Assembly: GCA_018830285.1 (NCBI GenBank)
Contig: JAHJSB010000060.1
Coordinates: forward strand, 1 to 64,000
Origin: Alphaproteobacteria bacterium
GTDB taxonomy: Bacteria; Pseudomonadota; Alphaproteobacteria; Caulobacterales; Hyphomonadaceae
Length of the DNA stretch: 64,000 nucleotides
Direction of reading: 5' to 3'
In this document: in pieces, positions 1 through 64,000 of the stretch
Layout of the letters: each line of letters opens with the position of its first letter
Numbering within the stretch: position 1 is the first letter of the stretch
Position numbers and translations under genes: made by a program
The notes under the pieces: generated by a model
What the model was told of the DNA's origin: nothing
The model's input: the letters and a program-made list of their open reading frames with translations, nothing else
The model's database searches: none

Positions 1-2286
1 GACAAGTATGAAGAAGCTGCAGCCCTGAACCGCGGCCCAACAGGTTCGGGCGCCGTCAATATCGAAGACGTGACGCCTGAAGATATTGCCGAAATCACCA
101 ATATCATGTCGACCGTCTACGGTTTCGACACTGGCGATTTCGCCGGCGGCGTGCCACCGGTCGAAGACGAGAAAATCCTCGGCAGCATCGACTGGAACAT
201 CTCCGACAATCACCGCGCGAAATTCACCTATATCAAGACCGAAGGCGCAGCGATCAACGAGCAGAACGGCAACAACTTCGTGCAACGTGCCGATCTTGCC
301 TACCCGTCCTCCTGGTATACCAACTCGGAAACAGTGGAATCCTTCATCGGCCACCTCTACTCCGACTGGACGCCGAGTTTCTCGACCGAAATCAAGATTG
401 CCCAGACGACCCAGGCCACAGGCCAGGACAGCCTGAATGGCGCTGAATTCTTCCTCGGGTCGGTCGAGACATCGACAGGTACGGTCATTGCATTCGGGCC
501 TGACCGTTTCCGTCACGGCAACGAACTCGATCAGGAATTCATGCAGTACAAGCTGAAAGCCGAATACCTGCTTGGCGATCACACGCTGAAGGTCGGCTTT
601 GAGCGGGAAGAAGTCGATGTCGACAACCTGTTCGCGCAGAATTCCGAAGGCACCTACGCCTTCGCGTCGATCGATGATCTCCGCAACCGGATCGCAACCG
701 ACGTGACCTACAACAATGCCATCACCAATGACGAGAACGACCTTCGCGCCATATGGGGTTACAATTACAATTCGATCTATGTTCAGGACACATGGGACAT
801 CCGCGACGATCTTAGCCTGCTTTTCGGCCTTCGCTATGACACCTACGAGTCCAAAGGCGCGATCCGCGAGAACCAGAACTTCATCGATCGTTACGGTTTC
901 TCCAACACCAACGACCTTGAGGGCCTCGATGTCGTCCTTCCGCGCTTCTCGTTCAAATGGGATGCCAATGACGCCGTCACGGTTCGCGGTGGTGTTGGCC
1001 GGTTCTCCGGTGGTTCGCCAAGCGTGTGGGTCTCCAACAGCTATTCCAACGATGGCGTGCTCAACGGAGATGTCTCTGACTCCGGTTCGATCCTTGTGCC
1101 GAACACGCCTGACGCGGCAACGGGCAACTATATCCCGGGTTACCTTCTGGACGAACTCGCGAACCAGACCCCGGACGGTTCGGTCAATGCGCTCGACAAT
1201 TCGTTCGAGATCCCGTCGACCTGGAAGGCCAATCTCGGCGTTGCAGTCAACACACCGGGCAACTGGCTGCTGACTGCTGACGTGCTTTACAACAAGCTCG
1301 AGAACGCACCTTACTGGTATGACGCAACCTGCGGTGATCCGGTTTCTGCCGCACCAGACGGCCGTCCTGTCTATAGCTGCGGTGGTGCACCACAGGCCAT
1401 CCTCGTCGGCAGTGTCGACAAGGGCAACTCGCTCTTGTGGGCTGTTTCGGCCAGCAATGACTGGGAAACAGCGATTGGTGATATTGATCTGTTCACCAGC
1501 TATACCCACGCAGATGTCAACGATATCGGCATGGGTACGTCATCGACTGCGACGTCCAACTATTCCGACACGGCACGTTACAGCTACCAGAACCCACGGA
1601 CCGGTACGTCGAACTTCGAAGTCGAGCACCAGTTCAAGATGCGCCTGAACTGGGAGAAGGAATTCTTCCGCGACTACGCCACCAAGGCATCGCTGTTTGC
1701 GACCCGCCGTTCGGGCCAGCCTTACTCCTACACGTTCAACACGACGGGACGTAATGATGTGTTCGGCATCAACGAAAGCAGCGCCGATGATGCCGGTGCC
1801 ACTTTCTACGTGCCGTCGGGCTTTGACGATCCGCTGTTCTCGGCGAACTCCTTCGGTGGAGACGTCAATCTCCAGCAGGACTTCTTCAGCTACATCGCCA
1901 CGTCGGAACTCAACCAGTACAAGGGTAGCATTGCGCCACGCAATGGTGACAATTCCCGCTGGTCGACAATCGTTGATCTTCGCCTCCAGCAGGAACTGCC
2001 AGGTGCAATGAAGAACCATCGTACCTTCCTGTTCCTCGACATCGAAAACCTCGGCAACCTGCTCGACAGCAGCGCAGGCCGTATCGAGCGTACTCGCTAC
2101 GAGTACAAACGCCTGGTCAGCGCCGCAACAATCGAGAATGGCCAGTACGTCTATGGCTTCCCAGGCCGCGATGGCATCTGGGGCACAGGCGACCGGGATG
2201 AATCGACATTCAGCACGTCGAAGAATTCCGAAATCCTCAACCAGTCGCTCTGGCAGGTTCAGATCGGTGTGAAATACGAATTCTAG
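1..2286 (+). CDS. TonB-dependent receptor, C-terminal part (5' end outside window)
   Basis: The frame is open from base 1, so the start and the plug domain lie upstream; an internal GTG at 70 is not a convincing start. The visible 761 residues look like an outer-membrane beta-barrel: alternating aromatic and polar strands, many Tyr/Asp/Asn-rich turns, and a C-terminus WQVQIGVKYEF that ends in Phe, the usual BamA-recognised barrel end. The style (long loops, DDLSLLFGLRYDTYESKG, MRLNWEKEFFRDYATKASLFATRRSGQPYSY) resembles Oar-like receptors with an N-terminal carboxypeptidase-regulatory domain, abundant in Hyphomonadaceae. Substrate cannot be told; no transporter or sigma/anti-sigma gene is in view. 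A strong terminator follows. Confidence 0.85.
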   Translation, partial: DKYEEAAALNRGPTGSGAVNIEDVTPEDIAEITNIMSTVYGFDTGDFAGGVPPVEDEKILGSIDWNISDNHRAKFTYIKTEGAAINEQNGNNFVQRADLAYPSSWYTNSETVESFIGHLYSDWTPSFSTEIKIAQTTQATGQDSLNGAEFFLGSVETSTGTVIAFGPDRFRHGNELDQEFMQYKLKAEYLLGDHTLKVGFEREEVDVDNLFAQNSEGTYAFASIDDLRNRIATDVTYNNAITNDENDLRAIWGYNYNSIYVQDTWDIRDDLSLLFGLRYDTYESKGAIRENQNFIDRYGFSNTNDLEGLDVVLPRFSFKWDANDAVTVRGGVGRFSGGSPSVWVSNSYSNDGVLNGDVSDSGSILVPNTPDAATGNYIPGYLLDELANQTPDGSVNALDNSFEIPSTWKANLGVAVNTPGNWLLTADVLYNKLENAPYWYDATCGDPVSAAPDGRPVYSCGGAPQAILVGSVDKGNSLLWAVSASNDWETAIGDIDLFTSYTHADVNDIGMGTSSTATSNYSDTARYSYQNPRTGTSNFEVEHQFKMRLNWEKEFFRDYATKASLFATRRSGQPYSYTFNTTGRNDVFGINESSADDAGATFYVPSGFDDPLFSANSFGGDVNLQQDFFSYIATSELNQYKGSIAPRNGDNSRWSTIVDLRLQQELPGAMKNHRTFLFLDIENLGNLLDSSAGRIERTRYEYKRLVSAATIENGQYVYGFPGRDGIWGTGDRDESTFSTSKNSEILNQSLWQVQIGVKYEF

Positions 2287-2316
2287 ATCGTCCGCGATCC
2301 AGAATGCAGATTGGGG

Positions 2317-2347
2317 AAGGGCGGCTCGCGATGCGGGCCGCCCTTTT
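2317..2347 (+). terminator. Intrinsic terminator after the TonB receptor gene
   Basis: Perfect 9-bp stem AAGGGCGGC / GCCGCCCTT (2317-2325 and 2337-2345) with an 11-nt loop, running into TTTTCC. It begins about 30 bp after the receptor stop and 35 bp before aguA, so it separates the two units. Confidence 0.8.
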
Positions 2348-2381
2348 CCTTGTTTGAAACCTGTGGCAAGGCCCTGCGACG

Positions 2382-3365
2382 ATGACTGATGCTCCCCGTT
2401 TCCTCCCGCCCGAATGGGCCCCGCAATCCGCACTCTGGTGCGGCTGGCCCCGCCTTGCCGATGAGTGGGGCGGCGATTTCGACGGTGCCCGCAGCGATAT
2501 TGCCGCCTTTGTTCGCGCGGCAGCGGCTTTCGTGCCGGTCAAGCTGGCGGCAGGCTCCGACGAGGCGGCGCAATCGGCGAGGGCGGAGGTGGGCGACGTG
2601 GCTGAGATCGTCGAGGTGCCGACCGGCGATATCTGGCTGCGCGATACCGGGCCGATCGTCACCAAAGGGGAGGGCGGCCCGCAGGCTGAGACCTTCCGCT
2701 TCAATGGCTGGGGCGGCAAATACCTGATGCCGGGCGATACGGATACCGCCGCTGCCGTCGCCGGTATCGAGGGCATCCGCGTGCGCGCCCATGATATCGT
2801 GCTGGAAGGCGGCGCGATTGATGTTGACGGGGAAGGGCGGCTGCTGACGACACGGCAATGCCTGCTCAATCTGAACCGCAACGGCGACTGGACCGAAGCC
2901 GATGCCGAAGCGGCCCTGGCAAAGGCCTTCGGCGTCAGCGACGTGATCTGGCTGGGTGATGGCCTGCTGAACGACCACACCGATGGCCATGTCGACAATA
3001 TCGCGCGCTTCATAGCGCCGGGTCATGTCCTGTGCCAGCACCCGACAGGGCCTGACGACCCGAATGCCGAAATCCTGCTCGCCATCGAAGACGGCCTGCG
3101 CGGGGCCGGCCTGATGGTAACGACGATCTCATCTCCCGGCCTTGTGCATTTCGGGGATGGCCAGCCTGTTCCGGCCAGCCATATGAACTTCACCATTACA
3201 AATGGCGCCGTCCTCGTGCCGACCTATGACGAGCGCTTCAGCCTCGTCGCGCTTGCTGAACTCGGCCCGCTGTTTCCCGGTCGGAAAATCATTGGCCTGC
3301 CGGCATTGAACATTCTGCGCGGCGGCGGCAGTTTCCATTGCATGACGCGCGAGATACCTGCCTGA
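2382..3365 (+). CDS. aguA: Agmatine deiminase
   Basis: Hydrolyses agmatine to N-carbamoylputrescine and ammonia in the cytoplasm, the first step of the agmatine route to putrescine. The 327-residue protein has the pentein-fold signatures of the family: DIWLRDTGPI, NDHTDGHVDN with the catalytic His, and near the C-terminus GGGSFHCMTRE, where Cys320 is the expected nucleophile. Length is slightly below the usual 340-370. The next enzyme of the pathway, AguB, follows 66 bp downstream on the same strand, so the two probably form one transcript. No arginine decarboxylase is visible in the window, so the agmatine source is unknown. Confidence 0.93.
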   Translation: MTDAPRFLPPEWAPQSALWCGWPRLADEWGGDFDGARSDIAAFVRAAAAFVPVKLAAGSDEAAQSARAEVGDVAEIVEVPTGDIWLRDTGPIVTKGEGGPQAETFRFNGWGGKYLMPGDTDTAAAVAGIEGIRVRAHDIVLEGGAIDVDGEGRLLTTRQCLLNLNRNGDWTEADAEAALAKAFGVSDVIWLGDGLLNDHTDGHVDNIARFIAPGHVLCQHPTGPDDPNAEILLAIEDGLRGAGLMVTTISSPGLVHFGDGQPVPASHMNFTITNGAVLVPTYDERFSLVALAELGPLFPGRKIIGLPALNILRGGGSFHCMTREIPA

Positions 3366-3431
3366 TCCGTTACGCGCCCGGACTACCCACCCTCGTGCCA
3401 CCCCCCTGGCACCTCCTTCGGACCCCCGCCC

Positions 3432-4274
3432 ATGACCCGCTCGATCACCCTTGCCGCCATCCAGTTCTCGCCGGGCGACGACGTCCAGGCGAATATCGAC
3501 CGCGTCGCCGGATTCGTTGAAGAGGCTGCAGGCCGGGGCGCCGATGTCGTGCTGCCGCCAGAACTCTTCTGCGGATACTATTTCTGCAAGACCCAGGAGG
3601 AAGAGCATTTCGCCCGCGCCCTGCCATGGGAAACGCACCCGGCGGTTGTCCAGCTCGCTGAAATCGCAAAGACATTCGGCGTCGTCATTCCCGTTTCGAT
3701 CTATGAAAAGGACGGCCCGGCCTATTATAATTCGATCGTCATGCTCGACGCTGACGGCGCAGCCCTCGGCGTCTATCGCAAGAGCCACATCCCGGACGGG
3801 CCGGGCTACCAGGAAAAATTCTATTTCCGTCCGGGCGATACCGGCTTTCGTGTCTGGGATACGAAAAAGGGACGCATCGGCGTTGGCGTCTGCTGGGACC
3901 AGTGGTTCCCGGAGGCGGCGCGCGCGATGGCCCTGATGGGCGCCGACGTGCTGCTCTACCCAACAGCCATCGGTGCCGAGCCGCAGGATTCGGGTCTCGA
4001 TACCGCAGCGCGCTGGCGCCGCGCCATGCTCGGCCATGCAGTGTCGAATGTGATCCCCGTCTGCGCCGCAAACCGCGTGGGCGACGAGCAGGGACAGGCC
4101 TTTTACGGCACGAGCTTCATAGCCGACCAGACCGGCGAAATCATCACGGAGATGGACCGCGCTGAAGAGGGCGTCATCACCGCGACGTTCGATCTCGACA
4201 TGATTGATCGTGAACGGGCGGCCTGGGGCTTCTTCCGCGACCGGCGACCGGACCTGTACGGGGTGTTGCTCTAG
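3432..4274 (+). CDS. aguB: N-carbamoylputrescine amidase
   Basis: A nitrilase-superfamily amidase that converts N-carbamoylputrescine to putrescine, CO2 and ammonia. The 280 residues carry the Glu-Lys-Cys triad: Glu44 in VLPPELFCG, Lys117 in YRKSHIP, Cys154 in GVGVCWDQWFPE. The GYYF and WDQWFPE surroundings are those of AguB rather than of general nitrilases or beta-ureidopropionases. It directly follows aguA, which fixes the role. Its stop codon overlaps by 4 bp the stop of the opposite-strand gene at 4271-4573. Confidence 0.93.
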   Translation: MTRSITLAAIQFSPGDDVQANIDRVAGFVEEAAGRGADVVLPPELFCGYYFCKTQEEEHFARALPWETHPAVVQLAEIAKTFGVVIPVSIYEKDGPAYYNSIVMLDADGAALGVYRKSHIPDGPGYQEKFYFRPGDTGFRVWDTKKGRIGVGVCWDQWFPEAARAMALMGADVLLYPTAIGAEPQDSGLDTAARWRRAMLGHAVSNVIPVCAANRVGDEQGQAFYGTSFIADQTGEIITEMDRAEEGVITATFDLDMIDRERAAWGFFRDRRPDLYGVLL

Positions 4275-4573
4275 TCCTGCTTCACGCGGTGGGCCGCATC
4301 GAACCAGTCGGTCATCACGCCGCCCGGAACGCGCGACAGGTCGCGATACCAGTCGGGCAATTTGTTCACAGCATCGGCCGTGTCGCCCCAGCGGCGCAGG
4401 TTGGCGTCAGCCGCCTCGTGAAAGGCTTCGCGCATGCGCGCCTCGTCCATGGGCTGGAAACTCGTCATGCTCTGTGCACTCGCGATGCCCTTCTGCGCCT
4501 TGAGCATCATCTCGAGCATCGAGCCGGTAAGGGAGAGGGATGCGCGCCAGGGCGCCAGCCAGAGGTCCATCAT
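4271..4573 (-). CDS. Small conserved-looking hypothetical protein (100 aa)
   Basis: Not recognised. The 100-residue protein is amphipathic and mostly helical by eye (LTGSMLEMMLKAQKGIASAQSM, then an acidic and Trp-rich second half), with no signal peptide or membrane segment. The start has two ATGs in a row behind AAGGAA. The gene is monocistronic, convergent with aguB, and divergent from murI. Upstream lies an AT-rich segment with a perfect TTGTGC-N3-GCACAA palindrome. The length, helical nature and TGC-N3-GCA site bring granule-associated phasins to mind, but I see no diagnostic phasin motif, so this is only a suggestion. Confidence 0.6.
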   Translation of the reverse strand: MMDLWLAPWRASLSLTGSMLEMMLKAQKGIASAQSMTSFQPMDEARMREAFHEAADANLRRWGDTADAVNKLPDWYRDLSRVPGGVMTDWFDAAHRVKQD

Positions 4574-4614
4574 GATGGAAATTCCTTGTTACTATAGAAG
4601 ATCGTAGGCCTTTA

Positions 4615-4629
4615 TTGTGCGGTGCACAA
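4615..4629. promoter_or_regulatory. Perfect palindrome TTGTGC-GGT-GCACAA upstream of the 100-aa gene
   Basis: A 6-3-6 perfect inverted repeat in an AT-rich spot, 42 bp upstream of the ATG at 4573 (minus strand) and 69 bp before murI. Its core is TGC-N3-GCA, the shape of site reported for PhaR-type regulators. It is a candidate operator for one or both divergent genes. Confidence 0.4.
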
Positions 4630-4697
4630 CAAATCTGATGCCAAACTTGCCTGATTGCCCCTTTTTTGCCGCGAGCGAATGCACATAGTCTCCTGCC

Positions 4698-5567
4698 ATG
4701 ACCGATTTTCTGTTCACCAATTTCGTTCCTTCGCCGGCGCGCGGCCGTGTCCTGGTCTTCGATTCCGGGGTTGGCGGCCTGACCGTCGCCGAGGAAATCC
4801 GTGCGCTCGGGCCGGCTCTGGGCGTGCACTATGCGGCCGACAGCGACTTTTTCCCATATGGGGACAAGTCCGACGAGGCCTTGAGAGAGCGCCTGCCCAG
4901 GGTGGCCAAGATGCTCTGCGACCATGTCAGGCCGGATGTTTTCGTCATTGCCTGCAACACGGCCAGCACACTGGCGCTGGAGGACATTCGCGCCGTGCTC
5001 GATATTCCGGTGGTCGGGACGGTCCCGGCGATCAAGCCTGCAGCGGCCTTCAGCCAGACGGGCACGATTGGCCTGCTGGCGACGCCGGGCACCATTCGCC
5101 GGGCCTATACGGCGCGGCTGATCAATGAATTCGCCGCCGGGCACCGGGTCATCATGCATGGGAGTATAGAACTCGTGCGGCTCGCCGAGGCCCATGCGCG
5201 GGGTGAAGACGTGCCGATTGAGGCGATCGCGGCGGCGCAGGCCCCGTTGTTCGAAGCGCCCGGCGGCGACCAGATCGATACGGTCGTGCTGGCCTGCACG
5301 CATTTCCCGCTGGTGCGCGGGCAATTGATTGCCAGCGCACCGCACGGGGTCAGCTATGTCGATTCCGGTGCCGCGATTGCCCGGCAGACGATTCGCGTTC
5401 TGCCACATGAAACCGAAGCGCGTGGCGTCGGTGGTTCAGCCTACCTGACGAGCTCGCCCGAAGAGTCGCCGGATCTGGCGCTTGTCCTCAGGCGTTACGG
5501 TTTCCCGGATGCTCACTTGGTGGCTTTGGACCCGATCGCGATGACTTCTGCGCCGATGGCATTGTAG
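4698..5567 (+). CDS. murI: Glutamate racemase
   Basis: Interconverts L- and D-glutamate, supplying D-Glu for peptidoglycan. The 289-residue cytoplasmic protein has both catalytic cysteines in their usual settings: Cys86 in IACNTASTLAL and Cys200 in VLACTHFPLV. It also has the N-terminal FDSGVGGLTV loop (Asp22) and DSDFFPYGDKS. The last 55 bp overlap the 3' end of the opposite-strand decarboxylase gene, yet both proteins have normal lengths. Regulation is not visible; the upstream gap is shared with the divergent 100-aa gene. Confidence 0.95.
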   Translation: MTDFLFTNFVPSPARGRVLVFDSGVGGLTVAEEIRALGPALGVHYAADSDFFPYGDKSDEALRERLPRVAKMLCDHVRPDVFVIACNTASTLALEDIRAVLDIPVVGTVPAIKPAAAFSQTGTIGLLATPGTIRRAYTARLINEFAAGHRVIMHGSIELVRLAEAHARGEDVPIEAIAAAQAPLFEAPGGDQIDTVVLACTHFPLVRGQLIASAPHGVSYVDSGAAIARQTIRVLPHETEARGVGGSAYLTSSPEESPDLALVLRRYGFPDAHLVALDPIAMTSAPMAL

Positions 5568-6706
5568 AGGCTCGGCCATGGTGCATCGTGCACGATGGCG
5601 ACTTCGGTTTCGCCAAATCCGTTGAACCGGCTGGACATGGCCCGGCCATAGGCACCGATGTTACCGAATTCGAGATAGTCGCCCTCGGTCAAGCCGGCAG
5701 GCAGCCAGACCTTGTCGGGGAACTTGTCGGTCGAATCGCAGGTCGGCCCGTAAACGGTGTATTCGGCCATGCCTCGCAGCTTGCGTCCGTCACCCGTGAT
5801 GGCGCGCATAGGGAACTGCCAGCGCTCGTGCACGGCATCGTAGAGGGCGCCGTAGGAGCCGTCATTGATGTAGATCGAACCGGGTTTCGCGAGCTCAACG
5901 CGCACCAGAAGGCTTTCGGCTTCAGCGACAAGCGCGCGACCGGGCTCGCACCAGAGGTCGGCGTTTTCGAGCACGAACATGTTCTCGAACGAGGTTTCGA
6001 CCATGGCCGCATAGGCTTCCAGCGATGGCGGCGGCGTATCGGCATAGATCGACGGGAAACCGCCGCCAACGTCCACGATATCGACGGTGACACCGGCCGA
6101 GATGATGATGCGCGACACGTCGGCCATGGCCGTGGCCCAGGCCGAAGGCTTCATCGCCTGGCTGCCGACGTGGAAGGATACGCCCAGTTCGTCGGCATAG
6201 CGGCGGGCTTCGCGCAGGATTTCTGCGGCGTCGTCTTCGTTCGCACCGAATTTTCCGGTCAGCGGCAGGGTCGCGCCGTCATTCGACACGCCGATGCGGA
6301 CGAGGATCGTCAGGTCGCGGGCGAAGCCGGTTTCTTCAAGGATCTTCTGCAGCTCGGCCTGCGTGTCGGTCACGAAGATGCGAACGCCATACTGGTGGTA
6401 GGCACGGGAAATCGCCCGGCGATTCTTCACGGGGTGAAGGAAGGCCATGCGGGCGCCGGGGAACCGGTTATAGATCAGTTCAATCTCGTTTTCCGAGGCC
6501 ACGTCGAAGCTGTTGATGCCGGCTGCCCAGAGGGCATCGAGCACGTGCACGCCGGGATTCGCCTTCACGGCATAGAAAGGCTGTGCCGGGAAGCTTTCCC
6601 GGAACCATTTCGCAGCCGCCGTCACCCGATCCGGGCGGAAGCAGTAGACAGGAACATCGGGCTCTTGCGAACTCACGATATTATAGGGGGTAGCATAGGA
6701 GTGCAT
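5513..6706 (-). CDS. Ornithine (or lysine/ornithine) decarboxylase, fold III PLP enzyme
   Basis: Decarboxylates ornithine to putrescine. The 397-residue protein has Lys48 in FYAVKAN (PLP Schiff base), the PLP-phosphate loop GGGFPSIYAD, WCEPGRALVAE, and the YGPTCDSTDKF motif whose Cys-Asp pair marks ODC/LDC enzymes rather than diaminopimelate decarboxylase. An in-frame upstream ATG at 6826 exists, but the start at 6706 is preceded by GGAGG at the right distance and gives the normal N-terminus. With aguAB only 1.2 kb away, the cell has two routes to putrescine encoded here. Specificity between ornithine and lysine cannot be read from sequence by eye. Confidence 0.88.
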   Translation of the reverse strand: MHSYATPYNIVSSQEPDVPVYCFRPDRVTAAAKWFRESFPAQPFYAVKANPGVHVLDALWAAGINSFDVASENEIELIYNRFPGARMAFLHPVKNRRAISRAYHQYGVRIFVTDTQAELQKILEETGFARDLTILVRIGVSNDGATLPLTGKFGANEDDAAEILREARRYADELGVSFHVGSQAMKPSAWATAMADVSRIIISAGVTVDIVDVGGGFPSIYADTPPPSLEAYAAMVETSFENMFVLENADLWCEPGRALVAEAESLLVRVELAKPGSIYINDGSYGALYDAVHERWQFPMRAITGDGRKLRGMAEYTVYGPTCDSTDKFPDKVWLPAGLTEGDYLEFGNIGAYGRAMSSRFNGFGETEVAIVHDAPWPSLYNAIGAEVIAIGSKATK

Positions 6707-6866
6707 GACACCTAACCTCCAAAGGGCTTTTAACCAGCTTCGGGCGTTAGTGCAGGGGGCCCCCAGTTTAAGGGTTGGCCCAGATGTCCGCCACATCCGT
6801 ATTCGCAGCGTGAGATATGCGAACATGATCGGGAGTGCAAGAGAAAAAATGAGTCCCCCCGAACTT

Positions 6867-6906
6867 ATGTCACAGAAACGTCATGTAACTTCGACATGAT
6901 TGTCAT
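6867..6906 (+). promoter_or_regulatory. PhoB box (extended) upstream of pstS
   Basis: Heptamers related to CTGTCAT repeat with an 11-bp period: ATGTCAC (6867), ACGTCAT (6878), a degenerate CTTCGAC (6889) and TTGTCAT (6900). This is the layout of a double Pho box. It lies 64-103 bp before the pstS ATG and implies PhoB-dependent induction when phosphate is scarce. Confidence 0.75.
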
Positions 6907-6969
6907 GCCCGCAGCGTATTTGGGCCCTCGAAACCCGATCCCGGGAATGATTCTGCAGGAGTAAATCTC

Positions 6970-8067
6970 ATGAAATCTGGCATGACTTTCGGAACAATCA
7001 GTCTGATGGCATTGGCGCTGGTCGCCTGCGGCAAGACAGACCTTTCCACGCTTGAGGCATCGGATGCCGCGCCTGACCGGCCGGAAATGTCCGGTTCGAC
7101 CCAGAAGATCAAGATCGTCGGGTCGTCGACGGTGTCGCCATTCGCCACCACGGTGGCTGAACGGTTCGGAGCGACCTCCGGCTTTCCGACCCCGATTGTC
7201 GAAACCACGGGCACCGGTGGCGGCTTCAAGGCATTTTGCCAGGGCGTTGGTCCTGAACAGCCTTCGGTCACGAATGCTTCGCGTCCGATCAAGTCCAGCG
7301 AATCCGCCCTCTGCGCCAGCAATGGCGTGACCGAGATCACCCCGATCGAGATCGGCTATGACGGTATCGTCGTGGCGAATTCGAAGGACGGCCCGAATTT
7401 CGACATTACGAAAACAGAGCTCTATCTGGCCCTTGCCCAGGACGTGCCGGACGGCGCAGGTGGCTTTCAGACCAATCCCTACAAATCCTGGCATGATGTA
7501 AGCGCCAACCTGCCGGACGAGCCAATCATGGTGTTCGGCCCTCCGCCGACTTCTGGAACGCGTGATGCTTTCGTCGAACTCGGCATGGAACATGGCGCTG
7601 AGGCGTTGCCCGAACTGGCCGCGCTAAAGGCGAGCGATGGCGATGCTTTCAAGAGCCGCGCCCACACGATCCGCACCGATGGCGCCTGGATCGATTTCGG
7701 CGAGAATGACACGGCGATTATCCAGTCGCTCGTCAAGACGCCGGCAGCGATCGGTGTGCTGGGATATTCGTTCCTCGAACAGAATGGAGACCGGGTCAAA
7801 GGGGCCGACCTGGCGGGTGTTCCGGCGACGTTCGAGAATATCAATTCTGGTGAATACGGCTTGTCGCGCGTGATGTTCATCTATGTGAAGGACCAGAACC
7901 TGAACCTGGTGCCCGGCCTGATCGACTATGTCGAAGCCTTCACGTCCGACAACGCCTTCGGACCGGACGGATACCTCGTCGAGAAGGGCCTGATTCCACT
8001 CAGCGACGCGGACCGCGCATCCCAGCGTATGATCGTTGAAGGTCTCAAGGCCGAAGCTGCCGAATAG
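6970..8067 (+). CDS. pstS: Phosphate-binding lipoprotein PstS
   Basis: The periplasmic substrate-binding part of the high-affinity phosphate ABC transporter. The 365-residue protein starts with a lipoprotein signal ending LALVACG (Cys20). After it come IKIVGSSTVSPFATTVAERFG and ETTGTGGGFKAFCQG, the segments that form the phosphate site in the PstS family, and TSGTRDAFVELGM further on. No pstC, pstA, pstB or phoU gene is adjacent, so the permease must be encoded elsewhere. The Pho box upstream and the strong terminator downstream make it a monocistronic Pho-regulon gene. Confidence 0.92.
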   Translation: MKSGMTFGTISLMALALVACGKTDLSTLEASDAAPDRPEMSGSTQKIKIVGSSTVSPFATTVAERFGATSGFPTPIVETTGTGGGFKAFCQGVGPEQPSVTNASRPIKSSESALCASNGVTEITPIEIGYDGIVVANSKDGPNFDITKTELYLALAQDVPDGAGGFQTNPYKSWHDVSANLPDEPIMVFGPPPTSGTRDAFVELGMEHGAEALPELAALKASDGDAFKSRAHTIRTDGAWIDFGENDTAIIQSLVKTPAAIGVLGYSFLEQNGDRVKGADLAGVPATFENINSGEYGLSRVMFIYVKDQNLNLVPGLIDYVEAFTSDNAFGPDGYLVEKGLIPLSDADRASQRMIVEGLKAEAAE

Positions 8068-8096
8068 CCTGACGCGCCAAGCGACACAAAATTTGA

Positions 8097-8127
8097 CCGG
8101 CTGCTTGCCAGGCAGCCGGTTTTTTTT
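8097..8127 (+). terminator. Intrinsic terminator after pstS
   Basis: Perfect 8-bp stem CCGGCTGC / GCAGCCGG with a 7-nt loop, followed by eight T residues. It starts 29 bp after the pstS stop. The opposite-strand glycosyltransferase gene ends immediately beyond it. Confidence 0.92.
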
Positions 8128-8129
8128 GC

Positions 8130-9236
8130 CTAGTGCCCGTCGATTGGCGGATTCTTCCGGCGACGAAGGCGGATTTTCTGCCAGAATCGGCGGCGCGCCG
8201 GAGCCGGCAGTGGCTGGAGGTTCTCGATGAAGGCCTCGGCGCAGGATTTCCAGCTATAGGTTTCGGCATAGGCGCGGCAGGTCTCGCGGCTGAGCGTCAG
8301 GCAGTCGCGTGCGCCCTGGGCGAGGTCGCCGCCGACGGGTGTGATCGTCCCGGCATTGGAGCCGGGAATCACATCGCGCGGACCGGTTGCGTCAAAGGCC
8401 GCGACAGGGATGCCGGATGCCATGGCTTCCAGCACGACGAGACCGAACGTATCTGTCAGGCTGGGGAACACAAACACATCCGCGCTGGCATAGATGGCTG
8501 CCAGTTCTTCGCCGAACTTGCCCCCCATGAACGTCACATTCGGATAGTTGCGCTTCAGCTCTTCCAGTTGCGGCCCGTCGCCGACGATGACTTTCGAGCC
8601 CGGCAGGTCGAGTTCGGCGAAGGATTCGATATTCTTTTCGACCGCGACACGTCCGACATTCAGGAAGATCGGGCGCGGCAGTCCCTTGAACGGGTCATTC
8701 TCTGCTCCTTCCGGGACACGGCGGGCCGGATCGAACATTTCAGTATCGACGCCGCGCGTCCATGCGACCAGATTGATGAACTTGCGGGCCCGGAGTTCCT
8801 CGACCATCGAGGGCGTTGGGACCATCACCTTGCCGGAATACTTGTGGAACCAGTGCACGAACGAATAGCCCCAGGATATCGGAACCGGCAGGCGCGCCGA
8901 CACGTATTCCGGAAAGCGGGTATGGTAGGCGGTCGAGAAGGGGTGCTTGACGATGAGGCACATTGTGCGACCGGCCATGCCGAGCGTGCCCTCGGTGGCG
9001 ATATGGATCGCATCGGGCTCGAACTCGTGGAAGCGCTCCTCGATTTTCCTGCGGGCAAACAGGGCCAGCTTGATCTCGGGATAGGTTGGCAGGGGCACGG
9101 TGCGAAAGCCGTCGCCCGGGTGTATAATTTCCCAGATATGGCCCATCGCTTCGGATTCGGCGATCACCCGCTTCATCGTGCGGACGACGCCGTTGACCTG
9201 AGGGTCCCAGGCGTCGGTAATCAGCAGAATGCGCAT
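8130..9236 (-). CDS. GT4 glycosyltransferase, probably membrane glycolipid synthesis
   Basis: A 368-residue retaining glycosyltransferase of GT-B fold. N-terminal segment MRILLITDAWDPQVNGVVRTM, middle HPFSTAYHTRFPEYVS, donor-site segment FLNVGRVAVEKNIESF and C-terminal FPSLTDTFGLVVLEAMASG fit the group that makes glycolipids such as monoglucosyl- or glucuronosyl-diacylglycerol in alphaproteobacteria under phosphate limitation. The start at 9236 is chosen because AAGGAG precedes it and the family N-terminus begins there. It is convergent with pstS, which suits a lipid-remodelling role, but no clear Pho box was found in front of it, so the phosphate link is inference. Confidence 0.8.
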   Translation of the reverse strand: MRILLITDAWDPQVNGVVRTMKRVIAESEAMGHIWEIIHPGDGFRTVPLPTYPEIKLALFARRKIEERFHEFEPDAIHIATEGTLGMAGRTMCLIVKHPFSTAYHTRFPEYVSARLPVPISWGYSFVHWFHKYSGKVMVPTPSMVEELRARKFINLVAWTRGVDTEMFDPARRVPEGAENDPFKGLPRPIFLNVGRVAVEKNIESFAELDLPGSKVIVGDGPQLEELKRNYPNVTFMGGKFGEELAAIYASADVFVFPSLTDTFGLVVLEAMASGIPVAAFDATGPRDVIPGSNAGTITPVGGDLAQGARDCLTLSRETCRAYAETYSWKSCAEAFIENLQPLPAPARRRFWQKIRLRRRKNPPIDGH

Positions 9237-9435
9237 CGGGTCTCCTTGAGGCCGCCGTACGGTCGGCGGCAATGTGGCGGGGTTGGTCCTGTGCGTAAAG
9301 AGGCGGAACACCTGCAATGTCGCTCGCGTTAGCCTCTATGTGCCGATATGACTGTGCCCGTAAACATTAAATACCCGGCAGGCTTTTGCTCTGTCTTGCT
9401 GATACCCTTGAAACTTTTGCCCCCCGGAATCCCAT

Positions 9436-12400
9436 ATGCCTGATTTGCTGCCCACCGTGTCCCTCGATTGGGACGATCTCGACGCCCAGAAATTCGATGA
9501 CGAGGAGGCCCTGCTCGAAGGGTTGCTGAAGGATACACCGCTTGACGATGGCGCACGCCAGGCTGCGGTGCGCCATGGGCGCGAACTTGTCGAAATTGCC
9601 CGCAGCAGGGGTGGCAAGAAAGGCATGATGGAAAGTTTCCTGGAAGAGTTTGGCCTGTCGAATTCCGAAGGCCTGGCGCTGATGTGCCTCGCTGAGGCCC
9701 TGCTCAGGGTGCCGGACGCCGAGACGCGTGACGACCTGATCGCCGAGAAGATCCGCTCGGGCGACTGGGCATCCCATCTCGGCCAGTCCGAAAGCTGGCT
9801 GGTCAACGCGTCGACCTGGGGCCTGATGCTGACAGGCCGGGTGATCGGCGTGCCGAAATCGCTCGAGAAAGGACCGGGGGCATTTGTCTCCGGCCTGATC
9901 CGCGAAAGCGGTGAACCGGTGATCCGCGCGGCCATGATGCAGGCCATGCGAATCATGGGCGAACAATTCGTCCTTGGCCGGACCGTCAAGGAAGCGCTCA
10001 AGCGCGGCAAGCGCATGGTGAAGTCGGGCGAAGCGGCCCATTTCAGTTTCGACATGCTGGGCGAGGGCGCGCGCACGGCGGAAGACGCAGCGCGCTATCT
10101 GAAAGCCTATGAACTCGCGATCGACGCGGTCGCTGCCGAAAAGGATGTCGGCACCGCGCCGGAAAAGGCGAGTGGTGTTTCGGTCAAGTTGTCTGCCCTG
10201 CACCCGCGCTTTGAGGCCGTGAACGAGACCCGGGTCATGGCGGAGCTTTATCCGCGCCTGCTCGTCCTGTGCGAAAAGGCGGCCGAGGCGAATATTCACC
10301 TGTGTCTCGATGCGGAGGAAGCCGACAGGCTGGTGCTCAGCCTCAAGCTTTTCGATCGCCTTGCCCGCGAACCGTCGCTCAAGGAGTGGACGGGTCTCGG
10401 CCTTGCAATCCAAGCCTACCAGAAACGCACCTTGACGGTGATCGAGAACCTGACGCGCCTCGCCGAGGAGACCGGGCAGCGTTTCATGGTCCGTCTGGTC
10501 AAGGGCGCCTATTGGGACAGCGAGATCAAGCATGCCCAGGTCGAGGGTTATCCGAACTTCCCCGTGTTCACGACCAAGCCCGGAACCGACCTTCACTTCC
10601 TTGCCTGCGCCAAACTGATGCTTCAGGCATCCCCGAAGCTCTATCCACAGTTCGCAACACACAATGCCCACACGCTGTCGGCGGTCGACCTGTTGGCTGA
10701 GGCGTCGGGCGTTACCGACTATGAATTCCAGCGCCTGCACGGCATGGGTGAGGCGCTGTATGATGCCGCTGAAGCAGGCAGACGCGTGCGCGTCTATGCG
10801 CCCGTAGGGGCCCACAAGGACCTCTTGCCCTATCTCGTCCGTCGCCTGCTCGAAAACGGCGCGAATGCGAGCTTCGTGCATTCCTTCCTCGATCCGGACG
10901 TGCCGGTCGAAGATGTCGTGGACGATCCCATCATGCGGGTCGAGATCGGCCCGCGCCGGCATCCCGGCATTCCGACGCCGCCGCGCCTTTACGGACCGGA
11001 GCGGCGCAATTCGGCCGGCCTCGATCTCAGCCAGAAAGTGGTACGCCAGGCGATGGCCGCGGCACTGAAATCCTTCCGCGACAGCCCGGCCATTTCGGCG
11101 GGCGCGATCGTCTCTGGCAAGCCCGATACTGGCGGTGGCGAGATGATCCGTGTGCCGTTCGATACGGAGCATATCCTTGGCGCCTGCAAGGAGGCCAGCG
11201 CCGGCGCTATCGACAAGGCGCTGGGCGCGGCCGTGGCATTCCAGCCCTCATGGGACGCGCTCGGCGGATCGAAGCGGGCGGAACACCTGCGCGCCATGGC
11301 CGATGCATTGGAAGACAATGCCCCGCGCCTGATCGCGCTCATGGCGCGCGAAGCGGGCAAGACGCTCATCGACGGCGTGGCCGAGGTCCGCGAGGCGGTC
11401 GATTTCTGCCGCTATTATGCGGCGCAGGCCGTGCAGGAGTTCGAGGGCGCGGTGCGCCTGCCGGGACCGACCGGCGAGACCAATCACCTTTCACTGCATG
11501 GGCGCGGCGTGTTCTGCTGCATCAGTCCCTGGAATTTCCCGCTGGCCATTTTCACTGGACAGATCGCGGCGGCTCTCGCAGCCGGGAACACGGTTGTGGC
11601 CAAGCCTGCCGAGCAGACGCCGCTGGTGGCATTCGAGGCAGTTCGCCTGTTCCAGAAGGCCGGCCTGCCGGTTGATGCGCTTCACCTTCTCCCCGGTCGG
11701 GGCGAGACGGTTGGCGCAGCACTAACGGCTGACCTGCGCGTCTCCGGCGTCTGTTTCACCGGCGGCACGTCAACGGCGCGCCTCATCAACCGGGCGATTG
11801 CCGGGCGCGATGGCGCGATCATTCCGCTGATCGCCGAGACGGGCGGCCTGAACGGCCTGTTCGTTGATACGACCGCGCTGAGGGAACAGGTCATTGATGA
11901 CATGATCGCGTCGGCCTTCGGCTCTGCCGGCCAGCGATGCTCGGCCCTGCGGATTGCCTTCATTCCGAAGTCGACTTCCAAGACCCTGATCGAGGGGCTG
12001 ATTGGGGCGATGAACGAGCTGAAGCTGGGCGATCCGGCCGAGGCCGATACCGACATGGGGCCGGTGATTGATGCCGATTCGCGCAAATTGCTCGAAGCGC
12101 ACCTCGACAAGATGCGCAAGGAGGCAAAAGTCCTGCATCAGGTCGACGCCGGGAAGATTGGCCAAGAGGGGTTCGGCTTCGGACCAGCTTTGGTCGAGCT
12201 GTCATCGATGGACCAGATCCAGGAAGAGAATTTCGGACCGATTCTGCATATTCTCCGCTATGATCCCGACAATGTGAAGAAGGTCGGTGCCGCGCTGAAA
12301 GCGAAAGGCTACGGCCTGACTCTGGGCGTGCATTCGCGGCTGGAGCGATTCCACGCGACTGTGGAGTCGGTCTGCCCCGTCGGAAATACCTATGTGAACC

Positions 12401-12570
12401 GGTCGATGACCGGCGCTGTGGTCGGTGTGCAGCCATTTGGCGGGGAAGGCCTGTCGGGCACCGGGCCCAAGGCGGGTGGGCCGCATTATCTCCATCGTTT
12501 CGCCAATGAGCGCGTGGTAACGGTAAATATCACGGCGCAGGGCGGCGACGCCGAACTGTTGAGCCTGTAA
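9436..12570 (+). CDS. putA: Bifunctional proline dehydrogenase / glutamate-semialdehyde dehydrogenase
   Basis: Oxidises proline to glutamate in two steps, feeding electrons to quinone through FAD and to NAD. The 1044-residue protein has the PRODH barrel first (about residues 130-450, with RLVKGAYWDSEIK and the HNAHTLSA strand). The aldehyde dehydrogenase domain follows from about 550 (ISPWNFPLAIFTGQ, FTGGTSTARL, IAETGGLNG) with Cys835 in GSAGQRCSALR as the nucleophile. The N-terminus goes straight into the dehydrogenase region, so the ribbon-helix-helix DNA-binding domain of enterobacterial PutA is absent and it cannot autoregulate that way. A lipoprotein gene follows after 13 bp. Confidence 0.95.
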   Translation: MPDLLPTVSLDWDDLDAQKFDDEEALLEGLLKDTPLDDGARQAAVRHGRELVEIARSRGGKKGMMESFLEEFGLSNSEGLALMCLAEALLRVPDAETRDDLIAEKIRSGDWASHLGQSESWLVNASTWGLMLTGRVIGVPKSLEKGPGAFVSGLIRESGEPVIRAAMMQAMRIMGEQFVLGRTVKEALKRGKRMVKSGEAAHFSFDMLGEGARTAEDAARYLKAYELAIDAVAAEKDVGTAPEKASGVSVKLSALHPRFEAVNETRVMAELYPRLLVLCEKAAEANIHLCLDAEEADRLVLSLKLFDRLAREPSLKEWTGLGLAIQAYQKRTLTVIENLTRLAEETGQRFMVRLVKGAYWDSEIKHAQVEGYPNFPVFTTKPGTDLHFLACAKLMLQASPKLYPQFATHNAHTLSAVDLLAEASGVTDYEFQRLHGMGEALYDAAEAGRRVRVYAPVGAHKDLLPYLVRRLLENGANASFVHSFLDPDVPVEDVVDDPIMRVEIGPRRHPGIPTPPRLYGPERRNSAGLDLSQKVVRQAMAAALKSFRDSPAISAGAIVSGKPDTGGGEMIRVPFDTEHILGACKEASAGAIDKALGAAVAFQPSWDALGGSKRAEHLRAMADALEDNAPRLIALMAREAGKTLIDGVAEVREAVDFCRYYAAQAVQEFEGAVRLPGPTGETNHLSLHGRGVFCCISPWNFPLAIFTGQIAAALAAGNTVVAKPAEQTPLVAFEAVRLFQKAGLPVDALHLLPGRGETVGAALTADLRVSGVCFTGGTSTARLINRAIAGRDGAIIPLIAETGGLNGLFVDTTALREQVIDDMIASAFGSAGQRCSALRIAFIPKSTSKTLIEGLIGAMNELKLGDPAEADTDMGPVIDADSRKLLEAHLDKMRKEAKVLHQVDAGKIGQEGFGFGPALVELSSMDQIQEENFGPILHILRYDPDNVKKVGAALKAKGYGLTLGVHSRLERFHATVESVCPVGNTYVNRSMTGAVVGVQPFGGEGLSGTGPKAGGPHYLHRFANERVVTVNITAQGGDAELLSL

Positions 12571-12583
12571 AGGGAGTGACCCG

Positions 12584-13426
12584 ATGTTGAGACTTGCCTG
12601 TTGTGCCGCGCTGGGTGTGCTTCTGGTTGCTTCCTGCGGGAAGACACCCGATGCGCCTGACACTGAAGCCACTCAGGGCCCTGACCGTCCGGTTGGGGAG
12701 GCTGAACTGGTCGTCGCGCCCGAGGCGATTGCGGACGTGCCGCGGCATCTGGAGGTGACCAAGGATTATTTCGTCGGTTCAGCCGGTTTTGATGACGCCC
12801 TGTTCGATATTGCACCGGACATTGCCGCCACGCTGGTCGAGGATGCGCGGGGCCGACTGGAGGCCATGGACGCCGATGCGCTGGCCTACAAGGAAGCGGA
12901 TCCCGAATATTTCTTTCCCTACAGCCTGTCGATCCAATGGACATTGGAAGCGGCAGCGGGCGACCTGATCAGCCTTGAAGGCTCTACGGCGGCCTATTCC
13001 GGCGGCGCACACGGAAACTACGGAACTGATGCGCGCATCTACAATCTCCAGAGCGGGAAGCAGGTGTCCCTGAGCGCCCTGCTAACGGATCCGGCGGGCG
13101 CGATGGCGGAAAGCCTTCCCTTTATTCTCGCCGACATCGCGCAGCAGCGGAGCGAGAAAGTCGGCGGCGGAGCGTCCGCTGAAATGTTTCGAGGAGAAAC
13201 GGCTGACGCGATATCGGCTGACAGTATCCTGAGCGGCGAGCTTGGCCTGGTCGCGTCAACGGAGGCTGGCACGTTTGGTGGTTTTGTCGTGCACTTCGCG
13301 CCCTATGAAATCGGATCCTATGCCGAGGGCGCCTACAAGGCTGTCGTGCCGCAGTCGGTATTCCGGGATTTCCTGAAACCAGACTACGCCGCGTTGTTCG
13401 CGGGTGGGCCGGTTAACGAGGATTAG
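12584..13426 (+). CDS. Lipoprotein with DUF4163/DUF3298 (PdaC/RsiV-like) domain
   Basis: A 280-residue predicted lipoprotein: signal peptide ending LLVASCG, then a low-complexity linker. The globular part (about 50-270) includes AAYSGGAHGNYGTDARIYNLQSG, typical of the DUF4163-DUF3298 pair found in PdaC and in anti-sigma factor RsiV. In those proteins the pair binds or processes cell-wall material or lysozyme; the function here is unknown. It sits 13 bp after putA, so co-transcription is likely although the roles seem unrelated. The 3' end overlaps the opposite-strand gene by 14 bp. Confidence 0.75.
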   Translation: MLRLACCAALGVLLVASCGKTPDAPDTEATQGPDRPVGEAELVVAPEAIADVPRHLEVTKDYFVGSAGFDDALFDIAPDIAATLVEDARGRLEAMDADALAYKEADPEYFFPYSLSIQWTLEAAAGDLISLEGSTAAYSGGAHGNYGTDARIYNLQSGKQVSLSALLTDPAGAMAESLPFILADIAQQRSEKVGGGASAEMFRGETADAISADSILSGELGLVASTEAGTFGGFVVHFAPYEIGSYAEGAYKAVVPQSVFRDFLKPDYAALFAGGPVNED

Positions 13427-15206
13427 TCCGCGCCTCGCGAAGCGCCTCATGATTGATGCGCAACAGCCGGAAGCGCGATGCCCTGTCCGTTTCCACATCG
13501 ACCAGGCCGGGCCAGTCTTCACCTGCGCTGAGCGCCACATAGAGCGGGGCGACAGAGCCATCGAACGTCACGTTGGTTGTACAGACGGCCACATACGTGA
13601 AGGGCGCGAGTGCCTCGCGGCGCGCCGTGCTGTCATCCATGATGAATGCCTTGGCGACCTTGCTGATGCTGGGGGCCGCGCGGTGGAATGGCAATGAGGC
13701 AAGCTGGTGCGGGCCGTGGGTGGCCACGATATGCTCAGCCAGAGTGAATGACAGGCCTGAGGGCGCCATGACGATGCCGGGCGGCGCATTGTCGAGCACC
13801 GAAAAATCGCCGTCCTTGCAGGCATCGCCATCCATTATCAGGATCGGGTCGACCGCCAGCTCGGTGCGGTTTACCAGTCCGACCAAGGCCAGCCCGAGAA
13901 CGACGGGCACCGCGAGTGGAGCGAGCCGCTTGGTCCATGTGCTCACGGTCGAAAGCGCCATCAGCACAGCCGGAACGAACAACGGAATGAAGACTGCCGG
14001 AAACCTGAAATTGCGGCTCTGGAGAATGGTCAGAAGCAGTGCGGCGCTGGCCATCAGGAGGATGACCAGGGCGCCCGCCGTGCGGGGCCGGGCCCAGTAC
14101 CAGGCGGCGATGAGCACGGCTATCAATCCGCCCATCACAACCGGAATGGCCAGCGGTGCCCCTCTGGCATAGCCCTCTATCAGGCCGCGTTCCTGCGGGA
14201 TGCGGGCGAACCAGTATTCGCTGGCGATGGGGTCGATCATCCACAGGGGACCGGCATGGCAGGCCGGGAAGGCCAGCCACAATCCGGCCAGCAGGACCGC
14301 GCCCGGAACGGCCAGGCTGGACAGTCGCGCGACCGGTCCGGCGAAACGCTCATGTCGCCACAGGCGCGGCATTGCCGCGAGGACCAGTCCGCCAAGGCAG
14401 AGGGCGGCAATCCATGGCGCCGACAGCGCATCGCACTGGACCTGTGACATCGCGCCGGGCCCGATCAGAACGGCGCTCGCCGGCAGGGTGACGATGACAA
14501 GAGTCAGGCCCGCCTGGGAGAGGCGCCGGGCAAGGTCGCTATCGCCTGTCCAGACGGCCGCCAGGCCGAGGCCGACCAGCGCGAGGGCGACAAAGGGCGC
14601 GCATTCCAGTCCCACGGCGACGGAGAGGAAGCTGGCCAGTCCGATCAGCACACCGGCGTATCGATGCGGGGACACGAGCCCGAGGCAGAGCGCCAGCATC
14701 AGGACGAGCTGGACATTGTGATGGTCAATGCGCCCGGGATAGAATTCCGGCAGGGCAAGCAGCGAGGCGACAGCCGCCGCGATAATCGGCAGCGCTCGCA
14801 AATGGGGCCCCGAAATGTGCTGGATCACGCGCGCGGCCAGGGCGGCATAGGCGACGAACCAGAGCGGGGGCACCACGAGACGCGCGGCTGCGAATGCCGC
14901 GTCAGGGGCCATGAACAGGCCAAGCACCCAGGTCACCATCATATAGGGCGCATCGACCAGCCGGGACCATGGCGTGACATAGGCGTCGGGCATGGCGAGA
15001 ACGGGCCAGGAGAGGTCGTGCCATTGTCCGTCCCGCAGGAGGTCGGCGATTTGCAGCTTGCGGGCGATGTCGTCGACGTCGGCGGCGAAGCTGGCGCCGG
15101 GCGGGCCATCAAGAAGCAGGACGCCGATGCCTGTTACAAGAAAGAGCAGGAAGACCCGCCAATAAGGCGTTGCAGTCAGGTCTCCGGAGTCCGGGATTGC
15201 AGGCAT
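13413..15206 (-). CDS. Polytopic membrane protein, STT3-like GT-C fold candidate
   Basis: A 597-residue inner-membrane protein with about 12 hydrophobic segments in its first three quarters and a soluble C-terminal domain. The first periplasmic loop has an acidic DVDDIARKLQIADLL motif and AYVTPWSRLVDAPYM, and a later loop has FYPGRIDHHNVQLVL. A D-x-D-like motif in loop 1 plus a DHH(N) motif is the arrangement in STT3/AglB/PglB-type oligosaccharyl transferases and related GT-C enzymes. The SVAGxYD-like and WWDYG sequon-binding motifs are not obvious, so it may transfer sugar from a polyprenyl donor to something other than an N-glycosylation site. It stands alone, with no glycan gene cluster around it. 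Confidence 0.6.
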   Translation of the reverse strand: MPAIPDSGDLTATPYWRVFLLFLVTGIGVLLLDGPPGASFAADVDDIARKLQIADLLRDGQWHDLSWPVLAMPDAYVTPWSRLVDAPYMMVTWVLGLFMAPDAAFAAARLVVPPLWFVAYAALAARVIQHISGPHLRALPIIAAAVASLLALPEFYPGRIDHHNVQLVLMLALCLGLVSPHRYAGVLIGLASFLSVAVGLECAPFVALALVGLGLAAVWTGDSDLARRLSQAGLTLVIVTLPASAVLIGPGAMSQVQCDALSAPWIAALCLGGLVLAAMPRLWRHERFAGPVARLSSLAVPGAVLLAGLWLAFPACHAGPLWMIDPIASEYWFARIPQERGLIEGYARGAPLAIPVVMGGLIAVLIAAWYWARPRTAGALVILLMASAALLLTILQSRNFRFPAVFIPLFVPAVLMALSTVSTWTKRLAPLAVPVVLGLALVGLVNRTELAVDPILIMDGDACKDGDFSVLDNAPPGIVMAPSGLSFTLAEHIVATHGPHQLASLPFHRAAPSISKVAKAFIMDDSTARREALAPFTYVAVCTTNVTFDGSVAPLYVALSAGEDWPGLVDVETDRASRFRLLRINHEALREARTNPR

Positions 15207-15272
15207 CTGGCATTCTCTCGTGGTTCACAGCACGCTGCGACAAACCCTTTAAGCAAGGCCTAAATCCGCTTT

Positions 15273-15587
15273 TTAAGGTTTCACCAGTGTGCAGCCGAGG
15301 CCGGGCTCGAAGCGGGCCCTGGCATCGACAAGGCCGCCGAGGACGCTGGCGCGGGTGACGGCGCCGTCGTCGGCGATGCTGACGGCGCTGAAATCGGTGG
15401 TAAAATCGTTCAGGCGGCTGTCCATCGGATGTTTGGCGACATGCAGGCAGGAGTAGACCTGCTTGGCGCCATAGGCGGTCGCGATGCGGGCATAGGCGAC
15501 CTGGTCCTTCAGCCAGACCTGCCAGCCGACGCCGACGAGGACGAGCATGACAGCGAACGTGACGAGAAGGACTTTGACGACTTTCAT
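15273..15587 (-). CDS. Small membrane-anchored hypothetical protein (104 aa)
   Basis: Not recognised. One N-terminal hydrophobic segment (VKVLLVTFAVMLVLVGVGW) is followed by a small extracytoplasmic domain with two Cys residues (QVYSCLHVAKH and PGLGCTLVKP) that could form a disulfide. It is divergent from the serine hydrolase gene, with only 45 bp between the chosen starts, so the two share a promoter region and may be functionally linked. Confidence 0.6.
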   Translation of the reverse strand: MKVVKVLLVTFAVMLVLVGVGWQVWLKDQVAYARIATAYGAKQVYSCLHVAKHPMDSRLNDFTTDFSAVSIADDGAVTRASVLGGLVDARARFEPGLGCTLVKP

Positions 15588-15632
15588 GTGATGCCCCTAC
15601 GCTGGGCCAAAGGTTGGGGGAGAAGCATTGTC

Positions 15633-16847
15633 GTGGGCAACCATTTCTTGATTTCCGCAGCGCTCAGGATGAGCCTTGCCGGGCTAGTTTTCCTTTTCGG
15701 CGGCTCGGCATCGGCAAAGGAGCTCGTGCCCCTGCCGCCGCAGCCGGAGGGGCTGTCCTGGCCGACGGTGGGCTGGCAGACCGGCGAGATGGACCCCGCC
15801 GTGGCGGCGATTGTCGCTCCCATGATCGACAAGGCGATTGCCGGCGAGAAGGCAGGCCCGATGGGCGAGACGCGGGCGGTGGTGATCATCCATCACGGCA
15901 AGCTGGTGGCGGAAGCCTATCGCGACGGGTTCGGGCCGGAGACGAAACAGGTCTCTTGGAGCATGGCGAAATCGGTGACCTCGGCGCTGGCCGGGCGGGC
16001 GGTGGCGCTTGGCCTGATAGACGATATCGATACGCCGATGCCGACGCCGTTCGAGGCGGGCGATCCGCGGGCGGAGATCACCTGGCGCCAGTGGCTGACC
16101 ATGACCGACGGGCTCGACTATACCGAGATCGGCGCGACCAGCATGGCCGAGAATGACGTCATCCAGATGATGTGCGGGCCGGGGCGGTTCGATGTGCTGG
16201 CCTATATCAAGGCGGAACTGCCGCCGCTGCACGTGCCGGGCACGGTGTGGAATTATTCGACGGCGGGGTTTCACCTGATCGGAAAGGCTGTTCAGGGCTT
16301 GCTCCAGGATATCCAAATGCCCGAATTTGCGACCGATCAAGGCTTGCACCTTGAGCGTTCTTTGCTGCAGGAAATTCTCCTCCGGCCTATCGGAATGGAC
16401 ACCGAGCTTGAATTCGATTCCTCCGGCACTTTCCTCGGCGGCTCCCTTGTCTGGGCGTCGGCGCGGGATTTTGCGAAATTCGCTTATCTCTACCTGCGCG
16501 ATGGCGTGTGGGACGGCGAGCGCCTGTTGCCGGACGGCTGGGTGGATTTCTCCCGGTCGCATCCGGATGGCCCCAAGGAAAATGTCTATGGCGCGGGTTT
16601 CGGGCTGACGACGGACGGGGCAGAGCCGGTGCCGTCCTACCAGCGCCGCGACGCGCCGCCCTGGGACAGTTTTGCCGCCGAAGGCCATGAGGGGCAGACC
16701 ATTTTCATCGTGCCGTCGCGGGACCTTGTGATTGTGCGTCTGGGCCTGATGTCGAACGAAGGCGAGAACTGGCCGGACCTGTTCCGTTGGAACCAGGCGA
16801 TTGCCGGGGCCTTTCCGGAGGTTGGCGCGCGGGCGGTCGTGGAGTAG
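15633..16847 (+). CDS. Secreted serine hydrolase, beta-lactamase/CubicO family
   Basis: A penicillin-binding-protein-like serine hydrolase of unknown substrate. From the GTG at 15633 it is 404 residues with a signal peptide ending GGSASA. GGGGGAG lies about 10 bp upstream, which favours this start over ATGs at 15591 and 15669. The SxxK motif is SMAK (Ser110, Lys113), the Tyr motif is NYSTAG, and a C-terminal HEGQTIFIVP stands where KTG lies in true beta-lactamases. That combination suits an esterase or amidase, not antibiotic resistance. It is divergent from the 104-aa gene and convergent with the thioesterase pair. Confidence 0.82.
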   Translation: MGNHFLISAALRMSLAGLVFLFGGSASAKELVPLPPQPEGLSWPTVGWQTGEMDPAVAAIVAPMIDKAIAGEKAGPMGETRAVVIIHHGKLVAEAYRDGFGPETKQVSWSMAKSVTSALAGRAVALGLIDDIDTPMPTPFEAGDPRAEITWRQWLTMTDGLDYTEIGATSMAENDVIQMMCGPGRFDVLAYIKAELPPLHVPGTVWNYSTAGFHLIGKAVQGLLQDIQMPEFATDQGLHLERSLLQEILLRPIGMDTELEFDSSGTFLGGSLVWASARDFAKFAYLYLRDGVWDGERLLPDGWVDFSRSHPDGPKENVYGAGFGLTTDGAEPVPSYQRRDAPPWDSFAAEGHEGQTIFIVPSRDLVIVRLGLMSNEGENWPDLFRWNQAIAGAFPEVGARAVVE

Positions 16848-16859
16848 CGCCTGCGGCCC

Positions 16860-16899
16860 CTGACCCACTCTCCCTTGGGAGAGGGGGCTCAAGGGTCAG
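16860..16899. terminator. Nested hairpin between convergent genes
   Basis: Outer arms CTGACCC (16860-16866) and GGGTCAG (16893-16899) enclose an inner CTCTCC-CTTG-GGAGAG hairpin. It lies between the stop of the serine hydrolase and the stop of the opposite-strand thioesterase, which overlaps its right arm. No T-tract is present; the CTCTCCCTTGGGAGAG core is a common alphaproteobacterial intergenic element, so it may be a repeat relic as much as a terminator. Confidence 0.5.
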
Positions 16900-17327
16900 T
16901 CCCCGCCGACCATGAAATGGGCCATCAGCGTGGTGACGGGTTTGGACTTCTCGTCCTGCCAGGCGACGGCCTGGACCGAGCACATGCGCCGGCCCATCTT
17001 GGTGATGGTGGCGCGGGCGTAGAGGTCTTTCGCGTGGGCTTGCCGCATATAGTCGATGGTGAGGTTGATCGGGCGGGGCGGGCGGACCAGGTGTTCGCTG
17101 ACGAGGAAGACCTGCGCCATGGCCGCGATCTCGAGGAAGGCGCCAATGGCGCCGCCATGGATGGCGCGGATGGCGACATTGCCGATCAGCTTGTCCTGGA
17201 AGGGGAGGATGGCGGTCATTTCGTCGCCCATCACTTCGCAGCGCATGCCGAGTTCCTGCGCGAACGGCGTGCGGGCAATGAAGGCGGCGACTTCTTCAGC
17301 GCGGCTGAGCAGGGTTTCACTCGGCAT
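16896..17327 (-). CDS. PaaI-type hotdog thioesterase, second of a pair
   Basis: A 143-residue single hotdog-fold acyl-CoA thioesterase. AIHGGAIGAFLEIAA carries the HGG(A/G) helix signature, and LTIDYMRQAHAKDLYARATI is the usual second strand-helix region. Two ATGs overlap the 3' end of the upstream gene; the inner one (17327) is chosen because GGAGG then lies 5 nt away. The 11-bp overlap with the preceding thioesterase implies translational coupling, and the two could form a heteromeric enzyme. Confidence 0.82.
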   Translation of the reverse strand: MPSETLLSRAEEVAAFIARTPFAQELGMRCEVMGDEMTAILPFQDKLIGNVAIRAIHGGAIGAFLEIAAMAQVFLVSEHLVRPPRPINLTIDYMRQAHAKDLYARATITKMGRRMCSVQAVAWQDEKSKPVTTLMAHFMVGGD

Positions 17328-17805
17328 CATTGCCTCCCATCGTGGACGGTGCGCGCGGTTTGGTGATGGCGAAGGCACCGGCGGCAGTGGCGATCACCTT
17401 GTCGCGCGTTTCGTGGAAAGCCCAGGCGCGGGTGAAGCAGATCGAGCGGGTAACATGATAGCACTCGGCCTCGCCGAGAATGTCGCGGCGCGGTTCGGCC
17501 GGGCGCATGTAATCGATGCGCAGGTCGAGCGTCGCGACATAGCGCAGGTGATCCATGGCCGAACCAGCCGCCGTGCCGCAAAGATTGTCGAGGAAGGCGG
17601 TCAGCACGCCGCCATGGATGACGCCCGTGTCGGGATCGCCCACCAAGCGCTCCTTCCAGGGCTGGACGCCCCAGACATGGCCCTTTTCCACTTTGGTCAT
17701 GCGGAAGCCGAGACGGCGTCCCCACGGGATGACTCCGGAGATCATGTCGAGGTTACCCTGCATCAATTCCAGCGGTGCCGGGGCTGACGTCGCGTCATCG
17801 CTCAT
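17317..17805 (-). CDS. PaaI-type hotdog thioesterase, first of a pair
   Basis: A 162-residue hotdog thioesterase with VIHGGVLTAFLDNLCG (catalytic-helix motif) and LRIDYMRPAEPRRDI. The ATG at 17805 follows GAGG with 7-nt spacing; an in-frame TTG 6 bp further out is less likely. The product is a paralogue of its downstream partner, with about the same motif spacing. It is divergent from the flavin monooxygenase (91 bp gap). The substrate is unknown; PaaI relatives clear hydroxylated aromatic or medium-chain acyl-CoAs. Confidence 0.82.
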   Translation of the reverse strand: MSDDATSAPAPLELMQGNLDMISGVIPWGRRLGFRMTKVEKGHVWGVQPWKERLVGDPDTGVIHGGVLTAFLDNLCGTAAGSAMDHLRYVATLDLRIDYMRPAEPRRDILGEAECYHVTRSICFTRAWAFHETRDKVIATAAGAFAITKPRAPSTMGGNDAE

Positions 17806-17896
17806 GTGCAAGCCTCTTTGTTTGACGTTCGATCCGCCCCGGATAACATCTGGTCAGGAACGTGGGAACAGTTCACGCAGCGGGAGGAGACGGCCT

Positions 17897-19228
17897 ATGG
17901 CATTTGATGGCAGCAGCAAACCGAAAACATGCATCATAGGGGCCGGGTGCTCGGGCTTCACCATGGCCAAGCGCCTGAAAGACAAGGGCCTGCCATACGA
18001 CTGTTTCGAGATGTCGGACGATATCGGCGGCAACTGGTATTACAAGAACCCGAACGGCACCTCGTCCTGTTACCAGAGCCTGCATATCGACACATCCAAA
18101 TGGCGGCTCGCCTTCGAGGACTTTCCCGTGCCCGAGGACTGGCCGGACTTCCCGCATCATGCCCAGCTGCTGCAATACTTCCACGATTATGTAGACCATT
18201 TCGGGCTGCGCGAGACGATCACGTTCAATACGGCGGTGACCGACTGCGAGCGGTTGCCGGACGGGCGCTGGAAGGTCACGCTGTCGACCGGCGAGAGCCG
18301 CGAATATGATGCAGTTGCGGTGGCAAACGGTCATCACTGGGATGCGCGGATGCCGACCTATCCCGGGCATTTCGATGGTTACCAGGTGCATTCCCACCAT
18401 TATCGCGACCCGTTCGAGCCATACGACTTCCGGGGCAAGAACGTGATGACTGTCGGCGCCGGCAATTCGGCGATGGATATCTCGTCGGAGCTATCGCAGC
18501 GGCCGATCGCAAACAAGCTGTTCATCTCGATGCGGCGGGGCGTCTGGGTTCTGCCGAAATACATGGATGGTACACCAGCCGACAAGGCAGCGCTGCCGCC
18601 ATGGCTGCCCGCCAAGCTGGGCCGCAAGCTGGCCCGGGCGAAGATCAAGAAGACGATCGGCATGATGGAGGATTACGGCCTGCCGAAACCCGACCACGAG
18701 CCGCTGGACGGGCACCCCTCGGTGTCGGGTGAGTTCCTGACGCGGGTCGGCTGCGGCGACATCCTGCCGAAGCCCGGCATCGAACGGCTGGACGGCGACA
18801 GTGTCGTGTTCACTGATGGCAGCCGCGAAAAGGTTCACGCGATTGTCTGGGCGACCGGATATAACGTGACCTTCCCGTTCCTGAAGCAAAAAGAGCTCAT
18901 GCCGCAGGAGAACACCTTCCCGCTGTACAAGCGCATGGTGAAGCCCGGGTTTGAAAACCTTTTCTTCCTCGGGCTGGCCCAACCACTGCCGACACTGGTT
19001 AACTTTGCCGAGCAGCAATCGAAACTGGTCGCTGCGGCATTGAACGGTGATTATGCGTTCCCGGATGCGGCCGAAATGGACCGGATCACCATGGCGGACG
19101 AGAAGGAACACCTTGGCCATTTCTATGATAGCCCGCGCCACCGCATGCAGGTGGACTTCGGTGTTTACGTCGCCGACTTGCTGAAAGAGTTAAAACGGGG
19201 CGCAAAACGCGCAGGTGTGGTTGCCTGA
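17897..19228 (+). CDS. Flavin-containing monooxygenase (FMO/Baeyer-Villiger type)
   Basis: A 443-residue FAD/NADPH enzyme expected to oxygenate a heteroatom or ketone. The N-terminal FAD Rossmann motif is GAGCSGF, followed by the EMSDDIGGNWYYKNPNG acid loop. The FMO fingerprint FxGxxxHxxxY is matched exactly by FDGYQVHSHHY (about residues 158-168), and the NADPH Rossmann motif is VGAGNSAMDIS. The open frame extends far upstream, but the ATG at 17897 has GGAGGAGA before it and gives the family N-terminus. The substrate is unknown; the flanking thioesterases hint at lipid or xenobiotic breakdown. Confidence 0.88.
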   Translation: MAFDGSSKPKTCIIGAGCSGFTMAKRLKDKGLPYDCFEMSDDIGGNWYYKNPNGTSSCYQSLHIDTSKWRLAFEDFPVPEDWPDFPHHAQLLQYFHDYVDHFGLRETITFNTAVTDCERLPDGRWKVTLSTGESREYDAVAVANGHHWDARMPTYPGHFDGYQVHSHHYRDPFEPYDFRGKNVMTVGAGNSAMDISSELSQRPIANKLFISMRRGVWVLPKYMDGTPADKAALPPWLPAKLGRKLARAKIKKTIGMMEDYGLPKPDHEPLDGHPSVSGEFLTRVGCGDILPKPGIERLDGDSVVFTDGSREKVHAIVWATGYNVTFPFLKQKELMPQENTFPLYKRMVKPGFENLFFLGLAQPLPTLVNFAEQQSKLVAAALNGDYAFPDAAEMDRITMADEKEHLGHFYDSPRHRMQVDFGVYVADLLKELKRGAKRAGVVA

Positions 19229-19246
19229 CATTAAGACAAGCGTGGT

Positions 19247-19945
19247 ATGATCTGGTCAATGTTCCGCCTGATTCCAGCCATCCTGCTGCTCCTGGCAGCT
19301 GCCGCGTGTGCCTCCGCGCCGCCGACTATACCGGCGGCCTCCCGGGTGGTCGTCGATTACGGCCCGCCGGGCGATCCGCATAATCCGGAGCAGGGCCCGT
19401 ACCAGCCCAACCAGTACCTGCAGGTCTGCAGCGGCATGGCGGTGAGCAATTCGCCGCCCTTTTATCCGGGTGGCTGGGTGCAGGATTTCAAGCCGGTGAT
19501 CGATGTGAATGGTGTGGTGCTTGTGACGGTACCAACCAATGATGCCTGCCTGTCATCGGGTTTTGGTGTCCGCGGCGGGCGGATTCATGAGGGGGTCGAC
19601 CTGACACGGCGCCCGTCCGGGCCGGTCTATGCCGCCGCGCCGGGCCGTATCATCGAGGCTCGCCATTCAACGGGCTATGGCTGGCAGGTGCTGATCGACC
19701 ATGGGCGCGGCGTGTATACGCGCTATGCCCACCTTGCCTATTTCGAGCCGAATGTCGCCGTCGGACGGGAAATCGGCTTTGGCCAGCCGGTCGGCATGAT
19801 GGGCGATTCCGGCAATGCGACCGCGATCCACCTGCACTATGAGATCCTGACCGGGAATTATCACAATCCCAGAGGCTCGAAGGGATTGGACGTGCGCGAC
19901 CCGTTCAGTTTTCCGGCCTATGAGCTCATGCTAGCGGGTTCCTGA
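19247..19945 (+). CDS. M23 (LytM-type) metallopeptidase lipoprotein
   Basis: A 232-residue cell-wall endopeptidase candidate. The N-terminus is a probable lipoprotein signal (LLLLAAAACAS; a second ATG at 19259 would also serve). The LytM domain (about 100-225) has the zinc ligands in RIHEGVDL (HxxxD) and IHLHYE (HxH), plus TRYAHLAYF, so the site looks intact and active rather than a degenerate NlpD/EnvC activator. It starts 18 bp after the monooxygenase on the same strand; no shared function is apparent. Confidence 0.85.
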   Translation: MIWSMFRLIPAILLLLAAAACASAPPTIPAASRVVVDYGPPGDPHNPEQGPYQPNQYLQVCSGMAVSNSPPFYPGGWVQDFKPVIDVNGVVLVTVPTNDACLSSGFGVRGGRIHEGVDLTRRPSGPVYAAAPGRIIEARHSTGYGWQVLIDHGRGVYTRYAHLAYFEPNVAVGREIGFGQPVGMMGDSGNATAIHLHYEILTGNYHNPRGSKGLDVRDPFSFPAYELMLAGS

Positions 19946-20048
19946 ACAGGGTTGACGGGAGGGAGTGACCTCCCCGTGTTGCGCCGTAGGCGCCTCGATC
20001 GCGGACTGAGTAAGCCGTCTGGCCATTTCACGCCGCGCGTGTAAAAAG

Positions 20049-20078
20049 TTGACGCATGGTGACGGTCTGGCGCATTAT
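20049..20078 (+). promoter_or_regulatory. Possible sigma-70 promoter for the TetR gene
   Basis: TTGACG (20049-20054) and CATTAT (20073-20078) separated by 18 bp, 45 bp before the ATG at 20123, in an otherwise GC-rich gap of about 180 bp. The same gap also has a GGGAGG-GAGTGA-CCTCCC hairpin near 19960 that may end the peptidase transcript. Both are weak calls. Confidence 0.35.
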
Positions 20079-20122
20079 CGCTCACTTCGGCCGCTTCGAG
20101 CCGGCCCAATCAAGGAATCTCG

Positions 20123-20749
20123 ATGCCTTCTGCAACTGACACACTTGCCTCTGGCAAACGCGCCAAATCCAAGGCGGCCAACCGCCGCGCCATTCTCGAG
20201 GCGGGTCGGCGCGTCTTCGCGCGGATCGGCTTTGATGCCACGACCGTGCGCGACATTATCCGCGAGACGGAGTTGGCCGCAGGCACGTTCTACAATTACT
20301 TCAAGTGCAAGGAAGACGTGTTCGAGGCGATTGCCGAGGATTCCACGTACCGATTCCGGACGCGCCTGAGCGATGTGCGGGCGCGGGCGACGACGTTCGA
20401 GGACTATATCCATCAAGCCTATCACGCCTATTTCAGTTTCATCGCCGCCGAGAATGCCGAGGCCATCAAGGGCGGGGCGCCGCACCTCGCGCTGATCGGT
20501 GTGCGCGTGGATACGCCGGAAATGCTGGCGATTGCCAGTGAAATCCGGTCAGATCTCGACCACGTTCTCAAGGCGGCCGGGGCGCCGGTGATCGATATCG
20601 ACTATCTGACAGCCGCAGCGATCGGCATCGCGCGGGAAATGGGCGACCACATGCTGCAGCGCCGCCCGGTGAATGCGGATGCGGCGACAGAGTTCGCCTC
20701 GGCCCTGTTATTGGCTGGCGTGCGCGAGATCGCCGCTAAGGCTGTTTGA
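20123..20749 (+). CDS. TetR/AcrR family transcriptional regulator
   Basis: A 208-residue repressor with an N-terminal helix-turn-helix (NRRAILEAGRRVFARIGFDATTVRDIIRETELAAGTFYNYFKCKEDVFEAI, shown by its key GF-A-TT-V--I and GT-YNYF pattern) and a variable C-terminal ligand domain. The esterase and quinone oxidoreductase genes follow on the same strand after 69 bp, so they are its likely targets. A short inverted repeat in that gap is a possible operator. The ligand is unknown. Confidence 0.88.
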   Translation: MPSATDTLASGKRAKSKAANRRAILEAGRRVFARIGFDATTVRDIIRETELAAGTFYNYFKCKEDVFEAIAEDSTYRFRTRLSDVRARATTFEDYIHQAYHAYFSFIAAENAEAIKGGAPHLALIGVRVDTPEMLAIASEIRSDLDHVLKAAGAPVIDIDYLTAAAIGIAREMGDHMLQRRPVNADAATEFASALLLAGVREIAAKAV

Positions 20750-20782
20750 GGAAGCGCTTGGCGGACCTCGGGGAAGGGGGCT

Positions 20783-20806
20783 AAACTGTCCTGCAAAGGG
20801 CAGTTT
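20783..20806. promoter_or_regulatory. Inverted repeat AAACTG...CAGTTT before the esterase gene
   Basis: Arms AAACTG (20783-20788) and CAGTTT (20801-20806) lie in the gap between the TetR gene and the esterase gene, 13 bp before the latter. It could be the TetR operator or an mRNA hairpin. The arms are short and the spacing long, so confidence is low. Confidence 0.3.
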
Positions 20807-20818
20807 GGGAGCCGGGCG

Positions 20819-21853
20819 ATGAGTCTACAGCAGATAATCACGAAACTGATATTCAAACTGCCGGGCGGATTGCTCGTACGCATGGCAGGCGGCAAGCCGC
20901 TCGAGATCAATGGCCGGGTGCTGGAGCCGCAATTGCAGATGGTGGCCTGGAATGGCCGCAATGCGCCGCCTCTGTCATCGCTGCCGGCCGAAGTGGTGCA
21001 GGCGGCGACGCGTGAACAGCTTGCGATGCTGGCGGCCGCGCCGGAGCCGGGCGTCATCATCGAGGATTCCACGATCCCGGGCCCCGACAAGAACGAGATC
21101 CCCGTGCGGATCTACCTGCCCGACGAACAGGACGCAGCGCATCCGATGATGGTCTATTACCATATGGGCGGCGGTGTTATCGGCGATCTCGATACATGCA
21201 ATGCGTTCTGTTCGATGATTGCGACGATTGCCAAATGCCCGGTCCTGTCGGTCGATTATCGCCTGGCGCCGCCGCACAAGTTCCCGGCCGGAATTGACGA
21301 TGCGATCGCCGCCTATGAATGGGCGCTGCGCAATGCGGCCAGGTATGGCGCGCCAGCGGGCGTGGCAGCCGTTGGCGGCGACAGCATGGGTGGAAATTTC
21401 GCGGCCATCGTCTCGCAGGAGATGAAACGCGAGGACAAACCAATCCCGGCGCTGCAATTGCTGATCTATCCGGCTGTGGACCTGGTCGAGGAATTTCCGT
21501 CGCGCACCGCCTTTGGCGACACGTTCTCGCTGTCGACCGACACGATGAACTGGTTCATGGACCAATACCTGCCGGAGGGACATGATCGGAGCGACCCGCT
21601 GCTGTCGCCTGGCCAGAGCGGCGACCTGTCGGGCCTGCCCCCGGCAATCGTGATCACGGCGGGACATGATCCGCTGGTCGACGAGGGCGACGACTACGCG
21701 CTGCGGCTGGGGCGGGACGGCGTTTATGTGAAGCACAAGCGTTATGATACCCTGTCCCATGCCTTCACCGCCTTTACCGACTTCTCGCCGGGCTCGCGCC
21801 GGGCCTGTCTCCAGATCGCGGGCATGGTGCGCGACATGTATGGCCGGCTATGA
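20819..21853 (+). CDS. Alpha/beta hydrolase, hormone-sensitive-lipase family
   Basis: A 344-residue esterase/lipase. YYHMGGG (residues 114-119) is the oxyanion-hole motif HGGG with Met in second place, GGDSMGG holds the nucleophile Ser189, and ITAGHDPLVDEGD and TLSHAFTAF supply the acid and base. No signal peptide, so cytoplasmic. Its stop overlaps the next start as ATGA, so it is co-translated with the oxidoreductase, probably under the upstream TetR regulator. The substrate is unknown; short-chain acyl esters are typical. Confidence 0.87.
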   Translation: MSLQQIITKLIFKLPGGLLVRMAGGKPLEINGRVLEPQLQMVAWNGRNAPPLSSLPAEVVQAATREQLAMLAAAPEPGVIIEDSTIPGPDKNEIPVRIYLPDEQDAAHPMMVYYHMGGGVIGDLDTCNAFCSMIATIAKCPVLSVDYRLAPPHKFPAGIDDAIAAYEWALRNAARYGAPAGVAAVGGDSMGGNFAAIVSQEMKREDKPIPALQLLIYPAVDLVEEFPSRTAFGDTFSLSTDTMNWFMDQYLPEGHDRSDPLLSPGQSGDLSGLPPAIVITAGHDPLVDEGDDYALRLGRDGVYVKHKRYDTLSHAFTAFTDFSPGSRRACLQIAGMVRDMYGRL

Positions 21854-22827
21854 GGGCGCTTGTCTGCCATACGATCACGGATGATTTTTCCGGCACCGAG
21901 ATTCGAGACGTGCCGATGCCCAAGCCGGGCCCCGGCGAAGTGCTGGTGCGGGTCAAGGCGGCCAGCGTCAACTTTCCGGACCTGTTGCTGACGCAGGGCA
22001 AGTACCAGCTGAAACTGGAGCCGCCTTTCACGCCGGGCATGGATTTTTCCGGGATCATCGACACGCTGGGCGAAGGCGTGAAGGGTCCGTTGCGCGAAGG
22101 CACGGACGTGGCTGGCGGGGTGCGGTCCGGTGCGTTTGCCGAATACATCGTGGTGTCCGTGTCCTCGCTCCAGAAGAAACCGCCTGCGATGAGCTTTGCC
22201 GAGGCAGCATCCTATTCGGCGGCCTATCTCACGGCCTATGTCGCGCTGGTGCGCCGGGCCAATTTGCAGCCGGGCGAGACGCTGCTGGTGCATGGCGCGA
22301 GTGGCGGGGTTGGCCTGGCGGCGGTGGATGTCGGCAAGCTGCTGGGCGCGACGGTGATCGCGACGGGGGCATCGGACGACAAGCTCGACAAGGTGATCGC
22401 GCATGGCGCCGACTATGCGATCAACGTGACACAGGGCTTTCGCGACAAGGTGAAGACGCTGACCAAGGGACGCGGTGCGGACGTCATTTTCGATCCGGTC
22501 GGTGGCGACGTGTTCGATGAGAGCGTGCGTTGCATAGCATTTGACGGGCGGTTGCTGGTGATCGGGTTTACATCCGGGCGGATCGCGACGGTCTCCACCA
22601 ATATGCCCCTGATCAAGGGTTTCTCCGTGGTCGGCGTGCGAGCCGGCGAGTATGGCCGCCAGTTTCCCGACAAGGGCCGCGAGAATGTCGAGACGATCTG
22701 GAACTGGGCGCGCCAGGGCAAGGTGCATCCGCGCGTGCACGCGGAATTCCCGCTGGAGCAGGCGATGGATGCCTTCGCCATGCTATGGGACCGCAAGGTG
22801 GTCGGCAAGGTCGTGGTGACGCCCTAG
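21850..22827 (+). CDS. Zinc-independent MDR oxidoreductase (quinone oxidoreductase-like)
   Basis: A 325-residue medium-chain dehydrogenase/reductase of the NADPH:quinone oxidoreductase or enoyl reductase branch. It has the catalytic-domain start IRDVPMPKPGPGEVLVRV and VNFPDLLLTQGKY, the MDR Rossmann loop HGASGGVGLAAVDVGK, and no structural or catalytic zinc cysteines. It is translationally coupled to the esterase (4-bp overlap) and convergent with the EamA gene, again with a 4-bp overlap. Confidence 0.87.
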   Translation: MRALVCHTITDDFSGTEIRDVPMPKPGPGEVLVRVKAASVNFPDLLLTQGKYQLKLEPPFTPGMDFSGIIDTLGEGVKGPLREGTDVAGGVRSGAFAEYIVVSVSSLQKKPPAMSFAEAASYSAAYLTAYVALVRRANLQPGETLLVHGASGGVGLAAVDVGKLLGATVIATGASDDKLDKVIAHGADYAINVTQGFRDKVKTLTKGRGADVIFDPVGGDVFDESVRCIAFDGRLLVIGFTSGRIATVSTNMPLIKGFSVVGVRAGEYGRQFPDKGRENVETIWNWARQGKVHPRVHAEFPLEQAMDAFAMLWDRKVVGKVVVTP

Positions 22828-23720
22828 CGGGCAAATAGCACCAATCCGAGAATACCGACGGAGACGAGCACTACGCCGATGATCTCTCGCGCGGCGACGC
22901 GTTCCTTGAAGAACAGGATCGACGCGCCGATCATGAAAACGACCTCGATCTGGCCGAGGGCGCGGACATGGGCGGCGTTCTGCAGGGTGAAGGCAGTAAA
23001 CCAGGCGAGTGAACCGAGCATGCCGACAAGGCCGACCCAGGCGGCGCTGCGCCAGCTGCGCAACAGGCGGCCGGCTTCGCCCGGTTCGCGCAGCCTGAGA
23101 TAAGACAGCACGGCCAGCGCCTGGAAGGCGGTGACGAAGGCGAGCGTGGTGGCGGCACGCAGGAACACGTCGCCGTCTGCCAGTGACAGGGACGCGCCGC
23201 GATAAGCGACGGCGGACAGTCCGAACAGGCCGCCGGATGCGATGCCAATGAGGGCCTTTCGATCAAGGAAGCTGCGGCGCGCGGCCGGGTCTGCAGGAAT
23301 CGAGATCAGGATCACGCCGAGAAGGCTGACCAGGATGGCGATGGCCACGGGCAGGGAGAGCCGGTCGCCTAGAAGGACAATGCCAAACAGGGCCGTCTGG
23401 ACAGGCTCGGTCTTGGTGAAGGCCGTGGCGACGGTGAAGTTGCGATGCGAGAACAGGTGAATCAGCAGGCCGGTCGCCAGGATCTGAGCGAGACCGCCAA
23501 GAATGCCGCCGGTGACGAAGGTCAGGTTGAGCGGCGGCGCGCTCTGCCCTGTACTGGCGAGCAGGACGGCGAGCACGAGACAGGCCAGAGGCGCGGCGAA
23601 CACGAAGCGTGCTGCCGTGGCGCCCCATGTGCTGAGTGTATCCTTCAGCCGCTTCTGCAGCGCAGAGCGCAGGTTCTGCAGGAAAGCGGCGGCAATCGTG
23701 ATGGGTATCCAGAGTTCCAT
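22824..23720 (-). CDS. EamA-family (DMT superfamily) transporter
   Basis: A 298-residue inner-membrane protein with ten predicted membrane segments arranged as two EamA repeats. The first begins MELWIPITIAAAFLQNLRSALQ, and the second runs to the C-terminus (KERVAAREIIGVVLVSVGILGLVLFAR). Exporters of this family move amino acids or other small metabolites; specificity cannot be read. Monocistronic; the MliC-like gene upstream on the same strand is 42 bp away. Confidence 0.85.
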   Translation of the reverse strand: MELWIPITIAAAFLQNLRSALQKRLKDTLSTWGATAARFVFAAPLACLVLAVLLASTGQSAPPLNLTFVTGGILGGLAQILATGLLIHLFSHRNFTVATAFTKTEPVQTALFGIVLLGDRLSLPVAIAILVSLLGVILISIPADPAARRSFLDRKALIGIASGGLFGLSAVAYRGASLSLADGDVFLRAATTLAFVTAFQALAVLSYLRLREPGEAGRLLRSWRSAAWVGLVGMLGSLAWFTAFTLQNAAHVRALGQIEVVFMIGASILFFKERVAAREIIGVVLVSVGILGLVLFAR

Positions 23721-23762
23721 CGGGCGCTTGGACAGCAGCCGGATGGGTTTGTCAAAGGCGGC

Positions 23763-24140
23763 CTAGCGCACCCGCGTGCATTGCGGGAAGGTGGTCGTGC
23801 CCTGTTGCAGAACGGCGTAACGGCCCTGGTCCCAGAACACGACGCGCGTCGGGCCGATGCCGGACTGGTAGCGCATGCCCTTGTCGGCATCGACCTGCTG
23901 CAACTGGTGCACTTCGCCGTTGAACATGACCGTGGCAGTCGTACCCACAACGCTGGCTTCGATCTGAAGCGCGCCGCATTCGTAATAGGGCGAGATCACG
24001 TTGGCGCTGTAGGGGGCGGCATAGGCCGGGTCATTGGCCATGCGCAGGTCGCCCTGCTGGCTGGTCGCCGGCGGCGTGACCGCACAGGCGGCTGCGGACG
24101 CTGCGAGGGCGAGGAGGGCGAAGGGGCGGATGAGTGTCAT
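23763..24140 (-). CDS. MliC-like (lysozyme inhibitor domain) lipoprotein
   Basis: A 125-residue protein starting MTLIRPFALLALAAS with a lipobox around SAAACAV; the ATG at 24140 is preferred over the longer frame because it opens the signal peptide. The mature part has the MliC pattern: an early Cys in YYECGALQIEASV, a VMFNGEVHQLQ strand, a GMRYQSG turn, a FWDQGRYAVLQQ strand and a closing Cys in FPQC. MliC/PliC proteins block c-type lysozymes in the periplasm. The similarity is by pattern, so function is tentative. Confidence 0.6.
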   Translation of the reverse strand: MTLIRPFALLALAASAAACAVTPPATSQQGDLRMANDPAYAAPYSANVISPYYECGALQIEASVVGTTATVMFNGEVHQLQQVDADKGMRYQSGIGPTRVVFWDQGRYAVLQQGTTTFPQCTRVR

Positions 24141-24156
24141 GGCGGTGTCTCCGGGA

Positions 24157-24186
24157 GGTCTCATTGCTGGAACAAGCAATGAGACC
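24157..24186. repeat. Perfect 12-bp inverted repeat before the MliC-like gene
   Basis: GGTCTCATTGCT (24157-24168) and AGCAATGAGACC (24175-24186) with a 6-nt loop. It lies 17 bp upstream of the MliC-like start and 30 bp beyond the stop of the SDR gene on the same strand. It has no T-tract. It could act as an operator, an attenuating hairpin, or a terminator for the SDR transcript. Confidence 0.7.
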
Positions 24187-24215
24187 CGGAAACGTTCCGC
24201 CCGAATCGCGGTCGC

Positions 24216-25118
24216 CTAGACCGTACGCTGGGCCTTGTCGGCATTATTGGTGGCGGTAATGGCGTCCTTGGCGGCCTGCCACTGGTCGTCGCCCCAGGCG
24301 GCGAGCTGGGAGAAGTTGCCGCCGGACGCGTTGTACATGGCGCCGTCAATGGCAATGGTCTGCCCGTTGATGTATTCGGCACCCGGGCCCATCAGCAGGA
24401 CGGCCAGATTGACCAGTTCATGCATTTCGCCGACGCGGCCCATCGGGTTGGCCGTGCCGCTGTCCATGCGCTTGGCGCCGTCGGCATCGGGCGCGAGACG
24501 TTTCGACATGCCCTCGGTGGGGAAGGGGCCGGGCGCGATGGCGTTGAAGCGCAGGCCATAACGCGCCCATTCGACGGCGAGGCTTTGCGTCATCGTGTTG
24601 ACGGCGGCCTTGGACATGGCCGAGGGCACGACGAAGGGGCCGCCGTTCCAGACCCATGTGGTCAGGATCGAGATGACATTGCCGCGCGTGCCGCCCTTGA
24701 TCCAGCGTGTGCCGATATCGTGCGTCATGTAGAACGTGCCGCGAAAGACGATATTGGCGATGGCGTCGAAGCCGCGGATCGAGAGGTCTTCGGTGCGCGA
24801 GATGAAATTGCCGGCGGCATTGTTGACGAGGCCGGTGAGGGGGCCGTGCTTGGCCCAGATTTCGTCATTCATGTCGGTGATGGCTTCGGCGACGCGGATG
24901 TCGCAGGCATGGGGCACGACCTTGCCGCCATGCTTTTCCATCAGTTCTTTTGCGGTCTCCTCGCAGACGCCGCCGCGCCGGCCGCAGATGTGGACCTCGG
25001 CACCGAGCTTCAGGAAGCCTTCGGCCATTTCCTTGCCGAGTCCGGTGCCGCCGCCGGTGACGAGGATGCGTTCATCCTTCATCAGGCCATCGCGAAACAT
25101 CAGTTTTGACGTGTCCAT
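24216..25118 (-). CDS. SDR oxidoreductase, 2,4-dienoyl-CoA reductase type
   Basis: A 300-residue short-chain dehydrogenase. It has the NADPH motif TGGGTGLGKEMAEGF, the HICGRRGG turn typical of dienoyl-CoA reductases, NNAAGNFISR and LAVEWARYGLRFNAIAPGP. The usual YxxxK is SAMSK here, i.e. the Tyr is replaced; loss of this Tyr with retained Lys is a known trait of the DECR branch, which supports that assignment. The start at 25118 removes a long unsupported N-terminal extension of the open frame. Likely role: breakdown of unsaturated fatty acids. Confidence 0.82.
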   Translation of the reverse strand: MDTSKLMFRDGLMKDERILVTGGGTGLGKEMAEGFLKLGAEVHICGRRGGVCEETAKELMEKHGGKVVPHACDIRVAEAITDMNDEIWAKHGPLTGLVNNAAGNFISRTEDLSIRGFDAIANIVFRGTFYMTHDIGTRWIKGGTRGNVISILTTWVWNGGPFVVPSAMSKAAVNTMTQSLAVEWARYGLRFNAIAPGPFPTEGMSKRLAPDADGAKRMDSGTANPMGRVGEMHELVNLAVLLMGPGAEYINGQTIAIDGAMYNASGGNFSQLAAWGDDQWQAAKDAITATNNADKAQRTV

Positions 25119-25180
25119 CGGTATTCTCCCTCTATGTTTTCTGGTAGTGATTATAGCTCGCTTGAAGCCGGAGACATCCC

Positions 25181-25597
25181 ATGAAACCTGTCCTTTTTGC
25201 CTTTGTCGCGCTTGCCCTCGCGGCAGGAAGTGCTGCTGCCGATCCGCTTGCCGTGTTCGGCACGTTCGCGACCGAGGAAGAGAACTCCCATGTCGAGATT
25301 GCCGATTGCGGCGACGGCACGCCTTGCGGCACGATTGTCTGGATCGATCCGGCCAGCGTGACCGATGGCAAGACGCCCGAAACGGCGACAGATGCCGACG
25401 GCAAGAAGATTCTCGGCCTGACCATGCTGGAAGGCTTCCGGCAGACCGCCAAGGGCTGGACCGGCGGAACGATCTACAATCCGAAAGAAGGCAAGACCTA
25501 TGGGTCGCGCATCCAGCGGCTGGACGATGGCGTGCTGGAAGTGAAGGGTTGTATCGGCCCGCTCTGCAAGACACAGAACTGGAAACCGGTGGGCTAG
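25181..25597 (+). CDS. Secreted DUF2147 protein
   Basis: A 138-residue exported protein with a clean signal peptide (ALALAAGSAAA-DPL). The mature domain has the DUF2147 hallmarks: an early GTFATEEENSHVEIADCG, CGTIVWIDP, TMLEGFRQTAKGWTGGTIYNPKEGKTY and a C-terminal LEVKGCIGPLCKTQNWKPVG with paired Cys. Function of the family is not established; it is often an envelope or stress-associated protein. Divergent from the SDR gene by 62 bp. Confidence 0.85.
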   Translation: MKPVLFAFVALALAAGSAAADPLAVFGTFATEEENSHVEIADCGDGTPCGTIVWIDPASVTDGKTPETATDADGKKILGLTMLEGFRQTAKGWTGGTIYNPKEGKTYGSRIQRLDDGVLEVKGCIGPLCKTQNWKPVG

Positions 25598-25602
25598 CGC
25601 CG

Positions 25603-25974
25603 CTACTTCCGGAACGGCAGGCTGACCAGCCGCCAGAGGACCCAGACGGGCAGGACGATTGTGGCGCCCGCCAGTGCGGGTTTCCAGAAATTGCGGATGG
25701 CCCATCCGGCCGCCGCCAGTGTCTGGCGCGCAATCGATGCAATGGCTTCGGGTATGTTCACATCCGGAGAGGCCGGGTTGAAGTTGGATGCCAGCACGAC
25801 AAAACCGACAAGGATGCACAGTCCGAGCAGCTTGGCGACGCCCCAGGGGCCGATGCCGAACAGGCGCAGCAGCACCGAGCGGGGCGGCGGCTTTTCGGCT
25901 TTGGCCTTGACCTGGGGCACGGGCCCGGGCGGCGGCGCAAGCGGCTCTACAACGGGTGGTTCGTTCTCACTCAT
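25603..25974 (-). CDS. Small membrane protein with Pro-rich N-terminus
   Basis: A 123-residue protein: a Pro-rich cytoplasmic tail (residues 1-30), then two hydrophobic segments (WGVAKLLGLCILVGFVVLAS and PALAGATIVLPVWVLWRLVS). It may belong to DUF6460, but I am not certain. Its start overlaps the MscS gene upstream on the same strand by 8 bp, which implies co-expression with that channel. Confidence 0.65.
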   Translation of the reverse strand: MSENEPPVVEPLAPPPGPVPQVKAKAEKPPPRSVLLRLFGIGPWGVAKLLGLCILVGFVVLASNFNPASPDVNIPEAIASIARQTLAAAGWAIRNFWKPALAGATIVLPVWVLWRLVSLPFRK

Positions 25975-27064
25975 GTTCCGGATTGTTCACTTCGGCGTTG
26001 CCCTTGTAGCCGACATTGACCTGGTGCGGATAAGGGATCGTGATGCCTTCCCGGTCGAAGGCTTCCTTGACGGCCTTGGTGAGGTCGGCGCGGACCTGCA
26101 CGAATTCCGGTGTCGCCACCCAGGCGCGCAGGCGCAACTTGATGCTCCAGTCGGCCAGCGCATGCACGCCGACCCATGTTTCCGCCTTTGACAGGACGCG
26201 CGGATGGTCATTGGCCGTATCCAGCAGGACTTTCAGCGCGTGGTCCATATTGTCGTCATAGGAAATGTCGAAATAGAGGTCGAACCTTCGGCGCGTCTGG
26301 CGGGTGTGGTTGACCAGCGCATCGCTCCAGACCTTGTCATTGGTGACGATGACGATCTTGTTGTCGATCTGTTTGAGTGACGTCGTGAAGGGGGAGATGT
26401 CGGTGACCTCGCCTTCGAGACCGGCCAGGCTGACATAGTCGCCAATACGGAACGGACGCAGGATGGCGAGCATGACACCGGCAGCGACCGATTTCATCGT
26501 GTCCTGCAGGCCCAGGCCGATGGCCAGGCCGAGCGCGCCAAGCACGGCGGCAAGCGAGGTTGTCGGGAAACCGAGCTGGGTCAGCGCCGTGACGATGGCG
26601 ACGGCGAAGATCAGGTATTTGACCAGAGACCCGGCAAAGGCGAACAATGTGTCGTCCGCGCCCGTGCGACGATGGGCCTTGCCACCGAAATTGCGCATCG
26701 AGCGGGCGACCCAGTTCGCAAACAGGATCGCCACGAAGAGGATGGCGACGGCGGCGATGGCGCCGGGCCCCCGGCTTTCGACCAAAATGCGCCAATCATA
26801 GCCTGCAAGGCCCAGCGGCAGGGGCGACATCAGGATCAGCGCAAACATACGTGCAACCGAGGCGCCAAGGTCCCAGCTGGAGCCTTCGAAATCCTGGTCT
26901 TTTGGCGTGACGATCTTGCCGACCAGCATGACCAGACGCTTGACCAGAATGGCCGCGATCCAGATGGCGATTGTGGCGGCCAGAACCAGCGACCATTTCA
27001 GGACCTGGGGCTCTGCGGCCTGAGCCCAGGCGGGCCAGCCAGTCATGTCGAATTCAGGCATCAT
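25967..27064 (-). CDS. MscS-family mechanosensitive channel
   Basis: A 365-residue channel with several N-terminal membrane helices, the pore-lining TM3 (TSLAAVLGALGLAIGLGLQDTMKSVAAGVMLAILRPFRIGDYV, seen as the Gly/Ala-rich helix followed by FRIGDYV) and a cytoplasmic beta domain (GEVTDISPFTTSLKQIDNKIVIVTNDKVWSDALVN). It ends in IPYPHQVNV plus a short acidic tail. It releases solutes on hypo-osmotic shock. It is followed by, and overlaps, the small Pro-rich membrane gene. A second MscS with the same C-terminal IPYPHQVNV lies 1.2 kb away across the ArsM gene. Confidence 0.9.
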   Translation of the reverse strand: MMPEFDMTGWPAWAQAAEPQVLKWSLVLAATIAIWIAAILVKRLVMLVGKIVTPKDQDFEGSSWDLGASVARMFALILMSPLPLGLAGYDWRILVESRGPGAIAAVAILFVAILFANWVARSMRNFGGKAHRRTGADDTLFAFAGSLVKYLIFAVAIVTALTQLGFPTTSLAAVLGALGLAIGLGLQDTMKSVAAGVMLAILRPFRIGDYVSLAGLEGEVTDISPFTTSLKQIDNKIVIVTNDKVWSDALVNHTRQTRRRFDLYFDISYDDNMDHALKVLLDTANDHPRVLSKAETWVGVHALADWSIKLRLRAWVATPEFVQVRADLTKAVKEAFDREGITIPYPHQVNVGYKGNAEVNNPEHE

Positions 27065-27179
27065 GTTGCACTCTTGTCATGGGCCGTTGCGGGCTTCAAC
27101 TCACCTTTCACGCTTTGGTGACTGGAAGAAACCCGTCAATTGCGGCAGTCGGACCGGGTCAGGCATCGGGAGCAAGCGC

Positions 27180-28235
27180 ATGAACAAGCAGGTCGTCCAA
27201 GAATATTACGGGGAGATCCTGAAATCCACGTCAGACTTGCGCACCGATGCGTGTACGACGGATGCGGCGCCGCCCCTGCATGTGCGCACGGCGCTGGGCC
27301 GGGTGCATGACGCGGTCGCGGCGCGCTATTACGGGTGCGGCCTGGCCATTCCGGCCGAGCTTGGTGGCCTGCGGGTGCTCGATCTCGGCTGCGGCGCCGG
27401 GCGTGACGTCTATGCACTGGCGAGCCTTGTCGGGCCGGAGGGCCATGTGACGGGTGTCGATATGACTGACGCGCAGCTGGCCGTCGCCCGGGCGCATGAG
27501 ACCTGGCATGCCGAGGCCTTCGGGTATGCAGCACCGAATACGCGATTTCTTGAAGGCGAGTTGGAAAACCTGGACGCGCTGGACCTGGAGCCGGGCAGCT
27601 TCGACCTGATCATTTCAAACTGCGTGATCAATCTCTGCACCGACAAGCCGGCCGTGTTCCGCGCCGCGCACCGGCTGCTGAAGCCAGGCGGTGAGCTTTA
27701 TTTCTCGGATGTCTATGCCGACCGCCGGATACCGGCCGACCTGGTGAAGGACCCTGTCCTGTATGGCGAATGCCTGTCAGGCGCGCTTTACTGGGGCGAC
27801 TATCAGGCCGTGGCCATGGCCGCAGGCTTTGGCGATCCGCGCGTCGTGGAGCATCGCCCGCTGGCGATCATCGATCCGGCGCTGGAGGCCAAGGTCGGGC
27901 AGATCCGCTTTGCCTCGGTGACGGCGCGCCTTTTCAGGCTGGAGGGGCTAGAGCCTGCCTGCGAGGATTATGGCCAGGCCGTGATCTATCGCGGCGGCGT
28001 GGAAGGCATGGAGGAGGTCTTCATCCTCGATGCAGAACACCATATCGAGCAAGGCCGCGTCTTCCCGGTCTGCGGCAACACGCTGGCCATGCTGATGGAG
28101 ACGCGGTTCGCGCGCCATTTCGATGTGGTGGGCGCAGGCGACAGGCATTTCGGCCTGTTTCCCGGATGCGCTGCGCCGGACGTGTTCGCCGCCGGGGACG
28201 TGTCGGCAGCGGCCCCGGTTGGCGGTTGCTGCTGA
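27180..28235 (+). CDS. arsM: Arsenite S-adenosylmethionine methyltransferase (ArsM-like)
   Basis: Methylates trivalent arsenic with SAM. The 351-residue protein has the family N-terminus VVQEYYGEILKSTSDLRTDAC, ARYYGCGLAIP, SAM motif VLDLGCGAGRDVYAL and GVDMTD. Cysteines fall where As(III) ligands are expected: Cys25 (TDACTTD), Cys148 (ISNCVINLC) and Cys198 (GECLSGAL). Typical homologues have two adjacent Cys at the first site; here there is one. The start at 27180 fits GGGAG upstream and the family N-terminus. No arsR, arsB/acr3 or arsC is adjacent, and the C-terminus ends GGCC. Confidence 0.85.
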   Translation: MNKQVVQEYYGEILKSTSDLRTDACTTDAAPPLHVRTALGRVHDAVAARYYGCGLAIPAELGGLRVLDLGCGAGRDVYALASLVGPEGHVTGVDMTDAQLAVARAHETWHAEAFGYAAPNTRFLEGELENLDALDLEPGSFDLIISNCVINLCTDKPAVFRAAHRLLKPGGELYFSDVYADRRIPADLVKDPVLYGECLSGALYWGDYQAVAMAAGFGDPRVVEHRPLAIIDPALEAKVGQIRFASVTARLFRLEGLEPACEDYGQAVIYRGGVEGMEEVFILDAEHHIEQGRVFPVCGNTLAMLMETRFARHFDVVGAGDRHFGLFPGCAAPDVFAAGDVSAAAPVGGCC

Positions 28236-28238
28236 GCG

Positions 28239-29069
28239 CTAGTCCTTGTTCACATTGACCTGGTGCGGATACGGAATGGAGATGCCGGCCGCATCGAGCG
28301 CTGCCTTGACGTTCATGGTGAGGGCCCAGCGGGTTTCCCAATAGTCCGGCGTCTTCACCCATGGGCGGGCAATGATGTCGACGGAACTGGCGCCGAGATT
28401 GTCGACCCGCACGACGGGCACAGGCTCCGTGAGCACGCGGCTGTCGGCCTTGATGACACCTTCGATCACGCTCATCGCATGCTCCATGCCGTCGCCATAA
28501 TCGATGCCGAAGACGAGATCGATGCGGCGCGTCGGGTAGCCTGCGTAATTCTTGATGATGCCATCGATGGCCTGGCTATTGGGCACGATGACCTGGACAT
28601 TTTCAGGCGTTGCCATGATGGTCTGGAACAGGTTGATTTCCTTCACCGTTCCGCCGACGCCTGCCACTTCGATATACTGGCCGACACCATAGGGCCGGAA
28701 CAGCATGATCATGATGCCGGAGGCGATGTTGCCCAGCGCGCCCTGCAGTGACAGGCCGATGGCCAGGGTCATGGCGCCGAGGATGGCGACGAAGCTGGTG
28801 GCCTGTACGCCGAACAATTGCAGCGCTGCGATGATTGTGGCTGCCGTCAGGAACCAGCGGACAAGCGACGCGAAGAAGCTGCCGAGGGTCTCGTCGATGT
28901 TCGGCCGCTTGACGGCCTGCCTGCGGACCATGCTGGCCATCGCTCCCGAGATGCGAAGGCCGACGATCAGGACGATAAAGGCGCCCAGCGCCTTCAGGCC
29001 ATAGGCCGCGAGCGTGGGCCAGTTGTCTGCAAGCACGGCTTGCCAGTCGATGTCGTTCAGGAAGTCCAT
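28239..29069 (-). CDS. Small MscS-type mechanosensitive channel
   Basis: A 276-residue MscS of minimal size (three membrane helices). The pore helix region is ATSFVAILGAMTLAIGLSLQGALGNIASG followed by FRPYGVGQYIEV; the cytoplasmic domain includes VKEINLFQTIMATPENVQVIVPNSQAIDG. It ends IPYPHQVNVNKD, sharing the tail motif of the longer channel at 25967-27064, so they may be paralogues that diverged in length. It is convergent with arsM (3 bp between stops) and downstream of the TspO-like gene. Confidence 0.9.
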   Translation of the reverse strand: MDFLNDIDWQAVLADNWPTLAAYGLKALGAFIVLIVGLRISGAMASMVRRQAVKRPNIDETLGSFFASLVRWFLTAATIIAALQLFGVQATSFVAILGAMTLAIGLSLQGALGNIASGIMIMLFRPYGVGQYIEVAGVGGTVKEINLFQTIMATPENVQVIVPNSQAIDGIIKNYAGYPTRRIDLVFGIDYGDGMEHAMSVIEGVIKADSRVLTEPVPVVRVDNLGASSVDIIARPWVKTPDYWETRWALTMNVKAALDAAGISIPYPHQVNVNKD

Positions 29070-29085
29070 GAATTACTCCGGGGGT

Positions 29086-29844
29086 TCAGGCCTGGCTGCG
29101 CGCGCCATGGGCGCCGCGGGTCAGCCGCAAGTAGAGGATGAGGACAGTGAGTGCACCGGTGACGATGGCGAGCCAGGTCATGCCGGTGACGGTCCAGTTA
29201 TTGAGCAGGATGCCGACGAGGCCCCATGCGAGCGAGACGAAAAACCAGGGACTGCGACTGACACAGCGGGCGAAGGCCCAGGCCGTGAGCGCAGCGGGCA
29301 CGAGCGTCGCCCAAAGCATCTGCCACGGATAGTCGGTTGCGCCGAGCGTGGTGAAATGGCGGATCGTCAACGGGATCGAGATGGCGATCGCGACCGTGAT
29401 CCAGCCCGCGAGCAGGCCGGTGGCCATATCGGCGGCGAGCTTGGCGACGCTGCCACCCATGCCGCGCATCCGGTCAAACCTGTTGGCAGCGAACCAGGCG
29501 GCAGCGGCAATCGGAAACAGGAGTGCGAAGTCAAGCGGCTGGGACACGATCAGCTGGGCGCTCAACATCCAGATAACGTTCAGCATGCCGGCAATGGTCA
29601 GGGCCGGGGTGATTCGATCCATCCACGGTTCGCGGCGGAAGACCGCAAACAGGGCAAACACGAAATAGGCCAGGAAAACCAGGCTCCAGATCGCGAAGAA
29701 GGCAGGCAGGGGCTGTTCCGGTGCACCGAGATCGCGTGTCGCATTGCCGATCGGCGTACCGACGCCGAGCAGCGGCGCCAGCGCGCCAGACAGGGGCTGC
29801 AGCACGGCGAGCAGGAGCAGAATCACGGGCGGCTGTTTTTCCAT
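29086..29844 (-). CDS. TspO/MBR-like polytopic membrane protein
   Basis: A 252-residue integral membrane protein with about eight hydrophobic segments. PAFFAIWSLVFLAYFVFALFAV and LNVIWMLSAQLIVSQPLD recall the longer bacterial 'tryptophan-rich sensory protein' (TspO/MBR) family, though Trp content is modest and no ligand-site signature is clear. The ATG at 29844 is preferred over a TTG at 29895, but no strong Shine-Dalgarno supports either. It is divergent from the HU gene and 16 bp upstream of the small MscS gene, suggesting co-transcription with it. Confidence 0.55.
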   Translation of the reverse strand: MEKQPPVILLLLAVLQPLSGALAPLLGVGTPIGNATRDLGAPEQPLPAFFAIWSLVFLAYFVFALFAVFRREPWMDRITPALTIAGMLNVIWMLSAQLIVSQPLDFALLFPIAAAAWFAANRFDRMRGMGGSVAKLAADMATGLLAGWITVAIAISIPLTIRHFTTLGATDYPWQMLWATLVPAALTAWAFARCVSRSPWFFVSLAWGLVGILLNNWTVTGMTWLAIVTGALTVLILYLRLTRGAHGARSQA

Positions 29845-29968
29845 GGACGACTTATGACCCTGAATGGCTGGAGGGCAAATTGGTTGCACTGACAAAAGTG
29901 TGGTGGCGCCGGATGGATTCGCGTTATAGGCCGCCCTCTCTGCGAAGACTTAACAAAGGATTTTGCTC

Positions 29969-30397
29969 ATGGCAAAGACACCTGTGGCCAAGAAGGCCCC
30001 TGCAAAAATGGCAGCCAAGAAAGCTGTTGCGAAACCGGCTGCGACCAAAGCTGTCACGGCGAAGAAGCCCGCTGCAAAAGCCGCACCTGCTGCGGCTGCC
30101 AAGGCAGCACCGAAAACGGCAACGACTGTGACCCTGCGTCAGATGTCGGTCGAAATGGCTGAGGCCCACGGCCTCACCAAGAAACAGACACAAGAATTGT
30201 TCGACGACATGGCCGTGCGGATTACGAAACGCCTCAAGAAAGGCGAGCGTATTCGCATGAACGGCCTCGGCACGCTGGAAGTGCGCAAGCGCCTGGCGCG
30301 CATGGGCCGCAACCCGGCAACGGGCGAAGCGATCAAGATCAAGGCGTCCAAGAAGGTTGCCTTCCGCGTCGCCAAGGAACTCAAAGAAACCGTCTGA
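29969..30397 (+). CDS. HU-type nucleoid protein with histone-H1-like Lys/Ala-rich N-terminal tail
   Basis: A 142-residue DNA-binding protein in two parts. Residues 1 to about 53 are a disordered, strongly basic tail built of KKA, AKK, AAK and KPAA repeats with Pro, like the C-terminal tail of histone H1 or bacterial AlgP/Hc1. Residues 54-142 are a complete HU/IHF domain (MSVEMAEAHGLTKKQTQELF, then GLGTLEVRKR and ARMGRNPATGEAIKI, the DNA-binding arm signature). The ATG at 29969 has AAAGGA 8 nt upstream. The tail would add sequence-independent DNA compaction or bridging. A strong terminator follows, so it is monocistronic. Confidence 0.92.
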   Translation: MAKTPVAKKAPAKMAAKKAVAKPAATKAVTAKKPAAKAAPAAAAKAAPKTATTVTLRQMSVEMAEAHGLTKKQTQELFDDMAVRITKRLKKGERIRMNGLGTLEVRKRLARMGRNPATGEAIKIKASKKVAFRVAKELKETV

Positions 30398-30426
30398 TAG
30401 CGGACGTCTTCTGAAATCCCGGAAAA

Positions 30427-30460
30427 GGGTCAGGCTCGCAGAGCGCCTGGCCCTTTTTTT
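30427..30460 (+). terminator. Intrinsic terminator after the HU gene
   Basis: Nine-bp stem GGGTCAGGC / GCCTGGCCC with one T-G wobble (30427-30435 and 30445-30453), a 9-nt loop and seven T residues. It begins 29 bp after the stop codon. Confidence 0.88.
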
Positions 30461-30529
30461 GTTTGCTGGAGGCTGGGCTCCGCTAACGCGGCGGCGTCAG
30501 CGTCTGCGCCTTGCTAGAGTAAGCTGCGG

Positions 30530-32152
30530 CTAGTCCGGCAACATCGCTGACAGCGTTTCGATCCGGTCAGCCTCGGCGGTTGGCTTGTCCCAGCGGATGC
30601 GGTTGATGCGGGGAAAGCGCATGGCGAGGCCGGACTTGTGGCGGGGCGAGCGTTGTAACCCCTCGAACGCCACTTCCAGAACCACGCCGGCCTCCTTGCT
30701 GGCCGTGACGGAGCGGACGGGCCCGAACCGGTCAATCGTATTGGCACGGACAAAGGCATCGAGCTGCTTCAGCTCCGCGTCGGTGAAACCGAAATAGGCC
30801 TTCCCGACGGGGGTGAGCCGGTCCTCGCCATCTTCGTCACGCCAGACACCGAACGTGAAATCGGAATAGAAGCTGGAACGCTTGCCGTGGCCGCGCTGGG
30901 CATACATCAGCACGGCATCGACGAGGAACGGATCGCGCTTCCACTTGTACCAGAAGCCCTTGGGGCGTCCGGCGAGATAGGCGCTGTCCCAGCGTTTCAG
31001 CATCACGCCTTCGATTTCCGGCGCGGGCGGATCGAGACGCGCATCGTCGAGCGCCGCCAGCGTGGTGACGGGGACGAGCGGGGAGAGGTCGAACCGGTCG
31101 CTCTCGATGCCGAGGACAAAGCTTTCAAGCCGGGTGCGGCGTTCACGGAAGGACTGGCCGCGCAGGTCGCGGATGCCGTCCTGCAGCAGGTCATAGGCGC
31201 GAATGAAGGCGGGGTGCGTTTCCAGCTGGCGTTTCGAGACCGTCTTGCGACCCAGTCGCTGCTGCAGCGCATTGAACGGAGCGACGGTGCCGTCGGCATT
31301 GCGGACAAGGAGTTCGCCGTCGAGCGTGCCATGGAATTCCATGGCAGCGACAACGTCCGGGAAGGCGTGGGAGATATCGTCGCCGGTGCGGGTATAGATG
31401 CGGCGCGCGCCGCCTGCCGCAGAGGCCTGGACGCGGACACCGTCGTATTTCCATTCCGCCGCGAACGTGTCTGCAGTGATCAGGCCGGGGTCGACTGCGT
31501 CCGGCGTGTCGCGGTCCGCCTTGGGCACGAGGGGATGGGCGAGCATGACCGGGCGGAACGGCGCGGCGATGTCGGGTGCCGGTTTGTCGGCGCGGCCTTC
31601 GAGCCAGGCGAACAGGCTTCCATAGGGCGGGGCGAGGCCATGCCAGATTTCCTCGATTTCGGTGACGTCCTTGCCGCCGAAAGCCGCGAGCGCGAGCTTG
31701 GCGAGACGGGCCGAGACACCGATGCGCAGGCCGCCGGTCAGCAGTTTCAGGAAGGCCCAGCGGCCGGTCGCGTCGAGACCGTCGAGCCATCCGGCGACCA
31801 GCTTGGGCGCCTCGGCGCGGGGGGCTACGGTCAGCGTTTCGACAATGTCGGACAGGGGTGGCGTGCGATTGGCGCCGCGCACGTCCGGCCAGACCAGGCT
31901 GACCGTTTCGGCCAGGTCGCCGACATAATCATAGGACAGGGCGAACAGTTCCGGGTCCATGCGCCCGTCCATGAGGGCGCGGATCATGGCCGGTTTGACG
32001 TTCGGGATATCGAGATCGCCGGTGATCGCACCGAGCGCATAGCCACGGCCCGGATCAGGCGCGGCGGCGAAATAATCCACCATCAGGCGCAGCTTGCCGT
32101 TGCGCGACGGCGTGAGCACAAGTCTGTCAAGCAGGTCGGCAAAGGCTTGCAT
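30530..32152 (-). CDS. ATP-dependent DNA ligase, ligase-associated damage-response type (PP_1105 family)
   Basis: Seals DNA nicks using ATP. The 540-residue protein has an N-terminal DNA-binding domain (1-200), the adenylation domain with motif I EWKYDGVRV (Lys235 is the expected AMP acceptor), motif III-like FHGTLDGELLVRN, motif IV EGVMLKRWDSAYLAGRPKG and motif V WYKWKRDP, and a C-terminal OB domain. Size and architecture match the bacterial ligase that partners a nuclease, an Lhr-type helicase and a phosphoesterase. All three partners are in this window but not adjacent (34185-35213, 41909-44410, 44559-45281). It is not LigD: no polymerase or phosphoesterase domain. Confidence 0.92.
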   Translation of the reverse strand: MQAFADLLDRLVLTPSRNGKLRLMVDYFAAAPDPGRGYALGAITGDLDIPNVKPAMIRALMDGRMDPELFALSYDYVGDLAETVSLVWPDVRGANRTPPLSDIVETLTVAPRAEAPKLVAGWLDGLDATGRWAFLKLLTGGLRIGVSARLAKLALAAFGGKDVTEIEEIWHGLAPPYGSLFAWLEGRADKPAPDIAAPFRPVMLAHPLVPKADRDTPDAVDPGLITADTFAAEWKYDGVRVQASAAGGARRIYTRTGDDISHAFPDVVAAMEFHGTLDGELLVRNADGTVAPFNALQQRLGRKTVSKRQLETHPAFIRAYDLLQDGIRDLRGQSFRERRTRLESFVLGIESDRFDLSPLVPVTTLAALDDARLDPPAPEIEGVMLKRWDSAYLAGRPKGFWYKWKRDPFLVDAVLMYAQRGHGKRSSFYSDFTFGVWRDEDGEDRLTPVGKAYFGFTDAELKQLDAFVRANTIDRFGPVRSVTASKEAGVVLEVAFEGLQRSPRHKSGLAMRFPRINRIRWDKPTAEADRIETLSAMLPD

Positions 32153-32244
32153 ACGGTCCTACATAGGGCCAAACACGCGGCATGACAGCGCCGAAACAAG
32201 GCGTGTGACTGTTAAAAAAGCCAATTACCAAGGGACATCCATTC

Positions 32245-32859
32245 ATGACGCTCACGCTCCACCATCTCAACGCCTCGCGCTCGCAGCGGATTGTCTGGCT
32301 TCTGGCCGAACTCGGCGTGCCGCACGAGATCGTCCACTACAAGCGCGACGAGACGACCAACCTTGCGCCGCCGGACCTGTTGAAAATCCACCCGATGGGC
32401 AAGTCGCCCCTGCTGGAAGACGGCGATGTGGTGATCGCGGAAACCGGCGCCATCGCGGAATACCTCATGGGCAAGTACGATACGGCCTACCAGCTGCACC
32501 CACGCCCGAACTCGCCGGAATTTCCGCGCTACCTGGAATGGCTGCATGCGGCCGAAGGCGCGGTGTTCCTGCCGGGCCTGCTGCAGGTCTATTTCCGGCG
32601 CGTCGACATGACCGGCAATCCGGTCGAGGCGATGATGGCGGCCGAGCGCGAGAAGGCCGCGAGCACGATTGAGGCGCACCTGTCGAAATATGCGTATTTT
32701 GCCGGCGAGCGCTTTACGGCCGCCGATTGCCTGATGGGTTTCCAGATCCAGATGGCCGATTCCATGGGCGCGTTGGCAAACCGCCCCGCGACCAAGGCCT
32801 GGCTGGAAAAGATGCGGGCGCGCCCTGCCTACAAGGAAATGCTTAAGGTTGGGATTTAG
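32245..32859 (+). CDS. Glutathione S-transferase family protein
   Basis: A 204-residue cytosolic GST. The N-terminal thioredoxin-like domain starts MTLTLHHLNASRSQRIVWLLAELGVPHEIV, with Ser11/Ser13 near the usual catalytic position, a cis-Pro region HPMGKSPLLEDGDVVIAETGAIAEYL, and an all-helical C-terminal domain (YFAGERFTAADCLMGFQI). The family conjugates glutathione to electrophiles or reduces peroxides; the substrate is unknown. It is divergent from the ligase gene, 92 bp apart, so an oxidative or electrophile-stress link is possible but unproven. Confidence 0.88.
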   Translation: MTLTLHHLNASRSQRIVWLLAELGVPHEIVHYKRDETTNLAPPDLLKIHPMGKSPLLEDGDVVIAETGAIAEYLMGKYDTAYQLHPRPNSPEFPRYLEWLHAAEGAVFLPGLLQVYFRRVDMTGNPVEAMMAAEREKAASTIEAHLSKYAYFAGERFTAADCLMGFQIQMADSMGALANRPATKAWLEKMRARPAYKEMLKVGI

Positions 32860-32903
32860 GCTCAGGCACCGCGCCTGCCTGCGCAGGGGCGCTCCTCAAA
32901 GAC

Positions 32904-34127
32904 CTATTTGCAACCATCCGGATTGGCGTCGCAGCGCGCCATGACGGCGTCCATCCAGCCGGCATAGCCCTGCAGGTTGGTGTAGCGGCCGTTATAGTCG
33001 CCGGCGCAAAACTCGCCGGTGGCGCGGTTTTGCTCGACCACTGACAAGACGCCGACAACCGTCCGGGTGCCGTCCGCCTCGGTGACATAGAGCGGGCCGC
33101 CGCTGTCGCCGACGCAGGGGCCGGCACCGCCGGCGCTGGCGACATAGATGATCGACGGGCCGTTCGCTGTGATGGCGAGCTGTGTGGTCAGCAGGTCGTT
33201 CGAGAGCTGGCCGCCATAATGCGTGAGGCCCCAGCCGGCCATGTCGGCAGTCGGGTAATTGGCGGGGGCGAGCGGCTTCGCGGTGGTGCCATAGCGGGCT
33301 ACCGCCACGTCGGCGATCGGCGCGACCTGCGCGTCATCGAGGCGGATCAGGGCGAGGTCATTGGCATAGCCGTTGGCGGTGCCGAGATAGCCAGCATGGC
33401 AGACGGAGACGGTGCCGCTGGTGACCCTGGCGAGCGGGCTGCGCAGGTTGGCCACGTCGCCGATGAGGCGGAGTTCCTGATAGTCGTCGTCAACGCAATG
33501 GGCCGCCGTCACGAACCAGTTCCTTGCGATACGCGTGGCGCCGCAATGGCCGCTGGCGACGGTGCCGTCGGCCTGCGGGTTGCGGGGTTCGAGTTTCACG
33601 ATGCCGGGAAAACTGGCGAGGGTCGCGGCGAGGCCGTTGACGGCTGCGGTGCCGACCGAGGGGGCTTCCAGCGTGGTGGCACCCGCGACCATGGCCACGG
33701 TCGGCGTCGGCGCGCTGCCAGCGGGGCGGCCACAGCTGGCGGCGTTCAGCGCTGCCAGCGTCGGCAGGGGCGCCTGGGTCGTCAGGGCAAGAGCACCGGC
33801 GGACTCGGGCTGGAGGGCAGTTTCTTCGGTCGTCTCTTCCGCCGTTCCGTCTTCAGGTGCGGTTTCGGTGGGTGCCGTGTCATCCGTCGCAGGCAGCGTA
33901 GCGGTCGCATCTGCTGGCGCGTCGACTGTTGTTTCGGTGGCGGGCGTCTCGGCGGGCACGACTTCGACCGAACTGGTCACATCTTCTTCGAACGCGTCTT
34001 CTGGCAGCTGGTCGACCGGACTGGCGGCTTGTTCGTCCGGTGGATTGAGGCCGGGCACCTTGATGGCGTCGCATCCGGCAAGCACGAGCAGGGCGGCAGC
34101 GGCCGCGAGGAGGGCTGGGCGTTTCAT
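32904..34127 (-). CDS. Trypsin-like serine protease with acidic Thr/Glu-rich linker, lipoprotein
   Basis: A 407-residue S1-family protease. Lipoprotein signal ending LLVLAGCDA, then about 110 residues of low-complexity Thr/Ala/Glu/Asp linker that would hold the enzyme away from the membrane. The protease domain (about 150-405) has an intact triad: His in VTAAHCVDDD, Asp in NDLALIRL, Ser in VGDSGGPLY. Several paired Cys suggest disulfides, including one at the C-terminus. The location is periplasm or cell surface. Possible roles are quality control or extracellular proteolysis. Confidence 0.88.
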   Translation of the reverse strand: MKRPALLAAAAALLVLAGCDAIKVPGLNPPDEQAASPVDQLPEDAFEEDVTSSVEVVPAETPATETTVDAPADATATLPATDDTAPTETAPEDGTAEETTEETALQPESAGALALTTQAPLPTLAALNAASCGRPAGSAPTPTVAMVAGATTLEAPSVGTAAVNGLAATLASFPGIVKLEPRNPQADGTVASGHCGATRIARNWFVTAAHCVDDDYQELRLIGDVANLRSPLARVTSGTVSVCHAGYLGTANGYANDLALIRLDDAQVAPIADVAVARYGTTAKPLAPANYPTADMAGWGLTHYGGQLSNDLLTTQLAITANGPSIIYVASAGGAGPCVGDSGGPLYVTEADGTRTVVGVLSVVEQNRATGEFCAGDYNGRYTNLQGYAGWMDAVMARCDANPDGCK

Positions 34128-34184
34128 GTCGTCCCCTTTGAATACACCTATAGCCGTTACTAAAGGCCCCTTGCCGGGGCGCGG

Positions 34185-35213
34185 TCAACCGGCCTCGTCA
34201 GCATAGGCGACCATGCGCAGGGGCCGGGCGCGGCGGCCTTCCAGTTCGGCCCAGCGTACGAGGGCGTCTTCACGCCCATAGGTAACCCAGAGCTCTTCCG
34301 GGTTCACTTCGCGCACCGTTCCGGTCAGTTCGTCCCAGTCGGCATGGTCGGAGATCACCAGCGGCAGCTCCACGCCGCGCTGTTTGGCGCGCTGGCGGAT
34401 GCTCATCCAGCCCGACGCGAAGGCGATGACGGGGTCGGGGAAGTTCTGGGCCCATTTGCCATCGAAACTGCCGGGCGGGGCGACGATAATCTGGCCGCGA
34501 TAGGTTTCGCGGGCGGCTTTCGGCACGTCGCCGGACGGGACAGTGATGAGCGTGCCGAGGTCGATTCCGACGGACTGGTAATGGGCGCAGAGCTTTTCGA
34601 GGCTGGGATGGATGAAGATCGGCGCGTCATGGCCGGCGAGGCGCAGGTGCCGGATGACGCGCTGCGCCTTCCCGAGCGAATAGGCGCCGACGCAATGGGC
34701 GCGCTCGGGAAAAGCCTGCAGGCTGTGCAGGAGGCGGGCAATTTCGCCGCCTGTGTCCGGGTGGCGGAAGACGGGCAGGGCGAAGGTCGCCTCGGAGATG
34801 AACACATGCGTACCGGGGACCGGCTCGAACGTCGCGCAGGTCGGATCGAAACGGCGCTTGTAGTCACCGGTGAAGGTCATGCGCAGGCCCTTGTGTTCGA
34901 CCACGACCTGGGCCGAGCCGAGGATGTGCCCGGCCGGGGCGAGCCAGACGGTGACGCCATTGATCTCGACCGTCTCACCATAGTCCAGTGACTGCGTGGA
35001 CTTGGCAAAATTCTGGCCATAGCGGCAAGCCATGATGGCCAGCGTGTCCGGGTGGGCAAGCACCTTGCCGTGGCCGCCGCGCGCATGATCGGAATGACCA
35101 TGGCTGATGACGGCGCGGTCAACCGCGCCGCGCACGGGATCGAGGTAGAAATCCCCCGGCGGGCAGTAGAGGCCCTTGGGCGTGGGCTGCAGGAGGAGGT
35201 CGGGCCGGAGCAT
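34185..35213 (-). CDS. Ligase-associated MBL-fold/beta-CASP exonuclease
   Basis: A 342-residue metallo-beta-lactamase-fold nuclease of the SNM1/Pso2 type. The metal motif HxHxDH is HGHSDH (His38, His40, Asp42, His43), with VYL-type HILGSAQVVVEH and TGDYKRRFDPTC supplying further ligands, and a late SDHADWDEL motif. This is the family that accompanies the PP_1105-type ligase. The ATG at 35213 opens the family N-terminus MLRPDLLLQPTPKGLYCPPGDF; longer in-frame starts exist. It lies 2 kb from the ligase gene on the same strand, with a GST and a protease in between. Confidence 0.9.
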   Translation of the reverse strand: MLRPDLLLQPTPKGLYCPPGDFYLDPVRGAVDRAVISHGHSDHARGGHGKVLAHPDTLAIMACRYGQNFAKSTQSLDYGETVEINGVTVWLAPAGHILGSAQVVVEHKGLRMTFTGDYKRRFDPTCATFEPVPGTHVFISEATFALPVFRHPDTGGEIARLLHSLQAFPERAHCVGAYSLGKAQRVIRHLRLAGHDAPIFIHPSLEKLCAHYQSVGIDLGTLITVPSGDVPKAARETYRGQIIVAPPGSFDGKWAQNFPDPVIAFASGWMSIRQRAKQRGVELPLVISDHADWDELTGTVREVNPEELWVTYGREDALVRWAELEGRRARPLRMVAYADEAG

Positions 35214-35329
35214 GAGCTGAATGTAGGCAATTGCGGGATGGGGGGAAGGGGCGGGACGCGGTCCCTTCCGCTTTGCAGCCAAGTGGGGTAGGCGACTGGG
35301 CCGCATTCCCCGCATCAAGGGCGTTCCTC

Positions 35330-36559
35330 ATGCAAGTTGGCATCGATTTCGGCACATCGAACACGTCGATCGCGTTTCGCGGTCCGGATGGCACCGCGCT
35401 GATTGCGCTGGAGCCGGACGCCACGTCGATTCCCACGGCCGTGTTCTATGGCCTGGATTCCGGCGAATACGCCATCGGTTCGCAGGCGGTGAGCGCCTAT
35501 GAGTCCGGTGAAGAAGGCCGGTTGATGCGTTCGATCAAGTCGGTCCTTGGCTCGTCGCTGATTGACGAGACGACGGAGCTGGGTCGCCGGCGCCTGCCGT
35601 TTCGTGACGTGATCGTTCATTTCCTGCGCCGGGTGATTGCCAATGCGGAAGCGCAGACCGGGCAGCGCGTCGAGTCGGTCATCCAGGGACGCCCGGTCTC
35701 GTTCAATGACAGGCATGCCGATCTCGACAAGCGCGCGCAGACCATCCTGGAAAGCTGCCTTCACGCGGCGGGCGTTGCCCATGTCGAATTCCTCGAAGAA
35801 CCGGTGGCTGCGGCGCGATCGGTGGCTTTCCCGACCGGCCGGGAAAAGCTGATTTTCGTGGTCGATATCGGGGGCGGCACGTCGGATTTTTCGGTCGTGC
35901 GCATATCGCCCGACAATTCCGGCTTCGACGTGCTGGGCAGTGCCGGCCTCTACGTTGGGGGCAATGATTTCGATCACATGCTGAGCTTCTTCGAGCTCTC
36001 GCACCTGTTCGGGCATGGCGAGACGCTGGCGCTGAACGGGCTGCCGGCGCCATCGGCGCCCTATTCGACCCTGTCGGACTGGAAGAGCCTGAACAAGCTC
36101 TACACACGCGACACCCAGAAGCAGATCAAGTGGATGATGATGAACAGTCCGGACAGTCGCGGCATCCGGGCGTTCGACCATCTGGTGCGCAGCCATGAAG
36201 CGCACACCTATGCCAAGCGCACCGAGCAGATAAAGATCGGCCTCAGCGAGGCGGACCACCAGACATTCGTCTATGACACGCCGGAGGCGCACCTTGAGCG
36301 GCTGGTTGCGCGCGGGACGTTCGAGGGGCTGATCAATGAGGCGATCTCGAAAATGGATGCGGTGGCCGTGGACTGCCTCCGGCAAGCGGGCGTGGCGCCT
36401 GACCAGATCACCGATATCGTGATGGTGGGCGGCTCCACCTTCATCCCGCTGGTGCAGGAACGGCTGGCAGGACGGTTCGGCAATGCCGCCCTCTCAGCCA
36501 ATGACCGCTTCGGCGCCGTCGCCAAAGGCCTTGCCCTGCATGGGGCGGCAACCCGATAG
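35330..36559 (+). CDS. Hsp70-family ATPase, YegD-like
   Basis: A 409-residue actin-fold ATPase without the C-terminal substrate-binding domain of DnaK. The phosphate loops are VGIDFGTSNTSIAF (N-terminus) and FVVDIGGGTSDFSVVRI, and the adenosine motif is IVMVGGSTFIPLVQERL. The length and N-terminus match the YegD group of uncharacterised Hsp70-like proteins. The longer open frame starting at 35231 has no supporting signals. It is divergent from the exonuclease gene (116 bp between starts), so the two share an upstream region. The client or partner is unknown. Confidence 0.87.
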   Translation: MQVGIDFGTSNTSIAFRGPDGTALIALEPDATSIPTAVFYGLDSGEYAIGSQAVSAYESGEEGRLMRSIKSVLGSSLIDETTELGRRRLPFRDVIVHFLRRVIANAEAQTGQRVESVIQGRPVSFNDRHADLDKRAQTILESCLHAAGVAHVEFLEEPVAAARSVAFPTGREKLIFVVDIGGGTSDFSVVRISPDNSGFDVLGSAGLYVGGNDFDHMLSFFELSHLFGHGETLALNGLPAPSAPYSTLSDWKSLNKLYTRDTQKQIKWMMMNSPDSRGIRAFDHLVRSHEAHTYAKRTEQIKIGLSEADHQTFVYDTPEAHLERLVARGTFEGLINEAISKMDAVAVDCLRQAGVAPDQITDIVMVGGSTFIPLVQERLAGRFGNAALSANDRFGAVAKGLALHGAATR

Positions 36560-36575
36560 CGGATGTGCTGGCCGC

Positions 36576-38861
36576 CTAGATCGCAGCCAGGACCGCTTCC
36601 GGCGTGATCGGGATATGGCGAAGGCGTGCGCCGACAGCGTTGAAGATCGCATTGCCGATCGCCGGACCGACGACTGTTGTGGCGGGCTCGCCAAGACCCA
36701 CCGGCACTTCCGTGCTTTCGACAAAACTGATGTCGAGTTCCGGCACATCGGCGAGGCGCAGCGGCGTGTAGGGGCCGAGGTTCAGGTCCCTGACCTGTCC
36801 GTTCACGAACTCCGTGCCCTCGTGCAGTGCGAGCGAGAGGCCCCAGAGGGCCGCCCCCTCCATCTGCGCCAGCGCGCCATCCGGATCGATGATCGTGCCG
36901 GCATCGGCCACAAGTGTCAGCTTCTCGACCGTGACGCGGCCGCTGGCGCGATCGACACGGACCTGCGCTGTACAGGCAACCCATGTCGGCATGCCGCGTT
37001 CCTGCCCGAAGCTGGTTGCGAGGCCGATTCCGGTGTCGGCGGGGAGGGTTTTGCCCCATCCGGCCTTGGCGGCGCAGCGGCGCACGACTTCGGCCTGGCG
37101 CAGCGCGCCGCCGACGGCGTTCGGCGCCGAGCCGGCGTTCATGCCGGCACCGTCGAGCAGGGTCAGACGGAAACCGACGGGGTCCTTGCCGAGCGTATGG
37201 GCCGCCTCGTCCATGAAGCTTTCGAGCGCCCAATTGGTGAAGCCGGGCCCAACCGAGCGCAGCCAGCCTGGCCGGAACGTGCTGTTGGCAAGGTCGTTCG
37301 AGACGGCGCGGACGCGGTGCGAACCGACCGTGTACCAATGGTCTGCGCCGCTGACGGCGAAGGGGTCATAGGCCACTCCATTCACGCCGTTCGGCATGAA
37401 GAAAGGCGCCATCACCTGGGTCGGCCAGCCGGCGGCGACATGTTGTTCCATCCCGGTGACCTTGCCATCGGCGTCGGCGGCGAGGCGGAGACGCTGGACG
37501 CTGGGCGAGCGCACCGAGTCCATGCGGGTATCATCCTCGCGGGTGAGCACCATCTTGACCGGCTTGCCGAGCGCCTTGGCGGCGAGGGCGGCTGGCACGG
37601 CATAGTCGCCGTTCAGCCTGCGGCCGAAACCGCCGCCGAGCCGGTAAGTACGCATCACGATCTTGTCTTCCGGCATGCCGAGGGCTGTGGCGAGCCATGG
37701 GAGCACGAGGCTCTGCCATTGGTTGCCAGTGTGGATTTCCATCACGCCGTCTTTTTCGAAGGCGAGGGCATTGACGGGTTCTAGGTGCATGTGGAGCGCG
37801 GTGCCGGTCGTGTAGGTGGCTTCCACCTTCGTCGTCGCGGCGGCGAAGGCTGCCGTCGTGTCGGTGAGGCCGGTGTCGAGAATGGCGCCCTGTGACGGGT
37901 CGTCGAGCAGGCTGCCGGCATGGTCCTGGATTTGCTTTTCGGAAACCTTTGACGTCGGGCCGGGGGTCCAGTCGACCTTGACGAGGTCAACCGCCTTGAC
38001 GGCTGCCGGATAGGTGTCTGCGATCACCATGACCCAGCCGGTCACGGTGCCGGAGGGATCGTCGATCACCAGGCTCTGCTGGTAGCCCTTCACCGATTTT
38101 GCGGCGCTGTCGTCAACGGAATTGACTTTCGACCCATTGCGCGTCGGCGGCATGATGGGCCGGGCATAGACCATGCCGTCGACCTTGGCGTCGATGCCGT
38201 AGAGGGCGGTGCCATTGGTCTTCTCCATGATGTCTCGCGCCATGACCGGCTTGCCGATCAGGCGGCGTTCCGCAGCAGGCTTGACCGGGAGGGCAGCGAG
38301 TTCCTCGGGCGTGAAGATCTTGCTGACGCCCTTCTTGACGATATCGGCATAGCTGATCTTCTTGCTGCCGGAGATGACTTCGCCATTGCGGGCGGTGCAG
38401 GTTGCGGCATCGACGCCGAGGGCGGCGGCGCCCGCTTCGATCAACGCGGTCCGGCCAGCTGCGCCGGCCTGCGAATAGATCGGGAAGGTCTGCCAGACAG
38501 ACCAGCTGCCGCCAGTGACCATGAGGCCCCATTTCGGATCGGAGTCGACCTGCTTGATACGGACATTGTCCCACGCGATTTCAAGCTCGTCGGCGAGGAT
38601 CCGCGCGAGCGCTGTGCCGACATGCTGGCCCATCTCGGCGCGGATGATGTTGATCGTCGCGATGCCGTCGGCACCGATGGAATACCAGAGCGAGGGGGCA
38701 TAGAGCTCGGCATCGATTGTGGTGGCGTCACCCGGTGCATCCTTGGCGCCGCAGGCGGTCAGGAAGCTGAAGGCGAGGCCGCCGCCGGCCGTGGTGATGA
38801 GAAAGCCGCGCCGCGAGAGAGCGGTCGGGGCGGAATCGGTGGTGCGTGTGAAGCGTGACAT
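36576..38861 (-). CDS. Xanthine-dehydrogenase-family molybdopterin subunit, IorB-like
   Basis: The large molybdopterin-cytosine-dinucleotide subunit of a periplasmic aldehyde or N-heterocycle hydroxylase. From the ATG at 38861 (GGAGG 9 nt upstream) it is 761 residues, opening with a twin-arginine signal LSRRGFLITTAGGGLAFSFLTACG. The Mo-binding region shows GGFGRRLNGDYA, HMHLEPVNA and near the C-terminus the active-site glutamate motif VGLGEPATT. The electron-transfer iron-sulfur subunit is encoded 5 bp upstream. No cytochrome-type third subunit or cofactor-maturation gene (CoxI/XdhC type) is adjacent. The substrate is unknown. Confidence 0.88.
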   Translation of the reverse strand: MSRFTRTTDSAPTALSRRGFLITTAGGGLAFSFLTACGAKDAPGDATTIDAELYAPSLWYSIGADGIATINIIRAEMGQHVGTALARILADELEIAWDNVRIKQVDSDPKWGLMVTGGSWSVWQTFPIYSQAGAAGRTALIEAGAAALGVDAATCTARNGEVISGSKKISYADIVKKGVSKIFTPEELAALPVKPAAERRLIGKPVMARDIMEKTNGTALYGIDAKVDGMVYARPIMPPTRNGSKVNSVDDSAAKSVKGYQQSLVIDDPSGTVTGWVMVIADTYPAAVKAVDLVKVDWTPGPTSKVSEKQIQDHAGSLLDDPSQGAILDTGLTDTTAAFAAATTKVEATYTTGTALHMHLEPVNALAFEKDGVMEIHTGNQWQSLVLPWLATALGMPEDKIVMRTYRLGGGFGRRLNGDYAVPAALAAKALGKPVKMVLTREDDTRMDSVRSPSVQRLRLAADADGKVTGMEQHVAAGWPTQVMAPFFMPNGVNGVAYDPFAVSGADHWYTVGSHRVRAVSNDLANSTFRPGWLRSVGPGFTNWALESFMDEAAHTLGKDPVGFRLTLLDGAGMNAGSAPNAVGGALRQAEVVRRCAAKAGWGKTLPADTGIGLATSFGQERGMPTWVACTAQVRVDRASGRVTVEKLTLVADAGTIIDPDGALAQMEGAALWGLSLALHEGTEFVNGQVRDLNLGPYTPLRLADVPELDISFVESTEVPVGLGEPATTVVGPAIGNAIFNAVGARLRHIPITPEAVLAAI

Positions 38862-38866
38862 GGGTC

Positions 38867-39328
38867 TCAGCCTCCCTTCATGGCGTCGGCGGCCTGGCGC
38901 ATGGCGGCCCGGATGCGAGTATAGGTCATGCAGCGGCACAGGTTCCCGGTCATGATCGAGTCGATATCGGCGTCCGACATGTTGGGATCCTCGGCGAGCG
39001 CTGCGGCGGCCTGCATGATCTGACCCGATTGGCAGTAGCCGCATTGCGGGACCTGGAGGTCCTGCCAGGCCAGCTGGACGGGATGCGAGCTGTTCGGATC
39101 GAGGCCTTCGATCGTGGTGATCTCCTCACCGTCGACGGTGCTTACCGGTGTGATGCAGGACCGGACGGCCACGCCACCGATATGAACTGTGCAGGCCCCG
39201 CACTGGCCAACGCCGCAACCGAACTTGGTGCCAGTGAGATTGGCCTCGTCCCGGATCACCCAGAGCAGGGGCGTGTCGGGATCGGTGTCGATCGTGAAGG
39301 GTTTTCCGTTGAGCTTGAAGCTGGTCAT
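38867..39328 (-). CDS. [2Fe-2S] subunit of the IorAB-type molybdoenzyme
   Basis: A 153-residue protein with the two iron-sulfur sites of this family: the plant-type cluster Cys38, Cys43, Cys46 and Cys58 (FGCGVGQCGACTVHIGG...SC), and the helical cluster with CGYCQSGQIM and NLCRCMTY. It moves electrons from the Mo centre to an acceptor. The start at 39328 follows GGAG with 5-nt spacing; the open frame runs further but without a signal. It is first in a two-gene operon with the large subunit. It has no signal peptide of its own and is probably carried out with its Tat-signalled partner. Confidence 0.9.
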   Translation of the reverse strand: MTSFKLNGKPFTIDTDPDTPLLWVIRDEANLTGTKFGCGVGQCGACTVHIGGVAVRSCITPVSTVDGEEITTIEGLDPNSSHPVQLAWQDLQVPQCGYCQSGQIMQAAAALAEDPNMSDADIDSIMTGNLCRCMTYTRIRAAMRQAADAMKGG

Positions 39329-39604
39329 GTCGTCTCCATCATTTCCGTCGGGCATCGCGACCGTGCCTGCCGGTTCCACAACATTCTCGTCGGGCGGGCC
39401 ATCGGTATCCCGGAGCGCCTGCCATTGCGTTAGCCCCAACATAATCGCCCATTTCGGCCACGTGTCCAGCGCGGGTCGGTCAGATGCGCTTCACATTGTT
39501 GCTGGAGGGGTGAGGTCTGGTTGCCAAATCCCTAACTGCCTCGCCATACTTGCGACATGAAATCGTGCGCATACACTGGCACCCGTAACAGGAAAGACTT
39601 GTCC

Positions 39605-41110
39605 ATGCGTCCAGTGTCCGCCGTGATCGTATCCCTAGCTGCGCTCGCAGTATCCGCCTCAACGGCCTTTGCGCAGGAGGGTGGCAATACAGACGATATG
39701 GACCTGGCGCTGGCGGCCGGTTGGAAAGCCGCCTTCACCTGTTCCGACCTGTTCACGGCGGGCCAGTCGATGGCCGAGATCGACCAGAATGATCTCAGCG
39801 GCATCTACCCGGATTACCAGCGGGCGTTCGACACGCTGCCCAAGGCGCAGGTCAATACGGCGATGAAGACCGTGTCGGTGACCTATTCATCCGCGATGCC
39901 GCCGCGCATCGCTGCCTGGCGCCCGGGATTCGGCTGCACGCAGCTGCCGATCGGCGCCGATTCCAGCATGATTTCCTTCCTGCCGCATTTTGCCAGCTGG
40001 CCGGCGGCACCGGCGCAGGACCGGGGCAGCGCCATCGGCGCGAACGTCAAGATACAGCTGCGCACCGAAGAGGCCGAGCGGCTTGAAGCGCCGGTCTCGT
40101 TCGCCTTTGACGAGCGCACCTATGGCAATGGCACGCGCACCAGCGCTGTACTCGTCGTGCGTGACGGCCAGGTCGTGGCCGAGCGCTATGCGCTTGGCGT
40201 GGACCATGAGACGCCGCAGCGGACATGGTCTGCCGGCAAGTCGATTGCGGCCACCGTGCTGGGCGCGGCCCGGCGCAACGGCCTGATCGATATTGATTAT
40301 CCTGCAGTGATTGCCGACTGGAACAATGGCGCCGATCCGCGCCGGGCGATCACGATCCGCAACCTGATGCACATGGCGAGCGGCCTCGACAGCGGCGAGA
40401 GCGGATCGCGCACCGACCGGATCTATTTCGGCGGCGGGAGGGTGGCCGACCAGGCCGCCAGCAAGGTGCTGGAAGCCATGCCGGGAACACGGTTCAAATA
40501 TTCCAACAATGACACGCTGATTGCGATGCGGTCGCTGCGCGAGTCGATGAACGATGACAATGCGTTCCATCGCTTCCCGTATGAGGGCCTGCTGAACAAG
40601 ATCGGCGCGGCGCACACGACCATGGAAATCGACTGGAACGGCGATTTCATCGCCTCGAGCCAGGTCTGGTCAACGGCGCGCGACCTGGCGCGAGTGGGCC
40701 AGCTCTACCTGCAGGACGGCCTGTGGGGCAATGAGCGCCTTCTGCCCGAGGGCTGGGCGGAATTCGTGCGCACGCCAGCCCCGGCGCAACCGGCAAGCGG
40801 GCCCGGTTATGGCGCGCAATTCTGGTTGATGAATGATGCGGCGGGGGTTCCCGAAGGCACGTTCTATATGGCGGGCAACCGGGGCCAGTATGTTGTGATC
40901 GTGCCGAGCATGAACGCCGTGATCGTTCGGCGCGGCTATGACGCGAATGGCGGGGCAAACTTCGAGATCAATGATTTCACCCGCGACGTGCTGCTGGCCC
41001 TGCAGGCGGCGGACGACGAGCGGGCCGCGCTCAGGGCGCAGGCCGAGCGTGATGCGGAGCTGGAGAACATGTCGCCGAAGGAACGGGCGAAGTTTCTCGC
41101 CGGGCAATAG
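39605..41110 (+). CDS. Secreted serine hydrolase, beta-lactamase family
   Basis: A 501-residue exported penicillin-binding-like hydrolase. Signal peptide SLAALAVSASTAFA-QEG; the ATG at 39605 with AGGAAAG upstream opens it. The SxxK motif is SAGK (Ser209, Lys212), the second motif is YSN in FKYSNNDTL, and the third-motif region is AGNRGQYVVIVP. C-terminal residues 470-501 are a charged coiled-coil-like tail (RAALRAQAERDAELENMSPKERAKF). It differs clearly from the shorter serine hydrolase at 15633, with a longer N-terminal domain before SxxK. Substrate unknown. Confidence 0.85.
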   Translation: MRPVSAVIVSLAALAVSASTAFAQEGGNTDDMDLALAAGWKAAFTCSDLFTAGQSMAEIDQNDLSGIYPDYQRAFDTLPKAQVNTAMKTVSVTYSSAMPPRIAAWRPGFGCTQLPIGADSSMISFLPHFASWPAAPAQDRGSAIGANVKIQLRTEEAERLEAPVSFAFDERTYGNGTRTSAVLVVRDGQVVAERYALGVDHETPQRTWSAGKSIAATVLGAARRNGLIDIDYPAVIADWNNGADPRRAITIRNLMHMASGLDSGESGSRTDRIYFGGGRVADQAASKVLEAMPGTRFKYSNNDTLIAMRSLRESMNDDNAFHRFPYEGLLNKIGAAHTTMEIDWNGDFIASSQVWSTARDLARVGQLYLQDGLWGNERLLPEGWAEFVRTPAPAQPASGPGYGAQFWLMNDAAGVPEGTFYMAGNRGQYVVIVPSMNAVIVRRGYDANGGANFEINDFTRDVLLALQAADDERAALRAQAERDAELENMSPKERAKFLAGQ

Positions 41111-41123
41111 TCCGGCGAGAGGC

Positions 41124-41807
41124 CTATTTGGCGCCCATGCCGGACTCGGGCACGGCTTTCAGGTTGGTAATCGTCTGACGTTCGGACTCGCTGAAATCCT
41201 TCATCATGGCGGATCCGCTGATATCGACATTGACGCGGGCAACATGCGTGCGCCCGTCGGGTGCGCGGTTGCAGGCGACTTCCATTTCGAACTGGCTGAT
41301 CCGGGCAATCGGCAGCGGCCTGAAGGGCTTTTCGGCGACCATTTCGACAGACAGGATGGCCGGGTCGTCCTTGGCGACGACGACCTTGCCTTTGAGGTAT
41401 TTGAGTATGTCGTCCATGTCGCCCGGTTCAGCGCCGACCTTGGGCGCGTAGGTATAGGTTGCGGTCGTGGGAGTTTCGGACTCGAGCGCGGCATCGTCCG
41501 GAATGTTGTGACCGAGGCTGCTGCACCAGATGTCGCCATCGGAATCGGCCTGCATCTTTTTGACCTGCTTCCGGAAATCGTCGCTCCAGTCTTTGCGTGG
41601 CGGAGAGATCACGGTGAGGCGTTCGCCTTCGGGCTGCGTCGGGTCGACCCGCATCATCGCATCGGTGCCGTCATTCTGAAGGATCACGTCGAATATATAT
41701 AGCGGCCCGTCCGGACTGGCGGCGAGCGCATCCTGCAGCGGGGTTCCGGCGAGCGCCTGCCACGGAAGGAGGGCGAACAGGGCGAGCGGTAGGAGGGAGC
41801 GGTGCAT
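41124..41807 (-). CDS. Exported hypothetical protein (227 aa)
   Basis: Not recognised. A signal peptide (LPLALFALLPWQALA-GTP) is followed by a 208-residue soluble domain with mixed alpha/beta character and few Cys (WCSSLGHN and EVACNRAPDG, which could pair). The start at 41807 is chosen for its AAGGG and signal peptide. Convergent with the serine hydrolase (13 bp between stops) and divergent from the helicase gene. Confidence 0.65.
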   Translation of the reverse strand: MHRSLLPLALFALLPWQALAGTPLQDALAASPDGPLYIFDVILQNDGTDAMMRVDPTQPEGERLTVISPPRKDWSDDFRKQVKKMQADSDGDIWCSSLGHNIPDDAALESETPTTATYTYAPKVGAEPGDMDDILKYLKGKVVVAKDDPAILSVEMVAEKPFRPLPIARISQFEMEVACNRAPDGRTHVARVNVDISGSAMMKDFSESERQTITNLKAVPESGMGAK

Positions 41808-41849
41808 GATCAGACCCTTGTGGCGACGCTTGAACTGGCCAGACAACAA

Positions 41850-41863
41850 GGTTCACCTGAACC
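41850..41863. promoter_or_regulatory. Perfect palindrome GGTTCA-CC-TGAACC upstream of the helicase gene
   Basis: A 6-2-6 perfect inverted repeat, 45 bp before the helicase start and 42 bp before the divergent exported-protein gene. It contains GTTC/GAAC halves like alphaproteobacterial SOS elements, but facing each other with 4-bp spacing rather than the direct GTTC-N7-GTTC of the known LexA box, so it is a candidate operator of unknown regulator. Confidence 0.4.
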
Positions 41864-41908
41864 GCGCCTGAAAATAAAGAGGCAAGTGCCACGTCTTGCG
41901 ATAGTTTA

Positions 41909-44410
41909 ATGCCCGACATGCCCGATAGCGCCGCCCCTGCATTTACCTTGCCTGAGCCCTTTGCCGGCTGGTTTGCCGCGCGTGGCTGGCAGGCCCGGCC
42001 GCACCAGATGGCACTGACCGAAGCGGCGCTGGCAGGCGAGAGCGCGCTGCTGATCGCGCCGACGGGAGGGGGCAAGACGCTGGCGGGGTTCATGGCGAGC
42101 CTGATCGAGCTGAAGGAGAAGGCGCGCGCATCGAACACCGGCATTCCGGCGCTTCACACGCTGTACATCTCGCCGCTCAAGGCGCTGGCGGTGGATGTGC
42201 AGCGCAACCTGATGGCGCCGGTGGGCGACATGGGGCTGGATATCCGGATCGAGACGCGCACGGGCGACACGCCCTCCCATGTGCGCCAGCGCCAGCGGCG
42301 CAATCCGCCGGACGTATTGCTGACAACGCCGGAACAGCTGGCCCTGTTCATCGCGTCCGACCATGCGAAGGATTTCTTTGCCGACCTGAAATGCGTGATC
42401 GTGGATGAGGTACACGCGATGGCGGCGTCGAAGCGCGGCGACCTGTTGTCGCTGGGGCTCGCGACGCTTGGCAACTGGGCGCCGGCGTGCCGGTTCATCG
42501 GCCTGTCGGCGACAGTGAAGGAACCGGAGGAACTGGCGCGGTGGCTGGCGCCGGACGCGCGGATCATACGGGCAGAAGGCGGCGTGTCGGCGGAAGTGGA
42601 TATCCTTGTCTCACGCGAGCGGATTCCATGGTCGGGCCATTCCGGGCGGTTCGCGGTGCCGGAAGTGTATGAGGCCATCAAGGGCGCAAGGATGGCGCTT
42701 GTCTTCGTCAATACGCGCAGCCAGGCCGAAGTGATGTTCCAGGAGCTGTGGCGGGTGAATGACGAGAATTTGCCGATCGCGCTGCACCATGGCTCGCTGG
42801 CGAAGGACCAGCGCGTGCGGGTCGAGGCGGCGATGGCGGCGGGCCAGCTGAAGGCGGTGGTGTGTACCTCGACGCTCGACCTCGGCATTGACTGGGGCGA
42901 GGTGGACCTCGTGATTCAGATGGGCGCGCCGAAGGGCGCGGCGCGGCTGATCCAGCGTATCGGGCGGGCGAACCACCGGATGGACGAAGCAAGCCGGGCG
43001 GTGCTGGTGCCGACCAACCGGTTCGAGGTGCTGGAATGCCGCGCGGCGGAGGCGGCGGTCGAGGCCGGCGAGATTGACGGCGAGGGCCTCAGGCAAGGCT
43101 CGCTCGATGTGCTGGCGCAGCATGTGATGGGACGGGCCTGCGGCGACGGGTTCGATCTGGCGCCGCTATATGAGGAGATCGTGCGGGCGGCGCCTTATGC
43201 GGATCTCGACTGGGAGACGTTCGAGCGGATCGTCGATTTCGTCGCGAGCGGTGGCTATGCGCTGAAGACCTATGACCGGTTCCACCGGATCGTGCGGCGG
43301 CCCGACGGGCGCTGGGTGGCGCGCACGGCCCAGGACGCGCAGCAACACCGGATGAATGTCGGGGCGATTGTCGAGGCGGTGCAATTGTCGGTGCGGCTGG
43401 CCAGTTTCGTGGGCAAGGGGGCCGGCACGCCGGGCGAAAAGCGGACGGTGCGGGCGGGCCGCAAGCTGGGCGAGATTGAAGAGTATTTCATCTCGACGCT
43501 CGTGCCGGGGGACACATTCCTGTTCGGCGGCGAAGTGCTGCGCCTGATCGGTGTCGAAGGGCTCGACGTGCTGACGGTTCGGGCGGTGGGCGAGAAGCCG
43601 GCGATACCCTCCTATAATGGCGGGAAATTCCCGCTGACGACCTTCCTCGCCGAGCGGGTGCGCCAGATGATCCATGACCCGGCGCAGTGGGGCGCGTTGC
43701 CGGGGCCGGTGCGGGAATGGTTCGCGGTTCAGGCGCGCCGCTCAAGCATTCCGCCTCCGGATCATTTGCTGGTCGAAACCTTCCCGCGCGGCGAGCGGCA
43801 TTATATGGTCTGCTATCCGTTCGAGGGGCGGCTCGCGCACCAGACGCTGGGCATGCTGCTGACGCGGCGGCTGGAGCGGATGGGGGCGAAACCGCTCGGC
43901 TTTGTGGCGAGCGAATATGCGATGGCCGTCTGGGCGATGGAGGACATGGCCGGGATCGACATGAGCGACCTGTTCCACCCGGACATGATGGGCGACGATC
44001 TCGAGGCGTGGCTGGACGAGAGCGCGCTGATGAAGCGGACCTTTGCCCATTGCGCGCAGGTGTCCGGGCTGATTGCGCGCAACCTGCCGGGCAAAGAGAA
44101 GAATTCGCGGCAGGTGAGTTTCTCCAGCGACCTGATCTATGACGTGCTGCGCAGCCATGAGCCGGATCATATACTGCTGCAGGCGGCGCGGCAGGACGCG
44201 GCGACGGGCCTTCTCGACGTGCGGCGCCTGTCTGACATGCTGGTGCGCATTCGCGGCAAGATCGATCATAATGTGCTGGACCGTATCAGCCCGTTCGCGG
44301 TGCCGGTGATGCTGGAAATGGGCCGGGAGCCTGTATTCGGCGCCTCGGTGCAGGATGCGGTGCTGGGCGAGGCGGAAGACGTGCTGGTGCGCGACGCGAT
44401 GCGGGAGTGA
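41909..44410 (+). CDS. Ligase-associated DEXH helicase (Lhr-core type)
   Basis: An 833-residue superfamily 2 DNA helicase. Walker A is APTGGGKT (residues 50-57), motif II DEVH (166-169), motif III SATVKEPEELARWL, and motif VI RLIQRIGRANHRMDEA. A winged-helix and Lhr-specific C-terminal domain follow. This is the size of the helicase that accompanies the PP_1105-type ligase rather than the ~1500-residue full Lhr. The PdeM gene follows after 148 bp, with an interspersed palindromic repeat in the gap. The ligase and exonuclease lie 9.8 and 6.7 kb away on the opposite strand. Expected role: 3'-5' translocation in repair of damaged or nicked DNA. Confidence 0.93.
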   Translation: MPDMPDSAAPAFTLPEPFAGWFAARGWQARPHQMALTEAALAGESALLIAPTGGGKTLAGFMASLIELKEKARASNTGIPALHTLYISPLKALAVDVQRNLMAPVGDMGLDIRIETRTGDTPSHVRQRQRRNPPDVLLTTPEQLALFIASDHAKDFFADLKCVIVDEVHAMAASKRGDLLSLGLATLGNWAPACRFIGLSATVKEPEELARWLAPDARIIRAEGGVSAEVDILVSRERIPWSGHSGRFAVPEVYEAIKGARMALVFVNTRSQAEVMFQELWRVNDENLPIALHHGSLAKDQRVRVEAAMAAGQLKAVVCTSTLDLGIDWGEVDLVIQMGAPKGAARLIQRIGRANHRMDEASRAVLVPTNRFEVLECRAAEAAVEAGEIDGEGLRQGSLDVLAQHVMGRACGDGFDLAPLYEEIVRAAPYADLDWETFERIVDFVASGGYALKTYDRFHRIVRRPDGRWVARTAQDAQQHRMNVGAIVEAVQLSVRLASFVGKGAGTPGEKRTVRAGRKLGEIEEYFISTLVPGDTFLFGGEVLRLIGVEGLDVLTVRAVGEKPAIPSYNGGKFPLTTFLAERVRQMIHDPAQWGALPGPVREWFAVQARRSSIPPPDHLLVETFPRGERHYMVCYPFEGRLAHQTLGMLLTRRLERMGAKPLGFVASEYAMAVWAMEDMAGIDMSDLFHPDMMGDDLEAWLDESALMKRTFAHCAQVSGLIARNLPGKEKNSRQVSFSSDLIYDVLRSHEPDHILLQAARQDAATGLLDVRRLSDMLVRIRGKIDHNVLDRISPFAVPVMLEMGREPVFGASVQDAVLGEAEDVLVRDAMRE

Positions 44411-44425
44411 GGCGGCGTTGGGAGG

Positions 44426-44496
44426 CTCATCCTGAGCGGAGTCGAAGGAGCGCCTCGTGCGGCCCGCGCTCGTCCTTCGACTTCGCTCAGGATGAG
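44426..44496. repeat. Interspersed palindromic (REP-type) repeat
   Basis: Two 24-nt arms (44426-44449 and 44473-44496) that are reverse complements except for one base, around a 23-nt GC-rich centre. Each arm contains CATCCTGAGC...GTCGAAGGA, a repeat unit widely scattered in Caulobacterales and sphingomonad genomes. It fills most of the gap between the helicase and PdeM genes and would form a long hairpin in a joint transcript. Confidence 0.88.
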
Positions 44497-44558
44497 CGCT
44501 GTTCATGCGTGGAACAAGCGTTTGACGGGTGACCCAATGCGGGCCACTTTCACAGGCC

Positions 44559-45281
44559 ATGACTGCGCTTGCGTCCTGCCCTTCTGAAACGGTGCTGCAT
44601 CTGGGCGGCGAGATGCTGCTGCCGCTGCCGGAAGGTGCGCTGTGGTGGGCGGCTGAACGCGTGCTCGTGGTCTCCGACCTGCACCTTGAAAAGGGCAGCG
44701 CCTATGCGGCGCGGGGGCAGATGCTGCCGCCTTATGATACCGGCGCGACGCTGGGCGTGGTCGAGCGGTTGTGTGCGCAGCTCTCGCCGCAGACGGTGAT
44801 CTCGCTGGGCGACAGTTTCCATGACCGGGCTGCCGAGCTGCGCCTGCCACCGCCCTATGCGGCGCGGATACAGGCGCTGACCGGGGCGCATGACTGGGTC
44901 TGGGTGGAGGGCAACCACGATCCGGACCCGCCGGCCTATCTGGGCGGACGCGCGGCGAATGTGCTGCAGATCGGATCGCTTGTCTTCCGGCATGAGCCGA
45001 CCGGCGCGGCGGGTGAGATTGCCGGGCACCTGCATCCGGCGGCCAAGGTGAAGGCGCGCGGACGCATGGTGCGGCGGCGCTGTTTTGCCAGCGATGGGGC
45101 GCGCCTCGTGATGCCGGCCATGGGCACGTTCACCGGCGGGCTGAATGTTCTGGATGCGGCCTTCGCGCCGCTCTTCCCGGAAGGTCTGATGGCTTTCGCG
45201 CTGGGCGCCGAGCGCGTGTTTGCCGTGTCAGCGAAAAGCCTCGTGCCGGATGTGGCGAATGGCGCGCGCTGGCGATTCTAG
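44559..45281 (+). CDS. pdeM: Ligase-associated metallophosphoesterase
   Basis: A 240-residue calcineurin-fold phosphoesterase of the ligase-associated family (PdeM). Metal motifs are in order: VVSDLHLEKG, SLGDSFHD, VEGNHDPD and GHLHPAAKV. FASDGARLVMPAMGTFTGGLNV is typical of the family. A GTG at 44529 gives 10 more residues; the ATG is preferred but neither has a good Shine-Dalgarno. It follows the helicase on the same strand, and the S24 repressor gene comes 148 bp later. In other bacteria it belongs to a four-gene repair operon. Confidence 0.9.
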   Translation: MTALASCPSETVLHLGGEMLLPLPEGALWWAAERVLVVSDLHLEKGSAYAARGQMLPPYDTGATLGVVERLCAQLSPQTVISLGDSFHDRAAELRLPPPYAARIQALTGAHDWVWVEGNHDPDPPAYLGGRAANVLQIGSLVFRHEPTGAAGEIAGHLHPAAKVKARGRMVRRRCFASDGARLVMPAMGTFTGGLNVLDAAFAPLFPEGLMAFALGAERVFAVSAKSLVPDVANGARWRF

Positions 45282-45372
45282 CCTGACAAGGCGACACCGA
45301 AGACGATGCGGCCCGTGATCATGGCGATGAAGGCCGTCAGGACGAGCCCCCTTGGCCGCTCGAACGCCTGCC

Positions 45373-45406
45373 TTGACAATAGGATTATATACCCATTACC
45401 AATGGG
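45373..45406 (+). promoter_or_regulatory. Promoter with palindromic operator for the S24 repressor gene
   Basis: TTGACA (45373-45378) is a consensus -35. About 17 bp on, the -10 region lies inside a perfect palindrome CCCATT-ACC-AATGGG (45392-45406). The operator would occlude the promoter, as expected for an autoregulated repressor. The ATG is 24 bp downstream of the palindrome. Confidence 0.6.
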
Positions 45407-45429
45407 CTGGACAGAACAGGGCTGATTCG

Positions 45430-46047
45430 ATGCAGCACCGGGATATCTGGCGGGGAATTGATCAGCTGGCGGCGCATCACGGCCTGTCGGCCTCGGGCCT
45501 TGCGCGGCGCGCCGGGCTGGATCCGACGGCGTTCAACCCGTCGAAACGCGAAGGCGCCGATGGCCGCCCGCGCTGGCCCTCGACCGAGAGCCTCGCGCGC
45601 GTGCTGGAAGCGGTCGGCAGCGGGTTTGACGATTTTGCCGTCCTTGTGGAGGGGCGGCGCGGCGGCCTCGCGCCGCTGATCGTCTTTGCGCAGGCCGGGC
45701 AGGACGGCTTCTTTGACGATGCGGGCGTCCCGGTCGGCGCGGGCTGGGAAGAAGTGCGGTTTCCGGGGCTCGGCGACGAGCCGCTCTATGCGCTGCAGAT
45801 CAGCGGCGATTCCATGGAGCCGGCCTATCGGGCGGGCGACCGGATCATCGTGGCGCCGGGCGCCGAGGTGAAGCCGGGCGACCGAGTGGTGGCGAAGACT
45901 ATGGCGGGCGAAGTGATGGCCAAGGTGCTGGCCCGGCGCAATACGCGGTCGGTGGGCCTCGCCTCGCTGAACCCGGACTATCCGATGCGCAGTTTCAGGC
46001 CGAGCGAGATCGCCTGGATTGCGCGCATCCTGTGGGCGAGCCAGTAG
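45430..46047 (+). CDS. S24-family (LexA/CI-like) HTH repressor-protease
   Basis: A 205-residue regulator. The N-terminal helix-turn-helix is DIWRGIDQLAAHHGLSASGL with LARRAGLDPTAFNPSKREG. The C-terminal S24 domain has a probable Ala-Gly cleavage point in FAQAGQDGFF, the catalytic Ser in ISGDSMEPAYRAGDRIIV and the catalytic Lys in VVAKTMAGE. The ATG at 45430 starts the conserved alphaproteobacterial N-terminus. Self-cleavage on RecA filaments is plausible from the intact dyad. Its position right after the helicase-PdeM genes suggests it may control them or respond to the same damage, though its own palindrome was not found in front of the helicase. A DUF3147 gene follows after 3 bp. Confidence 0.87.
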   Translation: MQHRDIWRGIDQLAAHHGLSASGLARRAGLDPTAFNPSKREGADGRPRWPSTESLARVLEAVGSGFDDFAVLVEGRRGGLAPLIVFAQAGQDGFFDDAGVPVGAGWEEVRFPGLGDEPLYALQISGDSMEPAYRAGDRIIVAPGAEVKPGDRVVAKTMAGEVMAKVLARRNTRSVGLASLNPDYPMRSFRPSEIAWIARILWASQ

Positions 46048-46050
46048 GAC

Positions 46051-46401
46051 ATGACATATCTCATTCTCAAGGCCCTGGTTTCCGGCATACTGATCGCGGC
46101 GGTGTCGGAAATCGCCAAGCGCAATCCCGGGTTCGGGGCCCTGGTCGCCTCGCTGCCGCTCGTCTCGGTCCTTGGCATGATCTGGCTGTGGCGCGACAAG
46201 CCGGACGTGGCCAATATGGCCGATCATGCGAGCGCTACCTTCTGGTACGTGTTGCCGTCGCTGCCAATGTTCCTGCTGATCCCGGCCCTGTTGCGGCAGG
46301 GATGGGGATTCTGGCCGTCACTGGTGGCCGGGTGCCTTCTGACGATTGCGCTCTACCTGCTGATGACATGGATCGGCCCGAAATTCGGGCTCAGGCTTTG
46401 A
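46051..46401 (+). CDS. DUF3147 small membrane protein
   Basis: A 116-residue inner-membrane protein with four hydrophobic helices (LILKALVSGILIAAVSEIAK, FGALVASLPLVSVLGMIWLW, and two near the C-terminus). FGALVASLPLVSVL is the usual DUF3147 core. Function unknown. It starts 3 bp after the S24 repressor stop, so it is under the same promoter and palindrome. A GGGCGT...ACGCCC hairpin lies about 30 bp downstream and may end the transcript. Confidence 0.82.
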   Translation: MTYLILKALVSGILIAAVSEIAKRNPGFGALVASLPLVSVLGMIWLWRDKPDVANMADHASATFWYVLPSLPMFLLIPALLRQGWGFWPSLVAGCLLTIALYLLMTWIGPKFGLRL

Positions 46402-46493
46402 TCGCCGCATTCCCGAGGGAGAGGGGGGGCGTTTTACACATGACGCCCGGGAAGTGCTTTGCATGTTCCGCGAAAGCAGGTGAATAGGCCGAC

Positions 46494-47990
46494 ATGACCG
46501 ACACACCTTACGAAGAGCCCACACCGCAAGTCTCGCTGGATCCCGATGACTGGGACGCATTCCGTGCGCAGGCGCAGCGCATGCTGGACGCCGCCATCGA
46601 CCGGATGCAGGCGAGCCGGCAGGGCCGCGTGTGGACCGAGCTGCCGGACGCGATCAAGGACACGCTGAAGGCGCCGTTGCCCCGCGAGGGATGGGGCACG
46701 GAGGACGTGATCAGCCGGATGGAGGCCCTGCTGCCCTATGGCGCGGGCAATACCAATCCGCGCTTCTTCGGCTGGGTGCACGGCTCCGGCACCCCGTCGA
46801 ACATCCTCGCTGAAATGGCAGCCTCGTCGATGAATGCCAATGTCGGCGGGCGCGACCATGGCGCGATCTATGTCGAGAAACAGGTGATCCGCTGGTGCCG
46901 CGAGCTGTTCGAATTTCCCGAGACCGCCAGCGGCATCGTCGTGTCGGGCACGTCGATGGCGACGATCATTGCGATCAAGGTGGCGCGGGATGCGCGCCTC
47001 GATTTTGCCAGCCGCAAGGACGGCGTCTGCGGGCATGAGCTGGTCGGCTATACGTCGACCGAGACGCATTCCTGTGTCGCGCGGGCGTTCGACCTGGTCG
47101 GCCTCGGCACGGATGCCCTGCGGCGCATTCCGGCGAATGACCGGTTCGAGATCGACATGGACGCGCTGAAGGCGGCGATTGCGAAGGATCGTGCAGACGG
47201 GCTGACGCCGTTCGTCGTGATCGGAACGGCGGGCACGGTGAACGTCGGCGCGATCGATCCGTTGGAGGCGCTCGCCGACCTCGCGCAGGACGAAAACCTC
47301 TGGTTCCATATCGATGGCGCGTTCGGCGCGCTGGGCGTGCTGTCCGAGCGGGCGCAGGGCCGGCTGACGGGGATCAAGCGGGCGGACTCGCTGGCCTTCG
47401 ATTTCCATAAATGGATGCACGTCAATTACGATGCCGGCTTTGCCCTGATCCGGGACGAGACGCTGCACCGCGCCGCCTTCACCGACCGGCCGGATTACCT
47501 GAAGGCCAAGGAACGCGGCCTGGCAGGCGGCAATCCGTGGCCGGTGGAATACGGGCCGGAACTGTCACGCGGTTTCCGGGCCCTGAAAGTGTGGGCGCAG
47601 CTGGCCGAGTTCGGCACCGAGCGGCTGGGGCAGATGATCACGCGCAATTGCTACCAGGCGTCCTACCTGGGCGACCAGGTTGCCGAAACGCCGGGACTGG
47701 AATTGCTCGCGCCGGTGGCGCTGAACATCTGCTGCTTCCGTCACGTGGTCGATGGCCTGCCGGGCCCTGTACTGGACGCGATGAATGACGAGATCGTCAT
47801 CCAGTTGCAGGAGCAGGGGATCGCGGCCCCGTCGACCACGCAGTTGCGCGGCCGGACGGCAATAAGGGTGAACATCACCAATCACCGCACAGCGCGCAAG
47901 GACCTCGATATATTGCTGAGCGAGATCGTGCGGATCGCAGCGTCGCCTGAAGTGGCGGCGGTGCGGGAGGCCGCCCTGAGGGCACACTGA
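46494..47990 (+). CDS. Group II PLP-dependent amino acid decarboxylase (aromatic-L-amino-acid type)
   Basis: A 498-residue fold-type I PLP enzyme. The Schiff-base Lys sits in LAFDFHKWMHVNYDAG, the cofactor pocket in WFHIDGAFGALGVL, and the substrate-side FGWVHGSGTPSNILAEM and GIVVSGTSMATIIAIKVARDARL are typical of DDC/TDC/GAD-related proteins. Eukaryotic-like DDCs decarboxylate DOPA, tryptophan or tyrosine; relatives act as aldehyde synthases or on other substrates. No neighbour explains its use. Monocistronic by context, convergent with trmO. Confidence 0.85.
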   Translation: MTDTPYEEPTPQVSLDPDDWDAFRAQAQRMLDAAIDRMQASRQGRVWTELPDAIKDTLKAPLPREGWGTEDVISRMEALLPYGAGNTNPRFFGWVHGSGTPSNILAEMAASSMNANVGGRDHGAIYVEKQVIRWCRELFEFPETASGIVVSGTSMATIIAIKVARDARLDFASRKDGVCGHELVGYTSTETHSCVARAFDLVGLGTDALRRIPANDRFEIDMDALKAAIAKDRADGLTPFVVIGTAGTVNVGAIDPLEALADLAQDENLWFHIDGAFGALGVLSERAQGRLTGIKRADSLAFDFHKWMHVNYDAGFALIRDETLHRAAFTDRPDYLKAKERGLAGGNPWPVEYGPELSRGFRALKVWAQLAEFGTERLGQMITRNCYQASYLGDQVAETPGLELLAPVALNICCFRHVVDGLPGPVLDAMNDEIVIQLQEQGIAAPSTTQLRGRTAIRVNITNHRTARKDLDILLSEIVRIAASPEVAAVREAALRAH

Positions 47991-47999
47991 CGCAGCGGC

Positions 48000-48467
48000 C
48001 TACCAGTAGGTCTCCATGATCTCTTTCGCCCAGCCGGGTTCGCGCAATTCCCCGCGCGGCTGGAAGCCGGAAATGACGGGTTTGATGTCGAGCACCGGCG
48101 TGCCGTCGATCGCATCGAGGCCTTTCAGGTGGAGCATCGTGCCATCGACGGAGAGGATTTCGCAGACCGTGGCGCCGAGGCGGTTGGGCCGGTTCTTGCC
48201 GCGCTGGGCGAAGATGCCGATCTTTGGCCAGTCTGTGTTGCCGCGCGGATAGCGCGCGCCGGTGACGATCTTGGCGTCGGGCACCCTGTCGAACAGGAAG
48301 ATCACTTCGGCGTGGGAAAAGGTTTCCAGCCCCATCAGGGCTTCGGCATCGAACATGGCGGTGTCGAGCTCGATGCGGGCAGGGACGGAATCCCAGTCGT
48401 CGTCGATGGCTTCCGAGCGGTCGCATCGGACGTGGCCGACGGGTCTCATCAGGAAGGGACTGGTCAT
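48000..48467 (-). CDS. trmO: TrmO/TsaA family tRNA methyltransferase
   Basis: A 155-residue SAM-dependent enzyme expected to methylate N6 of t6A37 in tRNA. The family fold is shown by PVGHVRCDRSEAIDDDW, HAEVIFLFDRVPDA, ARYPRGNTDWPKIGIFAQRGKNRPNRLG and LDIKPVISGFQP. The ATG at 48467 (GGAG, 6-nt spacing) is chosen over an ATG 18 bp further out. It lacks the C-terminal extension of enterobacterial TrmO, as alphaproteobacterial members often do, so another substrate is possible. Confidence 0.83.
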   Translation of the reverse strand: MTSPFLMRPVGHVRCDRSEAIDDDWDSVPARIELDTAMFDAEALMGLETFSHAEVIFLFDRVPDAKIVTGARYPRGNTDWPKIGIFAQRGKNRPNRLGATVCEILSVDGTMLHLKGLDAIDGTPVLDIKPVISGFQPRGELREPGWAKEIMETYW

Positions 48468-48580
48468 GGACGTCTCCATACGCAAAACTGGATGTCTAGT
48501 TTAGGGGGAATACCGAAAATGGCCCATCCCCCTGATTTCCTGCTTGCCGTTGCGTTAAAGTAACGTCACAAACCGACCCC

Positions 48581-49486
48581 ATGGATTGGGGTAAACTGAA
48601 ATCCTTTCACGCGGCGGCCGAAGCGGGCAGCCTGACGTCCGCAGGCGAGCGCCTGGGGATTTCGCAGTCGGCTGTGTCGCGCCAGATTGCGGCGCTGGAG
48701 GAGCAGCTGGGCGTGTCCCTGTTCCAGCGCCATGCGCGCGGCCTAGTGATGACCGATAGCGGGCATACGCTTTTCCGGTCAACGATGGAGATGGCGGCAG
48801 CCGCCGCGATGGCCAACGCCGCGCTCAAGGACCAGCAGGACACCCCGCAGGGCGAACTGATCGTATCGGCGCCGGTGGCCTTCGGCTCGACCTGGCTCGT
48901 GCCGCGCCTCGGCAGCTTTTCGCGCAAGCATCCCGACCTGCATCTCGACCTGCGTCTTGAAGACAGGGAATATGACCTGCTGAAGCTGGAAGCCGAATGC
49001 GCGATCCGGCTATGGGCGGCGGACAAGGCTGACCTGATCCAGCGCAAGCTCGGCACCGTGGCGACGAGCCTCTATGCCTCGCCGGAATACCTGAAACAGA
49101 AAGGCGTGCCGCGCACGCCGCAGGATCTCGATAATCACCGCATCATTGCCTACGGCGATGAAAGTTCGCTGCTCAACGTGATGAGCTTTGCCTGCCGGGT
49201 CGGTCGCGATGACAGCCCGCCGCGTCCGGCCTCGCTGAAGCTGAACAATGTCTTCGCCATGCTGCGGGCCGTGGATGCCGGGCTCGGCATTGCCGATGTG
49301 CCCGATTACATGGCGAGCGCGATGCCGCGGCTGGTGAAAGTGCTGCCAGACCATGTCGGACCGATCTTCGATCTGTACTTCGTCTATCCGAGCGACCTGC
49401 GCCGATCCAAGCGCGTGGCGGCGTTCCGCGATTTCGTGACGGCCGAGACCGAGCCGCTGCGGCGGCCATCCATGCACCAAAGCTAA
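48581..49486 (+). CDS. LysR-type transcriptional regulator
   Basis: A 301-residue regulator: N-terminal winged helix (LKSFHAAAEAGSLTSAGERLGISQSAVSRQIAALEEQLG with the SQSAVSRQI recognition helix) and a C-terminal periplasmic-binding-like effector domain (LIVSAPVAFGSTWLVPRLGSF). It is divergent from trmO by 113 bp. LysR proteins usually control the divergent gene, but a tRNA modification gene is an odd target; the true regulon is unknown. The AT-rich palindrome just after its stop may be unrelated. Confidence 0.9.
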   Translation: MDWGKLKSFHAAAEAGSLTSAGERLGISQSAVSRQIAALEEQLGVSLFQRHARGLVMTDSGHTLFRSTMEMAAAAAMANAALKDQQDTPQGELIVSAPVAFGSTWLVPRLGSFSRKHPDLHLDLRLEDREYDLLKLEAECAIRLWAADKADLIQRKLGTVATSLYASPEYLKQKGVPRTPQDLDNHRIIAYGDESSLLNVMSFACRVGRDDSPPRPASLKLNNVFAMLRAVDAGLGIADVPDYMASAMPRLVKVLPDHVGPIFDLYFVYPSDLRRSKRVAAFRDFVTAETEPLRRPSMHQS

Positions 49487-49503
49487 GATTACAGATTTGT
49501 AAA

Positions 49504-49517
49504 ATGCAAATTTGCAT
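49504..49517. promoter_or_regulatory. Perfect 14-bp AT-rich palindrome
   Basis: ATGCAAATTTGCAT, perfectly self-complementary, 18 bp after the LysR stop in an AT-rich patch in front of a structured segment ending in a terminator. It could be a regulator site for a transcript starting around 49530-49550. Confidence 0.4.
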
Positions 49518-49546
49518 GGGTGAACTGCGGTCATGCAGGTTGCGCC

Positions 49547-49682
49547 TCGGGCCACAGTCCCTATTTAGCCTGTATGCCAAGGGCCCCGGGCATTTCCCAA
49601 TCCCCTCCGATTGGGCGTTTCCTCCCCCCTTCGGGGCCCGATACTCAAACCCGGCGCGTTCATTCGCAGCCGGGTTTTTTTT
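49547..49682 (+). ncRNA. Candidate structured non-coding RNA (or structured 3' UTR)
   Basis: No gene fits this part of the 49487-50154 gap. The segment folds by eye into a closed structure: TCGGGCC (49547-49553) pairs with GGCCCGA (49635-49641). Inside is a CCCAATC/GATTGGG hairpin (49596-49615) and a C-rich strand, and a strong terminator closes the end. An AT-rich palindrome lies just upstream. I compared it mentally with 6S, SRP, tmRNA and RNase P and recognised none. It may be a trans-acting sRNA or simply the end of the LysR transcript. Confidence 0.4.
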
Positions 49683-50107
49683 GCTTTGGATTTGAGGCAC
49701 GCGCACCGGTTTCGGCGGCCTTGCCGGCTCGTTGAAGAAACGGATGCGCGGGCCATTATTCTTCGGGCCGGGACCGAGGGGTTCGGTGAAGCGGAACGCC
49801 ACTGCCCGAGCGTCCCGGCGCACGCCAGGGTCTCCTGCGACCGGGACCGGGATCGCATGGCCCGAGGCCCTGGCTTTCGCCGGGGAGACGGTGAGATCGG
49901 GCCCATCAGGTAGAGCAGGCGCCGTGCCATGGCTTCGGCCGGCTTGGGGACCAGGAGGGCCTTGGCGGCGAGGCCGCGCGGCAGCGGGATCACGCCGAGG
50001 CCGAGCACCTCCAGCGCGATCGCCACGAGGCTGGCAATGCGCAGCCAGCCTTCTGGCGCGAGATGGTCGATATCCTGTTGGTCGAGCGGGAACATGGGCC
50101 CAAGCAT
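49565..50107 (-). CDS. Doubtful ORF: plausible N-terminal 70 residues run into repeat DNA
   Basis: From the ATG at 50107 the first ~70 residues look protein-like: DIDHLAPEGWLRIASLVAIAL, then ALLVPKPAEAMARRLLYLMGPIS, with one hydrophobic stretch. After that the frame crosses the palindromic repeat (SPRRKPGPRA) and becomes Arg/Ser/Pro-rich, which looks like read-through of non-coding DNA. A small gene may have lost its natural end when the repeat inserted, or the whole frame may be spurious. No Shine-Dalgarno is visible. Confidence 0.3.
   Translation of the reverse strand: MLGPMFPLDQQDIDHLAPEGWLRIASLVAIALEVLGLGVIPLPRGLAAKALLVPKPAEAMARRLLYLMGPISPSPRRKPGPRAMRSRSRSQETLACAGTLGQWRSASPNPSVPARRIMARASVSSTSRQGRRNRCACLKSKAKKTRLRMNAPGLSIGPRRGEETPNRRGLGNARGPWHTG
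49648..49682 (+). terminator. Strong intrinsic terminator in the gene-poor gap
   Basis: AACCCGGC (49648-49655) pairs with GCCGGGTT (49669-49676), with an additional GCG/CGC pair in the loop, and eight T residues follow (49675-49682). It is 160 bp beyond the LysR stop, so it ends either a long LysR 3' UTR or a separate small RNA. Confidence 0.9.
49814..49884. repeat. Long imperfect hairpin repeat (REP-like, 71 nt)
   Basis: Nested arms: CCCGGCG (49814-49820) with CGCCGGG (49878-49884), then a 3/3 internal loop, GCCAGGG (49824-49830) with CCCTGGC (49868-49874), and a central TGCGA/TCGCA hairpin. The GGCTTTCGCCGGGG half is a common interspersed element in alphaproteobacteria. With the segment around it, this accounts for 49690-49900 of the gap, where I see no gene. 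Confidence 0.7.
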
Positions 50108-50154
50108 GACACAGGTTTGGCGGGGTTGGAGAGGCGGAGGATTATCCTTCGGAT

Positions 50155-50733
50155 TCAGCCGCCGGTCATGTGGCCGTAGAAGATCGAGACGCCGATCGCG
50201 ATGAGGACGAGTCCGCCGCCGATCTCGGCGCGCTGGCCGAAGCGGACGCCGAGCGCCGGGCCGATGGAAAAGCCGAGCGCACTGATGAGGAAAGAAGTGA
50301 GGCCGATGGCGAGGGCGAGCCAGGCGCTGGTGCCTGCCAGCGCCATGGCGACGCCGACAGCGGCGGCGTCGATACTGGTGGCGATGGCGGTGACAATGGT
50401 GCCCAGGGCCGTATTGCGGCGGGGCAAGACGCTGTCACCCGAGTCCTCGTCAGGCTCGGCGCGCAGTCCTTCGCGGATCATGAGCGCGCCGATGGCGGCG
50501 AGCAGGACCAGGGCGATCCAGTGGTCGAAGGCCTCGGCATAGGCGGCGACGCTGTGGGCGAGCCACCAGCCGAGCAGGAACATCAGCCCTTCGCTCAGCC
50601 CGAAGACCGATCCGACGCGGACAGCCTGAAGCGCACTGTGCGTGCGCTGCTGGGCGCCGCGTGCGAGGGCGGCGGCGAAGGCGTCCGTCGACAAAGCGAG
50701 GCAGACAAGGGCGAGGGTCAGGATTTCATGCAT
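50155..50733 (-). CDS. mntP: Manganese efflux pump MntP
   Basis: A 192-residue six-helix inner-membrane exporter. The two inverted repeats each carry the conserved acidic motif: ALSTDAFAAALARGAQ near the N-terminus and ATSIDAAAVGVAMAL in the second half. Both Asp residues are needed for Mn export in the family. No Mn-sensing yybP-ykoY riboswitch can be fitted in the 57 bp before it. The gene follows dps on the same strand, so metal efflux and iron/peroxide protection may be co-expressed. Confidence 0.9.
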   Translation of the reverse strand: MHEILTLALVCLALSTDAFAAALARGAQQRTHSALQAVRVGSVFGLSEGLMFLLGWWLAHSVAAYAEAFDHWIALVLLAAIGALMIREGLRAEPDEDSGDSVLPRRNTALGTIVTAIATSIDAAAVGVAMALAGTSAWLALAIGLTSFLISALGFSIGPALGVRFGQRAEIGGGLVLIAIGVSIFYGHMTGG

Positions 50734-50790
50734 CGCGGAGCGGGTTCCTCAGCAGGTCCGCTACGCGTTGTCATGAAATGGGCCGGGGCG

Positions 50791-51255
50791 CTAGAGGTTG
50801 GCGCGCAGCATCCAGGCAGTTTTTTCCGCGATGTCGGCGCGGCGTGTCATCAGGTCGACGGTGACAATGTCCTCGTTTTTCTCGGCGATCTTGAGGCCGA
50901 TCTTGGCCGCCCGGCTGATCGCTTCATGGCCTTTGACAAGATTGGATATCATCGCGTCGGCATCCGGCACGCCATTGTCCGGCTTGATGGTTGCTTCTTC
51001 CAGCATTTCCGAGGAGGAGCCAGGCGCGAAATGGCCGAGGGCGCGGATGCGTTCTGCGATCTCGTCTAGCGCGGTCCACAGCTCTGTATACTGGGTCATG
51101 AACATGGCGTGCAGCGAGTTGAAGCGCGGGCCGGTGACGTTCCAGTGATAGCCATGCGTCTTGACGTAGAGGGCATAGGTTTCGCCCAGCAGGACGCGCA
51201 GCGCCCGGGCGGACGATTCACGGGATTTTTCGTTGAGGCCGATATCAATAGGCAT
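50791..51255 (-). CDS. dps: Dps-family DNA-binding ferritin
   Basis: A 154-residue mini-ferritin that oxidises and stores iron and shields DNA from peroxide. It has the ferroxidase-site motifs KTHGYHWNVTGPRFNSLHAMFMTQYTELWTALDEIAERI (His, His and the Asp/Glu pair across the dimer) in helix A and B. No basic DNA-binding tail is obvious beyond the short PIDIGLNEKSRES. The ATG at 51255 with AGGAG is chosen; the open frame continues into the AT-rich regulatory gap. That gap carries an OxyR-like ATAG-N7-CTAT palindrome, fitting peroxide control. Confidence 0.92.
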   Translation of the reverse strand: MPIDIGLNEKSRESSARALRVLLGETYALYVKTHGYHWNVTGPRFNSLHAMFMTQYTELWTALDEIAERIRALGHFAPGSSSEMLEEATIKPDNGVPDADAMISNLVKGHEAISRAAKIGLKIAEKNEDIVTVDLMTRRADIAEKTAWMLRANL

Positions 51256-51339
51256 GTCTGTCTCCTGTTTGTGTATGATCAATACGCAACAGGTGGGTAT
51301 TCGATCCCTATGATACCAATCGATACGTAGTCGCACCAC

Positions 51340-52731
<1,392 letters not shown>

Positions 52732-52835
52732 TTACCGGTTATCTTTGTCAGAATTTCAACCATGACTGCGAAAATGCAACATCGTCGACCCGGTTTCATG
52801 CCCGGTCCCGAGTTGTAAAGGAATGCCCGGAGGCC

Positions 52836-53150
52836 ATGGTCTCATCGTCAAACGCCGCTTTCATGGAAAACCTGTGGAACATGATCGTCAGTCACGCCCG
52901 GAGCGGGGCGCATGATTTTGCGATCTGGACCGCTCGGCTCAGCGATGCGGAGCGGATCTTGGGCCTGTGCGTGTTTGCCCTGACCATCATGATCCTGATG
53001 ATGAGGCCCACGAAGAAGCGCAAGGCACCGCGCGGGAAAGGCACGCAATTCGTGTTCGCCCTGGCGATTGTCATGATTTTCGGTTTTGGTGCCGGCTGGC
53101 TCTTTGAGGACAATGCCGGCGTGGGCGAATTCGTTTCGACGCTGTTCTAG
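52836..53150 (+). CDS. Small membrane protein (104 aa), unknown
   Basis: Not recognised. Two hydrophobic segments (ILGLCVFALTIMILMM and FVFALAIVMIFGFGAGWLF) flank a basic loop RPTKKRKAPRGKG; the N-terminus has a short amphipathic helix. The start at 52836 is the best of several (ATG after CCCGGAGG, although close); another ATG follows at 52863. It lies 33 bp upstream of uvrC on the same strand, so the two may be co-transcribed. Confidence 0.6.
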   Translation: MVSSSNAAFMENLWNMIVSHARSGAHDFAIWTARLSDAERILGLCVFALTIMILMMRPTKKRKAPRGKGTQFVFALAIVMIFGFGAGWLFEDNAGVGEFVSTLF

Positions 53151-53183
53151 GCCTCGCATCGGGCGGGCGCAGGCGCTATCTGT

Positions 53184-55064
53184 ATGACCATGGAATCGCA
53201 GGACCATGACGCAACAGCGCTTCGCGGCGTCGACGTCATCAAGGACAATCTTAAACGGCTGCCCGGCCGGCCCGGAGTCTATCGCATGTTCGGCGATGGC
53301 GGCGAGGTCCTGTACGTGGGCAAGGCGCGCGACCTGAAGGCGCGCGTGTCGAACTATACGCGTCTGGGCGGGCATACGCAGCGGATCGCGCGGATGATCT
53401 CGATGACCCGGCGGATGGAATTCGTGGTCACCGAAAGCGAGACCGAGGCGCTGCTGCTGGAAGCCAGCCTGATCAAGAGCCTGAAGCCGCGCTTCAACGT
53501 GCTGCTGCGCGACGACAAGTCGTTTCCCTATATCCTGATCCGGCGCAACCATGAGGCGCCGCAGATCAAGAAATATCGCGGCGCCAAGCATAATGAGGGC
53601 GATTATTTCGGGCCGTTCGCCAGCGCCGGGGCAGTAATGCAGACGCTGGACACGCTGCAGAAGGCCTTCCTGCTGCGCACCTGCGAGGACAGCGTGTTCA
53701 ATGCCCGCACGCGGCCCTGCATGCTGCACCAGATCAAGCGCTGTTCGGCGCCCTGCGTGGGGCTGATCTCCAAGGAAGACTATACCGAACTGGCCGATGA
53801 GGCAGCCGACTTCCTGCGCGGGAAGGGGGCCGACCTGCAGAAGCGTCTGGCGGCGGAAATGGATACCGCCGCCGAGGCGATGGAATTCGAGACGGCGGCG
53901 CGCCTGCGCGACCGGATACGGGCGCTGGCACATGTGCGCGCGACGCAGGACGTCAACCCGGACGGGCTGGAAGAGGCGGACGTGTTTGCCATCGCCATGG
54001 AAGGCGGCGTCTCCTGCGTGCAGGTGTTCTTCATCCGGGCAGGGCAGAACTGGGGCGCGACGGCGCACTATCCGCGCCATGACAGTGAGCAGACGATGGA
54101 CGAAGTGCTCGCGGCCTTCCTGGTGCAATTCTATGACAAGCGCCCGCCGCCGAAGCTGATCCTGGTCAACGAGATGCCGGAACAGGCCAGCCTGATCGGC
54201 GAGGCGCTGGAACTGAAAGTTGACCGGAAGATCGAGATTCGTCGGCCCGAGCGCGGCTCCAAGCGTGATCTTGTCACCCATGCTGAACGCAATGCAGCCG
54301 AGGCGGTGACCCGCAAGCTGGCCGAGACGGCAAGCCAGGCGCGGCTGCTGGACGAGGTGGCGAAAGTGTTCGAGCTCGAGAGCGTGCCACAGCGGATCGA
54401 GATCTACGACAACTCGCACATCCAGGGAACGAACGCCGTGGGCGGCATGGTCGTGGCCGGCCCGGACGGGTTTATCAAGCAGGCCTATCGCAAGTTCAAT
54501 ATCAAGGACGAGACGATCGAGCCCGGCGACGATTACGGCATGATGCGCGAAGTGATGCGCCGCCGCTTTGCCCGTGGCCTGAAGGAAAAGGCGGTCGGCA
54601 ATGACCGCAACTGGCCGGACCTGGTGCTGATCGATGGCGGCCTCGGGCAGCTGAACGCAGTGCTGGAAGCGCTGGCGGAACTGGGCCTCGGACCCGACGA
54701 CGTGACGCTGGTGTCGATTGCCAAGGGCGTCGACCGCAATGCCGGGCGGGAACAGTTCTTCCGGCCAGGGCGGGCGCCGTTCAAGCTGCCGGAGACGGCG
54801 CCGGTGCTCTATTACCTGCAACGGTTGCGGGACGAGGCGCATCGCTGGGCGATCGGCGCACACCGGGCCAAGCGATCGGCCGATATCGTGCGTTCGCCGC
54901 TCGACGAGATCGAGGGCATTGGCCCGACGCGCAAAAAGGCGCTGCTGCAATATTTCGGCTCGGCGCGCGGCGTGTCGCGGGCGAAAGTGGCGGACCTGAT
55001 GGCAGTCGAGGGCGTCAACGAGGCGCTGGCGGAACGCATCCACGGGCACTTCAATAGCGGCTAG
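53184..55064 (+). CDS. uvrC: Excinuclease ABC subunit C
   Basis: The dual-incision nuclease of nucleotide excision repair. The 626-residue protein has the GIY-YIG domain at the N-terminus ([30 protein letters not shown]), a UvrB-interaction helix ([19 protein letters not shown]), and the RNase-H-like 5'-nuclease core ([28 protein letters not shown] with catalytic Asp). The helix-hairpin-helix pair lies at the C-terminus ([37 protein letters not shown]). It is complete. In many proteobacteria pgsA follows uvrC directly; here the PgsA-like gene is 3.6 kb away. Confidence 0.95.
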
Positions 55065-55238
55065 GGCGGGTGTCGTGGCGCCGACATGACTGAATTATGG
55101 CCTTATACTGTTCGGCAAACCGGCGTGGCACGATTGGCATCCTGCCCGGAGAGAATTCGTTAACATCGACGAACCAATGTGCCGGCATGCCACATGGCAG
55201 GGCTTTCGGTGGCCCGGCATTGCAGCAACGGTCGAATA

Positions 55239-55256
55239 TTGTCACATTAGCGTCAT
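55239..55256 (+). promoter_or_regulatory. PhoB box overlapping the start of the Nudix-Pit unit
   Basis: TTGTCAC-ATTA-GCGTCAT: two heptamers of the Pho-box type with an AT-rich 4-bp spacer and 11-bp period. The pstS box in this window shares the same core (TGTCACA-N4-CGTCATG). The second heptamer includes the AT of the Nudix ATG at 55255. A site here would block rather than activate transcription, fitting PhoB repression of the low-affinity Pit transporter. Confidence 0.5.
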
Positions 55257-55728
55257 GAAACATACGGGCACCACCCTGAAACAGGAGATAGCCGACTTCG
55301 TGCGGGGCGTCTGGCTGCGCCCGCCAACGGCGCAGCAAGTGGCTGCGCTGTGCTGGCGGCGGGCGGGCGAAGGCCATGAAGTGCTGCTTGTGACGACGCG
55401 GGGGCGAGGCCAGTGGATGGTGCCGAAGGGCTGGCCGAAGATGGATACGCCGGACTCCGACATGGCCGGGGTGGAGGCCTATGAGGAGGCTGGCGTGCGC
55501 GGCAGCGTGAAACCGGAACCCGTTGGCAGCTTCCATTTCGAGAAGCGTATTGGCCCCGGGACGGTGATGGAATGTGAAGCGACGGTCTATGCACTGGAAG
55601 TCAGCAGGCTCGAGCCGGAATTTCCCGAGTCCGGCCAGCGCGAAGTGAAATGGTTTTCGCCTGGCGAAGCGGCGGCCAAGGTGGCATCGCCGGAACTAAG
55701 CGCCCTGTTGACCCGTTTCAAACCCTGA
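55255..55728 (+). CDS. Nudix hydrolase (DIPP-like)
   Basis: A 157-residue Nudix-fold pyrophosphohydrolase. The Nudix helix is VEAYEEAGVRG preceded by VPKGWPKMDTPDSDMAG, the pattern of diphosphoinositol-polyphosphate or polyphosphate-directed Nudix enzymes (PKGW-P---). The canonical Glu six residues after the first Gly is not at its usual place. It is the first gene before the Pit phosphate transporter, and its start is covered by a Pho box. A role in polyphosphate or nucleotide-phosphate turnover linked to phosphate supply is likely but inferred. Confidence 0.78.
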   Translation: MKHTGTTLKQEIADFVRGVWLRPPTAQQVAALCWRRAGEGHEVLLVTTRGRGQWMVPKGWPKMDTPDSDMAGVEAYEEAGVRGSVKPEPVGSFHFEKRIGPGTVMECEATVYALEVSRLEPEFPESGQREVKWFSPGEAAAKVASPELSALLTRFKP

Positions 55729-55848
55729 ATACCGGACGCGAACCTACAAAATTCCTCCTGAAATCTGTCGCCGAATCCTGTCAGGCAGCGGAAAGCCGTG
55801 CTAACGCGCCCCCTTTATGCGGCCAAGGAAGACGGAAGCCCCATCGAC

Positions 55849-57339
55849 ATGCCCCAGACCAGCGGAATGAAACCGACCCTCGACAAGGACCTTTCGAAGG
55901 TCGGCCAGATCGAACACGCCTCCCATTCGGTCGGGCGGACGCTGCTGATGCCGGGCCTGGCCCTGGTTTTTATTGCGGTGTGCGCCGTGTTCGCGACAAC
56001 CGTGACCGGAAGCGCACCCCAATCCTATATCATCGTCGTGGCCGCAGCCGTCGGGGCCTATATGGCGCTGAATATCGGCGCGAACGATGTTGCCAACAAT
56101 GTCGGCCCGGCGGTCGGGTCGAAGGCGCTGTCGATGATGGGCGCGCTGGCGATTGCAGCCGTGTGCGAAAGTGCGGGCGCGCTGATCGCGGGCGGCGACG
56201 TGGTCGGTACCGTGTCGAAGGGGATCATTGATCCGGCAGGCCTCGCTGATTCCAGCACATTCATCCTGCTGATGATGTCAGCGCTGATTTCGGCTGCACT
56301 CTGGATCAACCTGGCGACTGTCGTGGGGGCGCCGGTATCGACGACGCACTCGATTGTCGGCGGCGTGGCCGGGGCAGGGATCGCGGCCGCCGGCATCGGG
56401 GCTGTCAACTGGCCAATGATGGGGCAGATCGTGGCGAGCTGGGTGATTTCGCCGGTGCTGGGCGGGATCGTTGCAGCGCTGTTCCTGGCCTTCATCAAAA
56501 CCGCGATCATCTACCAGGACGACAAGATCGCGGCAGCACGGCGATGGGTGCCGCTCCTGGCGGCGATCATGGTGGGCGCCTTTGCGACCTATCTGGCGAC
56601 CAAGGGCCTGAAACATGTCATGAAGATCGACCTGCAGACGGCAGGCATGATCGGGCTTGGGGTTGCGGTGTTGACCTGGCTGATCTCGAGCCCGCTGATC
56701 AAGCGCCAGTCGCAAGGCATGGAAAACCGCAACAAGTCGTTGCGCGAATTGTTCAAGCTGCCGCTGATCTTCTCGGCAGCGCTGCTCTCTTTCGCGCACG
56801 GCGCCAATGACGTGGCCAATGCGATCGGTCCGCTGGCGGCGATTGTCACAACCGCGCAGTCGGGCGCCGTGGCGGCCAAGGTTGGCATCCCGCTCTGGGT
56901 GATGGCGATCGGCGCGCTCGGCATCTCGTTCGGACTGGTCATGTTCGGGCCGAAACTGATCCGCATGGTCGGTGACCAGATCACCAAGCTCAATCCGATG
57001 CGGGCGTTCTGCGTCGCGCTGTCGGCGGCGATCACCGTGATTGTCGCGTCGGCGTTCGGCCTGCCGGTCAGCTCGACCCATATTGCCGTCGGCGCTGTGT
57101 TCGGCGTCGGATTCTTCCGCGAATGGTACACGGCGAATTCCCGGCGGCGGCGCGACTATATTGCCCGCAACCCGAGCAATCCTGATCGTGAGACGGCATC
57201 AACGAACGACCAGCCGCGCTATCGCCGGCTCGTGCGCCGTCACCATTTCATGACGATTATCGCCGCCTGGCTGGTCACCGTGCCCGCCGCGGGCGCGCTG
57301 TCGGCCGGGCTTTACCTCGTGTTCCAGGCGCTGGGCTGA
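55849..57339 (+). CDS. pit: Low-affinity inorganic phosphate transporter, Pit family
   Basis: A 496-residue inner-membrane symporter (metal-phosphate/H+). The PiT duplication signature appears twice: GANDVANNVGPAVGSKAL in the first half and GANDVANAIGPLAAIV in the second, each with the essential Asp. About ten membrane helices. The ATG at 55849 is taken; a GTG at 55798 would add 17 polar residues. It follows the Nudix gene by 120 bp on the same strand, and the Pho box at that gene could control both. It has no DUF47 (PhoU-like) partner adjacent, unlike the orfA-pit pair of rhizobia. Confidence 0.92.
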   Translation: MPQTSGMKPTLDKDLSKVGQIEHASHSVGRTLLMPGLALVFIAVCAVFATTVTGSAPQSYIIVVAAAVGAYMALNIGANDVANNVGPAVGSKALSMMGALAIAAVCESAGALIAGGDVVGTVSKGIIDPAGLADSSTFILLMMSALISAALWINLATVVGAPVSTTHSIVGGVAGAGIAAAGIGAVNWPMMGQIVASWVISPVLGGIVAALFLAFIKTAIIYQDDKIAAARRWVPLLAAIMVGAFATYLATKGLKHVMKIDLQTAGMIGLGVAVLTWLISSPLIKRQSQGMENRNKSLRELFKLPLIFSAALLSFAHGANDVANAIGPLAAIVTTAQSGAVAAKVGIPLWVMAIGALGISFGLVMFGPKLIRMVGDQITKLNPMRAFCVALSAAITVIVASAFGLPVSSTHIAVGAVFGVGFFREWYTANSRRRRDYIARNPSNPDRETASTNDQPRYRRLVRRHHFMTIIAAWLVTVPAAGALSAGLYLVFQALG

Positions 57340-57396
57340 GGGGTCCACTGCGTGGTGCAGTGCAGCACAAAAAAAGATGACGCCTCCGTCAACTTA

Positions 57397-57417
57397 CGTA
57401 TTTCCCCAATAAATACG
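57397..57417. promoter_or_regulatory. Operator-like palindrome upstream of the diiron gene
   Basis: CGTATTT (57397-57403) and AAATACG (57411-57417), perfect 7-bp arms with a 7-nt CCCCAAT centre, in an AT-rich gap 75 bp before the ATG. Flanking CTTACG (57393) and CGTAAG (57421) make a second, outer inverted repeat. The layout suits a dimeric repressor of TetR or MarR type. No regulator gene is adjacent. Confidence 0.5.
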
Positions 57418-57492
57418 GGGCGTAAGATGGCGAAAAGCGGAAAGGCTGTTTCACGGTGATCTGGTCCTTTTCAGCTTGAAAAGGAGGACATG

Positions 57493-58608
57493 ATGAGAGT
57501 GAAACTGGTTTCGGGCCCACCGACGCAGGCCCGCACATTCAAGGAGCCTGGCGAGCTGGCGGACAAACTGTCGCCGCAGGATGTCGAAATCGTCCGCGAA
57601 ATTTTCAAAACACCGCTGACCGGATCCTATAACTGGGACTACGAGGTCGCCAATTCGAAGATCCGCCGCCTTTACGAACTCGGAAAAAAATTCAACTGGG
57701 ATGCCCAGATGGATGTCGATTGGGAGGTTGCGTTCGACAAGCGCGAAGGGCCATCGCAGGCTGGACTGAATCCCTTCCATGACCATCCAGTCTATCTCGC
57801 CATGAGCGAGGAGACGAAGAACGAGTATGCTTGGCGGTCCCTGGCGCAGGTTCTCTCGCAATTCCTGCACGGCGAGCAGGGCGCCATGATGGTCGCTTCC
57901 CAGCTTGTCAGTTGCGCACCAACCTATGACGCAAAACTGTATGCGGCCTCGCAGACGTTCGACGAGGCGCGGCATGTCGAAGTGTTCAACAAGTACCTGC
58001 GCGATCGCTGCAATGTCGAATATCCGGTCAATCCGAACCTGAAGCTCCTGCTCGACAAGATACTGACGGACGAACGCTGGGACCTGAAATTCATTGGTAT
58101 GCAGATACTGATCGAAGGGTTGGCGCTGGCTGCGTTCCAAACGATGGCACACACGACGCGCGACCCGCTGCTGCGTCAGATACTGACGTTGGTGATGCGC
58201 GACGAGGGCCGCCATGTCGCCTTCGGTGTCAATTATCTCGAAGACTGGATCAAGGCGCTGCCGGAAGCCGAAATCGAGGAGCGTGCGCAGTTTGCCTATG
58301 AGGCCTGTGCCATCATGCGCGAACGCCTGTTCTCCACGATCGTCGAGGAAGAGTTTGGCTTCGACCGGGAAGAGGCCCGGCGGATGAGCATCGATTCCCA
58401 GAGCGGGCAGGCCTTCCGGAATTTCCTGTTCGAGCGGATGATCCCGAACCTGAAACGGGTCGGCCTGCTGACGGACAGCGTGAAGCCGAAATTCGAGGCG
58501 CTGGGCGTGCTGCACTACGAAAATGCCTCCACCGATGCCGAGATTGACTGGGCCTCGCTTGAGCGTCCGCTTGAGACCGGACCGATCCGGCAGGTTGCGG
58601 CGGAATAG
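57493..58608 (+). CDS. Ferritin-like diiron protein (oxygenase/R2-like), unknown substrate
   Basis: A 371-residue soluble protein with a four-helix-bundle diiron site. Two similar motif pairs supply six ligands: Glu in FLHGEQGAMM then DEARHVEVF (ExxH-type), and Glu in LIEGLALAAF then RDEGRHVAFG. This E + ExxH twice pattern is that of R2, AurF and other carboxylate-bridged oxygenases. It is not a typical NrdB: no radical-Tyr motif is apparent and no NrdA lies near. Of the two ATGs, 57493 has AAGGAGG at 5-nt spacing. A strong palindrome precedes it. The C-terminal 50 residues are outside the bundle. Confidence 0.75.
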   Translation: MRVKLVSGPPTQARTFKEPGELADKLSPQDVEIVREIFKTPLTGSYNWDYEVANSKIRRLYELGKKFNWDAQMDVDWEVAFDKREGPSQAGLNPFHDHPVYLAMSEETKNEYAWRSLAQVLSQFLHGEQGAMMVASQLVSCAPTYDAKLYAASQTFDEARHVEVFNKYLRDRCNVEYPVNPNLKLLLDKILTDERWDLKFIGMQILIEGLALAAFQTMAHTTRDPLLRQILTLVMRDEGRHVAFGVNYLEDWIKALPEAEIEERAQFAYEACAIMRERLFSTIVEEEFGFDREEARRMSIDSQSGQAFRNFLFERMIPNLKRVGLLTDSVKPKFEALGVLHYENASTDAEIDWASLERPLETGPIRQVAAE

Positions 58609-58690
58609 GGCGGTCTGCCGACCAGCCTAAAATGGATATGGGGCGGCGCGGTGTCGTCGCCCCATTGCCCCGAAGGCCGGGCACTGGCAC

Positions 58691-59356
58691 ATGGGCGGAA
58701 TGGATTTCAAATGGATACCGAATGCGCTGACGATCGCCCGCTGTGTGTTTGCGGGTCTTGTCCTTTGGGGAATTTGGAATGCGGAACTGGCGGGCCAGGC
58801 GGTGGCCGCCGCGATGCCGGAGACGCCGGCCGATGACGTGCTGCGCCATAGCGTCATGCAGCAGCTCTGGTACCAGTTCGCCCTGCTGGGGTTCCTGTCC
58901 GGTGCGCTGACGGATTTCCTCGATGGCTATTTTGCGCGGCGCCTGAACGCGCAAAGCCGGTTCGGTGTCTGGCTCGACCCAATTGCCGACAAGCTATTGG
59001 TCGGCGCGGCGCTGCTCGGCCTCGTCATGGTGCTGAAGACCTGGCTGATCTATATCCCCGCCGCCGCCATCATCGGGCGTGACGTGTTCATGACCTGGCT
59101 GCGCACGACGCCGGCCGGCAAGGCGGTGGTCGACCCGTCCAATCTCGCCAAATGGAAAACCGGCTTCGAGATGGCGGCGATCATCGGCCTGATGCTGCCG
59201 CTGGCCTTTGCCCCGGCCGACCTGGCACTGGATGCGGGCGGCACGACACCGCTGGTGTTCCGCGTCGGTTCGCTGTTGCTGGTGGGCATGCTGTGGATGG
59301 CCGCGGGGCTGTCGCTGCTGACGGGCTGGCGCTATATCCGCGCCGCCCGCGCCTGA
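58691..59356 (+). CDS. pgsA: CDP-alcohol phosphatidyltransferase, PgsA-like
   Basis: A 221-residue integral membrane enzyme of phospholipid synthesis, expected to make phosphatidylglycerol phosphate from CDP-diacylglycerol and glycerol 3-phosphate. The CDP-OH-P motif DG-x2-AR-x8-G-x3-D-x3-D is complete in TDFLDGYFARRLNAQSRFG followed by VWLDPIADKLL. The N-terminal WIPNALTIARCVFAG is the usual PgsA start. It carries an extra ~30-residue loop between helices 1 and 2. Which alcohol it uses is not certain. A stable hairpin follows. Confidence 0.85.
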   Translation: MGGMDFKWIPNALTIARCVFAGLVLWGIWNAELAGQAVAAAMPETPADDVLRHSVMQQLWYQFALLGFLSGALTDFLDGYFARRLNAQSRFGVWLDPIADKLLVGAALLGLVMVLKTWLIYIPAAAIIGRDVFMTWLRTTPAGKAVVDPSNLAKWKTGFEMAAIIGLMLPLAFAPADLALDAGGTTPLVFRVGSLLLVGMLWMAAGLSLLTGWRYIRAARA

Positions 59357-59377
59357 GACCATTTGCGCGCATAAAAA

Positions 59378-59410
59378 GACGCCGGTCCTAGGGGGAAAAA
59401 GACCGGCGTC
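59378..59410 (+). terminator. Hairpin after the PgsA-like gene
   Basis: Perfect 10-bp stem GACGCCGGTC / GACCGGCGTC (59378-59387 and 59401-59410) with a 13-nt A/G-rich loop, 21 bp after the stop. The following bases are CAATTTGCTT, so the U-tract is weak; the other strand has TTTTT after the stem. Confidence 0.65.
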
Positions 59411-59527
59411 CAATTTGCTTCCTTGGCGCGCCGGACAAGGGGTGGGCCGGTTTGCCTCAAAAGGGATCATGCTCGAATGGCCGGGAGGGGAAGCAACCGA
59501 CCATGTCCGAAAGGTAGGTCACGGGTC

Positions 59528-59542
59528 TTAATGCCGCGTTAA
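59528..59542. promoter_or_regulatory. CtrA-type box TTAA-N7-TTAA
   Basis: TTAA (59528-59531), seven bases, TTAA (59539-59542) followed by C: an exact match to the CtrA consensus, 88 bp before the L,D-transpeptidase start. CtrA is the cell-cycle master regulator of Caulobacter and relatives. No other exact copy was found in an intergenic part of this window. Confidence 0.6.
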
Positions 59543-59630
59543 CACCCAAGGCAGGATTGGGGCGGAAATTCCCCAACACGGTCTGCATTCCGCCTGTCAT
59601 CGGCCTTATTCGGACCGGAAACCTAGGCAG

Positions 59631-60389
59631 ATGAAACAGCGTGTTCCTGCCAAGATAAAATTTCTCGCGTTCGTCCTGGCCGCGCTGGCCTTTCTTTGCC
59701 TGCCGGCCCTGTTCGCCTTTGCCGGGGCGGATGAATTGCCGCGTACGGCGCGTTCGGATGCCGCCTATGCGCAAAATGCCCCGTCCTTGCGCGACGCGCT
59801 GAGGGCTGACGGGCTGGACCTGGGACAGCCGGTCTACATGCGCATCACCAAACAGCCCGCTGAATTGACGGCCTATGTGGCCGCGGCTGACGGCGCATAC
59901 CATGCGTTCCGTACCTGGCCGGTGTGCAGCGTGTCCGGTGACCTCGGGCCCAAGGTCCGGGAAGGCGACGGGCAGGCGCCCGAAGGCTTCTATACGGTGA
60001 CGCCCGCGGCGATGAACCCGGCATCGCGCTATCATCTCTCGTTCAACCTCGGTTTTCCGAACGCGCATGACCAAGCTCTGGGCCATACAGGCAGCTACCT
60101 GATGGTGCACGGTGCGTGCGTCTCGGTCGGCTGTTTCGCGATGACGGATGCGGGAATCGCGGAGATCTGGACCCTGATGCAGGCCGCCTTTGACGGCGGG
60201 CAGGCTTCGGTGCCGGTGCATATCTTCCCGTTTCCGATGACGCCGGAGAACCTGCAGCGCCATGCGGGCGAGGCACCGGCCGCATTCTGGCAGTCACTGG
60301 CACCGGCCTGGGACGCATTTGAGACGACGGCCCGCGTGCCCGTCATCTCGGCGCAGGGCGGGGTCTATATGGTGCGGGCCGCCCAATAG
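59631..60389 (+). CDS. L,D-transpeptidase (YkuD domain, YafK-like)
   Basis: A 252-residue exported protein: N-terminal membrane/signal segment FLAFVLAALAFLCLPALFAFA, then a YkuD domain (about 65-200) with the catalytic motif MVHGACVSVGCFAM (HG-x5-GC; the second Cys is the nucleophile). The YafK-type layout has YMRITKQPAELTAYV and SYLMVHG. Such enzymes crosslink peptidoglycan or cleave Lpp-type linkages in the periplasm. The CtrA box upstream suggests cell-cycle-timed envelope remodelling. The last 25 bp overlap the end of the opposite-strand Nudix gene. Confidence 0.88.
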   Translation: MKQRVPAKIKFLAFVLAALAFLCLPALFAFAGADELPRTARSDAAYAQNAPSLRDALRADGLDLGQPVYMRITKQPAELTAYVAAADGAYHAFRTWPVCSVSGDLGPKVREGDGQAPEGFYTVTPAAMNPASRYHLSFNLGFPNAHDQALGHTGSYLMVHGACVSVGCFAMTDAGIAEIWTLMQAAFDGGQASVPVHIFPFPMTPENLQRHAGEAPAAFWQSLAPAWDAFETTARVPVISAQGGVYMVRAAQ

Positions 60390-60838
60390 GGGCTCGCGCC
60401 CTGGTCGCCGTAGAGTTCAGCCAGACGTTGCCGCGTGCCGGACGTCGCACCGTCCGGCGGGCTGAGCGGGTCGACCCAGGCCGTTTCAGCGATTTCGCCG
60501 ATCGATGTCGCCCGCGTCTCGTCCCATGTGCCGTGCGGAATGCGATAGAGCAGGACGTGGTCATTGCGGAAAACGGGATGGTTTGAATAGAAGCCGACGA
60601 GAAGGGGCGTGCCGGTCAGCCGGATGCCGCCTTCCTCGACCAGTTCGCGGCGCAAGGCCTCAATCGCCGGTTCACCGCGCTCGATGCCGCCGCCCGGCAT
60701 GTACCAGCCTTTTACATAGGTGTGGCGCACGAGGAAAACCTGCCCGTCGGCGTTTTCAACAGCCGCGCGCACGCCCAGCGTCATCGGCCGGCGAAGGCGC
60801 GCATAGGACTGGAAAAGACGGGCGCGCAGGTTGGCCAT
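60365..60838 (-). CDS. Nudix hydrolase
   Basis: A 157-residue Nudix pyrophosphohydrolase with a textbook Nudix box: GGIERGEPAIEALRRELVEE followed by GGI (Gx5Ex7REUxEExGU). The N-terminus MANLRARLFQSYARLRRPMTLGVRAAVENADGQVFLVRH is the usual start of this alphaproteobacterial family. The substrate (NDP-sugar, ADP-ribose, nucleotide) cannot be told. Convergent with the L,D-transpeptidase. Confidence 0.87.
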   Translation of the reverse strand: MANLRARLFQSYARLRRPMTLGVRAAVENADGQVFLVRHTYVKGWYMPGGGIERGEPAIEALRRELVEEGGIRLTGTPLLVGFYSNHPVFRNDHVLLYRIPHGTWDETRATSIGEIAETAWVDPLSPPDGATSGTRQRLAELYGDQGASPYWAARTI

Positions 60839-60939
60839 GGCGCATGGTAACGTGTCGATTGAGGCTCGCCAATCGCCACAACGCGCGCTAAGGACGGGGC
60901 CAGAAACGAAACAGACCCTAAAAAAAGCGAGACGGTGTC

Positions 60940-61026
60940 ATGATCCATCCCTCCCTGATTGCCATCGGCACGATCGTGCTGGTCTTCGGCATCCTGAACC
61001 TCATCGAATTCAAGCGTCTCGACTAG
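60940..61026 (+). CDS. 28-residue single-helix membrane peptide
   Basis: A short frame below usual gene-finder limits: it begins MIHPSLIAIG, has one hydrophobic helix (IAIGTIVLVFGILNLI) and ends EFKRLD with a positively charged cytoplasmic end. A purine-rich GCGAGACGG lies just upstream, and the frame ends 15 bp before the antiporter start. Its composition (hydrophobic core, charged end, ATG start, TAG stop) is what a real small membrane protein looks like. It could modulate the antiporter. Confidence 0.5.
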   Translation: MIHPSLIAIGTIVLVFGILNLIEFKRLD

Positions 61027-61041
61027 GGACGTACAGGCGCA

Positions 61042-62031
61042 ATGCCAGACATTTCGCTGATCGCCGCCCTTGTCGGGGGGCTTGTCATCATGGCCTTCGC
61101 CGGGGATTTCCTCGTCAACGGGGCGGTTGCGCTGGCGCACCGTCTCGGCGTGTCGCCCCTGATTGCCGGCATTTTTATCGTTGGTTTCGGCACCTCGGCG
61201 CCGGAAATGATCGTATCGCTGGATGCCGCCCTGGAGGGCCGCGCCGGTCTCGCACTGGGCAATATTGTCGGCTCGAACATTGCCAATGTCTGTCTCGTCC
61301 TGGGCATTCCGGCGCTGATCTTCCCGTTCGTCGCCGGCGGTAGCGGGCAGGGCCGGGCGCTCGGCGCGATGCTGATCGCAACGGCGCTGTGGATCGGCCT
61401 GACGGCGATCATGCCGCTGCACGCGGGAATCGGCCTGCTTTTCGTCCTGATCCTGTTTGGCTATTGCGGGTACACGTTCCTTGCGGCGCGCCGGGCCGTG
61501 GCGCAGGGAATTGATCCTGGCGTGCCTCTCGACGAAACGCCCGGCATCACCGTCGGCCGGGCGCTGGCCTATGTGCCGCTGGGCATTGCCGGCCTGATCC
61601 TCGGCGCGCAGCTGATCATTGCAGGCGGCGTTGGCGTCGCCGAGTTCTACAATGTGCCGCAGGAATGGATCGGCCTGACCCTGCTCGCCGTCGGCACATC
61701 GATGCCGGAGATCGGCGCAAGTGTTGCGGCTGCCTTGCGCCGGCGCGGCGACGTGGCGATCGGCAATATCCTCGGGTCGAACGTGTTCAATATTCTGGGC
61801 GCCGGCGGGATCATCTCCTTCTTTGGTCCGCTCGGCGTGGCACCGACATTCCGCCAGTACGACCATTGGGCGATGGCGCTGGCTGCGGCCATCATCGCTG
61901 TACTCATCCTGACCAAGGCCCGGATCGGGCGCCTGGTCGGGATACTGCTCTTGTTGCTGTATGCGATCTATATTTACGGGCTGATCAACGGCTTCAATAT
62001 TTTGGGCCTGTTCCAGCCGGCAGGCACATGA
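61042..62031 (+). CDS. Calcium/sodium antiporter, CaCA family
   Basis: A 329-residue inner-membrane exchanger of YrbG type with ten helices. The two alpha-repeats are clear: GFGTSAPEMIVSLDAALEG with GNIVGSNIANV in the first half, and GTSMPEIGASVAAALRR with GNILGSNVFNI in the second; the Glu in each repeat binds the cation. It overlaps the following reductase gene by 4 bp (ATGA), so they are translationally coupled. Confidence 0.92.
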   Translation: MPDISLIAALVGGLVIMAFAGDFLVNGAVALAHRLGVSPLIAGIFIVGFGTSAPEMIVSLDAALEGRAGLALGNIVGSNIANVCLVLGIPALIFPFVAGGSGQGRALGAMLIATALWIGLTAIMPLHAGIGLLFVLILFGYCGYTFLAARRAVAQGIDPGVPLDETPGITVGRALAYVPLGIAGLILGAQLIIAGGVGVAEFYNVPQEWIGLTLLAVGTSMPEIGASVAAALRRRGDVAIGNILGSNVFNILGAGGIISFFGPLGVAPTFRQYDHWAMALAAAIIAVLILTKARIGRLVGILLLLLYAIYIYGLINGFNILGLFQPAGT

Positions 62032-62780
62032 CGCCCGGCGCGGCGCTTGTCACCGGCGCGGGTGCGCGGCTGGGCAAGGCGATGGCTGAAGCGCTGGGGC
62101 AGGACGGCTGGGCCGTGGCCGTCCATTACCGGTCCTCGAAGGACGGCGCCGAAGCGACCAAGGCGGCGATTGAAGCAGCCGGTGGCCGCGCAGCGCTGAT
62201 GCAGGCTGACCTGTCCAATGAAACGGAAACGGCGGGACTGTTGGCACGCGCCAGCGAGGCGCTGGGCCAGCCAGTCAGCCTGCTGGTCAATTCCGCGTCC
62301 GTGTTCGCCGATGACGGCGCGGCTGGCCATACGCGCGAGGACTGGGACACGCATTTCGAGACCAACCTGCGCGCGCCGGTACATCTGGCGCAGCAGATGG
62401 CCAACGGCCTGTCCGCCAGAGAGAAGGGGCTGATCGTCAACCTGATCGACCAGCGCGTCTGGAAACTCACGCCGGAATTCTTCACCTATACATTGTCCAA
62501 GGCGGCGCTCTGGCAGGCGACGCAGACCCTGGCACAGGCGCTGGCACCGAATGTGAGGGTCAATGCGATCGGGCCGGGACCAACGCTGAAGAGCATTCAC
62601 CAGACCGAAGCGACATTCGCCGCCGAAACACGCGCGACGCTGACGGGCGAAGGGTCGAGCCCGGAAGAGATCGTGCTTGCGCTGCGCTATTTCATCGCCG
62701 CCTCCAGCGTGACCGGCCAGATGATAGCGGCGGACGGCGGCCAGCACCTGATGTGGCAGACGCCTGACACACAGGTCTGA
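62028..62780 (+). CDS. SDR oxidoreductase, FolM/pteridine-reductase-like
   Basis: A 250-residue classical short-chain dehydrogenase: NADPH motif VTGAGARLGKAMAE, an Arg/Ser-rich cofactor-phosphate region HYRSSKDG, NSASVF, and active-site YTLSK (YxxxK) inside LIDQRVWKLTPEFFTYTLSKAALW. That DQR-W segment and GPGPTLKS mark the alphaproteobacterial branch resembling dihydromonapterin/pteridine reductases. The start at 62028 overlaps the antiporter stop and opens the family N-terminus. Expected role in reducing dihydrofolate or dihydropterins; not certain. Confidence 0.8.
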   Translation: MTPGAALVTGAGARLGKAMAEALGQDGWAVAVHYRSSKDGAEATKAAIEAAGGRAALMQADLSNETETAGLLARASEALGQPVSLLVNSASVFADDGAAGHTREDWDTHFETNLRAPVHLAQQMANGLSAREKGLIVNLIDQRVWKLTPEFFTYTLSKAALWQATQTLAQALAPNVRVNAIGPGPTLKSIHQTEATFAAETRATLTGEGSSPEEIVLALRYFIAASSVTGQMIAADGGQHLMWQTPDTQV

Positions 62781-62819
62781 GATGGCCTGAAAAACACAAG
62801 CTGAACCCGAAGGTGGAGC

Positions 62820-63842
62820 ATGAATTTTTCGTCCGACACGTCTGCGCCCGTCCATCCGAATGTGCTGGCCGCGATTGCCCGCGTGAATTCCGGCATGGAG
62901 CCGAGCTATGGCGCAGACAGTGTGACGGCGCGGGTGCGCCTCCTGCTGAAAGACGTGTTCGAGACAGATGATTTCGATGTCTGGATGACGGCGTCCGGCA
63001 CGGCGTCCAACGCATTGGCGCTGTCCTGCTTCTGCCCGCCGACGGGCGCCATTCTTTGTCATGAAGAAGCGCATATCCAGCGCGATGAGCGCGGCGCGCC
63101 AGAGTTCTTTTCTGGCGGCGGCAAGCTGTCGCTCCTTCCGGGAAAGGGGGCCAGGATTGACGAGGCGGCCTTGCGCGAGGCCCTTGCGGCGATCCAGCCG
63201 GGATTCGTGCACGAGACGCCGGCGCAGGTCCTGTCGCTGACCAATCTCTCCGAATGCGGCCTTGCCTATAGCGTGGACGAGGTTCGCCGCTTCGCGGCGC
63301 TGGCGCATGGGCACGGGCTGGCTGTGCACTTGGATGGCGCGCGTCTGGCGAACGCGCTGGTGAAGACCGGAGCAAGCCCGGCAGAGATGAGCTGGAAAGC
63401 CGGAGTCGACGTGCTGACACTCGGCCTGACCAAGACGGGCGCGATGGGCTGTGAGCTTGTTATCCTGTTCGGCAAGGCGCGGGAAAAATGGGGGGAATTG
63501 CAGGCGCGGGCGAAACGCTCTGGCCACATGCCGCCCAAGATGCGCTTCCTGGCGGCGCAGGCTGAAGCGATGCTGGATGGTGGCCTGTGGCTGGATCTCG
63601 CCGCGCGGGCCAATGCGAAGGCGACGCGGCTGGCAGCGGCGCTGATCGCGCAGCCGGGCGTGCACCTTGCCTACAAGCCGGACGGGAACGAGGTATTCGT
63701 GCGCCTGCCGGAGGGGCTGGCCGAGCGCCTCACCGCAGCAGGGGCAAAGTTCTATCCCTGGCCAGGGGGCTGCCACCGGTTCGTGTGTTCATGGTCAACG
63801 ACCGACGACGACATCGCGGCGGTCGAAATTGCGATGGGCTGA
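62820..63842 (+). CDS. ltaE: Low-specificity L-threonine aldolase
   Basis: A 340-residue fold-type I PLP enzyme cleaving threonine/allo-threonine to glycine and acetaldehyde. N-terminus MNFSSDTSAPVHPNVLAAI, HEEAHIQRDERGAPEFFSGG, HLDGARLANAL (cofactor Asp and Arg) and LGLTKTGAMGCE with the Schiff-base Lys are all in place. GGTGGAGC sits just before the ATG. Complete gene, same strand as the reductase (39 bp gap). Confidence 0.9.
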   Translation: MNFSSDTSAPVHPNVLAAIARVNSGMEPSYGADSVTARVRLLLKDVFETDDFDVWMTASGTASNALALSCFCPPTGAILCHEEAHIQRDERGAPEFFSGGGKLSLLPGKGARIDEAALREALAAIQPGFVHETPAQVLSLTNLSECGLAYSVDEVRRFAALAHGHGLAVHLDGARLANALVKTGASPAEMSWKAGVDVLTLGLTKTGAMGCELVILFGKAREKWGELQARAKRSGHMPPKMRFLAAQAEAMLDGGLWLDLAARANAKATRLAAALIAQPGVHLAYKPDGNEVFVRLPEGLAERLTAAGAKFYPWPGGCHRFVCSWSTTDDDIAAVEIAMG

Positions 63843-63847
63843 CCCGG

Positions 63848-64000
63848 TCAGGAGCTAAGGGCGCCGCCGAGCCAGGACTGCAGGTATTCGATTGTCGCCT
63901 GGGTGTCGATCGGCGCTTCGTCGGCGCCGCCGAGCAGTGTCTGGTGGATCGAGATGAACAGGAGCGGCGCCATCGCGGCGAAAGCGGCAGCGCGCAGCGC
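63848..64000 (-). CDS. C-terminal end of a gene cut by the window edge, possibly TetR-type
   Basis: An open frame enters from the right edge and stops at 63848-63850; 50 residues are visible (ALRAAAFAAMAPLLFISIHQ, then TLLGGADEAPIDTQATIEYL and QSWLGGALSS). Helical, Ala-rich ends of this kind with a closing LxSWLGGAL helix resemble the C-terminal domain of TetR-family regulators, but too little is present to be sure. Convergent with ltaE, 5 bp between stops. Confidence 0.55.
   Translation of the reverse strand, partial: ALRAAAFAAMAPLLFISIHQTLLGGADEAPIDTQATIEYLQSWLGGALSS

Follow-up and report, generated by a model that had tools for sequence, protein, structure and literature searches.

A ligase-associated DNA repair locus in a Hyphomonadaceae genome, its intervening genes and its S24 neighbour

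The Lhr-Core/MPE/Exo/LIG repair cluster is described as an operon in passages of PMC10140301, which state that the damage repaired by the four-gene set is unknown; these passages and others in PMC8301817 cite Ejaz and Shuman 2018 for the cluster. In the window, by which we mean the whole stretch of 64,000 nucleotides analysed here, the four genes lie on both strands with other genes among them and an S24 repressor gene behind them. This arrangement raises the question whether the locus is a compact cluster that has come apart, a damage response that the intervening genes have joined or a chance assembly, and whether the S24 protein controls it.

Gene content of the locus

In a profile search of the window all four families (TIGR04120-04123) scored above their curated cut-offs. 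Each gene also carries what we take to be the catalytic motifs of its family, and these scores together with the motif check confirmed the presence of four repair genes with intact motifs. The features of the locus are the following.

29963..30397, + strand: HU-family DNA-binding protein (PF00216, 88 bits), tail to tail with the ligase
30530..32152, - strand: ATP-dependent DNA ligase (TIGR04120, 784 bits, cut-off 400; KYDGVR)
32245..32859, + strand: glutathione S-transferase-like protein (GST; PF02798), divergent from the ligase, gap 92 bp
32904..34127, - strand: trypsin-like protease (PF00089), between ligase and exonuclease
34185..35213, - strand: MBL-fold exonuclease (TIGR04122, 437 bits, cut-off 325; HGHSDH, SDHAD)
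35330..36559, + strand: YegD-like Hsp70 (NF008673, 190 bits, below the cut-off of 331), divergent from the exonuclease, gap 116 bp
36576..39442, - strand: molybdoenzyme large subunit and 2Fe-2S subunit (PF02738, PF20256, PF01799)
39557..41110, + strand: beta-lactamase-fold hydrolase (PF00144)
41124..41849, - strand: protein of no assigned family, divergent from the helicase
41909..44410, + strand: Lhr-Core-type helicase (TIGR04121, 1091 bits, cut-off 850; GGGKT, DEVH, SAT, QRIGRANHR)
44426..44496, no strand: REP-like inverted repeat between helicase and PdeM, both arms matching
about 44559..45281, + strand: PdeM / MPE metallophosphoesterase (TIGR04123, 216 bits, cut-off 150; SDLH, GDSFHD, GNHD, GHLHP)
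45379..45396, no strand: putative S24 operator, ATAGG-N8-CCCAT, directly after TTGACA in the S24 gene's own promoter
45430..46047, + strand: S24 (CI-like) repressor (PF00717, 72 bits; autoprotease residues Ala89-Gly90, Ser128, Lys165)

The starts of the exonuclease (the Met preceding the family match) and of PdeM were placed in our analysis. By coordinates and strands, the four genes are not encoded as one operon in the window. Coordinates and family matches bear out that GST, protease, Hsp70, molybdoenzyme and hydrolase genes lie between them, and that an S24 repressor (PF00717) follows directly after helicase and PdeM, its gene beginning 148 bp past the PdeM stop codon. Two genes had been missing from the earlier list: that of the 41124-41849 protein, which has no match in Pfam, NCBIfam or PADLOC, and the HU-like gene at 29963-30397 by the ligase. 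The REP-like repeat has no further copy elsewhere in the window. We rejected the helicase as a defence-system gene, its PADLOC matches looking like general SF2 helicase homology.

Linkage of the four genes in the class and the genus

The original prediction took the four genes to be known as one compact operon, which is not true of this class. Among 190 evenly drawn alphaproteobacterial genomes, 53 have both exonuclease and helicase; the two genes are divergent in 29 of the 30 pairs no more than 15 kb apart, in 4 of the 53 genomes a single contig carries both with over 15 kb between them, and in 19 they are on separate contigs, so that divergence can be called the norm for linked pairs alone. 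The usual alphaproteobacterial layout is two divergent pairs, with PdeM and helicase (in map order) reading leftward and exonuclease and ligase reading rightward. Named ligase loci, taken as the best 80 of 596 pattern matches, comprised 26 with all four genes, 2 with three, 44 with exonuclease and ligase and 8 with the ligase alone within the flank examined. The control genome, Caulobacter vibrioides, gave matches to all four families, that of the exonuclease exceeding its cut-off.

A compact version occurs in Henriciella (L250, L251), where helicase and hydrolase face exonuclease and ligase. The exonuclease and ligase matches are 8 bp apart, and the helicase is one gene away from them with its relative orientation unchanged. 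A homologue of the PF00144 hydrolase sits between helicase and exonuclease there too; within the flank examined, neither PdeM nor S24 was matched at these two loci. We built a ligase tree that took in 25 of these 80 named loci (row G049 left out), and the Henriciella ligase grouped with the native ligase of the window's genus (support 87; with Ponticaulis 99). Because this close relative has the locus without GST, protease, Hsp70 and molybdoenzyme, the suggestion of an operon in the process of dispersal is supported, in that the genus probably loosened a compact locus by insertions.

The compact Henriciella version with its matching relative orientation, and the divergent linkage of the 29 class pairs, also argue against a recent chance assembly of the four genes, as opposed to remnant linkage. 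Some genomes from two further families of the order have the exonuclease-ligase pair far from the helicase (G060) or on other contigs (G048, G053), as chance assembly would allow; we nevertheless regard it as highly improbable.

We compared 61 genomes, 37 of them from the window's genus and assigned to groups I (n=10), II (n=6), III (n=7) and IV (n=14). The tblastx comparison of loci was noisy and long shared stretches alone were used; the helicase-PdeM gap was counted in 35 of the 37 genus genomes. The complete set forms a single stretch in 14 of the 16 genomes of groups I and II, and contig breaks cut it in the remaining two (G002, G027); these groups do not show the random distant sites that the original prediction had named as the mark of accidental proximity. 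Four of the seven group III ligases are at contig ends, and we therefore claim a separated ligase for G017 alone. The native ligase and exonuclease trees fall into groups I-III like the species. Group I is a clade in these two trees but a grade in the rpoB tree, which covers 40 of the 61 genomes and 30 of the 37 genus genomes; left out are the window's own genome, which gave no rpoB match, and six congeners with none, part of the gene or two pieces of it.

In group IV, neither native ligase nor native exonuclease was found, and helicase and PdeM are retained in 14/14 genomes. Where the place is in view (12 of 14), neither ligase nor exonuclease flanks the protease; a foreign exonuclease-ligase pair is located elsewhere in 9 of the 14 genomes. 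The loss of both native genes was probably one event and thus counts once as evidence. Neither genome sample contained a ligase or exonuclease in the absence of the helicase: with the reservation that the sampled genomes are not independent of each other, ligase without helicase was seen in 0/41 and exonuclease without helicase in 0/40 cases in the genome set, and exonuclease without helicase in 0/53 in the class sample. Ligase and exonuclease are also co-present or co-absent, even when unlinked (together in 40/41; in the exception, G025, the helicase contig begins at the expected place of the exonuclease).

Neighbouring genes and control of the locus

We scanned the genus promoters of the ligase, exonuclease, helicase, GST, Hsp70 and S24 genes with strict patterns up to 250 bp upstream. 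The sequence GTTC-N7-GTTC, which we take to be the alphaproteobacterial form of the LexA box, was present at 0/31 ligase, 0/31 exonuclease and 0/36 helicase promoters. In the window it occurs only at 1002, 7819 and 59257 (three against 1.26 expected), none of them near the repair set, and LexA control of the set was rejected on these two results. Raw counts of the box upstream in the 80 named loci were 3/80 for the ligase, 1/72 for the exonuclease and 2/28 for the helicase.

The original prediction also proposed that intervening genes had joined the damage response. For GST, protease and Hsp70 this would work through shared divergent promoters, and GST-ligase and Hsp70-exonuclease are indeed divergent pairs (gaps 92 and 116 bp), and 18 of 23 genus genomes have the GST next to their native ligase (in G009, one of the remaining five, the contig ends there). 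However, the Hsp70 adjoins the native exonuclease in only 12 of 22 genomes, the molybdoenzyme large subunit is present in 2 of 22 loci (counted at the native exonuclease), and the protease remains at the locus in group IV, where ligase and exonuclease are absent. The HU-like gene is the most constant companion, as a tblastn neighbourhood map placed it beside the native ligase in 23/23 genus genomes possessing one; lying tail to tail with the ligase, it shares no promoter with it. Within 250 bp upstream of GST and Hsp70 in the genus, neither GTTC-N7-GTTC nor the strict S24 operator was found. As the intervening genes come and go, their joining of the damage response is not supported, and we hold it to be very unlikely. 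GST and Hsp70 are accessory genes at the locus; homologues of the 41124-41849 protein are found there in most genus genomes. The earlier interpretation thus stands as to the dispersal of a compact locus, backed by Henriciella and by linkage, and falls as to recruitment of the genes in between.

The C-terminal part of the S24 protein matches lambda CI (E 4e-4), and its N-terminus matches HTH_31 weakly (15 bits, under the cut-off of 27). We rejected its identity as LexA, given a score of 19.9 bits against the LexA equivalog TIGR00498, far below the cut-off of 110.95. Its autoprotease residues are conserved in the genus (counted over 35 of the 37 proteins) and the class. Most congeners carry ATAGG-N8-CCTAT at the S24 promoter, the strict form being present in 24/36 genus genomes; the CCCAT form of the window is non-strict. 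The half-site recurs in 18 of 24 other promoters (shuffled mean 1.2, maximum 6). From this palindrome, S24 most likely represses its own promoter. A different candidate operator, CCCATT-acc-AATGGG (45392-45406), has no other exact match in the window but was discarded because it was not seen in congeners' S24 promoters; its genome count, 9 places with up to one mismatch against 1 in the control, was set aside with it. A large S24 regulon was likewise rejected: with up to one mismatch, ATAGG-N6-TTCCTAT was matched 40 times in 8 genomes, which is no excess over 54 in the control.

If S24 were a damage-sensing repressor dedicated to the ligase set and the helicase-PdeM unit, its position beside PdeM and its conserved autoprotease residues would fit. 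Among 28 class genomes with S24 and helicase or exonuclease, S24 lies no more than 25 kb from the helicase in 9, of which 2 are of the window's own genus, compared with about 1% expected by position (our own arithmetic for a 4 Mb genome), and in 6 of the 80 named loci the ligase is less than 10 kb away from it. Against such a role, the strict S24 operator was found at 0/31 ligase, 0/31 exonuclease and 0/36 helicase promoters in the genus, in a scan that weaker sites would escape since the window's own S24 operator misses the strict form. S24 is within 5 kb of PdeM in 30/37 genus genomes (I 10/10, II 6/6, III 0/7, IV 14/14). It remains near PdeM in IV, which lacks the native ligase and exonuclease, and not in III, which has kept the native ligase, so it is not tracking the ligase. 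Its recurrent neighbours across the class (lysyl-tRNA synthetase and DUF952-PyrD, and in some families MscS, MATE and thioesterase genes) point to old synteny, although its recurrence near the helicase across families could reflect function instead. We consider a dedicated repressor quite unlikely; on the present comparisons S24 probably does not control the four repair genes.

A second S24-type operator lies before a DnaA-domain gene in congeners. S24 might be a self-cleaving switch independent of LexA that part of the Alphaproteobacteria has retained. In the genus it would read, besides its own operator, a corresponding site in the promoter region of the gene for a small DnaA C-terminal-domain protein; in other families it stands divergent from DUF952-PyrD or from a podovirus-type head-tail module. 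On this reading, DNA damage would set free a modulator of replication initiation, next to but separate from the repair genes. We offer this as a doubtful suggestion.

A probably loosened locus and its relation to known systems

Taken together, it is likely that the window holds a standard alphaproteobacterial ligase-associated locus, ancestrally two divergent pairs (PdeM-helicase and exonuclease-ligase), which was loosened by insertions in the genus, and that S24 is an old neighbour, most likely self-repressing and probably without control over the four genes. Protease and GST would have been inserted between ligase and exonuclease, and Hsp70, molybdoenzyme and the unassigned gene around a hydrolase that would have been there beforehand. 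We infer that the four proteins most likely still act together as one pathway. Judging by their families, the base module would consist of Lhr-Core, which would unwind DNA, and PdeM, which would incise single-stranded DNA; trimming by the MBL exonuclease and sealing by the ATP ligase would make up an add-on module.

Taken alone, the window locus is a fairly ordinary finding, and the genome comparison yielded more. Within the genus the four genes have come apart, and part of the set has been lost or replaced, which amounts to natural deletions with three available states: helicase and PdeM only, native exonuclease and ligase, or a foreign pair. These deletions among species make the division of labour among the four genes testable. 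If the dependence runs one way, exonuclease and ligase should be useless without Lhr-Core and PdeM.

Like the Lhr-Core/MPE/Exo/LIG cluster, the window has all four families over the NCBIfam cut-offs, with their motifs. In contrast to the described operon, linked pairs in the class sample almost without exception form two divergent halves, which insertions break up in the genus of the window. Henriciella shares genes, relative order and orientation with the window (exonuclease, ligase and helicase at 70-77% identity), but no GST, protease, Hsp70, molybdoenzyme or HU homologue was matched in between. The S24 protein resembles lambda CI and LexA in its Peptidase_S24 domain, its conserved Ala-Gly, Ser and Lys and the palindrome at its own promoter; unlike them, it is encoded by a chromosomal gene kept through the genus and has a different operator.

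Repair genes and neighbours in the window

Profile searches placed all four ligase-associated families above their curated cut-offs, with the motifs of the four proteins intact, confirming that the predicted set is real and was correctly annotated.

Features of the locus (window coordinates)
29963-30397: HU-like gene, tail to tail with the ligase
30530-32152 (-): ligase, profile match over cut-off
34185-35213 (-): exonuclease (MBL-fold), profile match over cut-off
41909-44410 (+): Lhr-Core-type helicase, profile match over cut-off
44426-44496: REP-like inverted repeat with TCCTTCGACTNCGCTCAGGATGAG arms in the helicase-PdeM gap, single copy in the window
about 44559-45281 (+): PdeM, profile match over cut-off
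45430-46047 (+): CI-like repressor with a Peptidase_S24 domain (S24 protein), 205 residues

Interspersed among the four genes are a GST, a trypsin-like protease, a YegD-like Hsp70, two molybdoenzyme subunits, a beta-lactamase-fold hydrolase and one protein without an assigned family. The S24 protein follows PdeM as predicted, starting 148 bp downstream. The HU-like gene was absent from the earlier listing; a homologue adjoins the genus's own (native) ligase in 23/23 genus genomes, making it the steadiest companion of the ligase. An ArsM-like methyltransferase lies between two MscS-type channels at 25967-29069, and MscS-type genes also occur near the helicase in three other genomes (G063, G069 and G043).

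Loss and replacement within the genus

The neighbourhood was mapped in the window and 36 congeners. Four groups emerged from an rpoB tree covering 30 of the 37 genus genomes (rooted with 10 genomes of three other families) and, for the remaining genomes, from trees of ligase, exonuclease and protease: I (10 genomes), II (6, including the window), III (7) and IV (14). Group I is a basal grade in the rpoB tree and a clade in the ligase and exonuclease trees. All 16 genomes of groups I and II have the order ligase, protease, exonuclease, hydrolase, helicase, PdeM, S24, with the stretch interrupted by contig ends within the hydrolase in G027 and the helicase cut near codon 75 in G002, its remainder beginning another contig. 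The presence of GST and Hsp70 varies among these loci.

No protease match was found in the seven group III genomes. Ligase is linked to exonuclease in G003 and G020, and in four genomes the two lie on separate contigs; both genes are near contig ends in G009, G013 and G026, and in G017 the ligase is in a contig interior with the exonuclease on another contig. No exonuclease was found in G025, whose helicase contig starts at the hydrolase and whose ligase lies close to the end of a contig. The helicase-PdeM pair is also loosening in the genus, its gap ranging from 114 to 4563 bp and exceeding 1 kb in 13 of the 35 genomes measured (of 37).

Native ligase and exonuclease were not found in any of the 14 group IV genomes, and the HU-like gene had no match at their locus, which reads protease-hydrolase-unknown-helicase in the 12 where the site is visible (in G011 and G030 the contigs are short). 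Helicase and PdeM are retained in 14/14, the G030 helicase as two pieces. Nine carry a tight exonuclease-ligase pair at another site, with ~50% identity to the window's genes. The ligases of this foreign pair form a single group (support 100) with two deep branches, separate from native ligases and neighbouring the ligase of one marine genome (88; midpoint-rooted tree). Long shared stretches, the only basis for grouping in a noisy sequence comparison, suggest three sites for the pair (G008/G016/G034/G030; G001/G010/G022; G011/G024). In G014, the first ~60 exonuclease codons lie beside the last ~40 ligase codons (locus L113), a remnant suggestive of an internal deletion, and G018, G021, G023 and G031 have neither gene. 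Because of these natural losses and replacements, the locus is of moderate interest.

The S24 protein and its putative operator

The S24 cleavage dipeptide, serine and lysine are conserved in 34-35 of 35 genus proteins and 27-28 of 30 others. Its promoter carries ATAGG-N8-CCTAT immediately downstream of TTGACA or a near form. The strict form, TAGG-N8-CCTA, occurs in 24/36 genus S24 promoters, and a half-site in 18/24 S24 promoters of other families (shuffled mean 1.2, maximum 6). Among genus promoters, the strict form was found at 0 of 31 ligase, 31 exonuclease and 36 helicase genes, and likewise at 0 of 18 GST, 12 Hsp70, 28 protease, 34 hydrolase and 33 unknown genes.

In 30/37 genus genomes, S24 and PdeM are at most 5 kb apart (I 10/10, II 6/6, III 0/7, IV 14/14); in group III the two are 213-223 kb apart in G017, G020 and G025 and on different contigs in the other four. 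As S24 stays with PdeM throughout group IV and nowhere in group III, its position does not track ligase and exonuclease. Together with the operator counts at ligase, exonuclease and helicase, this leaves the idea that S24 controls the four-gene set unsupported. The same applies to the suggestion that intervening genes were recruited to the damage response, given the variable GST and Hsp70 and the lack of the strict operator form at their promoters.

Across a class sample of 190 alphaproteobacterial genomes, 53 had an S24 match. Of the 28 with S24 and helicase or exonuclease, 9 (7 outside the genus, across 5 families) have S24 no more than 25 kb from the helicase, 5 have it farther away on the same contig and 14 on a different contig. 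At 6 of 80 named ligase loci (the best of 596 matches) it was within 10 kb of the ligase. Lysyl-tRNA synthetase and DUF952-PyrD recur beside S24, and MATE, thioesterase and MscS genes separate it from the helicase in some families; from these recurring genes, we read the S24-helicase region as an old neighbourhood. Podovirus-type genes adjoin the divergent side of an S24 orthologue in six genomes from five alphaproteobacterial families (L339, L340, L342, L343, L344, L347, L350), with connector, major head, tail and terminase proteins matching PHROGs in G119; they may represent a prophage, a gene-transfer agent or a domesticated element.

A scan of eight genomes (the window's and seven congeners) revealed a nearly fixed operator-like site, ATAGGAAAGTTATCCTA, shared by six congeners; at the stringency used, G003 and the window's genome gave no match. 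In 5/6 places the same small protein comes next (L182 in G016, L189 in G012, L194 in G029, L356 in G009, L357 in G036), starting ~65-70 bp past the site (the G012 start was assigned by homology) and matching Bac_DnaA_C in G029 (46 bits, cut-off 31.5). A different gene is downstream in G020. TTG just upstream of ATAGGAAAGTTATCCTA resembles the S24 promoter, and the site is a possible second S24 target. Its inner bases are also constant, which would fit another regulator acting there, likewise a possibility.

Inferred modules and layout across Alphaproteobacteria

In a set of 61 genomes, the ligase exceeded its cut-off in 41, the exonuclease in 40 and both in 40; helicase and PdeM were each present in 55, counting the split G030 helicase and G053 PdeM pieces. 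No genome of this set had ligase or exonuclease without helicase, and 14 had helicase and PdeM without the other two. In the class sample, the exonuclease was present in 53 genomes and the helicase in 72; exonuclease without helicase occurred in 0/53, helicase without exonuclease in 19/72. From these counts, helicase and PdeM are inferred to be a base module to which exonuclease and ligase form an add-on. These genomes are related and not independent, so no probability was assigned to the counts.

The four-gene set is termed an operon in a passage of PMC10140301, where the damage it targets is described as unknown, and the original prediction likewise took one compact operon as the form known in other bacteria. 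In the class sample, exonuclease and helicase were within 15 kb in 30/53 genomes (29 divergent, 1 convergent), farther apart on one contig in 4 and on separate contigs in 19. The window's exonuclease-helicase gap, 6.8 kb, is the longest among the 29 divergent pairs. Among named ligase loci (best 80 of 596 matches, some flanks truncated by contig ends), four genes lay together at 26, three at 2, exonuclease and ligase at 44 and ligase alone within the flank at 8. The norm for linked genes is thus <-PdeM<-helicase / exonuclease->ligase->, two divergent pairs and not a single operon. In PMC8301817, bacterial Lhr-Core genes are reported to have the PdeM homologue nearby in 276/319 genomes. G059 has a compact set (L149), with exonuclease-ligase divergent from the helicase and PdeM adjoining the latter; for both ligase and exonuclease, G059 and G055 sit together on a long branch.

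The proposed dispersal gained support. The native ligase clusters with ligases of Henriciella (support 87) and Ponticaulis (99). In the Henriciella loci (L250, L251) the order is <-helicase<-hydrolase exonuclease->ligase->; the gap between the exonuclease and ligase matches is 8 bp. This layout and the ligase kinship indicate that the window's locus is a loosened version of such a compact locus.
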